DNA from: Tribonema minus
Lineage: Eukaryota > Sar > Xanthophyceae > Tribonematales > Tribonemataceae
NCBI GenBank assembly: GCA_017506865.1
Contig: JAFCMP010000101.1
Span: forward strand, 1,240,001 to 1,304,000
DNA: 64,000 nt
Direction: 5' to 3'
The notes under the pieces were generated by a model, which had not been told where the DNA came from, did no database searches, and was given only the letters and a program-made list of their open reading frames with translations. The position numbers and the translations under genes are program-made. Shown one piece after another: positions 1-64,000 of the stretch. The stretch's first letter is position 1, and every line of letters begins with the position of its first letter.

Positions 1-3000
1 ACGTGGCGATGCCTCTCTGCAGCCACCACCCACCGCTGATACCCACCACGTCACCTCGTGCGTCGGATGAGAGCGCGCCGCATGCATCGCACACCACATA
101 GACCGCCACTCCGTCGCCATCGCACTCGCCAGCGATCACCTCGCCTCACGCCGCTGCCGCTGCGACGCCGCCGCAGGTGACGCTTCGTCGCGGCTGCTGG
201 CGACGGGCCGCCGCGCGCTCATGGCGGTCGGCGCGCGCCGCGAGACGCTCGACGCGCTCTCCGCCGGGTGCGCGTTTGCGCTGATCGGCCGCAAGGTGCG
301 CGCGCGCTCGCTCCGCCCGTGACCGCCGTGCTCTCGGCTTGCGTTTCAGCCGTGGTGCTGCTGCCGCTGCATGCATCTGTGTCGTTGGGTTTGCGTCAGT
401 CGGCGAGTGCTGCTGCTTTGCAGAGACTTCACATGCTATTGTGTTTGGCAGTTGCTCTTGTTATGCACGTGTTATTAGGCGGCGAAAGTGCCGCTGTACA
501 AGAGTGCGGTGCATGTCACGTGCACAGTTCATGGCCTGTGTTTGGGTGTGCCACTGCTGGCGCGTGGCCCAGGCATCTGCCGCGGACTTCATGTGATAGG
601 AGTACTACTGAACGCAAACGTTGCTAGCTTGGGTGTATAATCCAAGCATGTTTCATGGCACACTTTCAAGACTGCAAGACCCGCTCGGGCATGAACTACA
701 AGAAGTTGCCGGCTTTGGGCCAGTGTGCCCACATCTCTGCAAAAATTATGCGACCTAAGCCCTGCTTAGCAGCGGGACCACCTTTTCAATGATGCGGACG
801 ATTCGGGCCTCACCTAGGCTCTCGTGAGACCGTCGGCACGCGCAGCCCCCTTGGAACGCGCCTTGGCGTCCAGCAACTGATCTGCGCTCGATGCCGCGAT
901 CCTGCCGCTTGCCACTGAATGCGCACTGCCCGCGGCCCGCACCTCACACACACATACTCACGCCTCACGCCCCACGCGCTCACACCCTCTTCTTGTCAAC
1001 CCCCCCCCCCCCCCCCCCCCCGCAGGGCGGCACGCCCTCTCCCCCCGGCGGCTGGCCGCAGAAGGCGCGCTGGGCGCGTAAGGGCGCCGTCGCGACCGTG
1101 CGCCTGCGCCTGCCGCCGCAGCGCGTCCCCTTCGCCGTGCAGCCGGACGCGGCCGGCGCCATCGCGGCGTTCATCCTGGAGCACGCGCCGGTGCTGCGCG
1201 GCGACGCCGCCGCCGACGGCTCGCGCGGCGCGCAGCTGCGGCGCTCGTGCCTCGCGTCCGCGCTCGCGCTGCTCGCGGCGCAGCTGCACCAGGTGCTGCG
1301 CGGCGCAGGCGCCGCCGCCGCCGCCGCGCTGCTGCCGGAGGCGCAGCGTGCGCAGCTGTGCGCGCTGCTGATGCAGGTGCGCGCACCCGCCGCTCGATGT
1401 GTGCGGGGAGGCATGTTCCTGAGCGATGCTGCGCATGCCGCGGCGCGCGCGCCGCTGCTGCGGCCGCTCGCGTAGCTGCGCGAAAGCTTGCGTTGTGGGT
1501 TGGTCCGTGGTTGCACTGGCAATGCGTACCTGTTGTTGCTGTCGCGGTGCGTGATGTTTTGTGAACTTTCTTCAAGCTGCATGCGACTTTTCTAGCAGGC
1601 AATGGGCGGTCGCTCGATGCTTCGAGAGCGGCTCGTGTAGCTGAATTCACTGTTGTGAGGCCAGCGCGCAGCGCCTGCAGCACGATCGGTGCCTGGCGCT
1701 GCTGCCAGGGCGCCAAGCACGTGGCTCCTGTCATCACAGCTGAGCACGCGCAGTGAACGCACGGCACCTATGGCGCCGCATTCCCGCCAAAAGCGCACTC
1801 ATGTCTTGCCTTCACACGCAATGATGCAACATCACGCCCGGGCACGGCCGCTGCCCCTTCTCCCTGGTGTCAAAGGCACACCGATGCAGTACTTCAAGTA
1901 ACAAAGACATACCGAACGTACCCCCCCCTTCCCCCCCCCTGCGTGCAGGCCATGAGCCAGCAGCCCCTCTCCGGCGCGCTGGGACCGCAGCTGGCGGACG
2001 CCGCCACGAAGCTGTTTGCCGCGGGCCTGGATGTCATCTACACGGACAGCGCGAGCCGCGGCGCCGCGCTCGCGCAGTTCCTCGCCGCGCAGACCGCCGG
2101 CACGCTGACTGAGCGCGAGGCGATGATACTGGAGGTAGGTGGGCGGAATGTTGGTGGCAAAGTTGAAGTTTCACCGCCTCTTCGCTCTTCGCTAGTCATA
2201 TTTGCATACACACTTGACCACGGCAACAGGCAGCTGACAGCGACCTGCAACGCTTGGTTATTGTTGAGATATGTTAAGATGTTATTCATTGTCTATGCAA
2301 TGCCAATGCATCGCGCCAACGCAGGTGCGACTTTGTGACAGTCTTAATTTGTCGGAAGCGCCACACTCTTGCCAGCGTGCTGCACTCGCAATCTATGTTC
2401 TATCCACTGATACACGAATGACTTTGAAGTTGCTCTGTTCTCTTGCCCTTCCCCCGCGCCTTGCTCCCTGCCCCCCTCTGCACCGCTGCAGCTGCTGCTG
2501 CGGCGCATGTCCTCGCCATCGGAGATGAACCAGGTGCTGCAGCGCATGGCGGAGGCGCCCGCGCCGCAGCAGATAGACTCCCCCGCTGCCTCCACCGCCG
2601 CCGCCGCGCGCCCCGACCTGCTCCAATGCCTGCTGAGCATGGCTGTGTTCAGCGGCAAGGCGCGCCTCGCAGCGCTGGTGGGCGACGGCGCCGGCGCCGC
2701 CGCCGATCGTGCGCGCGCGCTGAGCGCCGCCGCCGGCGGCAGTGGCGGCGCAGTGCGCGGCGGGCGCCTCGGCGTCGCGGCCATGCGCCTCCTCGGGGCG
2801 CTCGTCTCGCGCGTCCTGAGCGACGCCTCGCAGCTCGTCATCGCGTCCGGCGACGGCGGCGGCGGCGACGGCGGTGCGGCAGCGCGCGGCGCGGCCATGC
2901 TGGTGCGCCTGTGGGCGTCGCTGGGCGGCTGCGCGGCGGAGCTGCTGCGCTGCGCGGCGGACGCGGCGGAGGCGCTCGGCGCCGCGCAGCGCGCCGCGGA

Positions 3001-4238
3001 CGCGCTGAGCGACGGACCCGTGGGCGAGCTGCTGCCGGTGCTGGCCACCGTGACGGGGCTGCTCGCGGAGGGCCACAGGGCTAAGGTAGGCGCGGCGGCC
3101 GGGAGTTTGCATGTTAAGAGGAGTGCGTGTGGTCGGCGGGGCTTTGACGGAGCAGCGGTCTCTTCCTGGGCTACGTTTTAGCACCGCTTGCGGTGTGCGG
3201 CGCGGATGGCGAGGGGCGGCTTCGCTAGTTGTGCTGCCAGCGCTGCCGCTGCGGCCGCGTGCACGGCGCCGACCCCATTTCGTGCTCGCCCCACCGCTAG
3301 CGTGCATGCGCGGTCACTGCAGTGCAATGGCATAGTGCAGAGCGCTGACGCGCGCTGCCGCTGCTCGCTGCCACCACCACCCGCTCGTCCGCGCGCAGAT
3401 CATGGGGCACATGGGCGACGTCGCGGAGCGCGTGCTGGCGGTGTCGGAGGCGCTGGGCAAGCTGTCGGCGAAGCTGCCGCCGGCCGCGGACTCCGGCTGC
3501 GGCGGCGGCGCCGGCAGTGGCGGCGGCGGCCTCACCAAGCAGAGCAAGGTCTTCGAGTCCCTGCACAACTACGAGCCGCGCACGGACGAGATGATTTTGG
3601 TGTCTTTCCCGGGCGCGGTGAGTGACGCGCCGAGAGTGTGCTCTGCGTTCTTGACCCTGTGTGCCATCTACTCGATGATGTCAGACTGGACCAGCGTTGA
3701 GGGCTGAGGGGGGGTAATCTGTGAGGCAGCAGAAGGCGGGCTCGCGACGCATGCGGACTTCCTGAGCGGCCAATCTCTAGCTTGCGATGTGTTGTGATGC
3801 GGCGATGTGACAGCTGGCCTCCGCAACCACACCCTTGCTGCTCTCATCCCAGAAGCTTCCGCGGAGAGAACGAGCTGGAATTGGACCTTCAGGTGGCATC
3901 ACCCTGCGGGCATGCGCTCGTGTATTGTAGCACTGGCGTATGCGGATGCACATCGTCGTCATCACCGCGATGAGGAGCACCGTCACCTGACCATAGTCGA
4001 TGTGGGGTTTCCACTGACGCGCTGCGCGCGCTTACCTTACGGCAACGCCGTTTCCCCCCTCTCGCATGCCCCCACCCATGCCGTGTTGACGATTGCTGGC
4101 CTCCGCAGCCGCGCATCGCCATTGCCCTCGACGAGCGCAGCGCGACGGAGGACCGCCACAATGACATCACCTCAATACTTCAACAAGTGACATGCCTGCG
4201 CGCTGCACAGTCCCCCCGTCTGCAAGGCCCTCTCACGC

Positions 4239-4284
<46 letters not shown>

Positions 4285-4590
4285 CCCCGCCCCTGCCGCG
4301 CCGCAGATGCGCATCACCATCGCCTTCGACGAGCGCAGCGCAACGGAGGACCGCTACGACAACCTCGCCTTCTACCGCGACGCCGCGCGCACGGCGACGT
4401 TCCACCCCGACACCTCGTGCTACAGCGGCCGCACGGGCTCCGAGAACTGGCCGGGCTGCGGCGGGCGCCCGCCGCTCGTGTGCGAGGGCGACGCCGTGTA
4501 CGCGCACTGGCAGACGGACGGCAGCAACGAGGACTGGGGGTGGCGCTTCACCGCGACGGCGGAGCTCAGGTGCGTGCCGCTTCTGATGAT

Positions 4591-4623
<33 letters not shown>

Positions 4624-7600
4624 GGGGGGGCATTGCATGAGTGAGTGGGCGGCCATTGAAATCGTGAGCACGGCAACATTATGGTCGTATAATCAAATGA
4701 AAACCTTGCATGCCCTGCCACTCCAAGTTGAAGTTGCATTACGCGCCCGGCGTGTACAAGGGATGCATCAAAGCGGTAGCTGGCGGTCCACTGCAGACGC
4801 CAAGCTCAGTTCCCAGGAGGCAGCAGCGGGTGCAGACCGGGCTCATGTCGCAATGCTGCCTGTGCTGCCTGGCTCTTTTGTCTCATAAGCCCGTCACGAA
4901 AACCACTGTAGCAGACCATGTACTTTTATTGATTCTCGCTCAGGGCGCTAAAACGAAGAAGGCCAGACCACGCACTTCCGAAGTAAAACTTTTTCATGCG
5001 AGCGTGCAGTCCTGGCTCCTCAGCTGTTCCGCTCCCCGCAATCCGCCCCCCACAGGCGCAAGGCGCGCGTCAGCCGCCACTGGCTGCGCACGCTTGAGGC
5101 GCACCTGAGCTCGTGCGGAGCGTCACTGGCAGCAGCGCTCATCTCATCCACGCCGTGGGGCGGCACGCAGGTGATGCTCGCTGTCGCGTGCACTGTTCTG
5201 CAGCCTCTGCACGGTACCGTGCGGCTGTAGGCGTACTGTGCAGCTGTAGGTGCGCGTCGCTGGCACTCGAAAAGATGATGGCGCGCGAGTGGAGGTGTGC
5301 TTTCATGTGGTGTTCTTGCGTGAAATGAGATTGCTGCTGGGTATCGTGTCTGCAACCGCTGATGCGGTTGGGCCGCGGTTGTGTATGCTGCGCTGTGGAT
5401 TGACGTGCTCATTGAGTTTGTGCATTGTCAATTCCTATGTACCTCGAAGCACATGTCTTGGGAGGCGCAGAGCGCACGGGTCGCTGACTGAGACATGTCA
5501 CAGCGAGCGCCGCAGCTCCCGACTGCAACTCAAGTACTGTAGTGACTTCATGCAAGGGGTTACTTGAGCACGATGAGACAGTTCAAGGTATTGGAGTGAG
5601 TACATGACAACATGCACTTGTTATATACAGCTGAGCTGCTTTAGATTAGAGGTGGCGTTGCACTTGCATCTCTGTCCCCACTCCCCTACCCCACACCCCG
5701 CTCCGCCCCGCCCCGCTTTCTTCAGGGACGGTTAGTCCTGCGTGATTAAATACTGTGTCATCAGCTCTGCTTCATGCTTCAGCTCGTTCTGATGGTGCCC
5801 CTCTGCTGACTCACAGTGTACACAAGCTTCCTGAACTTTGACCCGCTTGCTGTCCCCCTGATATACTCATCGCACGATCCTACTCGGCCCCCACTCAATC
5901 TCGGCAGGAGGACCTATATGCGGCCTGGATGGAAGACCCCCTGCTCCGGCAAACCGGGCCCACCTCCAACGCCCCCGACACTGCGCCGCCGACGCCCCCC
6001 GCAACAGCCTCTCCAGCCGAATCTGTGGACTGTACCACTGGTAAGAGATGCTTCCCTTGATGTCTAGCCCTAGTTGTCACGCGCACTCCGACGACCGTGG
6101 TGGTAGGTTGTCTCAGGCTGTTGCGTCGGGCCTGAGCTGGGCAAGCGCTGCCTCTGGACCGTTCGCCAAGAGGAGTGCGGTGCGTGCGCGCTGACATTAT
6201 GGGTATCGCTGTCCCACCTGTGCAGAATCGTGGTCTGCTGAGTGCGCTGACCACGAGCTGCAGTGCCAGGCGCCGCAGTCGCTGTCAGTGCACGGTGGCC
6301 TGCCTGACCGATCACCGCCGCAGATTTGATGCAACCTCAAACTTGAATTTACCTACAACAACACGGCCTACCCCCCTGCAGTCCGCCGTTCTGCGCCCGA
6401 TGCCCTCTTGCACATCTACTAGTCCCTGCCCCCCCGCTCCGCACGCTTCCATCACGCCAGCACTACCGACTCTCTCTGCTGACGCACCCGCCTCGCGCCA
6501 CCACCGCACTCCGCAGACCTAGCGGCAATGGCGGCAACACGCAGCAGCAGCGGCGGCGCCGCCGCGCCACCGCCGCCGCCGCTGCCGCCGAGCCCCGTGG
6601 ACGTGCTGCTGGCGGCCCTCGTGGACAGACAGCCGGGGTCTCTCGCGGACGAGCTGTGCGCGCGCATGCGCCGCGCCGTGCTGGAGGACCAGGGCAGCGT
6701 GGAGCCGGTGAACCGCGCCGTGCGCGCGGCATGCGCCGTGCTCATCAAGCACCAGGGGCTCGGCCCGCAGGCGCTCGCGGTCGCGCAGGCGAGTGTCGGT
6801 GCCTGTGACGGCGCGCGTGTGCACGTGCTGCGGCGCTCGCCGTGTGAGAGCGTAGGGCTAGAGAGAGGAGACGTTGCGCGGCGATGCGCTGCTCGGTGCG
6901 GGGGCGTCCGCGAGGTCGAAAAGTGCACTATGAGATGTGTAGTGCTTCTGACGATGGGCTATGGTACGGCGAGGCGCCTGCGGCGACGCTCCGCCGTTTG
7001 AGAGTTGTGGATCAGAGAGAGCGATGCGCTGCTTGTGCGCGGCTTGCGGTTCGGTGCTGCTGCGGCTCCAAAGTCACGGCGCGCGGGCACCCGCGGGCTC
7101 GCACTGGTTTTGAAAGTGCACTGTGTACAGATATGCGTAGTGGTTGCCGCGGCGCCTGCGTGCACCGTGGTGTCACTGCTGTTCGTTAGATCCACGCCGA
7201 TTGCGCTGCGCTCGCGCGGGCACCGGTTTTCATGTCAACCATGCACCGCTGAAGCGCGTCACTTTCTGCATGCACATTTTTGTCCAGGGGTGATAAGAGT
7301 CAAGCGGAAGCATGCTGGCTCCGCCGCGTGCATGTGATGCTTGAGAACCACTAACACTGGCACCAGCTCACATGATCCTGCTGATTGTGTTTTAGGCCTT
7401 TGGCGCACGTGAGCCTCACACGCTATCGCGCCGCCGCTCGGTGCGCCGCAGGGCCGCGCGGACGCTGGCTCCAGTGTGGCGCTGAAAAAAGCGTGGCGGA
7501 ACGCGCAGAAGATGCGCCAGTACTTTGACTACGGCGACGTGCGCGCCGCCATAGAGAGCCAGGTGCGCTACGCATGTGCACACGCGCCGCTTCGATGGTA

Positions 7601-10600
7601 ACATTGTGCTGTGTTCCTCGATGCGCAGTCGTCGGTGATGTTTGGCTGCTGGTACAAAGTGGCATGCAGCCACGCACGGAGAGGTAGACGTGAGCCGCGT
7701 GCTTGGGGGTGCGCACAAAGCGTGTATGCGTCTCTCGGCACCCACTTGCTTACTCACTGACTCACTGCCTTCAGCCGCTGCAAGGAAAGCTGAGACATGC
7801 GTTACATGCGTGGACATCCCCACGTGCACCTGCCATTGGCACTGGAGCAGCAGAACGTGCACTCGTGCTCTTGTTTGATAACAGCTTCTGCGACTGTGTC
7901 GCCGCATTTCACAATCATCATTGGAAGGCTTGACAGCTGATGCGATCAAGCCGTATTGTCTTGGTGATACGATGCTGGGGAGGGCAATGTTCCCTGCAGG
8001 TACTTGGCATTTACACGTGAGCAGCAGCGACATAACGTTCTTGGTGCTCTCTGGAAGGGCATTGGCCGCTCTGCTGATAGCCCGCGACAAGCTGCTGTGC
8101 ACATCACTCTATTATTCCGCTCACGCTTTGCTTCCCCCTTGCACCCCAACCTCTTGCTTGATGAAAGTATTCAAGCATGCGGTCATTGCCTTGTTGCACT
8201 CGCAATGGTTGCAGATTGTGCTCGTGCGTCTGCCGCATCCCGTGTGCATTAATCAACCACGCACTACCGGATAGGCAGCCTGGCTGCTTGGTGACATCTC
8301 ATGCCACTTAGAAGCGACTCATTCACATGGCACCTCCCTGTGCCTCCCTGAGCCACTCAACCATATTCCTGGAAACAGAAGGACAAATATTTCCGTATCG
8401 TCGTGCGCGACACGACGCTAATATGTCCTCACAATTTGGCAACGCCGCGCTCCATTGCAGATGGAGCTCCAGACGCAGCAGCAGGCCGCCGCCGCCAGCG
8501 AGGCGCTCATGCCGCCGCCGCCGCTGCTGCGCCGCCAGAGCAGCTCGGGGCTCGGCTCGAGCGGGCACGCGCACGCCGCGCCGCACCTGCTGCCCATCAC
8601 GCAGCGCGGCCCGTCGGTGTTCCAGGGCGCGGAGGACAAGGTGCGCGCCGCGCTGCCGCGACTGCGCCAGCAGCAGTGTTTTCATGCTGCGTAGGTATAA
8701 AACAGCAGCAGCACGCGCTACGTGCGCTCTGATCTGGTAGCGAGGGCGCTGAAACGGGGGACACGCGTCAGGGGGTCGAACGGCGCCATGGAGGGCACCG
8801 CCTAATGTGCTCCACAGCAGTTGGGGTTTGCTCAACTTACACGGAAGTTTGATGCGCCGCCCATCACTTCAGCAGTAGGCCAGGACAGGAGCGACAGATG
8901 ACTCACAGCATGCCCGCCTGCGCGTGCCCCCAAACCTGCCTGTGGGCTCTCAGTCAAGCGCGGCATGCGGCTGGAGGAGGCAGAGGAGGTAGGAGAAAAA
9001 GGCACGGCAGCATGAGCGACACGCCAATGGAGATACTGGGGCTGCTTCCAGCGGAAACACTGTCCGCGGTTTTGACCCCATCCCCCCTATACCAGTGCAA
9101 CGACGAGATATCACTGCTGCAGTATGCTCCACACAGAAGTATTTGAGCTTTGTATGCCACTCCATCTGCAGTCCCTCCAGCGCAGTAAGAGACGTGATAC
9201 GCATCTTAATTCCTACGCTGCGCCCGTCGCTGTCAGGTGGTGGCGGAGGTGAGCGAGGGCATCGTGCAGCGCGCGCGCTTCCTGCTCACCATGCCGTGCG
9301 CGGTGTCCAAGGGGCGCAGCAGCGGCGGCGGCGGCAGCAGCGGCGGCGCGGCGGCAGCGATGCCGCCCCCCCCCAAGTCCTCCCTCAAGCTGCTGGCGCA
9401 GGTGGGACTGCAGAGGGCGCGCTCCGCCGACAAGGACGGCCCGCACCACCACCACCGCGACAGTGGGGACGCGGAGGATGAGGCGGAGGGGGGGTTGGGG
9501 GTGGGCCAGGGGGTGCTGGACACTTGGAAGGTGCGCGGCGTCGTACTTTGTGTGCTTGAGTAGTGTAGCTGAGCAACGTGAGTCTCGGTGGTATGTATGC
9601 CTCACAGACCGATGCGATGTGGCGATGAGAGCTGCGGCGACGCGCTCTTGCCGCTCGCGGGTGCGATGTCAATGCGAACGTGGCTCCCCGTGAGCACTTT
9701 ACGTGCCACTCGTCTGACAGACACGTACAAGCCAGAAACTCGCGCTCTCAGTACTACACATGGTGACGGGGGCGGGCTCACCGGCACCTGCAGCTTTGTA
9801 CACGTGCACGCACACACTCGCAGATGCTGCGCCACTCACACACGGTCTGCCTGCTGCCGGTTCTGCCACACCCCTCACAACGCAACTGCAGTGTGACGGC
9901 CCAGCCCTCACAATGGCGCCTCAGCGCTGCGCCATGCGCTGACCACACACACACTCCCCTCCTCCTCTCTGCGCGTCTGTATGTATATACGCGTATGCCG
10001 TTGCAGGCCGTGGTGGGCGAGGCGACGACGGCGCAGAAGCTCAAGGCGACGCTGCAGTACCGGCGCCGCCTCACGGAGCAGCGGCAGCAGGCGCACGTCA
10101 CGTCCACGGGCGAGAGGATCATGGCGTTCCTGCAGAGCTCCGTCAAGGTGCGCGCGCGCGGCGGGGTGGCGGTCGCCGCGAGCGGCAGACGGCGGCGGCA
10201 AGCTGTCGGCGAGGCTGTTGCCGTGTTGACGCGCACCGGACGTATTGTTTTGTTTTGCGCATGTCCACTCAGTCAGTGTGCCGACGGATGTCTCAGTGCC
10301 GCTGTTGGAGCACTTCGAGGCCGTGCGTCCGCATCTGGTCATCTGCTGGCGTGCTGCGCGACGCTGCTGGCGTGACGTGCGCCGCGCATTGCGGACATAA
10401 GAGTACGGAGCAGGTGTTGCAATGTGTCCACACACGCAGCAGAAGTGAAGTGCTTGTATGTCAAGGAAGATACACGGTGTTGATAGCCCAGCAATGCCCG
10501 TGCCTGTAACACTGAAGCGGCACCATGATCACAGCGCTCCATGATGATGCGGTTCTGGCAATGTTCAAGCCTATCCCAGCGACATGTGTTTCAGTGCTAT

Positions 10601-13600
10601 TCTTACGCTCACATTACAGCTAGCCCGCATAGCTGCATCTGGCGCTCCATCGTCACACCGTTCAATTTGTACTCGTGCCATGGAAACCAGCATCCAATCG
10701 ATCACCACCGGCGTGACCTTCGTGCCGCCTCCACTCAACCGTGGAGCTTACAAACGCCCCTCACTGCGTTCTGTCAAAGTGGTGACGATACGCTGCTCGA
10801 TCCGCGCCGTTCTTTGCCAGGTGGACGAGCTGCTGACGCTGCGGCGCCAGCGCAGCGAGCGCGCCCTCCTGCGCGCTGCCGGCCTGCGCCTGGCGCAGAC
10901 GCTCATCAGCGCCGATGCGGCGTCATCGGAGGCAAGTAACATGGTTATATTTAAACCACGTGTTTGATCAACAGTATCATAACTTATTTCTGGAAATACT
11001 AGTTGTTCACGAAGCCCAAAGTTAAAGTTCCCATCTCGGTCAAAACCTTTAGAGCCAAAACCTGTGCCGCGCGCCGCACGCTGCACCTCTACATGTTAAG
11101 GAAGTGGTGGTGGGCATATAAGGGCAGCCCCACTGAAGCTAGATCGATCATCTTATCACTTAGCAGTGCAATGTACTCTTGTGGGTACAGCAGTTCCTGT
11201 GCTCCCTTGCTGTGCGATGCATAGGCGGAGGCAGGTTTTCACTGCCTCGTGGATGCTGCTCGGGAGCCTTGCAAATAACTCAGCAGATAACAGCGCTCTT
11301 GGGCGTCACGCTTGTGCGTGTGCTGCCACTTGACGAAACCGCTGGCCCTCTTCTTCTAATGCTGAGGTGCTGTTCAGCAAGCACTGTGCCATCAGCCAGG
11401 TCATCGCCGCAAACAAGTCTTCACAGCATCACAAACGCATCAGTCAAGGTGCTGCAGGACTCATAGGTGCTGCCGGGCGTTACAAAAACGACCTGAACAC
11501 CTGCTCAAAAGCACACGACGACCTCAAGAACACCATGCATCAGACAAGACAGTAGCCTGCTGCTGGCCACGGCATCGGCACACGCTACCAGCACCACCTC
11601 ACCGATGCGCTATCGCCGCACACGCGTTCCGCAGGCGCGCTGCCACCTGCTGAGCATCGTCGGCGTGGTGCTGCGCGGCGCGCAGCGCGACGACGCCGCA
11701 CGGCCGCGCGCGCACTTCGGCAGCGCCGTCGAGGGCTGCGACGCCGCCGCCGTGGCAGCGCTGAGCCGCGCCTACGCGCAGCTGCTGCGGCGCTGCGTCG
11801 CGCTGCTGGCCGCGTATCTGGAGGCGCGGCGGCGCAAGCCTGCGGCGGCGGCGGCGGCGGCGGCATTGGCGGTGGAGGCGGCGGCGGCGCAGCAGGCGGA
11901 CGCCGTCGCGGCGGCGCTGGTGCGCGTGTGCGCGCTGGACTACGACATTGCGGACCACGCCATGCTGCACGACAGCGGCCTGCTCAGGGTGCGCGCCGCC
12001 GCCGCCGCCGCCGAGGGTTTGCATCGTAGTTGCTCGCGCTTGAGAGCACGTTGTGCGTACCTCTTTGCGGGCATCCGGCACCATTGCTGGGCTGGCCCAT
12101 TGATGGCGGTCGATGTATCCGCAAGCTTCTCGTTGATATCATGTGCTAGAACGGCAACAACTGGTCCACGATGCAGCATTTCTGTTGCGACCGCTGAACC
12201 TACGCGTACACCCCGTTGGCCTTGCTCGTGCAGGTGCTGGACCCCCTCATGGACACTGGCACGCCGTTGCCGGTGCGCAGCGCGGCGTGGAGCCTGTTCG
12301 AGGTGCTGCTGCCGCGCTGCGTCGGCCTGGAGGTGAGCAGCGCTGCTGCGTGTGACTCTCCGCCTGAGCGATGGGGGGTAGACTTCTGGCGGTTGACAGG
12401 CGCAATGTAGTGACCCATCGGTTGTACAACCGCCATCGCCACTGATTGACGCAAGACGCGCTGCACCGCAACCGCCTTCGCTAGCAACTCATGGCGCACA
12501 ATGCCATTGTGTGTGGACACACCATGGAAGGCACCGCACAACCGACCGCTGATGCGCTGTTTGATGCAGGTGGCTCCTTGTTTCGCTGGAATTGCTGCAG
12601 CTCATTGCGCACGCGCGCGAGACTCACTCACCCCCCCTTCTTCTCTCGTGCCACTCCGCAGGGGCAACGCCTCGAGGAGCTGCACGGCCCCTCCGCCTTC
12701 AGCCGCGCCCTCCTCGACCTGCTCGTCGTCCAGATCCAGCGCGTCGCCGCGGCGGCCTCCGCCTCGCTGCTCGCGCCGCCGCCGCCGCACCCCGCCGCCG
12801 CCGCCGCCGCTGCCGCTGCCGCCGCCGCGCCCGCCGCCGCAGACGCCCACTGCAACGGCGCCGGCGCCAGCAGCAGCGCCAGCGGCAGCAGCGCGCAGGT
12901 GCTGGTGCCGGGTGCCGTGCGCGTCGCGCCGCGCGCGCGCGGCCTGCGCGTCCGCGGCGCGCGCCTCGGCCTGCGCCACACGCTCTGCGCGTGGGTGCGC
13001 CGCGACCGCGCCGCCGGCGACGCGCGCAGTGCGGGCGGCGGCTCCGCGCTGGGGCGCACGCGCGAGGAGCCGCCGCGCGTTGGCGAGACGGTCGCGCGCG
13101 GCGACGACTGGGGCGGCAGCGTCGGCGGCGCCGCGGGCGCGGACTGGGGCGCTGGCGACGGGGGGGAGACGGGGACGGTGACGGACGTCGGCGCGCGCGC
13201 GGACGGCTGCGGTTACACCGTAACCGTCAAGTGAGTTGGGCACTTGGGTGTCGTGTGTGTGTGTGCATGTATGGGGGACGGGGGCGGGGAAGGGGGGGGG
13301 GGTCGCGCGGCCGCTCATGCTGCTGGACTGTGCTGCGGTCGCTGTGTGCTTCAAGTTGAAGTAGGTGCCTAGCTTGGCGAGCGGCGCCTGCGTCGACACG
13401 TCTGGGCGCACGCCAGGGGATAGGGTCGAAGCTTGGTCAGGGTGAGCTGCACTCTGTCGACTTTTTTTGGGAAGTATGCCTGCAGACCAGGAAAGCGAGC
13501 CACAAAGTGCCGGCGCATGTACACGTGTTTAAGGTGTCATTCCCCCGCATCTTGAGCACACACTGTTTCTCTGATGAGCATGGTGTTGTGCCCGCGCTGT

Positions 13601-16600
13601 GCAGGTGGGAATCCGGGAAGATCGGCCTCTATGGCTGGGCTTACATGGAGCTCGCGACGCCGCAGGAGGGGGACAATGGCACGCCTCAACCAGTGCAGCG
13701 CCTCAAGTACGACCTGGAGATTCAGGAGGTGAGGCATGGATACGAGTACGAACCTCAAGATGAACTTCAAGGGGTGAAATGAGATAGGAGCGTCTTCTTC
13801 AAGGTCGACCTGAGTGCTGCTCCACACGGCTGTGCGCCACATTTGTTGATTTAAGTACTTGATCAGTCCGCGTGCGAAGTGCGCTTGCCAATGGCTACTT
13901 GATCATTTGCGGAGCGACGCTTTTACGCGCTCGAATTGCTGTTCCTGTTTGCGTGCGCGCCCGGGCGCAACAACGTCCTTCGCCGCGCCCCGCTGCCTGC
14001 ACAACGGTGTCTCAGTGCGTCCACCAGGGGATCCCAAAACAGCCTCCGCGCACGCGCCAGTGCTTCTCTCACGCAAAGCACGGGGCGGCACTGCTTGACG
14101 TCCGCAGCACCTCTCTTCTGTGTTGCTTTCTGTGTCGCCTATCAGCTAGGGCTCTGCCTGCACCTACGTGCATCGCGTTGTCGGCCTGTGCCAGACAACA
14201 AGTGATGGCACTAGTCTACGCTGCTGCTTCCCTGAGTCTCTCCGCAATAACTTCACGTTCAATTCCGTACGCCTGTTCGCCCTCTCGCCGCGTGCCCATC
14301 CTTGCTGGTCGGTGCCATGCAAGGAGTGCCCTTGCTGGTCGGCGCCATGCAAGGAGTGCCGTGCACGCTGCTGCCTCCCCCCGACTCTTCGCAAAAGCTT
14401 CACTCTCTTTTTGGCCCGTTCCCATTCTATTCCATACGCCTGTTCGCCCTCTCACCGCGCTCACGCCACCTGCCCGCGCGCGCACGCACCGCACCGCAGG
14501 GCGTTGGCGGCGTCCTCTGGCAGAAGGGCGCCGCGCCGAGCCTGTCGGTGGAGGAGGCGGAGCGCGCTTGGAGCGCCTTTGGCGTCGAGCTCACGTGCGA
14601 GGGGCGCCCGCGCTACACGGCGTCGCAGGTTAGGGTTGGAATTAGGGATAGGGCTAGGGTTAGGTGTAGGGTTAGGTTAGGTTTAGGGTTGCAGGTCAGG
14701 GTCGCAGGTCGGCGCTGAGCGAGCACTGCTGCACCGCATTCTACGTCATGTATTTAGTACGTGCACGTCAGCATGTCACCCGTGAATTGGTGCTTAACAC
14801 ACTGCAGGTCGGCGCCTAACGAGCACTGCTTCACCGCATTTCTGCGTCGTGTAAAACGTGCACGCCAGCACGTCACCCTGTGAATTGCTGCGTAACGCGC
14901 TGCTTGTCCCCGGCTGCGCGCCCTTTGCGTGCCAAGAGGGCGGGTCGCTTGCTGTCTGTACACGCTGTGGAGCACGGGTACGAGAGCGCCCGCGCACGCC
15001 ACCACAGCGATGGCCGACTTGCGCTGATTCGCGACTCGAGCCGTCATTTCCGAAACCGTCTATCATCACGGCCGCTGCGTTGCTCGCCTCGGCAGCTTAC
15101 GCACTGCGCAGCTCTCCCCACAAAATCACAATCTTCAAATGACACTCCTTGCCCAGCAGCCCACCGAACTTCAACAGCGCTGGCTCGCGCAGGGCGGCGA
15201 CCTCGGCACAATCCGCGTCACCGCCGCGACAGCGCTCGTGCCCGACGCGTGGACGCACGTCGCGCTCGTCCACGGCTTGAAATCACCATCTTCAAATGAC
15301 ACTCCGTGCACAGCAGCTCACCGAACTTCAACCGCGCGCTCACTCGCGCGCGCGCAGGGCGGCGACCTGGGCACAATCCGCGTCACCGCCGCGACAGCGC
15401 TCGCGCCCGACGCGTGGACGCATGTCGCGCTCGTCCACGGCGGCGGCGCCGATGCCGCCGACGTCCGGCTGTACGTCGGCGGGCGCGAGGCCGGCAGCGG
15501 CGCGCTGGCGGCGCACATGCTCGTGCCGGCGGGGCGCGCGGACAAGCGGCGCGCGGTGGTGAGCGCGTGCTTTACTAGGGTTTATTAGGGTTAGCATGGT
15601 GTGCTTCGTGAGGGTTAGCATGGTGGTTGTGAGCGGGGAGCAGGCGCTTCGTGCACGCGGTGGCTAGCGCGCGCGCTCTCTGCGAGGCTAGGGTCAGGGT
15701 CGGCGTGATGATGATGGTGTTGATGGTCGTGAGCGGGGATCAGGCGCTCGTTGTGGGGATTGAACAACTTGTGTAATGAGCTTGAACTTCAACCATGAAC
15801 TTCAACCATTCGCTTGAGTGTGCGCGCGCAGGTGCACAGCATCTCTTTGTCCGTGTTTCAACTCTGGTGCGTCACGTCAACAACGCATCTATCTATCACT
15901 ACCAGTAGCATAATATTATACATACGACGCACTCAGGCGCTGTCGCTGGGGTCAGGTAGCTGTGCATGGGCGCCTCTGTGCACATTCAACGTGTGTTATG
16001 GTGAGGCGGTTGGCGGTTCAGATGTACTTGAAGTAGTTGGGCCTTGGGGGGGGTGAAGTGCCCCTTTTCACATCTTACTCATTAGCCAGGGGCTGCAGGT
16101 GTGGTTCGGCGCTGAGACTTTGCAATCTGCGCTCGTCGTCGGCGCTGCTGAAGCCGCATGGTGCCCGCATCTACATGACTTCAGGGGTTCATCTTGAAGT
16201 TCCATACTGACCATGGGCTGTGCATCTGTTCTGCAGCTGCTGCCGCGGGCCTTGCTGCAGCCAACGGGTGCACTTTTGAGGGCTGCGACAGCACCATGAA
16301 GGACGGCAAGTGCACATGCGATTTGTGCCACCAGCGCTGCATGAATGCCTCTGCGGCAGGCAAGCACCTCACTAGAGTGTGCCTCATGAACACCTCAAGT
16401 GAGGTTCTTACTCGCCACAGAGGCACTCTTGTAGTGCTGGTGGCCCGAACCGCACGTGCACTTGCCGTCCTTCATGGTGCAGTCGTAGCCCTCATAAGAG
16501 CACCCGTTGGCTGCAGCAAGGCCCGCGGCAGCAGATGCAGAACAGATGCACAGCCATGGTCAGCATGAAACTTCAAGTTAATGGTTGAAGTTACACACTA

Positions 16601-19600
16601 CTTCAACATGAGCACTGCTCGCGCTCAGCCGCAATGCACCCCTTTCATCGGCGCTGCCGCCGCCGCCGCCGCTGCTGCCAAACACGATGGCAAACACCAG
16701 CATCAGCACCTGCAGCGCACCTAGGCTGGCCAGCCATGGACACCGCAGTGCCGTGGTTTTGGCCGTTGACCGCGTACCGAGGCACGGCAACGGTAGTATC
16801 TGTCAGTGTGACGTGCAGCCATGAGCGCATATTCCTCATGATCCTGTTTTCGATGCTGCTTGAAGTTTCTTAGTGCAGCACGGTCGCTGTGTAACGGTTC
16901 TGTTGGCGCTCTCTCGTCTGCAGGTGGAGTCCCCCCATCCCTACCTCGACAGCACCACGCAGTACTGGGAGATCGCCCTTGAGGGCGCTATCGCGTACAA
17001 CATTACCTTCGACGCGCGGGTGAGTCACCGCTCCTGCAAACCTCAACTTGAAGTACCAGAGGAGTCGCGATGCATCTGCAGCGTGGCCGGTATGGACAGC
17101 CAGCCATGATGTGGCCATCATGACATCCAGCGTCTTCATGAGAATGTGTAGCAGCTGGCCTGCTGCTGGTGATGCAACTGCGGTTGCACGCCAGCAGCCG
17201 TTGCGACTAGTCCTGGTGCAATGCCAGCATGGTCGCATTGCGGTCTGTCGGTGTCTGGGCACATACGTCGGCCACGAGTCCGCCTTATCAAATTTGTCAT
17301 GTCTACACCACACGTGCGATGTAAAGTGCTTCATCGTCAGTACCCCTGCAATGTAGCTACAAGCCATGCTTTAAAAACTACAGCAGTCCCTGGCTCAGAA
17401 CCACGCAGAGCAGACGGATCCATTGCCGCTGCGACCCCCCCCCACCCCCACCCCCATCCCCCTCCCTTCCACACCACACCACACCGCCCCCCGCTCTCCC
17501 TCCCGCCCCCCCCCACCCCCCCCCCCAGACCAAGACGGAGCTCAACTACGACTACGTCAAGTTCCTGCGCGGCGCGCGCGAGAACGAGGACGACGTGTGG
17601 GGCGAGCACCGCTACACGGGCGGCCGCGATGGCTCCGCGTCCAACTGGCCCGGCGTCGAGGGGCGCCCGCGCCTGCACATCCCCGCCGCGCGCTTCACCG
17701 TGCTCTTCCGCAGCGACACGAGCAACAACGACTGGGGCTTCAAGCTGTACGCGGAGGCGGTGGTGGCGCCCGCGGGGGGCGGCGGCGGCGGCGCGGCGGC
17801 GTCGGCGAGCGCGACAGGCAAGTGCGAGCGTGCGTCTGTGTGGTGGTGCTTAGTCCAATGGCCAGCGAGTTGAAGTGTTGGATCATGCCGTGAGCGTAGC
17901 AGCACGACCAGCGCCTGCACCAGGATCAGATGCTGCTCCGCTGGGGCACGGTGGCTTTGCTTGTGATGCTGTTATCTTGTTCTGACGGCCATCATGCGCC
18001 CGAGTGGCCAGCCGGCATGCGGCGTACACTACAGTGTTTCAACCGCACGATCGCTGACGATTCCGATTTAGCGCTACCAGCACACACACGTTGACGACGA
18101 CCCTTGACCATCATCATCACTGCGCGTCACCTTCGTCGCCTGCCGCCCGCGAGCGCCTCCAACACCGCACACTCGCGCACACCCACGCCAACGCGCAGGC
18201 TCAAGCGGCGACCGCGTCGCGGCGGCCATGCCCGACCTCAACCCGCTGCCGCTGTACATCGGGCAGCCGCCGGCGTACGCGTCCGCGCTGCGCGCCGCCG
18301 CCGGCCACGTCGCCGGCCTCGAGCTCTACCACGCCGCGCTCGACGCCGACGACGTGGCGGCGCTCGCGGACGCCGCGCACGCGCCTCCGCCGCCCGCGCC
18401 GCTGGCGGAGGACGCCGCCGTCGACGTGCTGTGCCTCGCGCAGCGCTGCGCGCGCACGGCGGGCGACCACGGCCTGCTGAGCCTGGAGGCGGGCGCGTCG
18501 CCGCTCGTGTCGCCGCTGGTGAGTGTGGTGATGCCTGCGGTGCGATGGCACGCTGGCCGTGCGCTGCGGGACCGGATGGGCAGCGCTCTGTGAAGCTGCT
18601 GAGAGCGTTTTGGCGGTGCCAGAGGCGTCGGTTGCTCGACTCGTTGCTGCCGGTGTTGCTGTGCACGCTGTTGCTGGCGGAGCGCGGCACGCGCCGCAAG
18701 CAATAACACGGTGCTGCGGGAGAGCGGCAGCGCAGATGACTGAGTGTGCTCTGCCTCTTATTGTGCCTCGAACTCCTCTGCCGCCTTGTTGTCGGATCTG
18801 AGCATGGCATTGTCCTGGCCTGTCCTCATACACCCGGTGCGCCCGTCACCAGCACATTCAATAATCTGCCGCCGCTCCCGTGCCCCCCCCCCCCCCCCCC
18901 CGCACGCAGGTCCTCGGCCCAGTCCTGCAGCTGCTGCTGCGGCCGGCGGAGGGCGGGCAGGGCGGCACGCTGCGCGCGTGCGTCGCGCGCCTGTGCGAGG
19001 CGCTGCTGCCGCAGGCGCCGCCGGACATGGTGGACGTGCACGTGCGCGCCGCGCTGCCGTCGCTGGCGCCGGGGCGCTCGCTCGTGGACGCGCTGCTGGA
19101 CCGCGTGTGCGCGAGCTTCGCGTCGCAAGCAGGTGCGCCGCCGCGCGCACGTGCAGCAGCGTTGTTGTTGATGCGTCGAGGTTGACGTGCCGGGCGAGAG
19201 AGGGTAGCAGAGCTGCAGACGAGAGGTGCACCGATGCACACACACAGCAGTGTTGACACGGTGAGGTTGGCGTGTGGAGCCAGAAAATATGGGAGAGCCG
19301 CAGACAAGGCTTCGTGTGCGCAGGCTGCGGGCAGCGCGCATATCTCTTTTGCGTGTGGTTTGCTGGCAGAATGCGGCGCGTGAAGTCGTGGCGCAATCGG
19401 CACGCATTAGTGTTCGGCACGCATTAGTGTATGGCGATCTGCGGTGCGGTTCAGGTTGCACGCGCATGACGGGCCTTTGCGTAGAAGCTGGCAGCACAGT
19501 GTGTTGACGTTTCATGATGGGCATCGCGCCGCCGCACACCCGCTTACAGCCCTTGCAAATGCTCACTGCTCTCTCTCTCTCCCCCCCCCTCTGGTGTTTG

Positions 19601-22600
19601 TGCACGCGCCCTCCCCCACGCAGACGACAGCGCAAGCGCGGAGTGCCCGGTGGCGGGGCCGTGCGGCGAAGACGCGGCCGCCGACGCCGCAGCCGCACTC
19701 GACCTCCTGCGCGCGCTGACAGTGCGCCCGGAGTGGGCCGCGCGCATTGTCGCCTTCCTCCGCACGGCCGCAGAGCAGCTGCGCTCCGCCGCTGCCGCCG
19801 CCGCTGCCGCCGCCGCTGCCGCCGCCGCTGCCGCCGCCGCACCTGACACCTCCGGCGGAGCCGCTGCCGCCGCCGTCGACACCGCCGCGCTGCCGCAGGT
19901 GCTCGCGGCGCTGGCGCTGCTCGGCGGCGGCTTCAGCGGCGTGCGTGTCGGCGGCGCGGCGCTGTGCCGCAGCCAGGGCCGTGGCGGCGGCGCGCTGGAC
20001 GAATGCGTTGTGGTGGCAGAGGAATGGCCGCCGGCGTGCGACGCGGCCGCGGACGTCGCCGCGCTGACGCTGGCAGAGCGCCAGGAGAGGGAGCGCGAGT
20101 GGGCTGGCGTCGGAGGTACGGCGCTTGCACTCCTCGTTGCTCGTGATGTTGTCGCCGACAGCGCTGAGAGGAGGTGCGCAAAGGCGCAGCCTGACGCGAA
20201 GGCGCTGTGAGGTCTGCGGCGTCGCTGTGGGCACCTGTCGGGCGCTCTGCGTGCGCGCTGCGCGTGGCCACGAACTTGCCTGCTGTGCAGCGCCGGCGAG
20301 GAGGCACGCATGGAGGCAGGCGGGACACCGGCAGTCTACGCTGCCTGTCTGTCTGTGTGCCAGCTTGCTTGCCATGTGCTCGCACGTTCGCGACGCCGGC
20401 CTACTTGACAGCTACGTAGGCACGTATGGATGCCACGACGTCTGTGCGGAGCTCCACGCACATTTCGCCCCCTCGCCCCCCTCACCCTGCTCCCCCACGC
20501 CTGCTACGCCCCCCTTCCTCCCCCCCCCCGCCCCCCTCCGCGCAGGCATCGGCTCCGCGCTGGTGGTGGTCCCCGAGGCCTCCCCCGAGGCGCCCGCGAC
20601 GCTGCCGCGCAAGTTTGTGTCGGCGGCGGCGGTGGAGCCAGAGCTGCCGGCGGCGTTTACGGGCGCGCTCGCGGATGCGGACGGCGGCGTCGACGCTGCG
20701 CTTGAGCTGCTGGGCCTCGCGCTGGCGCTGGAGCCGCAGGACCGGCGGCCGCGCCTGCTGCCGCTGGTGCAGCACTTTGACAGGTGGGCGTAAAGGCAGC
20801 GCGCACTCGTGTGCTGGTGCAGCACTTTGAGAGGTGGGCGTGTAGGCAGCGCGCGTGCTCGTGCTGGTGCAGCACTTCGACAGGTAGGTAGGCATGTAGG
20901 CAGTGCATGGGCTGGCGTGCGGTGCGGCGCGTGCAGCGCTGAGGGGAGGGGCCTATCTGCTCAGGCACTACGCCAAGAACGTGGTGCAGCAGTTGCGCTC
21001 AAGATAAAGTTGGATGAAATCAACGTTAGAGGTTGCTGGCAAAGATGAAGTTCAAGTTTCCTCTTTGGACTCACTCGACAAGTGAGATTGATTTACAATG
21101 AATTTTTCATGTACTTCTTCAAAGTACTAGATCAAGATTGCGTCGCTGCCAACGACAACCATGCTGTGGAAGGAGCAGCACGTCTCTTTTTGCTTACACA
21201 TGTGCCATCGCACGCCTCACGGTTCTTGCTGCGCGTACACCTCCCCGGTGCTGGCCCTGCAGGGAGCAGCAGGTGGAGAGCACGCACCCGCACGAGGCGA
21301 CCAAGACGAGCCACACGCGCGTGGAGTTTGAGGGCGCGCGCTGGCTCACGCTCTCCTTCGACGACTGCTGCGACACCGAACCCAACGACGCGTGGGTCAC
21401 CATCTACAAGGACGACACGTACACGGAGTGCTGGGGACAGGCCAGGTGCGCGGCGCAGCTAGCGCATGCTGCAGACATGTGCTTTGCGCTTCTGCGATGT
21501 TCGCCGCCGGCATGGCATGGCTGTACGCAGCGTAATTGGACATGGTTGGGGCGTGCAGGGGCGCGCGATGTGCATCCGACGCTGCGTACACGCCCCCTTT
21601 GCGCTCATGTGCTCTCCGTGGGCCCCTCGTTTTCTTCTTGCAGATCATTGTCCCGCTGCCAATCCACGACCTGCCCGGCAACTGGCGGCAGCCCCATTGG
21701 CGGTGCTGTCTGCAAGTCAACGTGACCCGCTTTCTGCTTCGCAGGCGTTTGCGTGCGCGTGCTTTAATGACCTGACATGCACTCTGCCCTCATGTTGTCA
21801 ATCGCATCGCCACGAGGCCTGCACGCGCACAAACTTCGACCCAACTTTCCCATGCACCTTCCCCCCCCCCCCCCCCCCCCATCCGTGTCCCCCCCCCTAG
21901 GTTCGCCGGCGGCAGCGGCGGCGGCAACTGGCCCGGCGCCGGCGGCAGCGCGCCGCTCGTGGTGCCCGCCAAGAGCTGCGTCGTGCACTTCCACGCGGAC
22001 AGCTCCTCCGGCTACGACCCGCGCTGGGGCTTCAAGGTCACAGTCGCGGCGCGCTGCCAGCAGACGCTGCAGCCGCCGGAGCGCGCGCCGCTGCCCGCCG
22101 CGGTCCCCCTCGCGCTGATCAAGGCGAGTCACGGTGACCCAGTCTCAGTCACTCACTGACTCTGAGTCATTTGGGCAGGCGGCGTGGTGCTCGTGCGCAG
22201 CAAGTGCGCGCGAAGGTCGGGGCGATGAGCGCTGTTGCCGTGCGCACGGCGCTCGTTTGCAGACGCAGGGCGCCCTCTCGGAGTCACTCGGGGCACATCA
22301 CTCGGCGCTCGGACATTGCAAGCGCTGTTGTCGCCGGAACTATGGTGATATTTGCTGCAATGCAATGCTGCTGCGGCCTGCACATGTGCTGCCATCCGTT
22401 GGCCCATGCGCCAGTTGTGCGCCTGCTCGCACTGCCGGCCGCTGCTCCCCCAATGCCCTCAAGCGGTGCGTGGACCCCCCCCCCCCCCCTTCACACGACA
22501 CCGAATGGTTCTTTGAGCCGCCCCCCCCCCCACCACCCCCACCCCTCCCTTGCGACAGGCCTCCGCGGCCAAGGCCACGAGCGCGCTCATGGCGGCGCCC

Positions 22601-25600
22601 GCGTCGGACGCGCCCGCCGGCGCCGCCGCGGTGCGCGCGCGCGCCCTCGAGCTGCTGCGTCCCCTCGCCAACTGCGCGCTGGGCGAAGTCGGCGGCAGCA
22701 GCGGCGCCTCCGCTGCGGCGGCGCTCGCGGCGGCGCGGCTGCTGACGTGGGAGACCCCGCATCCATATGCCAATGACGCGCGGTGGACGCAGCGCGTGGA
22801 GGTCCGCGGCGCCTCGGCGCTCGTCGTGGCGTTCGACCCGCAGACGCGCTCCGAGATGAACTGCGACTACCTGACGCTGTTCAAGGTGCGAGACGCGCGC
22901 GCTCAGCGTTAGGGTTGGAGTTAGGGTTAGGGTCATGCTTAGGGTTGGGATGAGGGTTAGGGTGACCGAACCCTAACGCTAACACTTGGCGCACGGTGCT
23001 CCGCCGCGCATGTCTGCTGAAGCGCGCTGTGAGAAACTGCACGCGCGAGGACCTGTCGAGATGGGCCGTTGCGGCTAGATGATCGGCTCGCCGGGCGACG
23101 TGTGTAGCGCGCCGCGGAGCGTTGAGGTAACACCAGCTCGGCGCAGAATGCGTCGTTAAACGTCGACGCAAGCGTGAAACGGCTAAACTGCAGTGCCGCC
23201 CCCTCAGCAGGCTTTCCCACACATTGCTGTTAGAGGCGAAGCCTGTGCGAGTTTCTGCAGTTAGTGAGCTTGGCAGAGGCTCCCTTGCGAGGCCTCGTTC
23301 TGAGCGCATTCGCATTTGCTGCCATCACGGCGCCACGCCGCAGCTCACATGCAATGATGCTGAGACACTAATGCGCGCGCACCTTCCTGGCAGTGTGTTA
23401 CGGGCTGCCTGCTGCTGCAGAAGTCCCCATGCGCATCTATCGCTGCATGTTGACTCGCAGCAGTGCTGACACTAGAGTACAGCCCCACTGAGTTTTTCTC
23501 CGCGATTCTGCTCTCTTGTGCGCTCAGGATGACTCGAAGACGGACTTCTGGGGCGAGGCGCGCTACACGGGGGGCAAGGACGGCAGCGGCTCCAACTGGC
23601 CCGGCATCGGGGGGCGCCCGCCGCTGCGCATACCGGCGTCGTCGTTCGTCTTCTTCTGGTACTCGGACGGCAGCGTCAATGACTACGGCTTCAAGATGAA
23701 GGTCAGCTGGCTGCTTTTTGTGTTCAAATCCATGTTATGGGCTGTCAGTCACCTGCAAAATGTGGGCTGCGCCCGCCGCTGCGCATACCGGTGTCGTCAT
23801 TCGCCTTCTTCTGGTACTCGGACGGCAGCGTCAACGACTACGGCTTCAAGATGAAGGTCGGCTGGCTGCTTTTCATGTCCTGATTTTATTTCATGGGCTG
23901 TCATCACCCGCAAAATGCGTATGCTGTGAGACGCGTATGTTGTCATCCGCAAAATGTGGACGCTGTGAGATGACGAAATGTTGAGGCATGTCTGAAATTC
24001 CGTGATTCTCACATGCAGCAGCCCTGATGACATTCAGTCGCGGCGCTGAGCTGTGCTACGTGTCCGAAGCGGCGCGCACGCTGCGCAGTGCACGCCAACA
24101 GGCGCGATGTGCTGCGCCGCTGACCTCTGCTCTGTCCGCTCCATCGTGGCTCGTTCACAACAAAGTCATCGCAGTCAGCTGACAGCGGCGCGATGAGACG
24201 CCACGCGGCCCGCGCCGCGCGCACACACAACCGTAACGCAAGGCCCTGCAACGCAGCCGCCGCGCTGCCCGCTCCTGACCAACCATAGCGCTGCACACGC
24301 CCCTGACGGCAGCGCTCCACGCCTCCTTTTCCACGCAGGTGACGCCCGTGATGGCGCGCGCCGACCTCGGCGCCATGTCCCTGCCCGCGCTCGACGCGAA
24401 GCTGTCCGGCATTGCGGCGCTGCTGTGCGACGGGCCGATTCCCGCGGCGGCGCCGCCCGAGGCGGAGCTGGCGCGCTTCCCGACGGAGGAGGCGGCGGCG
24501 GCGGCGGCAGCAGCCCCGGAGGCAGCGGCAGCGGCGGCGGCGGCGGCTGCGCTGGACGAGGACGCCTTTGAGCAGGTGATGCGGACGTTGTGCTTGCTGC
24601 TCGCATGGGCGCATAATTGACGTACACATTTCGAACCTGTTCTGCTCTGAGATGCATCTCTTTTCGAGTGCGCGCGGTACAGCAAGCTTTGCCGTTAGAT
24701 GCGCAGCCGCGGAGAGTAGCGTCAGCGAGCGCTGTGCCGAAGCCTTCGCGTAAGGCCTCGGCGCATGCTTCATCTCAGCCTAGAATGGGCATCATCATCA
24801 CGAAGCGTGGCACGGCGCGGGCGAGCTCAAGCAGTTAACACGGAGAGCTGCCGTGCATCGACATTGCGCACCACCGCCGCCGTGTCTGGTAGTCCTGAGC
24901 ACAGACGCCGCCATCTTTATGTTGTGCTCAGCGGAGCGTCACCGACAGCCATTGTTGCCTGCACCGCAGGGCGCCGGCGCGGCGACGCAGGGCACGGCGG
25001 CGGCAGCGGCGGCCGTTGCGCGGCGTACGTGGCCGCGCGAGTTTGTCGTCAACGGGCACGAGGGCGAGAGGGTGGCGATGCGCGTGGAGCCGGACGCGCA
25101 GGCGCCAGACGCGCAGTACGCCATGGCCGGACACGTGAGTCCAAGTCTGAGTCAATACGTAGCCTCGCTCGGCCAATGTGCCGCGGCCGGACGCACGGGT
25201 CGCATCGCTCTGTGGACGCGCAAACTGCAAGGGTGTGGGTTGCGGCGGTGGCTGGTGGCGTTGTGGCTGGGGGTGAATGATGCGCGTGGCATATGCTTTT
25301 TCGGCTCCAGGGCAGTTCAACAAGGAGGAAAGAGCTCGACCATTGAGCAGGCCATGGCTGGGCATGCGAGCCATGCTGCGGTGTTGTAGTCAAGCGGAGG
25401 CATATGAGCACTGACTGCAAGAGATTCACGTCAAACATCAGAATGGAGTGGTGCGAAGCTTAGTGGTCTTTCTGTTCTCAAAACTGCAGCAAGCCTTGCC
25501 GCCGCATCAGCAGGGCCTCATTCGTATCTCTATAGCTTCAGGCAGGAGAGTAGCCTGCCAACAAACCCGCAGCTTCAAACAACGACCGCGAGCAATTACC

Positions 25601-28600
25601 GACACACAGCCTCCCCTCCCCCGCCCCTCACCCCCCCCCTAACCCGGCGCCCCCCCGCAGCGCCTCCTGGCCCTCTACGAGGACAACGACTGGCTCGCGG
25701 TGCTGCCCGAGACGCACGACAGGGAGCGCGAGTGGGACGAGAGCGCGCTCGCCGCCGGCGACGCCGTGCCGCTGTGGGTGCGGCGCCGCACCAACGACTG
25801 CCTCCACGTCGTCCCCGCGTCCGAGGCGGCCTCGCACCTCATTACCGTGGACGACCTGCCGCCGACGGCAGCAGCGGCAGCGGTGGCGGCGGGCGGCGGC
25901 GGCGACGATGAGGACGGCGGCGGCGGCGGCGACGGCAGCGATGATGACTTTACGGGCGGCGGCGGCGGCGGTGACGCCGCACCCGTCAACCCTGCGTACG
26001 CCGTAATGGACGGGGCGGTGGACGGTGCCGGCGGCGCCGACGGCTTGGACGGAGGTGCGCAACAGCAGTGTCGGCTGCGGCTGAGCGTTGGCGCGGTGGC
26101 GTTCAGCATGCCCTATGCTGCTGGCAGCGGTGATGGCATTCTGCGCCTGAAGCACTGTGGCAGTATCATGTTGGCCGTGCTTCATGCGGTGACAGCGGCG
26201 TTGGTGGTGCTGCTGATACAAAGCTGTCGGTGCCCCGCACTTTTGCTGATGATCACTGCCCCCCCTCCCCCTCTCTCCCCCATTCCCCCTTCCCCCTTCC
26301 CCCCCCCGCCCCCCCCCCGCCCCCCCCCGTGAAGGCCCCCCCGGGGCGGCGTCCCCCGGCGAGGGGCTGCGCGGCGACGCCCTGCGCCTGCGCCCCGCCG
26401 CCGCCGCCACGGCGCTCGCTGCCGCCGCCGCGTACGCGCGTCAGGCGCTCACGCGCGTGCTGGTCGCGTGCCCCAGCGGCAGCGGCAGCGCGTTCAGCGT
26501 GGCGGCGTTTGGCTCGCCGGAGCGGTTCCTGCGCGTCGTGCGGCAGACGCACGCGGCGGCGGCGGGCGCGGGCGCGCTGAGCTCGGACCGCGCCGCGCTG
26601 CGCGTCCTGGAGGCGCGCACGGTGGAGACGGTGAGCGTCTGAGTAGAGTAGAGTTGAGTCGAGTCAAGTCGCTGCGGTGCGGTGCATGGGAGTTGCTGTG
26701 GCGAGTTGGGGTTGCTGCGGCGTTTTGTGAGAGTGCTGCGGTGATGCCGATTTGCTGCGGTGAGTCTGAGATCGGTGCGGTGACTTTGAGTCATTGCAAT
26801 GAGTCTCAATCACAGCGGTGAGTTCGAGTCGGCACGGTGTGTGGTGCGGCGCCGGCCGGCGCTCCGCGGCAGTGACCTTTCACGACTGCGCTCGCTTGGT
26901 GTTTGCTCTCTCGTCATGTGTCCGCCCACTCGTTGTCACTCATTGACCCATGCACTGCCGTCGATGCAGTGCGTATTGCAGCTGTGCAGGCTGGCGCCAG
27001 CAAACGGCGCAGCAGGCCACCTCGCAGGCGCTGCCATGTGCATGTATATCGCATGTCACTGATGTTTTTGCGGCGCACATTGGACATCTGGTTGCTGGGT
27101 TTGCACGTCGTAATTGACGCGTAGCAGCAGAGGATGCGGAGGTGCTGGAGGCCGCACCCGCACACCTGCAACAGAGAATGGAGGTGACCGCAGCATGCGC
27201 ACGACGATTCAACAGCAATTCTCCTTGACAGACGAGGGCCCATACCTGCCCTGATCTTGCTGCAATGCAGCGGAGCCTTCCAGCCGATGCCACTTCACAC
27301 AGGTGCTGCGTAGCGCATCAACGGCACCTCACTCTCACTTCACAGTCGCGACAACTCACCTGACGCTCGTGCATTGCCCCCCCCCCCCCCCTCCCCCCCC
27401 CGCGCCCCACGCCAGGTGCGCCTCGGCGGCGATGAGGGCAAGCAGCTGGCGGACTCGCTGGTGGGCTTCGCGATCGATCAGCTGCGCGTCGCGTGCCGCC
27501 TGCGGCGCGCCCTGCGGCCGACGCGCGCGCTGCTGCGCGTCGTGGAGAGTCACCACCCATACGAGGACAACACGGACGCTTCTTGGAAGGTGCACCGCTC
27601 GCTTGTCAGTGCACCGTCTTTGTACTGACTCCAACTCCGATTAACGTGTATTGGTGTGTGTGTTTTGTGATGCCTTCTGCGTGGCGAGAGTCAATGCCAT
27701 ACATGAAGTTGCTCATGCTGGTGCAAAGCTCACGTGAGCGTGCTGCTTTAAGCTGAGCGACGTCCACAGATACTCTACAGACCACAGAACTGGCATTGGC
27801 GTCATTAGAGTTCAGCTAGCGATTGTGACAGTAGGCATAAAGAAATGTGTTCTGAACAACAGCGATGACAGGGCATCAGGCTTGCAAGCTGCAGAGGGGT
27901 GTGTGAGTCACACCTGGTTGGGAATCATCAGCTGCTCAGTTGTTCACAGTCATCAGAGTGCATCCCGTGGTTTCAATGATGCTGACACGATACACCAAAG
28001 TACAGCTTGCGAATCACTGAGAGTACTTGGTACCCTTGCTCACGTCAACGTGTGCCTGCCACCCGTACATCAATTGCAGTGCTAGGCATGCGCCCTGCCA
28101 TACTAATCACGTCCTGTTTGCCGCGCACAAGTGCAGGTCTCCATACCCGGCGCCAAGCGCATCATTGTGTCATTCGATGAAAGAAGGTGAGTGTAGTTTT
28201 CTAGACCCTGGCAGCTACTTCTCACCTCATTAGACGTCAAGCTTCGTGGAGTGAAACTTGTACCACTCGCCTGTGGGCACAACACACTGCAGCAGTGTGG
28301 ATTTGGGCATGTATAATTTGGCTGGCATGTTTGTTGCAGTGTGAGGCACTGTGCGGCGAAACGCACGCACACGTCCTAGCCCTGATGCCTGCCTGCGGCA
28401 GCCCTCTGCGCGGTGCGCAGGCGCCGTGGCCACTACTGTGTCAGCATGTAACGATGACTCTTAAGTTCTATGTCTGACACTGCCCGTAACGCGTGAATCT
28501 GTCATTGGACGCTGACCGCGAGCTGTACGCCCGCAGTGGGCACTGACAGCGCGGCTGTCTTCTACCCCACCCAAGCCCGTCTCAAAAACTGCCGCTGAAC

Positions 28601-31600
28601 TTGCTTTCTGTGTTGCGTACGAGCTAGGGCTCTGCTGCAGCCGCATGCCTCGTGCTGCTGGCCTGTGCCAATCGACAAGTGACGGCTCTGCGCTGCCACT
28701 TCCTCAAGTCTCTCTGCAGAAGCCTCACACTGTATTCCATACGCGCGTTCCCCGTGCGCAGCGCGACGGAGATGAACTGCGACTACGTGCGCATCATGCG
28801 CATCGACGGCAGCGAGGCGGCGACGTGGGGCGAGGACAAGTACATGGGCCGCGGCACCGGCAGGGTGAGTGGCACTGTGCCAGCACTGGATTGCGCTAGC
28901 ATCGCAGTGAGGCAGGGCAGCAGCAGCGGACGCAGCCCGCGTGCCTTGCGGTACTGTGCTAGCAATGCGGTTGTAGGGGCGAGGGCAAGTACATGGGCCG
29001 CGGCACCGTGAGGGTGAGGGGCACTGTGCCAGCGCTCGTGTTAGTCCTGCAAAAAGCTGGCGGCAGCAGCAGGCGCAGCGTGCGCGTCCTGTAGTGGTGC
29101 TGCGCAAGCATCGCAGCAGGCCCCGGCAGAATGAGTAGCAGCAATGTGGCAGGGTGAGGGGCATCTTGCCAGCACTGGACGGCGCTCGCGTCGCAGTGAG
29201 GCAGGGCGGCAGCAGCAGACGCAGCCTGTGTAGGGTCCGGCAGAGTGCGTAGCGGTGAACGCCTTTCTGCGCTGGTATCGCACTTGGTAATGGCGGCGGC
29301 AGCAGATGCAGCCTGTGGGCCGTTGCGGTGCTGCATTGTACATGCTGGGCCTCTGCACCTGTATTGTGATGGCAGCGTCAGTTGCGCGCTGCGGAGCTGG
29401 CCCTGTATGACATCTTCCCCGTCACAAACTGCCCTGTCCGTAATACCTACTCGCTCGCAGTGCACGCCACTTATGACCCAAGATTAAAGGGTTCAGCAAA
29501 ACGGAATTCAGGCAGAAGCTCAGAGCTGGCAATTTGCTCGAGCCCCAGTCTCTGCTGTCTTCTTGGCCACTCAAGCGCCTGCAAGTTGGTCAAGGAGTGC
29601 TGCGCAGCTTCAGTGCTTCTCGTTCAGGATTCCATGCACTGATGAGTGTACTGAGCATTGTGCATGAGGAGTACCTGTACGCTTACATCCGTCAGTGTGC
29701 ATGTACCTCTCATTGATTCTCGCTTGGGGGGCAAACGAGACCACACAATGAATATGATGCTTACTAAAAGGTGCCTCATGTCTCATATGAACATGACACT
29801 ATGCTCAAGCACGCTGATCGCCTATAAGTCGCTTAACAAAAGACGCCGTCTCTCTGCAGATGTGGGCGGGCGTGGACAGCATGCCCAAGGTCGTGGTCGA
29901 GGCGGACATGTTTGAGGTGACGTTCCACAGCGACGGCTCCAACGTGGACTGGGGCTTCAAGCTGCTCGCCCACGGCATCATGGAGGAGCCGTCGGCCGAG
30001 GACAGGGCAGCGCTCAGGGCGCTCAGGCGCAAGGTATGTATATGCCTTATACGATGCCTACCAGCTCCTGCACAGGGCAGCGCTCAGGCTCTCAAGGCAT
30101 GTATACCTTATCTGATACCTACCAGCTCCTGCACAGGGCAGCGCTCAGGGCGCTCAGGTGCAAGGTATGTATGCCTTATTTGATACCTTATATGATACCT
30201 ACCAGCTCCTGCGCGGGGCAGCGCTCAGGGCGCTCAGGCGCAAGGTATGTATGTCTTGTATAATGCCTACCGGCTCGGCTCCTGCACAGGGCAACGCTCA
30301 GGTTGCTCAGGCGCAAGGTATGTATGCCTTATGCCATACCTACCAGCTCCAGGGCTACGCTCAGGGCAGCGCTCAGTGCGCTCGGGCGCAGGGTATGTAT
30401 GCCTTGTGCGATACCTACCAGATCCTGCAGACCCTGGAGAGGATGCAGGAGGGCACCGCCGAGGAGGCGCTGCTTGCAGTCACTAGTTTGAGATGAATTG
30501 CGCGTTGCAGGCAGGGCTTCTGTGGACCGCAAAGCACGTCGAGGCATACAAACCATTGATGTTGTTCGACGTCTTCAAATAGGCGTGCGCACATCACGTA
30601 CGGAACTGCTGCTGCGCTCTGGAAAAAGCGCATGCACGATAGTAGACCAATGGCCGCAGCTCCAACAACTCTGCAAGCGCTGCATCATTCAAGGTGTTCG
30701 TCATCTGCATGTTGCAATCCTCCGTGAAGGCGTTGAAGCACTTGCCAGTCAAGTGCCGCACGCAGTGTGTCTGCAGGGGGGCACGCGCACGAACAGAGGA
30801 CGGCGCGTTCGCATGCAGACCTGCTGCGGTCCCTGCGGCGCGGCCCACGATCAATACACATTCGAACTCCAGCTGACCGCTGCGCTGCCGTCGTGCGCGC
30901 CTGCCCTCGCCGCCCACCCCTAACCCTAACCCTAATTCCCCACGTGGCATCGCTCCGCAGCTGGGCCGGCCCGAGACGCAGCTGGCGTGCCGCCTGCTGG
31001 AGCTGCTGTCGCGCGAACGGGCGTCGGCAGCAGTGCGCGACGCCCTCTACAGCGCGCGCGCGCTGAGCACGCTCAAGGAGTTTATCGAAGTCGCGCCCGA
31101 CGCCGACAGGCTGTGGGCCGTGCAGCTGGTCACTGCTATGCTGAGAGAGGTGCGTAACTCGTGCGTGAGGATGTGAGGGGGGGGGGGGGGGGGGGGGGGG
31201 CGCACGCGAGAGTTGTGAGGGGGGGGAGGGGGGGGGGGGGGCACCAACCACTTTGAGCACTTGAGGTATGCCGCGGCGCCATGCACCGTGGAAGGGCCAG
31301 GTGGGCTGTGGAGCTATGTTGAGACTATGTTGGGGAACTGCAGTCAATGCCTACCCGTGCCATGCCTTTGCCGTGCTATTCGCTGCTAACAGTGTCAGGC
31401 AGCAGTCTATTGAGCCACCGCATGTGCAAGACCAGCGAGTCACCAGGTCTCTCGCAGTAATCAAAAATCGCCAAGAGTATCCTATCGTCAGCACCATGGT
31501 TAGATCACGCCTTCCACGATGAAGAATGGTCCGTTGACACCACTCCTACTCAGTGCCCCCCCCCTTCTCCCCCCCCCCCCCCCCCCCGCACGCTCCAGGT

Positions 31601-34600
31601 CATGGGCCTCGCCCCCAGCCCCGCTGTGCAGACCAAGGCGCGCCAGCTGGCGCGCTCGCTGCATGCGCAGGCGCTCGCGCTGCACCGCGTGGAGGAGGCC
31701 ACGGGCCGCGGCGCCGCGCGCTCGCCGCTGCTGCTCGCGCTCGTCCAGGCGTGCGTTGTCGTGGAGCAGCGCATCCTGCTGCCGCGCGGCGGCGGCAGCG
31801 GCAGCGCAGCGCTGCGCGCCCCCTCCGACGCGCTCGCGTCGCCGCCGCGCTCGCCCTCCGCCGCAGCCCTTGCGGGCTCCGCCGGCGGCGGCGGCGGCGG
31901 CACGACGCCGGATTCGCCGGGCGCCGCCGCGGCCGCCGCCGCCGCGCTGCCGACCACGCCTGCGCCGCGGTGGCCCGCTGCGGAGCGGCTGCCGCTGCTG
32001 TGGCTGAGCGTCGACGCGCACGGCGGCGCCGAGCGCGCGCTGCTGACGGCGCGCAGCGTCCCCGGCAGCGACAGCGGCGGCGGCGGCAGCGCCGACTGCG
32101 CGGTGATCACCGCGGAGTGCGCAGACGCGCCGTGGCTGTTCGAGTTCTGCATCGTGGAGCTGGGCGCGAGCGCCGCCGCGGCGCCGCCGGCGCTGGCGGT
32201 GGGCCTCGCACTGGCGCCACCCAGCGACGGCGGCAGCGGCAGCGGCGCTGCGCCAGCCCTCCTGCTGTCGCTCGACGCGGCGGGCGATCTGCGCTGCAGC
32301 AGCGGCGCCGCCGGCGGCGCCGCGTCCGTCACTCTCTGTCCTCCGCTGTGCGTCGACGACGTCATCACTTTCGACGTGGACGCCGAGGCGCGCACGGTGG
32401 AGGTCTACCGCAACCGCGCCTTCCTCGGCGCCGCGCTGGGCCCGCGCGGCTCCGGTGCTGCCTTTGAAGCCGCCGACGCCGTGCGCGACTGGCAGCTGCT
32501 GCGGCCAGCGGCCGCGCTGCGCCCCGCCGCTGCCGCCGCCGCTGCCGCCGCGGCAGCCGCCGCGACCCGCGTCGCCGTGGCGCCGGCGGCGTGGCTCGAC
32601 GACGGCGCGGCGGAGGCGGCGGACCCGGGGTCGCTGGCGGCGGCGGCGGCGGCGGCGCTCGGCAGGGCGGCCACCGCGACGCCGCTGTGGCTCAGCAACG
32701 TGCGCGCGTCACTCGAGCTGCTGGCGGCGTGGGCGCGCCGCGAGGCGCCGGCGACGGCGGGCCAAGAGGCGCGCTCGCTCGCCGCCGTGTGCGTCGCCCT
32801 TGCGACGGTGACGCTGGAGTCGCCGCACCCGCTCGCGGCGGCGTGGGCACCGCCGGCGCCGGTGCGCGTGCCGGAGGCGGCGGCGCTGCGCGTGCGCTTC
32901 GACGCCAACACGAACGTCGGCCCCGCCGGGACGGTGTTGGTGTGGCCGGACGGCGGCGACCGCGCGCGCGCGCGCGCGCGCTCATGGGGCTTGTCGGCGC
33001 TACTGAGGACGCCCCCGCGGAGGGGGTGCCGCCGCTGAGCGTTGGGGACGTGGTCGTGCGGGGGCGCGACTGGGACTGGGGGGAGGCGGACGGGGGGGCC
33101 GGCGAGAGGGGCGAGGTCGTGGAGGTCGCGAGCTGGAAGGGAAGGCTCGGGACGGGCGTTAAGGTGAGGAGCGGCGCAGGTGTCAGCCGGCGGCGACCTG
33201 GGGGTTGTCGTCAATTAATGAAGAGTTGCGCAGCTGACGTCAAGGGCAGGCCGTCTTCACGTTCATGTACTGTGGTGGGAAATGCTGTGCGATGTAGGGG
33301 CTTGCTTGAAGATATTGAGAGCCGCACCGTTTCACCCAGTGCGCGCAGCCCCAGGCATCACCTGCGATAGCAGCTATCTTGAGCAACACTGCACGCCGGC
33401 AGTCGCATCACGACAGCTGATGCCTCCACGTTAGGCGACTCCGTGCCCCTGTACATGGGACACTTCTTTGAAGTTATAGCCTAAGAGTCATTGTGCTGTC
33501 AATGACTCCAGTCGTGTCACCATTTCGCGGATGCCAGTGCTGCAGAGCTCATGACACCCGCAGGTGCCGCCTGCTCCATTTTGCACGTGCGCAGCAAAAT
33601 CGCACGCATCCGGCTCACCTCGAGCGCGCCCCGCGAACCTGCGCGTGCAGGTCAAGTGGGCCAAGACCCAGGTCACGGCGCTGTACCGCTGGGGCCACAA
33701 CGGCGCCTTCGACCTGATGCCGCTGCAGGCCGGACCGCGAAGCCGACGCGCCGTTGTCATCCCCTCCGAGGCCATGCAGGTGGCGTTCGAGCCGGGGCCG
33801 CTCGCATCAGAAGGTAGGCGTTGCCTATGTGCGCAGCGTGGCATACATAGCAACCTATGCTGCCTACCAGCTGATACTCTGCTGCGGCCGAGTGTTAATC
33901 TTTGCTGATCGGTGCCATGCAAGGAGTGCTGCACACGGCGCTGCCTCTCAGACTTTCGTTCAAAACTTCACACTCTTTGAGGTTTTCAGTTGGTTTGCTG
34001 GGCGGCGCGGCACGGCGCCTGTGCATGTCAGCGCCCACGTGGACTGGCAATTGACAGCTTATAGTGATGTGAATCGCTCGGCCAGGTGTGGCTGCAGTTA
34101 TGCGCGCCAGCTTGTCTGGCAAGTGCGCTCTGCGCTCTCCGCCGGGTGCTGCTGCGAGCATTCGGATCCATGTCGGGCGCAGCTGGCCAGTGTTTGCGCC
34201 TCACGTCAGTGCAACTGTATATCTGACCCCGGCTGCGCCCTGCATGACAGTCTGCATGAACGCACGGCTGTCCATCCTTCTCTGGCCTTGCGCGCTGCCG
34301 ACGCGCCGTGCGCTTATCTGCTTCGCCGCCCTGCTCTATCACAAGAGTACAGTGCGCTGCCCACACACTCCGGCAGCTCACACAGCATGCCTCGAAGCCT
34401 TGCCCACCCACCTTCGCCCTTTCCTTGCGCTGACACGTGTTCATTCACCACCACTGTATGCTTGCGCTGGCGCATGGGCAGCCAGCGCAGTCCGCTCGCC
34501 GCATTACGCAACCTGCTGCCCCAGACGCGCCACATCTCACCTGCCCCCCAAACCCTCCCCCCTCCCCTGACCGGTCCTGCAGACAAAGCGGACGGCGCCA

Positions 34601-37600
34601 GCGACAGCGCAGAAGCGGCGGACACCGCTGACACGTCGGCAGCGCCGCCCGCATACGTCGGCGCGCTGCAGTTTACCATGGGCGGACTGCGCGTCGTCAC
34701 GTCGGCGCAGCCGCAGGGCTGCGCGGTGCTGCCGGGGGAGGAGCTGGACTGCGCCGGCGACTTCACCGTCGCGCTGTGGGCGCGGCCCGCAGTGGACCAC
34801 CACCGCGCCATCATGGTGAGATGAGTTGTGGTGCGGGCGCGGCGCGGCTGCGTCTGGTGCGTGTAGTCTGCAGGCGGGCGTTTGCGCTAGCACCCGACGG
34901 GGAACGCGCACAGAAGGCTCGGAAAGATGGCGCTCTGCTACCGTCAGCTTTTGACGTGCGATTGAGGATGACAGAAAGCGGGCTGCAGCTCGGCAGGCTT
35001 GGGCACTAACACTGGTACGCCATGCGTGACGTCGCATGCCCTCGACGCAGTCCCGCAAGACCGCGCGCCCTTGCGCGACCGCATCGCCTGCTGCCGTGCC
35101 TCCGGCCGAGCTGCAACTTCACGCAGCGTGTAAACCATACAGGCGCGCTCGCTGGCGCACCCCCTTGTCCCCTTCCGCCACCGCAGCGGCGGCACGCGCG
35201 TACACCACAGGCGCGCTCGCTGACGCACCCCCTTCCCCCCTTCCGCCGCCGCCGCTGCCGCCGCGCCTCGCTCGCAGCCCATCATCGGGCGCGGCCTGCA
35301 CATGCCGGACGTGATGCGCTTTGAGCAGTTTGCGCTGGAGCTGGAGCCCGGCGCCGACGCAGGCGCGCCCTACACGCCGCTCGTGCGCGTCGCCTGCATC
35401 GACGAGGCCACCGGCACGATCGTCGCGGGCCCGGAGCTGCGCGGCGGCGCCGTCCGCGCGGACCTGTGGGCCTTCCTGGCGCTGCAGTTCAAGGCGAGAG
35501 CGAGCGTATTCATTTGTTTTCAGAATATTCGCTTACTTTTTGTAATAAAGTACCAAGAAAGGTAGTATTCGGTCCGACGAAGGCGTTGCTGGCTTCACTA
35601 ATTCGTGCATTAATGTAGGGCTACAAATTGATCCAGCAGCCATGTAATGTAGTAACTGGTCAGCTCGGCATGCACGTGGGGGGCGAGCGGGAGTACGGCC
35701 CGTGCGGTCGAGTGCGAGAGCTGCCGTCGAGTTACAACGTATCGCCGGGTTTTGAGGGAGCCGGTGCGATGACGCTCAGCGGCTGAGGGCGACCAGCTGT
35801 GATGCGCGATCGCGCCAGGCAGAAATGCGCTCTGAACATGTGTGCAAATGGTTGTGAGTCGTCGTGGCTTTATGTATTAAAGATGATATGTAGATCGTGT
35901 GCGCCACGTCGCTCACGACGGCAGTTTCGGTCGTACCATGCCCCTTGCACGTGCTCTCGGCAGTTCTGGTCCTAACATACCCCATGCACGTGCACTTCCT
36001 GTCCTGCTGCCCCCTCCCCCTTCTCTCCCCCTCCCCCCCCCCCCCCCCCCCCCCCCCCAGGACAATACCATCACACTGGCAGTGGATGGCAGCATCGTCG
36101 CCGAGGCTCAACTTCAACCCGGACACGCGCGAGTGTCGTGGTCGGGGCTGCACATATATGCCGGTGCGCCGCCCCCCGGCAGCCCTCACCAGTCCCGCAC
36201 GCCGGAGCCCCAGTTCAGGTAATGACGGCGCGCGCTCTTGTGCTCGTACTTCGCGCAAACTGGAGCGCGGGGCGTGTGTCCCGCATTCGCCGGTGCGACT
36301 GACCGTTGTCGTTCCGGCCAGCAATGCACGCGTGCCGCCGCTGAAAACAGTGGGATGTCCACCAGGGACAGCGCGGCTTGCGTGCCAGTGTCCACCTCTA
36401 GAGTTGACACCATGAAGCCAATTCAGCACACCTGGCACCAAAAGCGACAGCAGATTCCGTGGGCCGTGCTCTCCTCATATATCAGACGCCGGAAGCTGCC
36501 TGAGCAATGTTGCCTTGGGCCGCGGCTTGCGCGCCCGTGCCGCAGCTTCCGCTCGCCAGCATCAAACGCCTCCTCTCTCGTCGGCGCACGGCATGCGCCT
36601 GTCTTGATGCACACTGCATCATCCCCTCGCCCTCGCCTTCGCACAGCAGCGCTACCCCTGCACCATAACGCTACGGCACAGCGCTGAATCCCCGTCGCCG
36701 CCGCCAACGTCGCCGCAGGGGTCACATGCGCGACCTGCGCATTTGGGGGGGCGCGGCGCTGCACGGCTGCCTCGCGCACGCGTACGGCGAGGGCTTCGAC
36801 GCCGCCATGGCGTACATACCGCTGGCGTCGGACGCGGCGGAGGACACAAGTGCCATGAATATTGTCCAGCTACTGCGCGCGGCGATGGCCAACAGAGGTG
36901 ATGCCCCGCGCGCAGTGACCAGTATGTGCATGCAAAGATGAGAGGCAGCGACAAATGTCGATTTCTAGGGCAGTTGTATCAGAATCTTATTAAGATGTTG
37001 TGAGTGCTTTGAAGATCGGAGTTGTTTGTTTGCGGTGGGTAGCCGCAGGCGGGATAGTGTCCGAGGCTTTCGCTGTACGACAACATTAAGTGACCATGCA
37101 ACGGCACGCTGCGTCTGGCGCGGTCGCCGATGCCTCGCTGCCCATCAGGTGGCGCACAGGCCCCGCGACTCATGTAGCCACCACCACATCATGCACTTGT
37201 GCACGCGCGCGCCTGCTGCGTCGTGCAGACCAAACAACGACCAGACTGCACACGTGGCCTTGTGCTGACACATATCCCGTCGCGCTGCCCCTCCGTGCGC
37301 GCCGCTGCTCGGTCCGCAGCGGAGAACCCCCCAGACTTCATGGAGGTGGTGCACCGGCCCCCGGGATCGTCCATCGATCGCGAGGTGCGCCCGCCGCCTC
37401 TCGTCCCGGGCGGCGCGCAGCCCCCGCCCGCCGACGCCGCCAGCAGGGAGGTGGACGGCCTTCCCTGGGGCTTCAGGTGAGGGCTGCAGCATCCCCACAA
37501 GACTTACCCTGTGCTTGAATGATGGGTGCTTCGCGGTCCTTCGAAGTGTTCCGCTTGCAGCGTCTTCCGATGCTGACCACTGTCTCGTGCTGAGCGACGC

Positions 37601-40600
37601 TGGCTGGCGCCCCACGCATCAGAAGCAGTCACCGGCCCGCCTGTGCGTACGCGCTGCTCACCCGCCGCCGCCGCCGTCCCCCACTGCCGCCGCCGCCGCC
37701 GCGCCGCCGCAGGTGCACCGTGACGCCCGTCTTCGCGCCGGACGCGCTGCGCCGCGCGTTCCCGGCGCGCTGGGCCGCGCACCGCGCGCGCCACGCGGCG
37801 TTCGAGCCGCGCCACGACGTCGCGCTCGCGCGCTACCTCAATGCGCACGCGTCGCGTAAGGGCCTCTCCGCGGCGGTGCTGCTGTCGTCGCGCTGGGACG
37901 CGCTCGCGCCCGCCGAGGACGACCTCGTGCGCCTCCCCGCGCTGCGCGAGCTCGTGCTGCTGCCGCCGCTCACGGACGGCGGCGCCGGCAGCGGCGGCGG
38001 CGGCAGCGACGGCGCGGAGGCGGCGCCGTCGGCGGCGGCGGTGCGCTGCGGCATGCTGCTGGCGCTCAACGCGCGCCTCAAGGACGCGCTGCCGTACCTC
38101 GACCTGAGCCAGGCGGACAGGTGAGCGCTGCTGCAGCGCTGCGTTTGAAGGATGACGGCGGCGGCAGCGTGATTGAAGTCTTGCAGTATCGTGCCGTGAC
38201 ATACAGCAGTTGCGCGTGATGGTAGTGCCGCCACGCCGCGGTGTAGCTGGCCAGCTTTGCGCCAGGATGAGACCGGGCGCTTGCCGGCCCTCTTTCGTCG
38301 CTGTTGCACCAACTCTTTGCCCCGGAGGGCGTGGTTTACAACCCAGCTGCGACAACCTGCGCAGAGGTCGCCCTCCCAGGTTCAAGTTGAACATCACACT
38401 GTCTGCAATCAGATCACTTCGTTGCGCGTGCGCGTGCTGACTCTCCTGACTCATGTGTCGCCAAGGGGTTGCCGAGTAACCTTGCAGCGTGACTGTGCAA
38501 GAAAGTAAGCCGCCTCAGTGGACCTGGTACTCAGACTGCTGCTCAGCCTTACATGTTTGCTGCAGCAGCATCGCGCAGGCGTGGCACGCGCTAGCTGCCC
38601 GCACACTGCATCAGAAATCCAGCATCCAGTGCGTGCGAAGCGCTGTCTCGCCTACTGCGTGTGCGCTAGGAGGCCAGGAGGAGCAGCATCTGCTGCTGTT
38701 GTTGTGCGAGATGGCAGCAATGGCGGTAGCGGCGGCCTGCACGTTCCATGTTGGTAGGACATGAAGGAGCTTTGGAATTGTAGAAGTAGCTTCAACCCAT
38801 TCACTCACATGTACATGTTTGACACAGGGTTTGAGCCTAACCTTGCGGTTTATCTTGAGCTGCGGCTGGAAGCTGATAAGGAATGGGGCGTTGCTGCGGT
38901 TGAACGACTTTGCGATCGCCCTCAGCAGGTTAGGCTCTCACCCTGTGTCGAACATGTACATGTGAGTGAATGGGTGGAAGCTACAATTTAAAAGCTCCTT
39001 CACGTCGCTACGAACATAGAACGTGCGGGTTGCCACTGCCGCCATCGCTGCCGTCTCGTCTTCCACCGCCGTCGTTGCAAGACCCCCTCTCTCTGTGATT
39101 ACCTGACTCTACCTCTCAAAGCACCGAAGGGCAGGGTGGGTGGGCTTTCTATGCTAGCCTGCCAGCTGGTACTCTGCTGCAGCTACGTGCCTACACTTGC
39201 TGGAATGTACCAGGCAAGAAGCGGTGTGCACGTGCTGCTTGTCCCCCCTGGACTCTTTGCATAAAGTGCACATATCCAAGGCCTGTTCCCCCCTTACTAT
39301 GCTAAGGGGAAGGCAGCAGATTGGCACCCAAGGCTCACGTGTCAAACTAGCAATGATGTGTTTTTGCCGCGGTTGTATGGGGAGAAACGGGTCGAGCCGC
39401 TCACAGTGTCACCACCTGGGGGATCCCCAGCATCTCCACTGGTGGCGCTGTCTCTGCTGCGCCCCCTTCTCATACCTCTTCTGCCTCCTTCTGCCGCCTG
39501 CCTTTGGGGGTTAGGGCTAGGGTGAGAGATTGAGCCCGCTGGCGGCTGGCGGAGGAAGCGGAGGTGTGCGTGCTTAGTGCACGGTCGCCGCACTCGTCTC
39601 GAACGTCGCTGCAGCATGCAGCACGCTCACCACTGCACGCTGCGACGATGTTTGACCAGAGACCGCAGAGACTGGACTCCCACCTGTGGCCTGGCTAGGC
39701 CTTGCACAACGCTGCAGTAGTGATGTGCGGTGTGCTTGGCGGTCGTGTTACGTGTGCGCAATGCCGCAGTAATGATGTGGTGCGCTTTGGGGGGCGCGTT
39801 ACGTGCCAATCTGGCGCCATTGGTGCTGCTGTGGATACAGCTGCCAGAAGCGTGTTTCTCACCGGCCTTGCACACTTGTGTAAAAAGCACATCACTCACC
39901 CGCCCCGTCTCTTCTTGCTGTCGACCCTATCATCTGCAGGTCCTGGAGCGCCACCGCGCTGCTGAGCAACTGCCGCAGCCTCCTGCTGCACGTGGTGAAG
40001 GCGCCCGTGTGGGACGCCGCGCTGCAGGCTACGACATGCGACACGAGCCCCTTTGAGCTTTGCCTGAGCCGCTCGCGCGCCGCCAAGCATGCGCTGCTGG
40101 GCGAGACCGACTGGGACGGCAGGTACGTAGGTACTGCGTCATATGGTCTGGCACAAGCCTCTTGCGTTGCACGCTGCCCCGCCGCAATACAATCGGCAGT
40201 CTAACGCGCTCTGGTGCCGCCCGCATGCCGACAGCAGCCTGCCACTCAGCGTCACCGCGCTTGCACACACACACACACTGCGCACAACGCATTCCCCTCC
40301 AGCAATCCAGTATTGACGCGCCGCGCACTGCCTCCGCCGCCGCCGCCGCCGCCGCTGCCGCCGCCGCCGCGCCCCCGACAGGTGGAGCGTGTACGGCCAG
40401 GCGTACCGCGCCATGCGCGCAATGCCGCCGCGCATGTTCCGCGCCTCCAGCGCGTCCAACAAGCTCTACACGACGCTGTTCATGGGGGAGCGCGCGCAGG
40501 ACGCGGGGGGGCCCTACCGCGAGTGAGTTAAAGTGATCCAGCGCATGCAGCATGGCTCAGATTGTATGTCTGCGGCCCTCCGCGCCGAAGCGAGTTCTGA

Positions 40601-43600
40601 GACCACAGTTGTTGCGCACGCAGCGTCTGAGGCGCGGCGGCTGTGCAGCATCGCTCAGATCGTGTCTGCAGCGCTCAGCGCCGAAGCGAGTTCCGAGTTG
40701 CGCAGGGTTAGGGTTAGGGTTAGGGTTGGGGTATCTGAGGCGCGGCGGCTGCTCAGCCGCCGCTTTCAGGTGCGCAGCGCTGAGAGCCGCGTCAGAGAGC
40801 TCCTGAGTCACCGCTCAGTGCCTCGCCGCGAAACTGCGTCTGTGTAGCTGATGCAGACTTTTTCGGCTCTGCATGCTCTGCGTGGTGGTCGGCCATATGG
40901 CCTCCCTTTGTGAGCTGACACGCAAGTGCATTGCTCATTCAGCGGCGTTGCTTGCGCTGTCAACACAGAGGCACCAGGCTGAACAGTTGGCATCCGCCAG
41001 ATCGCGCTGCCACTGCCTCTACACACATTCCTCATACAGCCGAATCTTTACATTGTTATTCTGTGAACTGAGCCCCCCTCCTCCCCCCGCCCCCCTGCGC
41101 GTGCGTGCGCACACAGGACCTTCGCCATGTACGCGCAGGAGCTGCAGAGCGCGGCGCTGCCGCTGCTGCTGCGCACGCCCAATGCCAAGCACGCCGCGGG
41201 CCTCAGCGGGCGCGACCACTGGCTCCTCAACCCCGGCGCGACGTCGCCCGTGCAGCTGGAAATGCTCGTGTTCCTGGGCAAGCTCATGGGGCACGCCATG
41301 CGCACGCGCGAGTACCTGGCGCTGAACCTCTCGCCGCTCGTGTGGAAGGCGCTGGTGGGGCAGGAGGCGACGCGCGAGGTGAGGGGGAAGGGGGGGTTTG
41401 GGGGTGGGGGGGGGGGGGGGGGGGGCAGCGCTCCGCATGCCGCGCTGCAGCAAGATTCGGACGAGTTGCCACTGCAGCATCAGCACTATGATCGCTGAAA
41501 AGCGCCTTTGCAACAGCATGAAAGATTGATGAGCGATGGATGCATCTGCGGCCATCGACCCTGCTGTTTCTCATGTGCACGATGTGGTATTCTGCAATCG
41601 CCGCGCGTCTGGCTGTACACCGGGGCCTTCCGCAGCCCCGGATACAGCCTTTGGTGCAGCACAGCATGTCAGAAATGGCAATGGCAACTGGCATATTCTT
41701 TCAGCCGCGAATTACACCTCTGCTGCGATCGTGCCGTGCAAGCACCCTCCCATCAGCTTACCACATGGCAGAAAGCACTTGTACGGCAAGCGCGAGGCTC
41801 GTGCCGTCACCGCAAGCTCAGCCGCAGCGCCACTTCACCCGGCGCTGCAGCCTACAACGCTGAGCCTCCCCCCCCCCTGCCACCTGCTTTACGCAGGACC
41901 TCGAGTGCGTGGACATGCAGCTAGCCAAGTCGATGGACGCGGTGCGCGGGAAGGCCGCTGATGGCACGCCCTCGCTGACCGAGGACGTATTTGCGGACGC
42001 CGTGCTGGAGACGTTCACGGCCATTGCGCTGGACGGCAGGTGCGCCGTCGCGCTTCGTCGCCCGTCACGTTGCCGACAGGCCTTAGTTCTTGGTCATGCT
42101 CGTTGGCAGCATGCCCATTGACTGATCGATGTGAACATGCTCATAGCAGCGCGGTGCCCCTTGCAGAGCGGACGCACGCCAGCAGTCTTAGGGTTAGGGT
42201 TAGGGTCAACAATGAGCACATCAAACCCTTAGACTGCGCGGCCGTTGTCCATTCGCCTTGCTCTGCAAGGGTCGGTTCCATGCCGTATGTCTTCTTCACG
42301 GTCATCGTCGAGCGGAATCGAAACCTTCCGCACACGTCTGATGGCATGCAGCTGGAAACGAGTCACGCCGTGTGCCTCAGACGCGCGATTGCGAGCGCCA
42401 CATGCTGCTGCGCGGTGATGGCACTAGTCCGTCTTGACCGAACTGCACTGTCGTCACAGTGCGCAGACCCTGACTTTTGCGTCTTCTTCTGAGACTCCTT
42501 TGAGGCGAACGTGCATGCACGTGGCGGCACGTACGTCTGGATCACGGCCTGGGCGTCGCCACCGAATAAACATGTTTCAAACGCCCTGTACTTCAGACCT
42601 GGCATGCTTGTAAGGTGCCTTGAACCGCCACACGCGCTCGCATGCGAGCCCTCATTCAGGGGGCCGCGCCTCGACCAACACCAGCTCAATATGCACGGGG
42701 AACAGGCCTTCAGAGTGTAAAATGTCTGCAGAGAGTCTCGGGGAGGCAGCAGCGTCTCGACCAACAGATATTTCATTTTAAAACACCGAACACACAACTG
42801 CAACCGCCGCTGCGTGCGCAGGGAGGTGGAGCTGCGGCCGGGCGGGCGCGACGAGCCCGTGACCTGGGCCAACCGGCTCGACTACGCCACGCTGGTGGAG
42901 CAGCAGCGGCTCAACGAGTCCAAGCAGCAGGTACGCAAACCGCACACCTGCGCGTCCCAAATGTCGCGGGCAGAGCCATGGGGGCTCCATCGTGTGGCAA
43001 TATGGGGTGTGCGCACGTTCGCGCACCAGGGACGTGGCATAACGACCACGGTCGTCGACACGTGGCAGCGGTCTGCGGGAGTAAGTGGGGGGAAGCGCGC
43101 CAACAATGCGGCCAGTGACTGTAGCCTCTGCATCGGCTCTTGTAATGGACGGGACGCACCGAGTGCAAACGATTGGTCACGTGCCTCGTGTCTTTGCGCA
43201 AGCTTAAACTTCAAGATTAGAGGAGTGAGCACTTCGGCTCGCCGACAACGAGCACTGCAGCATGACAACAAGGCTACGACACAAAATCGGTGTGACAACC
43301 TTGGCTTACGGCCAGCGTGACATATGCATATCTAGGCTTTGAGTGGACTCATACCGAACGTCCTTGAGGGTCTTTGAACGGAGGCCACGGAAGGGATGGG
43401 CACCTGCCGCGGCTGCCGCCCCGTGCACTGGAGCACAAGTTTCAGTCAAGCCTGCTCGCGTATCAATAGTCTTGCAAAGCTGACATTTGTAGAGTCTGTC
43501 AGCGAAAGGCTCGCGAGCACTTCCGCCACCTCTTGTGCAATTTGACGCGCACCTCACGCCCTGAGACTGTGGATGCGCTGTTGTTTGCTCCGCGCGCTGC

Positions 43601-45554
43601 AGGCTGAGGCCGTGCGCGCAGGCCTGGCCATGGTGGTGCCGCTGGCAGTGCTTTCGCTGTTCACATGGGAGGAGGCGGAGGAAATGGTGAGTCACCTCGT
43701 GCACTGCGCAATGAAGTTGAAGTTGAGACTGGTAGTTTCAGGGACCACCGGCCGGCGCACAAGTGGACGCTCCGCACCAACAATGATTGCTGTTTGATGT
43801 ATGTGTCATGCCCTCATTCCTGACGTTGCGGAGCGGGGCTCATTGGCGAAGCATGCATGCCAGTGCTGCATGTCGTGCTGAAACAGCATGCCTGCGCTGT
43901 CTCGTTGCACAGCTCAGCAGACGCGTGCATGTGTCATTGGCGCCACACCCTCGATAGCCGCCACCATAAGTTCCCAGCAGACTGCCACACCGCCACCCAC
44001 CTTGTGCACGTACAGCATTACAAAGGCTGGTAGCAGGGGGGTCACAGAGCAGTCCCCCGTGTGTTGGCCTTGACGATGAATGGCGGAGGACATTTGTGCC
44101 GCCTCTGCCCCCCTCCCCGCTCACCCACGCGCTGCCGTCTTCAACCGCGCAGGTGTGCGGGCGGCCGGGCGTGGACGTGGCACTCCTCGAGAGCGTCACC
44201 GAGTACTCTGGGTGCCGGCGCGAGGACGCGCACGTGCGCCTGTTCTGGACGGCGCTGCGCGCGTTTGGCGACGAAGAGCGCGCCATGTTCCTGCGCTTCT
44301 GCTGGGGGCGCACGCGCCTCCCCCTCACCGCGGACCAGTTTGCGCAGCGCTTCAAGCTGCAGTCGTTCGGTGAGTGGTATGTTGGTGTTGGTGCCGCTGT
44401 CGGCAGTGTGTTTGAGCGCGCACTGCCAGTGAAGAGGTACTTCGGGGTGCGATGTCGTTGTCACGAGCTGCTGCTTTGGAGCATTACGCTGTTCTGGCGC
44501 GTTGCTCGCTGCCATTGGCCAGTAGTCGTACGTTGCTTGCAAAGCTCACAGGTCACGCCATGCGGTGTGACTGCCATCACAGGGCCTGGGCGAGCTCAGC
44601 AGCTCATGCCGCGCAGCCTTTCATGGCTGATGAAGACCATAACATCCACCGCAGCCATATTGGTGTGCAATGCTGTCATTTGAGGGACTGCAGGACGCAG
44701 TAAATGCAGGTGTTCAGTGAGCGGAAACCGCCAGCCCCGGCCTGTCCTCTGCATTCACGAGAAGGCCCTTTCAGATGATGCTCTGTCTGACCCACGCACC
44801 GCCGCCGGCTCGCTTGCGTGTGCGCGTGCCGCACGCGCAGGTCGCTCCCCCGCCGACGACTACCTGCCAGTGGCGCACACATGCTTCTTCTCACTGGAGC
44901 TGCCCGCGTATAGCTCGCTGGAGGTCATGACCAAGAAGCTCCTCTACGCCATTTACAACTGCCAGGTGAGGCGGGCTTCGTTGTCGCCTGCGAGCTGCGA
45001 TGTGTGGGTCGTGTTTGCCATCAGAGCAGCACACCTGTATGTGTGCAGTTACAATGCGATTTTCCCAGCACTTGACTATCAATATGGCTGCGGCATGGGC
45101 AGTGCTGCGCACTCCACTCAGCCTGCGCTGGTGATGCTGCAAGAGCTACGCAGCGTTGCAGCGCGTGACACGCCATGCAGCGTGTTGCCCCACAGCAGCA
45201 GCAACGAATGCGGACATCAGCGCGGGCTGAAGGGCGATGCTTGTGGCCAGTGACGCTCGCTGGAACGGCCAATGACCCATCATGACCCTTTTGCCCTGTG
45301 CTTTGAGAATCGCCTTTGAGAATCGCCGCTCACCCGTGCGCGCCTCAGCTGCCGCAGCAGCACGTGCTAGCTCACGGGTCGCCGTATCTCTCGTCCGACA
45401 ATGTTCTGATCATGCTGCTAGAATAGAGACGCTCCCTTTGAACCCTTTCAACTTGATGACTTATGCTGCACCTCATCGCACACCCACGCAGGCGATCGAC
45501 GGCGACGAGACAGACACCGCCATGCGCGCTGCAGCCATGGGCTACGAAGACTGA
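1..45554 (+). CDS. Giant HECT-type E3 ubiquitin ligase, 3' part (exons 1-57 as numbered here; 5' end outside window)
   Basis: A ubiquitin ligase of this class takes ubiquitin from an E2 on a HECT cysteine and passes it to substrates bound by upstream modules. Exons: 177-295, 1026-1376, 1949-2134, 2492-3085, 3399-3617, 4307-4569, 5056-5170, 5908-6040, 6517-6788, 7452-7562, 8461-8640, 9237-9530, 10007-10147, 10821-10931, 11635-11988, 12234-12332, 12662-13230, 13605-13728, 14500-14628, 15358-15558, 16924-17019, 17529-17817, 18199-18518, 18910-19132, 19624-20115, 20546-20783, 21263-21445, 21901-22123, 22559-22885, 23528-23701, 24339-24575, 24970-25134, 25661-26054, 26335-26630, 27416-27589, 28137-28186, 28762-28864, 29860-30033, 30431-30478, 30961-31149, 31599-33163, 33651-33813, 34583-34815, 35278-35493, 36061-36218, 36719-36897, 37320-37476, 37713-38120, 39940-40122, 40382-40522, 41117-41378, 41897-42039, 42822-42930, 43603-43686, 44153-44369, 44841-44965, 45492-45554. 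Phases match at every junction except a frame break inside exon 41. The least certain boundary is the donor of exon 39. About 4,450 residues are visible and no start codon is in the window. Confidence 0.9.
177..3085 (+). CDS. HECT ligase exons 1-4: alpha-helical, Ala-rich N-terminal region of the visible part
   Basis: Exons 177-295, 1026-1376, 1949-2134 and 2492-3085 read as one frame of about 416 residues. The sequence is rich in Ala, Leu, Arg and Gly and looks like stacked helices (for example LLDVIY-like and ALLAAQLHQVL segments). I recognise no named domain; armadillo/HEAT-like scaffold repeats are common in very large HECT ligases and would fit, but this is inference. Exon 2 is preceded by about 20 consecutive C and a cag. 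The frame enters exon 1 in mid-codon, so at least one more exon lies left of the window. Runs of Gly and Ala in exon 4 (around 2690-2900) are low complexity and probably variable between strains. Confidence 0.75.
3399..4569 (+). CDS. HECT ligase exons 5-6: CUB-like ESxHPY module 1
   Basis: Exon 5 (3399-3617) ends with FESLHNYEPRTDEMILVSFP, and exon 6 (4307-4569) continues with an ITIAFDERSATEDRYDNLAF segment, a GSENWPGCGGRPPL loop and a closing TDGSNEDWGWRFTATAEL strand. The same order (ES.HPY, FPGA, FDERS.TE.RYD, NWPG.GG, SDGS..DWGFK) recurs at least four more times in this protein. It resembles the CUB-like beta-sandwich modules of very large regulatory proteins such as ZZEF1 and protist HECT ligases; that family name is my assignment from the motif, not a search. 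These modules probably bind substrates or partners. Exon 6 ends in phase 2 at a GTGCGT donor. A partial copy of its first 50 to 60 bases lies upstream at 4108. Confidence 0.75.
4108..4165 (+). repeat. Partial copy of exon 6 head plus acceptor, inside the preceding intron
   Basis: The sequence after ctccgcag at 4101-4107 repeats the start of exon 6 (4307 on): cgcatcgccattgccctcga followed by the ERSATED codons, with a few substitutions, then diverges after about 58 bases and reaches a stop. It is preceded by its own acceptor-like cgcag. Splicing to it would truncate the protein. Confidence 0.8.
5056..12332 (+). CDS. HECT ligase exons 7-16: helical scaffold region
   Basis: Ten exons (5056-5170, 5908-6040, 6517-6788, 7452-7562, 8461-8640, 9237-9530, 10007-10147, 10821-10931, 11635-11988, 12234-12332) join in frame to about 600 residues. 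Conserved-looking stretches include EDLYAAWMEDPLLRQ in exon 8, AVLIKHQGLGPQALAVAQ in exon 9, KKAWRNAQKMRQYFDYGDV in exon 10 and VSEGIVQRARFLLTM in exon 12. These read like the helical scaffold of very large HECT ligases, with low-complexity Gly/Ser/His inserts between helices. Exons 9 and 14 end at GC donors (AG-GCGAGT and AG-GCAAGT). I cannot assign a named domain. A role as a substrate platform is inferred from position only. Confidence 0.75.
6789..6794 (+). other. GC splice donor, intron after exon 9
   Basis: The exon ends CAG and the intron starts GCGAGT. Phase 0 here matches the following exon 7452-7562. The next GT (6801) would need a different phase. Confidence 0.7.
10932..10937 (+). 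other. GC splice donor, intron after exon 14
   Basis: The exon ends TCATCGGAG and the intron starts GCAAGT, a perfect GC-type donor. Phase 0 matches exon 15 at 11635. Confidence 0.8.
12662..13728 (+). CDS. HECT ligase exons 17-18: MIB/HERC2-like module 1
   Basis: Exon 17 (12662-13230) opens with a helical stretch and an Ala/Pro-rich linker, then reads RVGETVARGDDWGG, an insert, GDGGETGTVTDVG and GYTVTVK. Exon 18 (13605-13728) continues WESGKIGLYGWAYMEL. The order (G..V.RG.DW, DGG..G.V..., V.V.W..G....Y..G) is the MIB/HERC2 pattern known from mind-bomb and HERC2 ligases, where it binds substrates. The first half carries an insert between the RG.DW and DGG blocks, so the fold may be divergent. 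The intron splits a Lys codon (AA|G). A second, more canonical copy spans exons 41-42. Confidence 0.72.
14140..14462 (+). repeat. Dispersed repeat family A, two adjacent copies
   Basis: Copy one (about 14140-14290) and copy two (about 14291-14462) share gctgctgcctcccgactctt-like, aaaagcttcacactctt-like and ccatacgcctgttcgccctc segments. Copy two has an internal duplication of cttgctggtcggtgccatgc aaggagtg. Related copies occur at 28608-28760, 33843-33990, 39138-39270, 54277-54425 and, inverted, about 42655-42785. The family is about 130-150 bases with no obvious coding capacity; a SINE- or MITE-like element is the best guess. Confidence 0.78.
14500..15558 (+). CDS. HECT ligase exons 19-20: laminin-G/concanavalin-like module 1, first half
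   Basis: Exon 19 (14500-14628) gives VLWQKGAAPSLSVEEAERAW and VELTCEGRPRY. Exon 20 (15358-15558) gives GGDLGTIRVTAATAL, then DAWTHVALVHGGGADAADV and RLYVGGREAGS. The W.HVALVH...RLYV.G.E core is the typical beta-strand pair of laminin-G-like lectin folds. The final strands of this fold (PLYIGQPP, HVAGLELYHAALDADDVAAL) appear only in exon 23, after a complete CUB-like module, so one domain seems to be inserted inside the other. The donor of exon 19 is GTTAGG and runs straight into a telomere-like tract. Exon 20's first 88 bases and its acceptor are duplicated just upstream at 15118-15278. Confidence 0.75.
14629..14700 (+). repeat. Telomere-like TTAGGG tract starting at a splice donor
   Basis: About 70 bases of degenerate TTAGGG/TAGGG units beginning directly with the donor GTTAGG of exon 19. 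Confidence 0.85.
15118..15445 (+). repeat. Tandem duplication of the exon 20 head with acceptor and upstream intron
   Basis: Two units of about 157-165 bases start at aaatcacaatcttcaaatga (15122) and aaatcaccatcttcaaatga (15279). Each contains a gcgcag acceptor followed by the first 85 or so bases of exon 20 (GGDLGTIRVTAATAL...DAWTHVALVHG). Only the downstream copy continues into the rest of the exon. The duplicated coding bases are almost identical, so the event is recent. Confidence 0.88.
16190..16575. repeat. Large imperfect palindrome carrying a Cys-rich open frame in both arms
   Basis: Left arm about 16190-16375, right arm about 16405-16575, roughly 85 percent complementary by eye, with a short loop around cacctcaagtgagg. 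Both arms, each read in its own direction, keep an open frame with GLAAANGC, MKDGKCTC and further Cys/His residues (left: EGCDSTMKDGKCTCDLCHQR; right: EGYDCTMKDGKCTCGSGHQH). The Cys pattern resembles a small metal-binding or extracellular Cys-rich peptide, but I cannot name a family. It sits in the intron between exons 20 and 21. Confidence 0.7.
16924..17817 (+). CDS. HECT ligase exons 21-22: CUB-like module 2, nested in laminin-G module 1
   Basis: Exon 21 (16924-17019) starts VESPHPYLDSTTQYWEIALE and ends NITFDAR. Exon 22 (17529-17817) continues TKTELNYDYVKFLRG, then WGEHRYTGGRDGSASNWPGV, GRPRLHIPAARFTVLF and SNNDWGFKLYAEAVV. This is the clearest copy of the repeated CUB-like module. The exon boundary falls between the FDxR strand and the TE..YDYV strand, the same place as in module 4. 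Exon 22 ends at a GC donor, ACAG-GCAAGT, which is the only choice that keeps phase with exon 23. The acceptor of exon 22 follows a tract of almost pure C. Confidence 0.82.
17818..17823 (+). other. GC splice donor, intron after exon 22
   Basis: The exon ends GCGACAG and the intron starts GCAAGT. Phase 1 matches exon 23, which needs two bases to complete a Gly codon. Confidence 0.78.
18199..18518 (+). CDS. HECT ligase exon 23: laminin-G module 1, second half
   Basis: Exon 23 starts in phase 2 with SSGDRVAAAMPDLNPLPLYI, then GQPPAYASALRAAAGHVAGL and ELYHAALDADDVAALADAAH. PLYIG.PP...(G)HVAGLELY.AALD..DV..L is the classical C-terminal part of a laminin-G-like lectin domain (usual form: LYIG, G.I..LR.Y..AL...E...L). 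It completes the half module in exons 19-20. The helical tail (VDVLCLAQRCARTAGDHGLL) leads into the next scaffold block. The donor is CTG-GTGAGT. Confidence 0.78.
18910..20783 (+). CDS. HECT ligase exons 24-26: helical linker with poly-Ala run
   Basis: Exons 18910-19132, 19624-20115 and 20546-20783 join in phases 1, 1 and 2 to about 318 residues. Exon 24 reads VLGPVLQLLLRPAEGGQGG and CVARLCEALLPQ, helical and scaffold-like. Exon 25 has about 19 consecutive Ala encoded by a (GCCGCT/GCCGCC)n run at 19788-19845. Exon 26 reads GSALVVVPEASPEAPATLPR, then ALELLGLALALEPQDRRPRL. No named domain is recognised. The last 20 bases of exon 26 and its donor are repeated twice more in the following intron (copies ending near 20834 and 20882). 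The third donor (AG-GTAGGT) matches consensus better than the first. Confidence 0.75.
20765..20895 (+). repeat. Triplicated exon 26 tail plus splice donor
   Basis: The unit ctggtgcagcactttgacag followed by gtgggcg recurs at about 20764, 20814 and 20864, spacing about 50 bases. All three carry an AG-GT donor (GTGGGC, GTGGGC, GTAGGT). The model uses the first; use of the third would insert an in-frame stop (TAA at 20791). Confidence 0.85.
21263..22123 (+). CDS. HECT ligase exons 27-28: CUB-like module 3
   Basis: Exon 27 (21263-21445) reads QQVESTHPHEATKTSHTRVE, then FEGARWLTLSFDDCCDTEPN and DAWVTIYKDDTYTECWGQAR. Exon 28 (21901-22123) adds FAGGSGGGNWPGAGG, APLVVPAKSCVVHFHADSSS and YDPRWGFKVTVAARC. 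Module order matches the other CUB-like copies. Here the acidic strand carries paired Cys (DDCCDTE) instead of FDERS.TE. Exon 28 ends with LALIKAS-coding sequence interrupted by an AAG-GCGAGT donor; this GC donor is phase 0 and matches exon 29, whereas the nearby GT (22134) is out of phase. The acceptor of exon 28 ends in ctag after a long C tract. Confidence 0.78.
22124..22129 (+). other. GC splice donor, intron after exon 28
   Basis: The exon ends ATCAAG and the intron starts GCGAGT. The alternative GT at 22134 would give phase 1, incompatible with exon 29 (phase 0). Confidence 0.78.
22559..23701 (+). CDS. HECT ligase exons 29-30: CUB-like module 4
   Basis: Exon 29 (22559-22885) begins with an Ala-rich helical linker and then WETPHPYANDARWTQRVEVR and ALVVAFDPQTRSEMNCDYLT. 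Exon 30 (23528-23701) supplies DDSKTDFWGEARYTGGKDGS, GSNWPGIGGRPPLRIPASSF and WYSDGSVNDYGFKMK. This is one of the best preserved CUB-like copies and is very similar to module 2. About 95 bases of the end of exon 30 and the start of its intron are duplicated downstream at 23765-23885 with few changes. The original donor is AAG-GTCAGC and the copy has AAG-GTCGGC. Confidence 0.82.
22907..22985 (+). repeat. Telomere-like TTAGGG tract
   Basis: Degenerate TTAGGG units from 22907 to 22963, then the inverse form ccctaacgctaac. It lies 20 bases downstream of the exon 29 donor. Confidence 0.82.
23605..23885 (+). repeat. Duplicated exon 30 tail plus splice donor
   Basis: The segment from cgcccgccgctgcgcatacc to the donor and about 15 bases of intron (ggctggctgctttt) at 23611-23717 recurs at 23769-23875. 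The coding part differs at only a few sites (for example aatgac versus aacgac). Spacing is about 158 bases. Confidence 0.88.
24339..26630 (+). CDS. HECT ligase exons 31-34: linker region with acidic, Gly- and Ala-rich tracts
   Basis: Exons 24339-24575, 24970-25134, 25661-26054 and 26335-26630 join in frame to about 364 residues. Exon 31 has two Ala runs separated by a Pro-Glu segment. Exon 32 includes ARRTWPREFVVNGHEGERVA and resembles a short beta-rich piece. Exon 33 starts RLLALYEDNDWLAVLPETHD and continues into Gly/Asp-rich low complexity (25880-25975). Exon 34 carries helices (AYARQALTRVLVACPS) and FGSPERFLRVVRQTHAA. No named domain was recognised. The acceptor of exon 34 is gaag after a long C tract, not the usual cag; phase supports it. 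Confidence 0.7.
27416..30033 (+). CDS. HECT ligase exons 35-38: CUB-like module 5
   Basis: Exon 35 (27416-27589) ends LRVVESHHPYEDNTDASWK. Exon 36 (28137-28186) is only 50 bases: VSIPGAKRIIVSFDERR. Exon 37 (28762-28864) reads SATEMNCDYVRIMRIDGSEA and ends YMGRGTGR. Exon 38 (29860-30033) reads MWAGVDSMPKVVVEADMFEV, then FHSDGSNVDWGFKLLAHG. Together they form a complete CUB-like module split into four exons, more than in the other copies. Two of these exons (37 and 38) have their tails plus donors repeated in the following introns, exon 38 five extra times. Confidence 0.82.
28608..28762 (+). repeat. Dispersed repeat family A, copy abutting exon 37
   Basis: Contains gctagggctctgctgcagcc, ggcctgtgcca, acaagtgacgg, tcctcaagtctctctgcaga and cattccatacgcgcgttccc-like sequence as in the 14140 copy. 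It ends directly at the cag acceptor of exon 37, so the repeat may supply this 3' splice site. Confidence 0.75.
28836..29330 (+). repeat. Duplicated exon 37 tail plus donor, followed by degenerate tandem array
   Basis: The segment aagtacatgggccgcggcac, the donor and gcactgtgccagc at 28839-28884 recurs at 28984-29033. The second copy has gtgagg at the donor position. Further right, three or four degenerate units containing gcagtgaggcagggcrgcag and cagacgcagcctgtg extend to about 29315. Confidence 0.8.
30005..30420 (+). repeat. Six-fold tandem array of the exon 38 tail plus donor (61-80 bp units)
   Basis: Units start with gggcagcgctcag at 30005, 30075, 30136, 30216, 30289 and 30364. Each has 28 bases resembling the end of exon 38 (coding AALRALRRK), a donor-like caag-gtatgt (one is gcatgt), and a short C/T segment ending cagctcctgcacag, a plausible acceptor. 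Each unit therefore looks like a mini-exon plus mini-intron. Including one 28-base mini-exon would shift the frame. Confidence 0.88.
30431..31149 (+). CDS. HECT ligase exons 39-40: short helical linker
   Basis: Exon 39 (30431 to about 30478) reads TLERMQEGTAEEALLA and exon 40 (30961-31149) reads LGRPETQLACRLLELLSRER, then LSTLKEFIEVAPDADRLWAV. They are helical and lead into the SPRY exon. Exon 39's 3' end is uncertain: the only phase-compatible GT is a weak GCA-GTCACT site at 30479, while the open frame runs to a stop at 30494. Exon 40's acceptor lies shortly after a short run of CCTAA repeats (30918-30943), and its intron begins with two long G homopolymers (31178-31241). Confidence 0.65.
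31599..33163 (+). CDS. HECT ligase exon 41: SPRY domain, partial CUB-like module 6, start of MIB/HERC2 module 2; frame break
   Basis: The largest exon. After a helical start and Gly/Ser/Pro low complexity it reads PLLWLSVDAHGGAERALLTA, WLFEFCIVELGASAA, AVGLALAPPS, LLLSLDAAGDLRC and DVITFDVDAEARTVEVYRNR AFLG as separate strands: a SPRY/B30.2 pattern. It continues with ATVTLESPHPLAAAW and ALRVRFDANTNVGPAG, the first half of another CUB-like module. At 32961-32981 there is a CG dinucleotide run. The upstream frame then hits a stop at 33036-33038, whereas the frame giving SVGDVVVRGRDWDWGEADGG and GEVVEVASWKGRLGTGVKV (MIB/HERC2) is shifted by two bases. Either the CG run has one unit too many in this sequence, or a 74-base intron (32934-33007, GT to AG) is removed. 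The first seems likelier because other introns are much longer. Confidence 0.72.
32961..32981. repeat. (CG)n run at the exon 41 frame break
   Basis: A run of CG dinucleotides inside coding sequence. The frames upstream and downstream differ by two bases, exactly what one CG unit gained or lost would cause. Confidence 0.85.
33651..33813 (+). CDS. HECT ligase exon 42: end of MIB/HERC2-like module 2
   Basis: Exon 42 reads VKWAKTQVTALYRWGHNGAF DLMPL and completes the pattern begun in exon 41 (GDVVVRGRDW, GE..GGAGERGEVVEV, V.W......YRWG..G.FDL). This is the more canonical of the two MIB/HERC2-like modules. The exon boundary sits in front of the V.W strand; in module 1 it splits the Lys codon before the corresponding W. 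The exon ends FEPGPLASEG at a phase 1 GTAGGC donor. Pairing MIB/HERC2 and SPRY domains with a HECT domain is known in HERC-type ligases, which supports a substrate-recognition role. Confidence 0.78.
33843..33990 (+). repeat. Dispersed repeat family A copy
   Basis: Begins accagctgatactctgctgc and includes gctgatcggtgccatgcaag gagtg, cgctgcctctcagactttcg and aaaacttcacactctttgag. It lies in the intron after exon 42. Confidence 0.75.
34583..36897 (+). CDS. HECT ligase exons 43-46: laminin-G/concanavalin-like module 2
   Basis: Exons 34583-34815, 35278-35493, 36061-36218 and 36719-36897 join in phases 0, 0 and 2. Key strands are GALQFTMGGLRVVTSAQPQG, DCAGDFTVALWARPAVDHHR, PIIGRGLHMPDVMRFEQFAL, DLWAFLALQFK, DNTITLAVDGSIVAEAQL and HMRDLRIWGGAALHGCLAHA. 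D.DFTV.LWARP, W.FLAL.....I.L.VDG and MRDLRIW are hallmarks of laminin-G/pentraxin-like lectin folds, so the module is complete. Exon 44 ends at an AAG-GCGAGA donor; phase requires it. The next acceptor follows about 30 consecutive C. Confidence 0.8.
35494..35499 (+). other. GC splice donor, intron after exon 44
   Basis: The exon ends CAGTTCAAG and the intron starts GCGAGA. Phase 0 matches exon 45 (GAC AAT ACC) at 36061. Confidence 0.75.
37320..38120 (+). CDS. HECT ligase exons 47-48: region preceding the HECT domain
   Basis: Exon 47 (37320-37476) reads ENPPDFMEVVHRPPGSSIDR and ends VDGLPWGFR. Exon 48 (37713-38120) begins CTVTPVFAPDALRRAFPARW and continues RHDVALARYLNAHASRKGLS, LRELVLLPPL, a Gly/Ser-rich loop and MLLALNARLKDALPYLDLSQ. 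The LPWGF.CTVTP step and the following helices resemble the region directly N-terminal to the HECT domain in HERC-like giant ligases. No separate named domain. The donor at 38121 opens the longest intron of the gene (1,819 bases), which contains a long fold-back element. Confidence 0.75.
38705..39058. repeat. Fold-back (MITE-like) element with terminal inverted repeats of about 130 bp
   Basis: The left arm (about 38707-38842) and right arm (about 38927-39057) are inverted copies: gagatggcagcaatggcggt, gcacgttccatgtt, gaaggagctttggaattgta, ccattcactcacatgtacat and gacacagggtttgagcctaa all have counterparts on the other side. The loop is about 84 bases. A transcript would fold into a near-perfect long hairpin. 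Confidence 0.85.
39138..39275 (+). repeat. Dispersed repeat family A copy, diverged
   Basis: Includes gccagctggtactctgctgc agc, acacttgctgg and ctggactctttgcataaagt. Order and spacing match the family but it is more diverged. It lies just right of the fold-back element in the longest intron. Confidence 0.65.
39703..39805 (+). repeat. Two-unit tandem repeat, period 52 bp
   Basis: tgcacaacgctgcagtagtg...gttacgtg at 39703 is followed by tgcgcaatgccgcagtaatg...gttacgtg at 39755. It is intronic, before exon 49. Confidence 0.75.
39940..45554 (+). CDS. HECT ligase exons 49-57: catalytic HECT domain and stop
   Basis: Nine exons (39940-40122, 40382-40522, 41117-41378, 41897-42039, 42822-42930, 43603-43686, 44153-44369, 44841-44965, 45492-45554) encode about 440 residues of HECT fold. 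Landmarks: FELCLSRSRAAKHALLGETD, RWSVYGQAYRAMRAMPPRMF, LNPGATSPVQLEMLVFLGKL MGHAMR, PVTWANRLDYATLVEQQRL, VCGRPGVDVALLESVTEYSG, FLRFCWGRTRLPL and the C-lobe LPVAHTCFFSLELPAYSS. The Cys in HTCFF (codon 44882-44884, about 47 residues from the end) is the expected ubiquitin-thioester residue. The protein ends MRAAAMGYED and TGA at 45552-45554. The N-lobe E2-binding region and the C-lobe are both present, so the enzyme should be active. Confidence 0.93.
40706..40737 (+). repeat. Telomere-like TTAGGG tract
   Basis: Four near-perfect gggtta units in the intron after exon 50, within a local duplication of a roughly 120-base segment (40555-40765). Confidence 0.82.
42186..42210 (+). repeat. Telomere-like TTAGGG tract
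   Basis: Three units, ttagggttagggttagggtc, in the intron after exon 52. A shorter run on the opposite strand (cctaaccctaaccctaa) is at 30920-30938. Confidence 0.8.
42655..42785 (-). repeat. Dispersed repeat family A, inverted copy
   Basis: Read on the minus strand it contains cgagacgctgctgcctcccc gagactctctgcagacattttacactctgaagg, matching the 3' half of the family. Confidence 0.65.
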
Positions 45555-46868
45555 GCGGGCAGGGGGGTCGTGAGACCGCAGCATTGGCTGTACCGGTGCT
45601 GCGTTGAAGTCCCATAGGGGGGGAGGGGGGGGGGGGGGGTCGCTATTTGCGGTGGGGGCGCGTGCGCGCCAGTTGTATGATGCTTTTGCTGTCAAGAGTC
45701 CTTAGAGCCGCCGATGTGTCTTTCTTTTCGCATGCATGTGTGTTGTGGTGAGTGGTCGGCGGCGCGCGCGCGCCGCTGCCAGAGGCCCTTTTCAGCCCAG
45801 CGCAGCGCCGCCGCGCGCCGCCGTCGCTTTGGCTTATGTCCGCAGCGCCGCGGCGGCGAGGCAGACAAGCCGTGCTCGAGCTTGCGTACGTGTGGCGCGA
45901 GTGGCGGTGCTCAATGCCACGGCGCTACCAGCAATGAATGTGTTCTTGAACATGTTGTGTGTGCCTTTGCCTGTGCATGTGTGCGCTTGCGCGTACTTCC
46001 GTTGGGTGGGGGGGCGCTGGCATTGGCGTTGGTGTGACAGGCGGCCGGGCGTTGGCGTTGCCGTTGCCATGCTTGCGGTAGCTGGCGATACGTTTACTTG
46101 CAGGCGAGCTCAAGCAGCCGACGGAGTGTGCGCACTGCGTTCGTGTGTGTACCCCCTCTCACCGTTCAAGTGATGGCGCACGCCTCCGTGCGTTTGACTA
46201 ATCAGCTCAGATGGCCGCAGCATCTGTTGCAGGTAGTTGCATCACAACTTGCTGCGCGCTGCTAGCGCATGCTCCATGTTGGCAGACCTGAGGTGGCAAC
46301 CGCGCTTGCAATCGTGCATACTGCATTGATGGTGTGCAATGCGAGTGACAACACCTGCGCGGGCGCACGCGCAAAGCAGGCCTGACGGCACATGCACGCA
46401 AAGAGGCAGCAGGGCGCTGGCAGTGAGTTGACAAGGCGTTTTGCTGGATCTACGCTCGCAGGCGTGGTGTGTCATAGTAATAGCTTTTCTAAGATCGCTT
46501 CAATAGGTGGTGCCCGGAAACTGGATCTTGCAAATACCTGCAAACAATAACATGCAACGCAGGTGGAGAGCGGGTAGCCAGTAATTGGCATGTGCTCTGA
46601 GCACTGCTGACATGCCGTCTTGCCAACTGTTGGGGTGATGCGCTTGTGCCGAAACGACATGTTCACGATACGCTTGCGACTGCGCGAAGCAGCCGCCACT
46701 CAATTCTCACACTGCAATGATCAACGATACAACGCAGGCTTGCCCTCCCCCCCCCGACCAATAAAAAACACACCCTCAGCTTCAGATACACTAATGGGAA
46801 ATGTCGCTGTGTATGGACCATGGCGTGTGTGCCAGTGCCTGTCGAGCTCTGAGGCGTGGCAGTCAGTC
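45555..46868. other. Convergent intergenic region, no gene recognised
   Basis: The 1.3 kb between the stop of the HECT ligase and the stop of gene 2 must hold both 3' UTRs. A G homopolymer (45617-45640) and a C/G-rich segment (45760-45870) are visible. An AATAAA on the plus strand at about 46761 is far from the HECT stop. No convincing coding frame or RNA gene was seen. Confidence 0.6.
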
Positions 46869-49800
46869 TCAGGCGCACATGGGACGCGGGTGGAGCGTTC
46901 GCGTGGAAGGTTCGTCTACCGCAGCGCCGCCGGTGATGGCGATCTTGGTCATCATGCCGGTGTCGCTGCACAGAACACGGCAGCAGCAGCAGTAGCCACG
47001 ATGTCAGGAGGTCGTCGGCAGTTGCTTCGGCTGTCGCGTCGCCTGACGCGTGCGCGTGAGGTCCGTACGCGCATGGATTTGAACTGAGCGCTGCCGTAGC
47101 AGCAGCAGCAGCAGGGTGAGCATCATCTCACCAAGCTCTGGCTGATCAACAGAGCATTGACGACGACGACAGTGTGATTGTCATTATTTGACGAAGCCTT
47201 TGATGTGCTCGTGTACTGTCGTCTGTACAAACGACCTTCCCGTGTCTCCTTGCTCACGGACATGCTTGCTTGACGCACTCAGGAGCGTAGTATTGGCATC
47301 AGTACAGCACTTGCAATGATAGCAGCGCTAGCGGCAACCGAAGCTGCACTTCGCTGAACTGAAGCGAGCGGTTGGCGGAGGGGGGCGCAAATCAAAAGTC
47401 AGGCTTATGGCACGCTATGAGCCCAGAGTGCGCACAAAACGCCAAACAATGCGACAAGCCCGCCACTGCAATCGTCACAAATTCTTGCTGTTGCAGTACA
47501 TGCTATGCCGCAAGAGCTGCTACCGGGCGCTCGTGACTGCATTGCGGCTCTCGTCGTCAACAGGCGGTCGCACGTACCTGTGCTCGAAGATGTGGCAGTG
47601 AGCAATCATGTTGCCGCCGTAGCGGTCGGCGCGGAACCTGACAACAGCGGTGCCGCCGACTGCGCCCACAGGCAGCACATGCAGCAGGGGCAAAGCAGTG
47701 CTCAGGAGAGGGTGCAGTGCATGCAGGTTTTGTGCGTGGGAGCATTGGCAAGGCATGATCCAGTTCCCTGCTCAAACTGCTCAGAGCTTGGTGTACAAAG
47801 TGCCAGGCTTGATAATGTCTACCTGATGTAGCCTCTCTGCTCGTTGCAAGCAAGCATGCTGAGGCGGCAAAGCGGGCTTGCAGTACTGCAAGTGGAGTGC
47901 TCGTGCGCAGCGCGCACCCTGGCAACAGCATGAACAGGCCGACAATGTCCACCCGCCTCACTGCGCATCTTTGAGATGACTCAGCGCGCAGAGTGTGACA
48001 TCCCAGAGTTTATGTGCCAATCTCACTTTTGCGCACTGCCCTGCCCCTAAAAAACGCCTCAAGCTGCAATATTTCAGTGCATAGTGAACATCAGCGCTCA
48101 CACCACCGCCCCCCTGACGCCAGCAACAACACAGCTGCCTAGCAATCACCTGCGAGAGTGTCGAGCCAGTCGCCTGCCCTGTACCACCCGGGCGCCAGCC
48201 CCGGCAGCTCCTGGTCGGCCTGCAGCTGGAAGTGGTTGACGTGCCTGCACGCGGCGCAAACGACACACACACCGCGCAGTCAGAGCGCTGAGCGTTTCCA
48301 CATTGGCGTAGGGACCTTGTGTGATTACGCAAAACGTGCAGCACATGAGGCGCGTCTGCACGTGCGCAGCGCTTAAACGCTTGCAACTGTGCACCCGGTG
48401 TTGTCGATGCAACGCATCTCTGTACCTGTACAGTGTCGTACAGTGCCGTACAGTCTCGTACAGGCACCGAGCTGCGCTGCATCGACAACACCTCTGGGCG
48501 CGCACAACCAGCACGCGTCTGACATATGCGCGCAACAACACAACCAGATCGCGCGCTTCAGCCAACGGCACGAGAGCGCCGCGCGACTCGCGAGTGACTC
48601 GCGCGCGCTGCCCCCCTGCGCAAGGAGCGCTGACTCACATGTGGAAGGGGTGAGCGCTGGTGCCGCTGAGCGTCACCTCGGCGGCGTCGCCCTCGGCGAG
48701 CGTCGTGAGCGGCGCGTCGTCGGGGCCACCGTACAGCTTGCCGTCGATGGCGCCGTTGGCAAGCGTGATGTCCAGCTTGGTGGCGGGCACGGGCAGCGGG
48801 CGCAGGTCCTGGAGGTAGTGCGGCCTGTGGGGCGAGTGTGAGTGAGTGAGTGAGTGAGTGAGTGAGTGAGTGAGTGAGTGGGTAAGTGAGTCATTGGTGA
48901 GGGATGGCACGATGACGCGTTGCAGCGGTGTGAGGCGAGGGTGGGAGGGGGGTGGCAGCGCGCAGCGTGAGATGAGGGGGGGGCAGCGTAGTGAAGGGGG
49001 CAGTGCACGACTGTCCCTGCGCTCTGTGTTCTGGCCTGATGCATTGCCACGCTCCGCGAGTGCTTGTCACCTTTTGGTCCGCAACAACGCCTTCTGCACG
49101 CACATCACTGAGTACGCTCCGACATCACAAGCGTGTCAGGCCTAACGGACATCCCCACGCACGCACCCACACTCTCACGTGCACGTGCAGTGACCGTTTC
49201 AACGTGCAACTTCAATGCCCAAATCCCCCCCCCCCCCCCCCCCCCCTCCTCCCCCCCTCCCCCCCCTCACCTGCACGGGCGCCAAATAGGGAGCTCTGCG
49301 GGGTGCACGGGGGTGGCACCCGTAACGCTGAGCGTTGCCACCGTGACGGGGGCGTCCATGCCGCCCGTCGTCAGCACGACGTCGTACAGGCCGGCGGTGT
49401 CGCAGTAGACGGCGGCGTCGACGCGGCTGCTGATGGAGAAGAATACCCTGCCATCCGCCAGGATGCGGCCCGCCTCGTTGTCGTACACGCCTGCGCGGCG
49501 GCGGCGCAAGGGGGGTGGAGGAGGGGGGTTTGGGGGGGGGGGGGTCAGCAGGCGGCGCGCAATCGCAATGCTGTGCGCCTGGTGAACAGGGGGGCGTAGT
49601 TGCTGGTGACGCGCCTTCTCACGGTGGGAATGCAAGTACTTTCGTGTTGTTCGGATGTGCGATGCCAATGCATGCGGCACCCCAAGGACTGCCCTACCTC
49701 TACATGCAGGCGCCGTTAACTACTTTCAAGTTGCACAGGCAGCCGTGGCGTTGGCAGAGCTGCAGATTGCGCCGACCGCCGCGACCGAGATGAGGTCAGT

Positions 49801-52800
49801 ACGCAAACTTGAAGGAGTGATGCCATGGATGCATTGCGTTTTACACTACACGCGCGACGCAACGCGCACAACGCAATGGCGCAGCGGCCACCGTCCGCGC
49901 CCGTGCAGACGCGAGATTACGCGCGCTCACCGCCACCGTGCATGCAATAAGAAAACTTATGCAGAAATTATTCCCGTAACTTAGTTGTTTTGAAATCATA
50001 AGGGATGATACCTTGAGTAGTTGTCTGTCTGAACTTGAATCGTTCTTATTGAACCTCGTCGTGCGTGTCGGCTAGCCCCTCCGCGACTGTTCACGACGCA
50101 CGGAGGATGAATCGCATCAGCAGCAGCAGCAGCGCTCACCGTCCTTGGCGATGAGCGCGACTTTGCAGGCGCCCTTGCCGCCGTCGCGCGCGGTGATGGA
50201 GGCGATCGCGTTGTCCTTGCGGCCGATGTGCAGCATGCGCAGGCGCGTCCACTTGCCCAGCGTCACGCCCGTCGTGTAGTCGGCGCAGCCGTTGGTCAGG
50301 TAGTGGCGCTCCGTGGCGGTGCTCGCAAAGAGCTGCGGCGTGCCACGCAGAAAAAAAGCACGGAGCGTTGAATATGTCATATGGTGGATGCTCGCGACGG
50401 AGGGACTCGGTGACTGAGCAGTGCCACGCGGCACGCCGGCAGATGCGCGGACTCGGCACGAGGAGTACGCCTCCCAGGCGCGAGCTGCGTGCAGCAGCAG
50501 AACGCTAGTGGCCGGACCGGGGACACAATTTCTCCCTGGCACGCACACACACGTGTGCAGCACTGTGCGTCACGCGGGACTCAAACTTCAACGCTCACGT
50601 GCATAACTTCAAGTTGAACACTCACGTCGTCCTTCATCGCCGACGCGCGCTCGTTGAGGAACGCGGGGTGAACGTACTGGAAGATGAGGTACTTGTTGGG
50701 CATCTGGCCGTAGATGGCGGGGCGGTGGTCGCCGATCTCAAACGCCGGGTTGTCGTCGATCTGCAGTATGCCCGCCGCGCCGCCGAAGGCCTGGAGGGTG
50801 ACGCTCCCGTGGTGGTGGGGGTGGTAGAAGTGGGTCCCGCCTGCGGTGACGGCAGGTGCAGAGATTGTTTAACGCAGTGCTCAGCCATGAAACACCCCCC
50901 TTCAATCCTCTGGAGGTACAGGGCGCACGACTGGTTTCACGCAGTGCTCACACGAGAAGACCCTCCCTTGCTGCGCTGGAGGCAGGGGGCAAGGGACCCC
51001 CTGGTGTGCATGTGGGAGGAGGCAAGAAGGCCTTGAGGTGTAAGTTGCGCTCGAAGCGGGGGCGGTAGAAGTGGGATCCACCTGCATTGGTGGAAGGTGC
51101 ACAACTGTTTACTGCAGCGCTCAACAAGCAGCCTTGATGTTTTGCAAGCAAAACCATTACGCCATCCACCAAGGTGCTCATCGAGACAGTTGCGCTCGGA
51201 AAGCAGTGTTGAATCCTGGTTGGCGTGTGACATGCCAGCACAACACACATGGTGAATGACTGGAACAGCTACAGGCGTCAACCTGAGGTCAGCGCAAAGG
51301 ACCATGCGAGTCTGTCGCCGCTCTACATGCTATAAAGGTACCACATGCACTCCGCGTGCTCCGATCGACAACTGCAGAGATGCGTACGCGTGGCTTGCGG
51401 ATGCGCTTTAAAGCAAGTTCCAGCATGCTTTCAGGCAAGTGTGCAAGGTGCATGCATACCCCCCCCCCCCCCAGAGAGTACCCCCCCTGCTCACCGGCGT
51501 GGTCGCAGGGGATGGCGTAGGTGATCACCGTGTCGGACCCAGGGAGCATTCTGCGCGCGCAGGCAGGCAGGCAGGCAGGCAGGCACACAGTGTTAGCCAA
51601 CCCTCACCCTAGCCCTAAGGCGACAAATACAAGTGTGAGCATGGCGTGAACGCATGTGCGATGTCATTCGCCAATAAACTAGTCTGCAGTGGCGCTTGCG
51701 CTTCGCATCCTTGACGACGCCCATGGTGGCCAAAGCTCGTAGCCATCTCTGCCTTTGCCTCACAACGCTGTGGACGCAAATGCAAGACTTCATGTGCGGT
51801 TCTGAAGCATGGCAACTGCTCAAATGCATCTCCTGGTGCGCCACCATGTGGCGCTGGGCGCCCATGCCTGAGCATTTGCTCCAGGCTGTGGGCGTACATT
51901 ACTTCTTACAGGTCTGCAACACCAGCTTCAACTCTTGACATTGCGTGACAACGCCCAAAGCACCGCCAGCTGCACAGACATGTGTTCGCAAACACCAGCA
52001 ACGCCGTTGCATCGCTCAGCACGGCACTCACTCGCGCGCCACGTTGTCGGCGGTGCCCATGCCCGAGATGTGCAGGCCGTGCGTGTGCAGGTTGGTCGTT
52101 TGCGGCGAGTGCATGGTGTTCTCCGCGCCGGGCACGTTCGCCCAGCCGGCGAGGCCGTTGCGCAGCGTGATCTGGTACGTCTTGCACGCCTGCATGCGGA
52201 TGATGGGGCCGGGGATGTGCCCGTTGTACCTGCAGGGGGGGGGGGGGGGGGGCGCGTGTACTAGTTCAACTTCAAGAACGCGAGAGAGGCATGCGGTGGG
52301 TGCACTCGGCGCGCGCAGTGTCGCGGCAGCAGTCGGCGCGCACGCAGCGCCGATAGCGGCGCATCAGCAGCAGCAGCAGCAGCAGGCGCGTGCGTGGTGG
52401 CTGTTGCGTTTGCGTCGGGCAGAGGCCTTGATGATGCCACCAAGTGCTGGGACACTAAAGCCCGGGCTTGCCGTGAGCTGGGGGGGGGGTGGGATGGCAC
52501 CATCTGCAGTGACATCCGCTGCAAGACCCTTTCTGAGAGTGGACACATTGCATGCGGACAGAAGCGTTTCTGACAGGAGTCCCACATCGAGAGACTGGAC
52601 AGAGAGACACAGGATTGCAGACGCGGGCAGAGGTGCGCACTCACCCCTGACTCAGATTTAGACTCGCCACTCAGACTCCGGACTCTGATGCGGACACACA
52701 GCAGAGACTCACCCGCGCGTGCGCGTCGTGCCGTGCTTGTTGGTGAACTGGATCGGCTCAAAGTGGAGGCGCGCGCGCAGTACGCCGTCGACTCAGATTC

Positions 52801-53235
52801 AGACTCGCCGCTCAGACTTGGGACTCTGATGCGGACACACAGCAGAGACTCACCCGCGCGTGCGCGTCGTGCCGTGCTTGTTGGTGAACTGGATCGGCTC
52901 AAAGTCGAGGCGCGCGCGCGCAGTACGCCGTCGACTCAGATTCAGACTCGCCGCTCAGACTCGGGACTCTGATGCGGACACACAACAGAGACTCACCCGC
53001 GCGTGCGCGTCGTGCCTTGCTTGTTGGTGAACTGGATCGGCTCAAAGTCGAGGCGCGCGCGCAGTACGCCGTCGGCGCCCTGCGTCCACGCCAGCGTGCC
53101 CATGTTGTCCGACTTGCCGGCGATCGCGCACTGCTTGGTGGGGAACTTCACGGGCGACGCTCCCGCGGGGGGCGGCGGCACAGCCGTGAGGGGGGCCACC
53201 ACCACTTCCAGGTTCATCTTCTCGTTGGGGTCCAG
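46869..53235 (-). CDS. Gene 2 exons 14-23: multicopper oxidase domain
   Basis: Exon 14 begins LDPNEKMNLEVVVAPLTAVP. Exon 15 reads YNGHIPGPIIRMQACKTYQI then TTNLHTHGLHISGMG (first HxH copper motif, about residues 676-681). Exon 17 reads GTHFYHPHHHGSVTLQAFGG (second motif, about 719-723). Exons 20-21 join as SAHPFHMHVNHFQLQ (third motif, about 980-988). Exons 22-23 join as IAHCHIFEHSDTGMM (fourth motif with the T1 Cys, about 1036-1047). All four motifs of an active T1/T2/T3 copper centre are present, and the T1 axial position is Met, as in bilirubin oxidase and CueO rather than high-potential laccases. The protein ends RTLHPRPMCA, with TGA at 46871-46869. Confidence 0.92.
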
Positions 53236-56200
53236 CTGCACATATGCGTACACATTCGGCAAGCGGACGGGAAGGGTGAGGGGGGGGGGGTGTGAGACGG
53301 GGCATCGTGCGCAGCCGTGCCAGGTGTGTAATGTGCATGCATGCAAGGTGGTAGTGATCTAGGCGTAGGCGTATACATAGGGTAGGGCGCAAGCGCGTGC
53401 ACACTCATCTCGCATCTTGGGACGCGGCATGCGGTGCCACACTCAAACACTGCCTGCGCAGAGCTGGCGCTGACGACAGGTTGTGCTCGTGTTAAGGCGC
53501 ACGGTAGCAGTTGTCTACCTCAAATGTGAAGGCGTGGATCGCCGTCACGGCATTGTCTGCACGGTCGCCTGTGGTCGCTGCTCTGTGACCCTAACCCTAG
53601 CCCTAAGCCTAAGCCTAACCCTAGCCCTAGCCGGGCAGCGCTGGTGTGGAACCGTCCTCCTCTGCAAGCAGTTTGTTCATAAGCAGCACCTTAACACGGG
53701 CTTGCTGCAAGCAGTAATCAGCTGCCATGCAGCTTTGCGTAGCACAACGGCATGCGCGAAATCTCTTGAGCGGTCTCAGCGCTGACAATGAGCGCACAGT
53801 TCTACTTCAACTTGGGCGCAGGAACTACGCGTGGTGACTCCCCACGGCGGTGCACCTCGACAGTGTCTGAATGCGGCTACTCGATGCCACTGCGAGCATA
53901 CCATTTTCACGCGCGGCGAATCGCCGCGGCGGTGGACGTCGACGCTGCCATCCCCACATCAATGCAGGGACATGCAACTTCAAGTCTTGTGCATGGTGGT
54001 GACTCACCACGGCGGTGGACGCGAGCGAGAGGATGCGCGAGTTCTGGTAGTCCAGCACGAGGATCGCGCCGGTGACGGGGTGGCGCGTGATGTGCGAGAT
54101 GCCGACGTCGCCCGCAGCCATCAGGGCGCGAACTGCCAGATCATAGAGGGGCGTGAGAGGTCAGGGCGAGGGTCAGATGTGAGGCTAGGGTTGCGGTTCG
54201 AAATGCCAGAACATAAAGGGGTTTGGAGGTCAGGGCGAGGATCAGAGATGGGGCTAGGGTAACGGTAGCAGTGTTGTTGTGTGCTAGCCCACCAGCTAAT
54301 ACTCTGCTGCAGCCGTGCACCTAGTCTTACTGGTAGGTGCCAAGCGAGGAGTTGTGCGCATGCCGCTGCCTCTCCCAGACTCTTCGCGAAAGCTTCACAC
54401 TCTTCAGGGCTTGCTGCCCCATTCAGCATGCGCCTAGACCAGGACAGGAGCCGTGGCGGGCGTGTGCGACCTCATGCCCGGCGCAACGCGTGCGGGAGCG
54501 AGCTCTCGCTGAACAGGCCTGATGCGCGCGTGGCACGCGCCGCAGCGGAGCACTGCACCTAACGTATGGGGACAGTGCAGCGCGCCATGCTGCGCAGCCC
54601 ATCCCGCAGCAGCAGCAGCAGCAGCAGCCGCGTCGTTCAGCGTGTGCCGCTGATCTGAAGGCAGCAGTCTGCTGCGGGCGCTGCATCACATTACGCGGCG
54701 CATGCACACACTCGCATCAGCCGCGCTGCTCTACGGGTAGGCAGGACTGAGCCAGCAGGTGTCATAGGCAGCAGCGCTCCGGCCGGTGCTGCTCACCGTT
54801 GATGACCATGCCGTTGGAGTAGTTAAGGTTAGGGTTCAGGGTTGGGTCAGGGTTAGGGTCAGGGCTAAGGTTAGGGTTAGGGTTAGGGTTAGGGTTAGGG
54901 TAGGCTCACCGTTGATGACCTTGCCGTTGGCGTCGAGGGAGCCAGTGAAGAGGCAGCGCTTGGCGTGGTCGGAGAAGAAGAGCTTGTTCTCGTACTTGGT
55001 GCCCATCTGCGCGCCCTCGTTGAAGTAGATTCTGGGGGGGGGGGGGGGGGGGGGGGGGCAGCGGAGCGTCGCGCGCGCACTTGTGAGCGGGCCCGCGAAC
55101 TTTAAGATCATCAGCATGCATGACAGGTGCATCGTGCGCGCACCAGAGGGCGGAGAGCTCTCAACAGCCGCTGCTAGCGCGTGCGGTGTTTTGCTGCGTT
55201 GACTGCGCTGCGGGCGCGAGACGCGCGCGCCGAGTCGAGCGATGCTGCGGTGACACCACAGCCCCCTCCAGCGCCAGCTCGCGTTCATCAGACGCGGCAC
55301 CTGGGGGATGCAACAGCTCGGGACGGCAACCAGCGACCGCTCCAGCCGACACCACCGCACGATGAGGCTGATCATTTGTGCTGAGCACTGTTGTCGCTCC
55401 CTCGCGCTCACCCGCTGACTGCCGCCCTGTCGCCGCCACAGTTGGCGTAGGTGGGGTCGGGCAGGTCGCGGAATTCGTACGTGGGCCCGAAGTAGTGGGG
55501 CTCGGGGACAGTAGTCGCTGGGTCTCCGACAAAGAACTCGGGCCTGACGCCGGCAGCCTGCGAGGGGGGGGGGGGGGGGGGGGGAGGATTGACTGTTAAG
55601 GAGTGACTGCGGGGGGAGCGGGGGGGGGGGCGGGGGGGTGACTTTAAGGAACGACTGCGCTCGCTGTAGCCGAGGCGTTGAAGCACAGTCGAGGTTGACC
55701 TACTAGTAGAGCTACGCATGGGATTGAGCTGAAGGGATCTGAGGGGATCAAAATTGCCGTGCCTGCAGAGACGTATTCCCCCCCGTGAGCTTTCTGGCCC
55801 AGCTGCTGTCATCCTGCCGGTCTGCAGTGCGCTGGAAGCCGCTAGTGCCAACCCATCATGCACCCTGGCAAGCTCGCATAAGGGTTCTGCACCGAGTCTG
55901 GCAACGTTTGAGCACTGCGCATGATTGTTTCAGGTGTGGTGAGCGCTGCGCGTGGCTGATGGATCGCAAGCGATCACGACGGCGGCGCGGCGCAGGACTC
56001 ACTGCGCTCGACGGACGCTGCGTGCGCACGCGCGGTTCAGCACGCACACATTGGGCACCGCACTCGGGCGAGCATCATGCGCCGTCAGCGACTGCGCGCG
56101 TCTGAACTCGCGTGCACAGTTTGCGCGCTGATTACCCTGCAGCGCGTTGAGAGGGGGTCGCACAGGGTGTGCCCCTGCGCCTTCGCGCACTTCGGTAGCT

Positions 56201-59200
56201 TCCGCTCGAGGGGCGGAAAACCCGTGAATAATGCACTATACGCATCTTGTGCTTGAGTCGAGCGTGTGCTCACATGCATAAACTATGAAACATGCAGAAG
56301 CATGCTCTTGCGCTCGTGTCGAACGTGGGCTCATGCACATGTTGATGAACGCAGCTGAGCACTGTCGCACCTTGAAGACGGGGTCGCACAGGGTGTGCCC
56401 CTGCGCCTCGATGCACTTTGATCCCTTGGGGCGGAAACCCCATGAACCATGCAAGATGTGCTCTTGTGCTCACGCGCATTGTTTATTGCAGCTGAGTACA
56501 GTCGCACCTTGAAGACGGGGTCGCACAGGGTGTACCCCTGTGCCTTCATGTACTTGACGCGCTCCTGCTCGCTCCACGCCTCCACCAGGTAGGCGCCCTT
56601 CTCGCCCTGCCGGTGCGCAGCAGCATGGGCGCCGAGATTCGCGGTGAGGGCTTGGGTCCAATTGCGTGTGGAAATGTGTTGCGTCAATACTTAGTCACAG
56701 CGTGATGTAGAAGGGCTAGCAGGCAAGTGGTTCAGGTGGTTGGGTATGGCTTATCACGTTGGAGGCCTCACACTGTACCGTAGTACTTGTCGAGCGCAGA
56801 GGACTTCTACAACCAACATCAAACAACATGTCGCAATCGTGCATTGAGAGCTGAACTTGAAGTGCACTTGTGTGCCTGCAAACAAGAAGCTGCAACAGCC
56901 ACAAGCGGCCGCACAGGCCCTCGGGATCCTTATCCTGCGCCCTCGTGTCCCACCAGACTCTGGACATGCAACCTCAATGCGACTGTGCACGGCCAGGTGC
57001 CTTACAATAATTGGCTTGATGCGTAGTGTCACTAGCACGCAGCTCATGATAAAACACACACCAGCCTTGCTTCAATAAGTCAGGTTCAAGTTCAAGTAGT
57101 CAAGTTCAAGCAAACAAGTGCAACGTCAGTACATACATACCTCAAAGCAGGGCCACGCCATGTTCAGCACCGGCCGCTCCTGGCTCGAGCCCCTGCAGCG
57201 TCCGGCAAGCGACACACACGTGGCAGCAGCACTCAGTACAGCATGGATTCACTGTGATCATCCACAGTTCAAACCGCTAACATGTACTGAGTATGGCTGC
57301 TGGAGTCTACGAGGCGCAACCGGGCATGAAGAGAGGGGAACAGCAGGCGGGCAGTTGCACTGCGCCGCGCGTCTTTCTGCGTATGGACAAGTGGCCCGGC
57401 AGCGTACATCGACGCGCAATGTGGAGCGTCAGCACTTGAACTTGTGGCGGCGCGGCAGTGCTCACAGCACAGGTTGCTGCGCACCGCCACTCGCAAACAA
57501 GAGGTGCGACACGCCCCTTAGGTCGCCTGCTTCGATGGCTGCATAGTCCCCCACGAGCAGCACTACTTGAAGTTAGTCAATGGCGCATGGATTACTCTTA
57601 TAGCTGAAAGCCCGCGGCTGTACACCTCAACTTCACGCGCACGCCGGCGGTGACGCTCACCTGGCGTTGAAGTGGAAGATGCGCTCTGCCTCGCCGTTGC
57701 CGACGTCGCCCACCCAGATGGTGTCGTCGGGCAGGACCATGGACGAGTACGGGTTCCGCATGCCCTTGGCAATGATCTGCACGCGCACGCAATCGAGTGG
57801 ACGCGCGGTCATTAATTGGCGATCAGACGAGTGTGTCAGATGCACACCCGGGCGGTGTCGACACCACGCATCTCGGTACCCTGTCGCACAGGTGTCGTCG
57901 ATGCAACGCATCTCGGTACCTGTACAATTCGGTACTTGTCGTACAGGTACCGAGATGCATTGTACCGATAACATTTGGGCGCACACAGTGGGCGCGCTGC
58001 TGCATCATCACGGTTGCAGCGGCTCCGGCGAGGGCTACCGACGCGGAGAATTGCATGCCGCTGCGGCTGAGCACGGAGCTATTGGCCGTGGCGTGTTGTG
58101 CCACCACTGGCGCCCTCACACGCTGCGGGCATATGCACCGCCCCGCCCCCCCCCCCTCCCTCCCCCCAAGCTGTTCTGCTCCGCCGTCACAATGCTGCGC
58201 GGGTGCCCATTGCCAGCGTAGTTTCAGTGGTAGAAGCAGCACGGTGCGTCACATGTGGCTCACACTGTGACATACTTCGTATGACAGCATCAGCATTGCA
58301 AGGCACACCGTGTCACGGGCATGCGGTGGTCCCAAGGCAATCAGGGTTACGGCAAGCCTGTCCGACAAGTCCCTGTGCTCTAACGCTACCCTAACCCTAG
58401 CCCCAACCCTAGCCCCAACCCTAACACCAAACCTAACCCTGAAGTTTAACCCTTACCCTAACCCTTCTCACCGGCGCCTAGCCATGCTCGCAAGGTCGCG
58501 CATTGCTGCATCACCAGCCCGCAGCTAGCATATGTCTGGCTACGACGTGCGCTCAAAAGGCACGCCAGGCAAACCGTTGCGGACAAGAGGTGACCAGGCA
58601 ATTTCACATTCAACACGCGCACACTTCAGCTGCAGCGGCGGACACGCGACTCTACTTCAAGTGGGACGTGAGCGCTTCTCGGCCGGTGAGCGCTCAGGCT
58701 TCAAACACGTCTATCACAGTCGCATTCACCGTTGACGCACCTCATAGTCGGTCTTGATCTGTATGGGCGCGGTGGCGGTGCGGAACCTTCCGGGGAACAC
58801 GCGCAGGAACTTGCCAATGTCGTTGTGCTCGCGCTGCGCGTTCCACTGGCCCTGCGGAGCGCTGTTGCGCCAGCAGTAGGGTTAGGATCAGGGTGAGCAC
58901 TACATGCGACGTGCGGCGTAAGAGATCTGCCATAGTAAGTTATCAGCAAACATGGAATGTCAGCACGGATGACAATGTAATAGCCCCCCGCGGGCGGCGG
59001 CAGCGTGCAGCTGATGCTGAATGCATCGGCGCCAAGTGCAGAGGATTAGGTTTAGCGCTGGAATGCACGGCGGGGTACAGGCTCTGAGAGCGCTGCGCTT
59101 CGCATGCAAGGTCAACACTCGCTGTAGCGGCGGGGGCGCTGCAGTGCCTCCACAATATCCCAATGCACGCGACACATGGCGTTCGCAAAGCGCTGGTGCT

Positions 59201-62200
59201 ACAGCAGCACACCGCCGCTGACACATGTACAGGCCATGAGGGCCTCCAACTACAAGGCGCGCAGTGAGTAGCTGCCCCTGCCGAGCGGCTGCCACGCCAC
59301 AACAGCCGTCAGCACCACAATCCAGGTTGCTATTGAAAGCACCTCAAACGGGGGGGAGCACGCAAGGCTTACCCGGCGGCGGTGTCGTAGCACATGTCGC
59401 TGCGCGGGTCCCCGGGGTCGGAGGGGATGAAGTCGAGGGCGTGGTCGCCCATGCCAAACACCATCGAGTCATCGCTCAGGAACATGATGTTGGACCACAG
59501 GTGGCCCCAGAAGCCGCCTGCGGACGAGGACGGGGAAGAAGAGCGGGCGTGCGCGCAGTGGATGTGAGGCTGTGGGGGTCTTGGGGAGGGGATCCAGGGG
59601 GACGTGAAGCAGCAGCGGTGCGCAGCGCTTGTCGATCGGCGCCGGCAATCAACGTGAAGACCATGCAGCAGGGCTCTAGCTGGTGGGCAACATGAGACAG
59701 CACACAGCGTCAATCCGCCCTTCTTTGGCAGATCGTCGCGCAGCAGAGCACCTCCTAACCAGGAACGAGGGGGCACCGCTTTGCATGCAGCAGCGCTCAA
59801 CATGCAATGACGCTCGGCAGGCAGCAGTGCTCAACAGGCAGCAGCGCTCAACACACAGCAGCGCTCAACATGCAGCAGCGCCCAACAAGCAGCAGCGCCC
59901 AGCAGGCGGCAGCGCTCAACAGGCAACAGTGCCCCCCCCCCCCCCCCCTCCCCCTGCAGTACCATCCGCCTCAGCGTGCTCTTGCGGGCGCGCATTCGTT
60001 GCGCGTATGCGGGTGCTCAAAGCTGCCATGGATAGGCCGCTCAGGCTCGCGCAACTCTATTGTTTCTGTACTGCCGCATGCCCTGCGCATCGCTCGCGAC
60101 CCGAATCTCCCGTAACCGGGGGCGCTGCGTCAGCAACCCGACACACACAACGCCAAGAGCTGAGCATCTCACCGCAGGCCCTGGGAGACCCGTATACCTG
60201 CGCGCGCTTGAGCACCTTGAACGTGTTGGGGTCCATCGTCACGCGGTCGACGCGGCTGCAGCGGCAGGCGATGAGCAACAGAGACGGCCCGCGGATGAGT
60301 TTATTACTGCGCGGTGCAGAAGGCGACCCGCGTGCTTCGCAGTGTCTCAGCGCGCAAACAGGCACGTGATGCATGCAGTGCGAGCTTGCTGACCGCACAA
60401 GGGCGACAAGGCATGCAAGTGGCTGCGCAGCCCGCGTGCAGCGGCGGTGCACTCAAATCTTCCGGGAACAAAGGCATTACCATCCAATGAGCACTGCTGC
60501 CGGTGGACAGACGGCTTCGCAGAATGCTACTGTTCCCCCTAAACAGCAGAGTTGAAGCGTTGGCGAGACCACCATTCAGTGCTGCCGCGCAGACACGCAA
60601 CGACGTTTTGCGCTGCTCAGATCAACCCCGCGCGCCTCCGCCTGCGCGCTGACGCCAGCCGCTTAGGCAGTAGCTGCCCCAAGCAAGAAAGAAGGCACGT
60701 GAGTGCCGCCACGGCGCGCTCGCTCACACGGTGCCGAGCGCTGCGCCAGCGCACTCACGAGAAGGTCTCGCAGCTCCACGCCATCGGCCCGCAGCTCTCC
60801 GGGTCGGCCTTGAAGTTGGGGCACTTGTTGGCCGTCCACAGGTAGTTGGACAGGTCGGCGACGTTGTTGCACATGCCACGGTCCCCCCAGCCGTTCCAGT
60901 TGGCGGGGCGCTGCGCGCCCTGCCTCAGGAGGTCCTTGTTGGGGTACTGCTGCCCCTGCGTGGCCATGTCGATGTTGGTGTAGCCTGCGCGAGGGGGGCG
61001 GGAGGGGGGGGGCAGAAGAGCGCATGTGCACGTTGAGCATTGCGGTCGCGGTGTGTTCGCCTGCTTGCGGCGGGCGCGCTGCGGCGCGCCGCACGCGTGC
61101 GCAATGCCAGCAGCAGCGTCGCTGGTGTCGCGCGCCGCGCGCACGCAGTCGCGCAGCCGCGCACGCGTGTCACAGAGTCGTCGCTGCGCCTCCGAGCAGT
61201 GCGCGTCACACTCTTATGGCAGCGAGACTCAGTGCTGGGCTGTGAGGCATTGGAGGGCAGGCGCTGCGAGCGAGGGCGCACGCTCCGCTGACGCCATGCT
61301 CACCCCGCGCGGGTCTTTCTCTTACGTCGGATTTAAAGGGTTAGGGTTAGGTTTAGAAATAGGGGTAAGTTTTGGGTTCGGGTTAGGGCGAGGGGTAAGG
61401 TTAGGGTTCGGAATAGGGTTAGCCTAACGTCAGCACTGCGTGCGCTGTGCGAGTTGCAGAGAAAACAAGTTGCGTACGCTGACAGCTGACAGCCACAATG
61501 CGTTCTGGGCTGCATGCAAGACGCGACAGGACGGCGACCAGTAGTGCGGCACGCATTGGTAGTATTCACCAGTACTGCAAGCAACAAACCTTGAGCGCTG
61601 CAACGGCGCACTTCAACCGCGACCGCGCTGTTAACCCGCTGCTGCACTTCAACCGCTACTGCACCATTCAATGCGGCTGCTACACGTGAAGAAACGCCGG
61701 CGCTCACCGATGTAGTAGACGTAGATGAACGGCTGCTGCGGCCACTGCGGGTCGAACGCCATCGACATGAAGCCGTCCCACTGCACCTGTACTCCACGAG
61801 GCATCATCGCGCAGGCAGCACGAGAGCGACAGAGAGTCAGACATTGCGGTGGTGGCAAGGATGAGTCAACCTACCCCTAGAAGAATCAAGCGGTCAAACC
61901 CCGCAACAGCGGTTGCACTGCAGGAGGGGGGCGCAATCGACGACGCTCGGTGGCTTGCGCGCCGCAGAGCCCTTCAGGCGCAGGATCTGGGTCAGAGTCA
62001 GCGAGTCCTCAGCTCGCGTCACATTGCAGGTCGCGCACCCAACGGCGCCACACAGCCCGAGTGCACCTCTACTCAACGCGCCGCGCAACGCTACGCATGA
62101 TGAACTCTGCGTCGATGCGCGGCGCGCGATGCAACGGCCGCGTGAGATCATTGCCGGCGTCGGTGGCGGCATGGTTCGGAGCGCTGACACGCGGTGTGCG

Positions 62201-63219
62201 GCGCGCGACGCGCTCACCTCGCTGTCCATGTTGAGGAACTGGTAGCCCTTGGTGAAGTCGCTGTTGATGCTGTCGTGCAGCGTCAGCTGGCCGCTGCTCT
62301 GCAGCACGACCATGCGCGGCTCCGCACGGGGCTGCGGGACAGCGCGCAAAGTGGCAAGCAGGCGCCAGCGTGGGTTGAAATGAAACTACTTTGCCTGCAA
62401 CGTCAGGTCTTGTATGTGATGCAGAGGAGAGGGTGCGGACGCAGAAACAGGCTGGCTGCGTGGGGATCCTGGTACGACGCAACTTGAAGCTTAGCTGAAG
62501 TCACGGCAGCTCGTAACGTCCAAGGGGGTGGCGTGGATGGCACGTGACAGAGCACGGTTCACGAGTTTCATCGTTTGCGCAGCAAAAATTTGTCAATTGA
62601 ATGGCGTCACTGCTGCTGGCACCACTGGGGCAGTAGAGTGCAGCACACCCTGCTGAGCACAACGATGCACATTCAAGGGAACCCTGATTTGTCAACTATC
62701 CGGCATGACTAAAACAAGGTACTGCATGATGGTATGACTGTACTTGAAGTCAGACCGTTCCTGACGCACGACACTTACAGAGCACTTCAGTCTGTACCCT
62801 CATGAGCGGACACGCGAGGTTCGCCGATGTACTGTTGTTCGCCACAGCAAAATAATCACGTGCATTCCCGTGATCGAAGTCATCGGCTGGCTAAGTTTCT
62901 GCAAAGACAGCTTGCGGCAGCAGACGTCTTGGTTCTGTTGTGCCCCAAAAGAGTCATGCCCGATCACGAGCTACCGCAATTGAAATCTGCAAGGGACACT
63001 CACTGGCTTGTCAGGCACAAAGTAAAACTTCTGTGGGTGCTTGCCCTCCGTGGCGTCTGGTATGCCGAAAACCATGTGCTGCTCGACAACCATGGTATCA
63101 TCATTCACAATCACAGGGGTCGTAATCGGGTTGTCGAAGTTCTTGAACGTGGCGGCTGATGCTGCATGGTGTACGCAGCATAGGGCGCCAAGCGCCTGCA
63201 GCAGCCGCACCAGCTGCAT
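46869..63219 (-). CDS. Secreted fusion: glucose/sorbosone-dehydrogenase-like propeller plus multicopper oxidase (23 exons)
   Basis: The gene encodes about 1,074 residues with a signal peptide, an N-terminal sugar-dehydrogenase-like beta-propeller and a C-terminal laccase/bilirubin-oxidase-like multicopper oxidase. Exons in transcript order: 63219-63004, 62331-62218, 61786-61708, 60984-60759, 60255-60173, 59517-59373, 58861-58741, 57776-57661, 57192-57141, 56606-56508, 55557-55412, 55031-54910, 54132-54008, 53235-52997, 52229-52032, 51550-51495, 50840-50626, 50332-50140, 49490-49271, 48824-48639, 48244-48150, 47659-47578, 46965-46869. All phases agree and the total is divisible by three. Both halves are redox enzymes, so electrons from sugar oxidation might be coupled to oxygen reduction; that coupling is inference. 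It converges on the HECT gene and diverges from the gene at 63788. Confidence 0.9.
48385..48505. repeat. Short inverted-repeat element (family B)
   Basis: The arms ggtgttgtcgatgcaacgca at 48397 and its counterpart ending catcgacaacacc at 48492 enclose several gtacagtgycgtacag units. It is flanked by gtgcacccgg on the left and ctgggcgcgcac on the right. A second member is at 57843-57985. Confidence 0.8.
48838..48893. repeat. (GAGT)n microsatellite
   Basis: About twelve gagt units just upstream, in transcript order, of the acceptor of gene 2 exon 20 (CTCA repeats in the transcript). Confidence 0.9.
50800..51115 (-). repeat. Duplicated exon 17 head plus acceptor in gene 2
   Basis: The acceptor and first bases of exon 17 (plus-strand ggtagaagtgggtcccgcct, 50823-50842) are copied at 51063-51082 as ggtagaagtgggatccacct, with similar flanking gcrggtgcasa. 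The copy reads GGSHFYRPR instead of GGTHFYHPH and lies upstream in transcript order. A further shorter copy of the neighbouring cgcagtgctcaca lies near 50938. Confidence 0.72.
52688..53065 (-). repeat. Triplicated exon tail plus donor in gene 2 (after its exon 14)
   Basis: On the plus strand, units of about 141 bases begin gatgcggacacacarcagag at 52688, 52829 and 52971. Each contains the reverse complement of the end of exon 14 (coding FEPIQFTNKQGTTRTRG or near variants) followed by a GTGAGT donor. The copy at 52971 is joined to the full exon. A fourth, shorter remnant starts near 52645. The units also carry short gactcagattcagactcgcc repeats. Confidence 0.88.
53586..53634 (-). repeat. Telomere-like CCCTAA tract
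   Basis: About eight degenerate ccctaa/ccctag units in the gene 2 intron after exon 13. A shorter run lies at 51600-51618. Confidence 0.82.
53836..54035 (-). repeat. Triplicated exon 13 tail plus donor in gene 2
   Basis: The sequence actcaccacggcggtggacg at 54002 (donor plus exon end, minus strand) is repeated as aatcgccgcggcggtggacg near 53919 and actccccacggcggtgcacc near 53838, spacing about 82 bases. The donor dinucleotide is degraded in the two distal copies. Confidence 0.75.
54008..62331 (-). CDS. Gene 2 exons 2-13: glucose/sorbosone dehydrogenase-like (HHIP-type) beta-propeller
   Basis: Landmarks in order: PRMVVLQSSGQLTL (exon 2), WDGFMSMAFDPQWPQQPFIY VYYIG (exons 3-4), RVDRVTMDPNTFKVLKRAQ (5), WSNIMFLSDDSMVFGMGDHA (6), GKFLRVFPGRF (7), AKGMRNPYSSMVLPDDTIWV GDVGNGEAERI (8), LNMAWPCFE (9), FNEGAQMGTKYENKLFFSDH (12) and HITRHPVTGAILVLDYQNSR (13). 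The sequence (F)GMRNPY......WVGDVG.G..E.I followed by N.AWPC.E is typical of PQQ-dependent sugar dehydrogenases and HHIP-like proteins, which oxidise sugars or bind ligands outside the cell. His/Asp cofactor residues cannot be assigned without alignment. The middle contains an atypical Cys-rich insertion (exon 4: DRGMCNNVADLSNYLWTANK C, six Cys), which may be a separate disulfide-bonded loop. Confidence 0.82.
54277..54430 (+). repeat. Dispersed repeat family A copy in gene 2 intron
   Basis: Contains ccaccagctaatactctgct gcagccgtg, ttactggtaggtgccaagcg, gccgctgcctctcccagact and cgcgaaagcttcacactctt. It shows that the family is not confined to one gene. Confidence 0.75.
54788..54940 (-). repeat. 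Duplicated exon 12 tail plus donor in gene 2, separated by telomere-like repeats
   Basis: ctcaccgttgatgaccttgc at 54905 (real donor and exon end on the minus strand) is copied as ctcaccgttgatgaccatgc at 54792. A tract of degenerate and then perfect TTAGGG repeats (54828-54904) lies exactly between the copies. Confidence 0.82.
54828..54904 (+). repeat. Telomere-like TTAGGG tract between duplicated exon tails
   Basis: Degenerate units followed by five perfect ttaggg repeats ending at 54901, adjacent to the real donor of gene 2 exon 12. Confidence 0.88.
56140..56550 (-). repeat. Triplicated exon 10 tail plus donor in gene 2
   Basis: The end of exon 10 (coding KAQGYTLCDPVFK, donor GTGCGA, at 56501-56550) recurs at about 56366-56415 (EAQGHTLCDPVFK with donor) and about 56150-56185 (KAQGHTLCDP, donor lost). 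Shared flanking sequence (ggggcggaaa, gtgctcttgtgctc) shows that the units extend into the intron. Confidence 0.85.
57843..57987. repeat. Short inverted-repeat element (family B), second copy
   Basis: gatgcaacgcatctcggtac ctgtac at 57899 pairs with gtacaggtaccgagatgcat at 57941. Left flank cacacccgggcggtgtcgac and right flank ttgggcgcacac resemble the copy at 48385. Confidence 0.78.
58381..58470 (-). repeat. Telomere-like CCCTAA tract
   Basis: About ten degenerate ccctaa and ccccaa units in the gene 2 intron after exon 7. Confidence 0.85.
59785..59940. repeat. Tandem array of about 20 bp units
   Basis: About seven degenerate units of cagcagcgctcaacatgcag, followed by a C homopolymer (59933-59947), in the gene 2 intron after exon 5. 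Confidence 0.85.
61336..61427 (+). repeat. Telomere-like TTAGGG tract
   Basis: About ten degenerate gggtta units in the gene 2 intron after exon 3. Confidence 0.85.
63004..63219 (-). CDS. Gene 2 exon 1: signal peptide and N-terminus
   Basis: The start is the ATG at 63219-63217, giving MQLVRLLQALGALCCVHHAA then SAATFKNFDN. A hydrophobic core followed by small residues before TFKN predicts secretion, cleaved near residue 22-23. An upstream in-frame ATG (63378) would add a charged 53-residue extension before the hydrophobic stretch and is less likely. The rest (VVNDDTMVVEQHMVFGIPDA, KFYFVPDKP) is beta-rich and of unknown role. The donor GTGAGT follows a phase 0 Pro codon. Confidence 0.85.
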
Positions 63220-63787
63220 GACCGTCGAATCGGAGTCTCTCAGCAGCAACTTTTGTCTTTCGGGCTTTTGTTGCTGCCTGAGACAACAGCCGCTGCAGAT
63301 AACCGCTGCTTGCTGCACACAAAGACGTTTCGCACGTCGGCACCTGCTCTCTACCGCCCCTTGGGTTTTGTGCAACATGTTTTAAAAAACAGTTGGGTTT
63401 CGCGGCTGTGCTGTTCTCATGGTATCATGAGCTCAGATGAAACGAGACCATCGTGCCACTAGCTTAGCAAGAGCAAGGCAAGGCGCCCCTCGAGGGTTGT
63501 ACACGGCAACACCACACACACACACACGCGTGTGTGTGCGTGATTTTGGATTTTAAAAAAAGTGTTGGCGGTTTCAGCTGTAACCGTGATTCGTTTCGTT
63601 TCATTTGGAGAGTGCTGCAGCTGCGCCTCCTTGTGACTCCTGAATTGTGCCACCGGGTCTGTGCAGAGCTGCTGCACGAATAGTTTGCATCATAAATTTT
63701 CAGCGATAGTTGTGGGAGGAACAATAGCGTGCTGGCTGACACGTACAGCGTCGTGTAGCACCTCACTAGTGGCTTCAACTCGCTACC
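63220..63787. promoter_or_regulatory. Divergent intergenic region, probable shared promoter of genes 2 and 3
   Basis: 568 bp separate the two start codons, which point away from each other. The most striking element is a palindromic alternating tract (63512-63541, CACACA...CGCG...TGTGTG), able to adopt Z-DNA or a cruciform, followed by an AT-rich patch ggattttaaaaaaagtg (63548-63564). No TATA box can be assigned with confidence. Confidence 0.5.
63512..63541. repeat. Palindromic alternating purine-pyrimidine tract
   Basis: A (CA)n run turns into (TG)n through a central CGCG. It sits in the middle of the divergent promoter region. Confidence 0.85.
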
Positions 63788-64000
63788 ATGGTCAGCGGTA
63801 GGACGTCACGTGCATCCGTGCTGACCGCTGCTACGCTCTTTTTAGCTGTATCGGTAGCGCCTGCACGCGGTGGCATGCGCAATGTGGCCCTCACCGTCGA
63901 CCCACAGGGGACCGTGCAGCGCAAGCTGCAGCAGGTGTATGCCGGCCACCCCTATGACAACACTCTGTTTGTCTTGGAAGGAGAGGCAAAGCTTGAGGCA
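63788..64000 (+). CDS. Gene 3, first exon of a predicted secreted protein (cut by window edge)
   Basis: The ATG at 63788 opens a frame that runs to the window edge (71 residues): MVSGRTSRASVLTAATLFLA then VSVAPARGGMRNVALTVDPQ and GTVQRKLQQVYAGHPYDNTL. Arg residues followed by a hydrophobic Ala/Leu/Val stretch and APARG form a signal peptide. The mature part is not recognised. A stop precedes it in the same frame upstream, so this ATG is a reasonable start. It may be co-regulated with gene 2 through the shared 568 bp region. Confidence 0.65.
   Translation, partial: MVSGRTSRASVLTAATLFLAVSVAPARGGMRNVALTVDPQGTVQRKLQQVYAGHPYDNTLFVLEGEAKLEA

Follow-up and report, generated by a model that had tools for sequence, protein, structure and literature searches.

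Within 64 kb of the genome of Tribonema minus, a yellow-green alga of the Xanthophyceae, segments that span an exon–intron junction have repeatedly been copied into the adjacent intron. The probable explanation is that local tandem duplication is frequent and nearly neutral, is purged from exons, and is tolerated in introns and across junctions, so that it lengthens introns and makes decoy donors. This stretch of DNA (the window) shows introns lengthening, not forming.

Window, Sample, and Gene Models

The window comprises positions 1,240,001–1,304,000 of a 1.35 Mb contig in an assembly of 158 Mb and 554 contigs. For quantitative comparison it was combined with 24 other loci (L002–L025), picked by coordinate regardless of content, to give a sample of about 304 kb. 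A gene finder that was self-trained on the window plus 240 kb from elsewhere in the same genome returned the same two genes that had been proposed in a reading of the sequence alone:

1..45551, + strand: gene 1, giant HECT-type E3 ligase-like gene (gene model, Pfam, homologs P0006–P0008)
46872..63213, − strand: gene 2, multicopper oxidase, JKP88DRAFT_276354 at NCBI (gene model, Pfam, protein search)

Gene 1 has about 50 exons within the window and its 5′ start lies outside. The spliced 3′ exons match the Pfam HECT domain (E 3.2e-61), and a Pfam search with ten single open reading frames gave matches to HECT and Laminin_G_3 only. Gene 2 encodes multicopper oxidase domains (Pfam) and a glucose/sorbosone dehydrogenase-like part that scores below the Pfam cut-off. 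In a protein search its spliced product was 96% identical to JKP88DRAFT_276354 of Tribonema minus over the full query, and its exon borders match those of the annotated protein P0001, except for two intronic copies that are annotated as exons. Rfam at gathering thresholds gave no matches. Exons shorter than 40 bp or with log-odds below 10 were removed from the gene models, as were, by hand, seven predicted exons representing intronic copies; the exon start at 4108 was also shifted by hand. Of 148 introns, 140 satisfied the length limits, set at a minimum of 60 bp for the flanking exons and 160 bp for the intron.

Across the window and L002–L025, 48 of 286 predicted donors carry GC in place of GT. 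Directly upstream of gene 2 lies a partial tandem copy of its 5′ part (L021, window coordinates 66995–68785, versus window 61503–63229), which takes in the first three exons as well as sequence upstream of them and is 73% alike; when we aligned it for duplications in progress, we found ordinary small indels only.

Duplications across Splice Junctions

The sequence-only reading had listed about eleven junction duplications in the two genes. Self-BLAST, Tandem Repeats Finder, and junction alignment identified ten of the eleven as genuine, at slightly shifted coordinates; the remaining case, at 53836, is indistinguishable from chance. Those in gene 1 are as follows:

4103..4172, + strand: exon-head copy with a CCGCAG acceptor, 82.9% over 70 bp; the conserved exon copy is 4301–4370, with its acceptor placed at 4306|4307; homologs cross the junction
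15123..15276, + strand: tandem copy of an exon head and intron tail, 88% over 162 bp, period 157; the original is 15280–15441, with acceptor 15357|15358; homologs
20763..20888, + strand: array of period 50 with 2.5 copies over donor 20783|20784, decoy donors 20833 and 20883; repeats, scores, homologs
23614..23917, + strand: two tandem copies of period 155 over donor 23701, 88.7%, decoy donor 23856; homologs
28827..29226, + strand: exon tail with donor 28864, copied at 28976–29036 and 29148–29226, 87–92%; homologs
30002..30429, + strand: array over donor 30033, decoy donors 30096 (GC), 30164, 30244, 30317, and 30392, making six donors in one intron; tandem repeats, self-BLAST, junction alignment, homologs

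Gene 2 contributes the following:

50817..51123, − strand: acceptor junction 50840 with a decayed copy at 51058–51123, 77.6% over 67 bp, E 3.7e-6
52649..53074, − strand: three copies of period about 141–143 over donor 52997, 95–97%
53831..53855, − strand: 25 bp similar to donor 54008, not significant by score comparison
54791..54933, − strand: 30 bp copy of an exon tail with donor 54910, 93%, separated from that donor by a telomere-like array at 54822–54901
56150..56555, − strand: exon tail with donor 56508, copied at 56326–56418 and 56150–56192; self-BLAST, junction alignment

Exon-only parts (90 bp) were compared with 114–119 control alignments per case. In nine cases they scored 38–156, against a control maximum of 22–31. 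The acceptor case near 50800 was borderline by exon alone (31 versus 29) and clear once the intron part was included (67 bp), and the exon part at 53836 (24) stayed below its control maximum of 27. Self-BLAST and junction alignment also bore out the claim that the units hold both exon and intron bases and are thus genomic duplications. Since these units include intron bases and remain local, we can eliminate retroposed exon copies as their source.

Several of the cases (15123, 23614) are simple two-copy tandems; 30002–30429 and 52649–53074 are arrays, and 20763 is nearly one. In others the copies are set apart (4103/4301, 28827/28976/29148, 54791/54904, and 56150..56555), perhaps as tandem units that have decayed or undergone further rearrangement. 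Identities in the confirmed cases run from about 75 to 97%, in keeping with the several ages that had been proposed. This divergence also bears on the notion of an assembly artefact, that is, haplotype or repeat mis-assembly, which we regard as most improbable: the assembly is indeed in 554 contigs, but the copies in the window differ by about 3–25%, above sequencing noise, and loci on other contigs (C1, C20) show the same class of duplication. The unit 15123–15441 occurs at one place only in the 158 Mb assembly.

Five further mid-intron duplications of like kind in the window were absent from the earlier list; they are given here together with the event at 35126:

14252..14459, + strand: mid-intron duplication, period 167 (self-BLAST, event list)
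14704..14903, + strand: mid-intron tandem duplication, period 100 (self-BLAST, event list)
35126..35266, + strand: tandem duplication, period 70, counted as acceptor-crossing, exon call doubtful (self-BLAST, event list)
40546..40697, + strand: mid-intron duplication, period 98 (self-BLAST, event list)
54129..54266, − strand: intron duplication, period 69, adjoining acceptor 54132 (tandem repeats, self-BLAST)
59773..59932, − strand: mid-intron tandem duplication, period 85 (self-BLAST, event list)

Arrays of at least three head-to-tail copies occur at 30002–30429 and 52649–53074 of the window and at L013:6671–7116; most other events have two copies. At L025:2609–3265 both ends of one 228 bp exon have been copied separately and at a distance, the head to a site about 186 bp upstream and the tail to a site about 190 bp downstream.

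Probable Working Junctions and Decoy Donors

Two distant homologs of gene 1, P0006 and P0007, can be aligned across junctions 4307, 15358, 20783, 23701, 28864, and 30033 without the copies, and P0008 does likewise for part of these junctions. At the donor array 30002–30429, the homologs pass from exon 29860–30033 into exon 30961–31149. The extra segments of gene 2 are missing from P0002 (a TRINITY-named EukProt sequence), P0003 (a Tribonema minus paralog), and P0004. Because homologous proteins cross the junctions without the copies, we read the copies as intronic. This alignment evidence suggests that Tribonema minus splices at the exon-proximal site, and the introns themselves are probably older than the duplications.

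GT or GC is kept in 14 of 16 additional donor copies, one of the two exceptions being the unconfirmed case at 53836. None of the 12 donor copies that were scored exceeds its own original. Two copies at 52.7–52.9 kb read G|GTGAGT, with flanks identical to the original.

Introns Lengthened or Introns Born?

In the published AGGT model the flanks of a newborn intron are copies of each other. Among the 140 introns, no pair of donor and acceptor flanks matched at a score of at least 32, and one did at 28 (0.3 expected), so that intron birth of the AGGT kind was rejected. Short direct repeats at intron ends were rejected likewise, since the register identity of exon and intron ends is no higher than in controls. 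Two direct copies with a splice-site motif, and units that span an existing exon–intron boundary as in the potato case described below, are both present in the window; a new intron flanked by the two copies is not. The role in intron evolution suggested by the sequence-only reading therefore holds as far as copies lie within introns and lengthen them, while its proposal that introns are forming here finds no support in the 140 introns or in the homologous proteins, which cross the same junctions without copies.

Annotation offers the one argument for intron birth, either by the Rogers/Hellsten AGGT route or by the potato variant across an existing boundary, with the copies defining new introns and exons. 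The NCBI model P0001 makes exons of two intronic copies (residues 376–393 and 605–631), namely the first copy of the donor 56508 unit and the copy at 52853–52933, and thereby predicts new introns about 80 and 62 nt long. However, P0002–P0004 are without both segments, and the model of P0003 carries several inserts that are missing in the otherwise near-alike P0002. Since the paralog model P0003 has such inserts, we distrust the extra exons of P0001 and consider such models to look unreliable. With no matching flanks among the 140 introns, we judge intron birth to be very unlikely. The NCBI proteins P0001 and P0003 both include segments not found in relatives, those of P0001 being derived from intronic copies, and we advise caution with gene models of the Tribonema minus genome.

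Placement Relative to Junctions

Events were counted if they scored at least 45 at a distance of at most 500 bp and survived removal of low-complexity sequence; the search took in no more than 200 bp of exon on either side. This detector found 37 events in the 140 introns (304 kb): 14 donor-crossing, 7 acceptor-crossing, 16 mid-intron, and none exon-internal, where the acceptor-crossing class includes the 4108 event (exon start moved) and 35126 (doubtful exon). Periods range from 69 to 398 bp, and a recognisable local duplication is present in 34 of 140 introns, about a quarter. Low-complexity short-period tandem repeats do occur inside exons (e.g., 2899–2961 and 19778–19896) and were filtered from the count. 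Expected shares were taken from a simulation in which units were placed at random, wholly exonic ones rejected, copies mutated, and the same detector applied; this null gave 18–23% donor-crossing, 18–22% acceptor-crossing, and 56–64% mid-intron.

A pull toward junctions, implied by the earlier reading, is not seen in the loci outside the window, and a weaker version of it may hold at most on the pooled figures. The pooled donor share (14/37) lies above the null (p 0.014 against 21%, p 0.030 against 23%). For all crossing events pooled (21/37) the excess is marginal (p 0.05–0.08). In the window alone 11 of 16 events are crossing (p 0.028), the window having been chosen for such events. The 24 loci outside it hold 7 donor-crossing, 3 acceptor-crossing, and 11 mid-intron events, which amounts to no crossing excess (10/21 versus about 42% expected, p 0.38) and a donor share of 7/21 (p 0.13). 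The same reading had named equal frequency in mid-intron and mid-exon as a refutation; for mid-intron the observation comes close to this, and exon-internal events of such size are absent.

A comparison by 40 bp tiles had a similar outcome. The final 40 bases of the exon are copied in the adjacent intron in 13 of 137 cases and the initial 40 in 4 of 136. Of the mid-intron tiles, 70 of 1298 are copied overall and 17 of 573 within the window, and the junction-tile controls gave no matches. An exon tail is present in the adjacent intron at 13 of 140 introns and an exon head at 6 of 140; one of the six heads (L024) stops short of the junction, and another belongs to the doubtful event at 35126. 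Exon-interior 60-mers were found in the following intron in 0 of 418 cases, compared with 13 of 140 exon tails (p 1e-8). Contiguous units, with purging of those inside exons, would produce such a difference. The absence of exon-interior 60-mers also led us to reject templated insertion of exon sequence taken at random from nearby.

Among the crossing events that are fully or nearly fully tandem (n = 11), the junction sits at 23–65% of the unit. Ten of the 11 have it within 30–70%, where the null mean is 4.85 (p 0.002), none has it above 70% (p 0.036), and so small a spread of junction position arose in 0.05% of 4000 trials (p 0.0005). This sample consists of 8 of 9 fully tandem crossing events (35126, with a fraction of 1.14 and a doubtful exon, was dropped) and three added by hand (L014 donor 3759, L022:8951, and L025:9077); the period-50 array at 20763 was left out.

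These figures are what would favour a duplication process directed at 5′ splice junctions or starting from them, in which donor-centred units are over-produced, for example by transcription-tied or G-rich-edge breakage. The donor share (14/37 versus about 21%), the preponderance of donor over acceptor crossings (14 versus 7, p 0.19), and the mid-unit junction in 10 of 11 tandem crossing events (p 0.0005–0.002) all point this way. We nevertheless consider targeting unlikely: neither the donor nor the crossing share is significantly in excess outside the window, the donor-excess and centring tests were devised after inspection of the data and on small numbers, the 16 mid-intron events show that a junction is not required, and selection on the exon share of a unit could likewise centre the junction. 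No likelier is the fuller version, in which duplication is initiated at and centred on exon–intron junctions, mainly 5′ splice sites, and introns grow by recopying their own donor junction, leaving strings of decoys. Selection against mostly-exon units could explain part of the mid-unit centring, which breakpoints placed at random would not predict; the pooled donor excess and the mid-unit tendency count against an untargeted process and are unexplained by it.

Untargeted duplication sorted by selection thus remains the reading that we prefer. Local tandem duplications would arise often in the gene space of Tribonema minus. A unit wholly inside an exon would be purged by selection, and the absence of exon-internal events is what selection predicts. 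A unit in an intron or across one junction would be nearly neutral because the exon-proximal splice site stays in use, and the copy and its decoy would be removed with the intron. The outcome would be longer existing introns and strings of decoy donors, with no intron birth.

Other Repeats in the Introns

The sample of about 304 kb also contains 24 telomere-like TTAGGG arrays, mostly between predicted exons. The following start 0–25 bp from a predicted splice site:

14628–14676, 22905–22963, 54822–54901, and 30918–30935: TTAGGG arrays in the window
L021:6907–6987, L013:3699–3739, and L023:4629–4649: TTAGGG arrays in other loci

The three of these arrays that lie near acceptors read CCCTAA in the transcript and include CTAAC, which we take to be a branch-point-like word. 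Palindromic stretches occur in introns at 16193–16577, 38707–39058, 48397–48492, and 57885–57981 of the window; they are self-inverted repeats of about 95–385 bp, 72–87% alike, and those at 16193, 38707, and 48397 have no match in the other sampled loci. A dispersed repeat family, about 71–91% alike, is represented at 14287–14410, 33858–33978, 39152–39295, and 54282–54423 of the window, all in introns, and at L005:8961–9130; it is perhaps a mobile-element fragment.

Comparison with Known Systems

The work of Gao and Lynch (2009) on internal gene duplications is reportedly cited for intron creation. Tribonema is alike in its frequent local intragenic duplication and differs in that the visible effect is intron lengthening. 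In AGGT intron gain, as excerpts of PMC4974935 and PMC3443670 present it for ATP2A1 (Hellsten 2011), a segment with splice-site sequence was duplicated. The tandem duplication of a splice-site-bearing segment is common to both systems, but the Tribonema unit spans an existing junction, its copy is intronic, and no intron lies exactly between matching flanks. In the potato RdRp gene a boundary-crossing duplication supplied ready-made splicing signals and a new intron was shown, according to the part of PMC4974935 that treats it (Ma, Lan and Niu 2016), where a second, intron-internal duplication without any effect is also mentioned. The Tribonema duplications likewise cross exon–intron boundaries and carry splicing signals; unlike the potato case, they show no new intron, only two exons predicted by annotation.

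Two gained introns made of tandem repeats are described for fission yeast in a portion of PMC3629103. Tandem repeats with proto-splice sites in genes are common to both organisms, but in Tribonema they lie inside introns, beside a working junction. Introner elements are copied between genes, as stated in excerpts of PMC9860276; repeated sequence in introns is shared with them, whereas the Tribonema copies are local to one intron. Similar sequence in the introns of many genes was not found, the listed units matching only locally within the window. The name Tribonema does not occur in the main text of PMC9860276, and among the matches listed from a partial literature library no title concerned junction duplications in Xanthophyceae.

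Implications

The junction duplications described here are no evidence for introns being born. Rather, the genome of Tribonema minus offers many natural replicates of a 5′ splice site copied downstream of itself, with which one can test how splicing chooses between near-identical donors and how introns grow by duplication.
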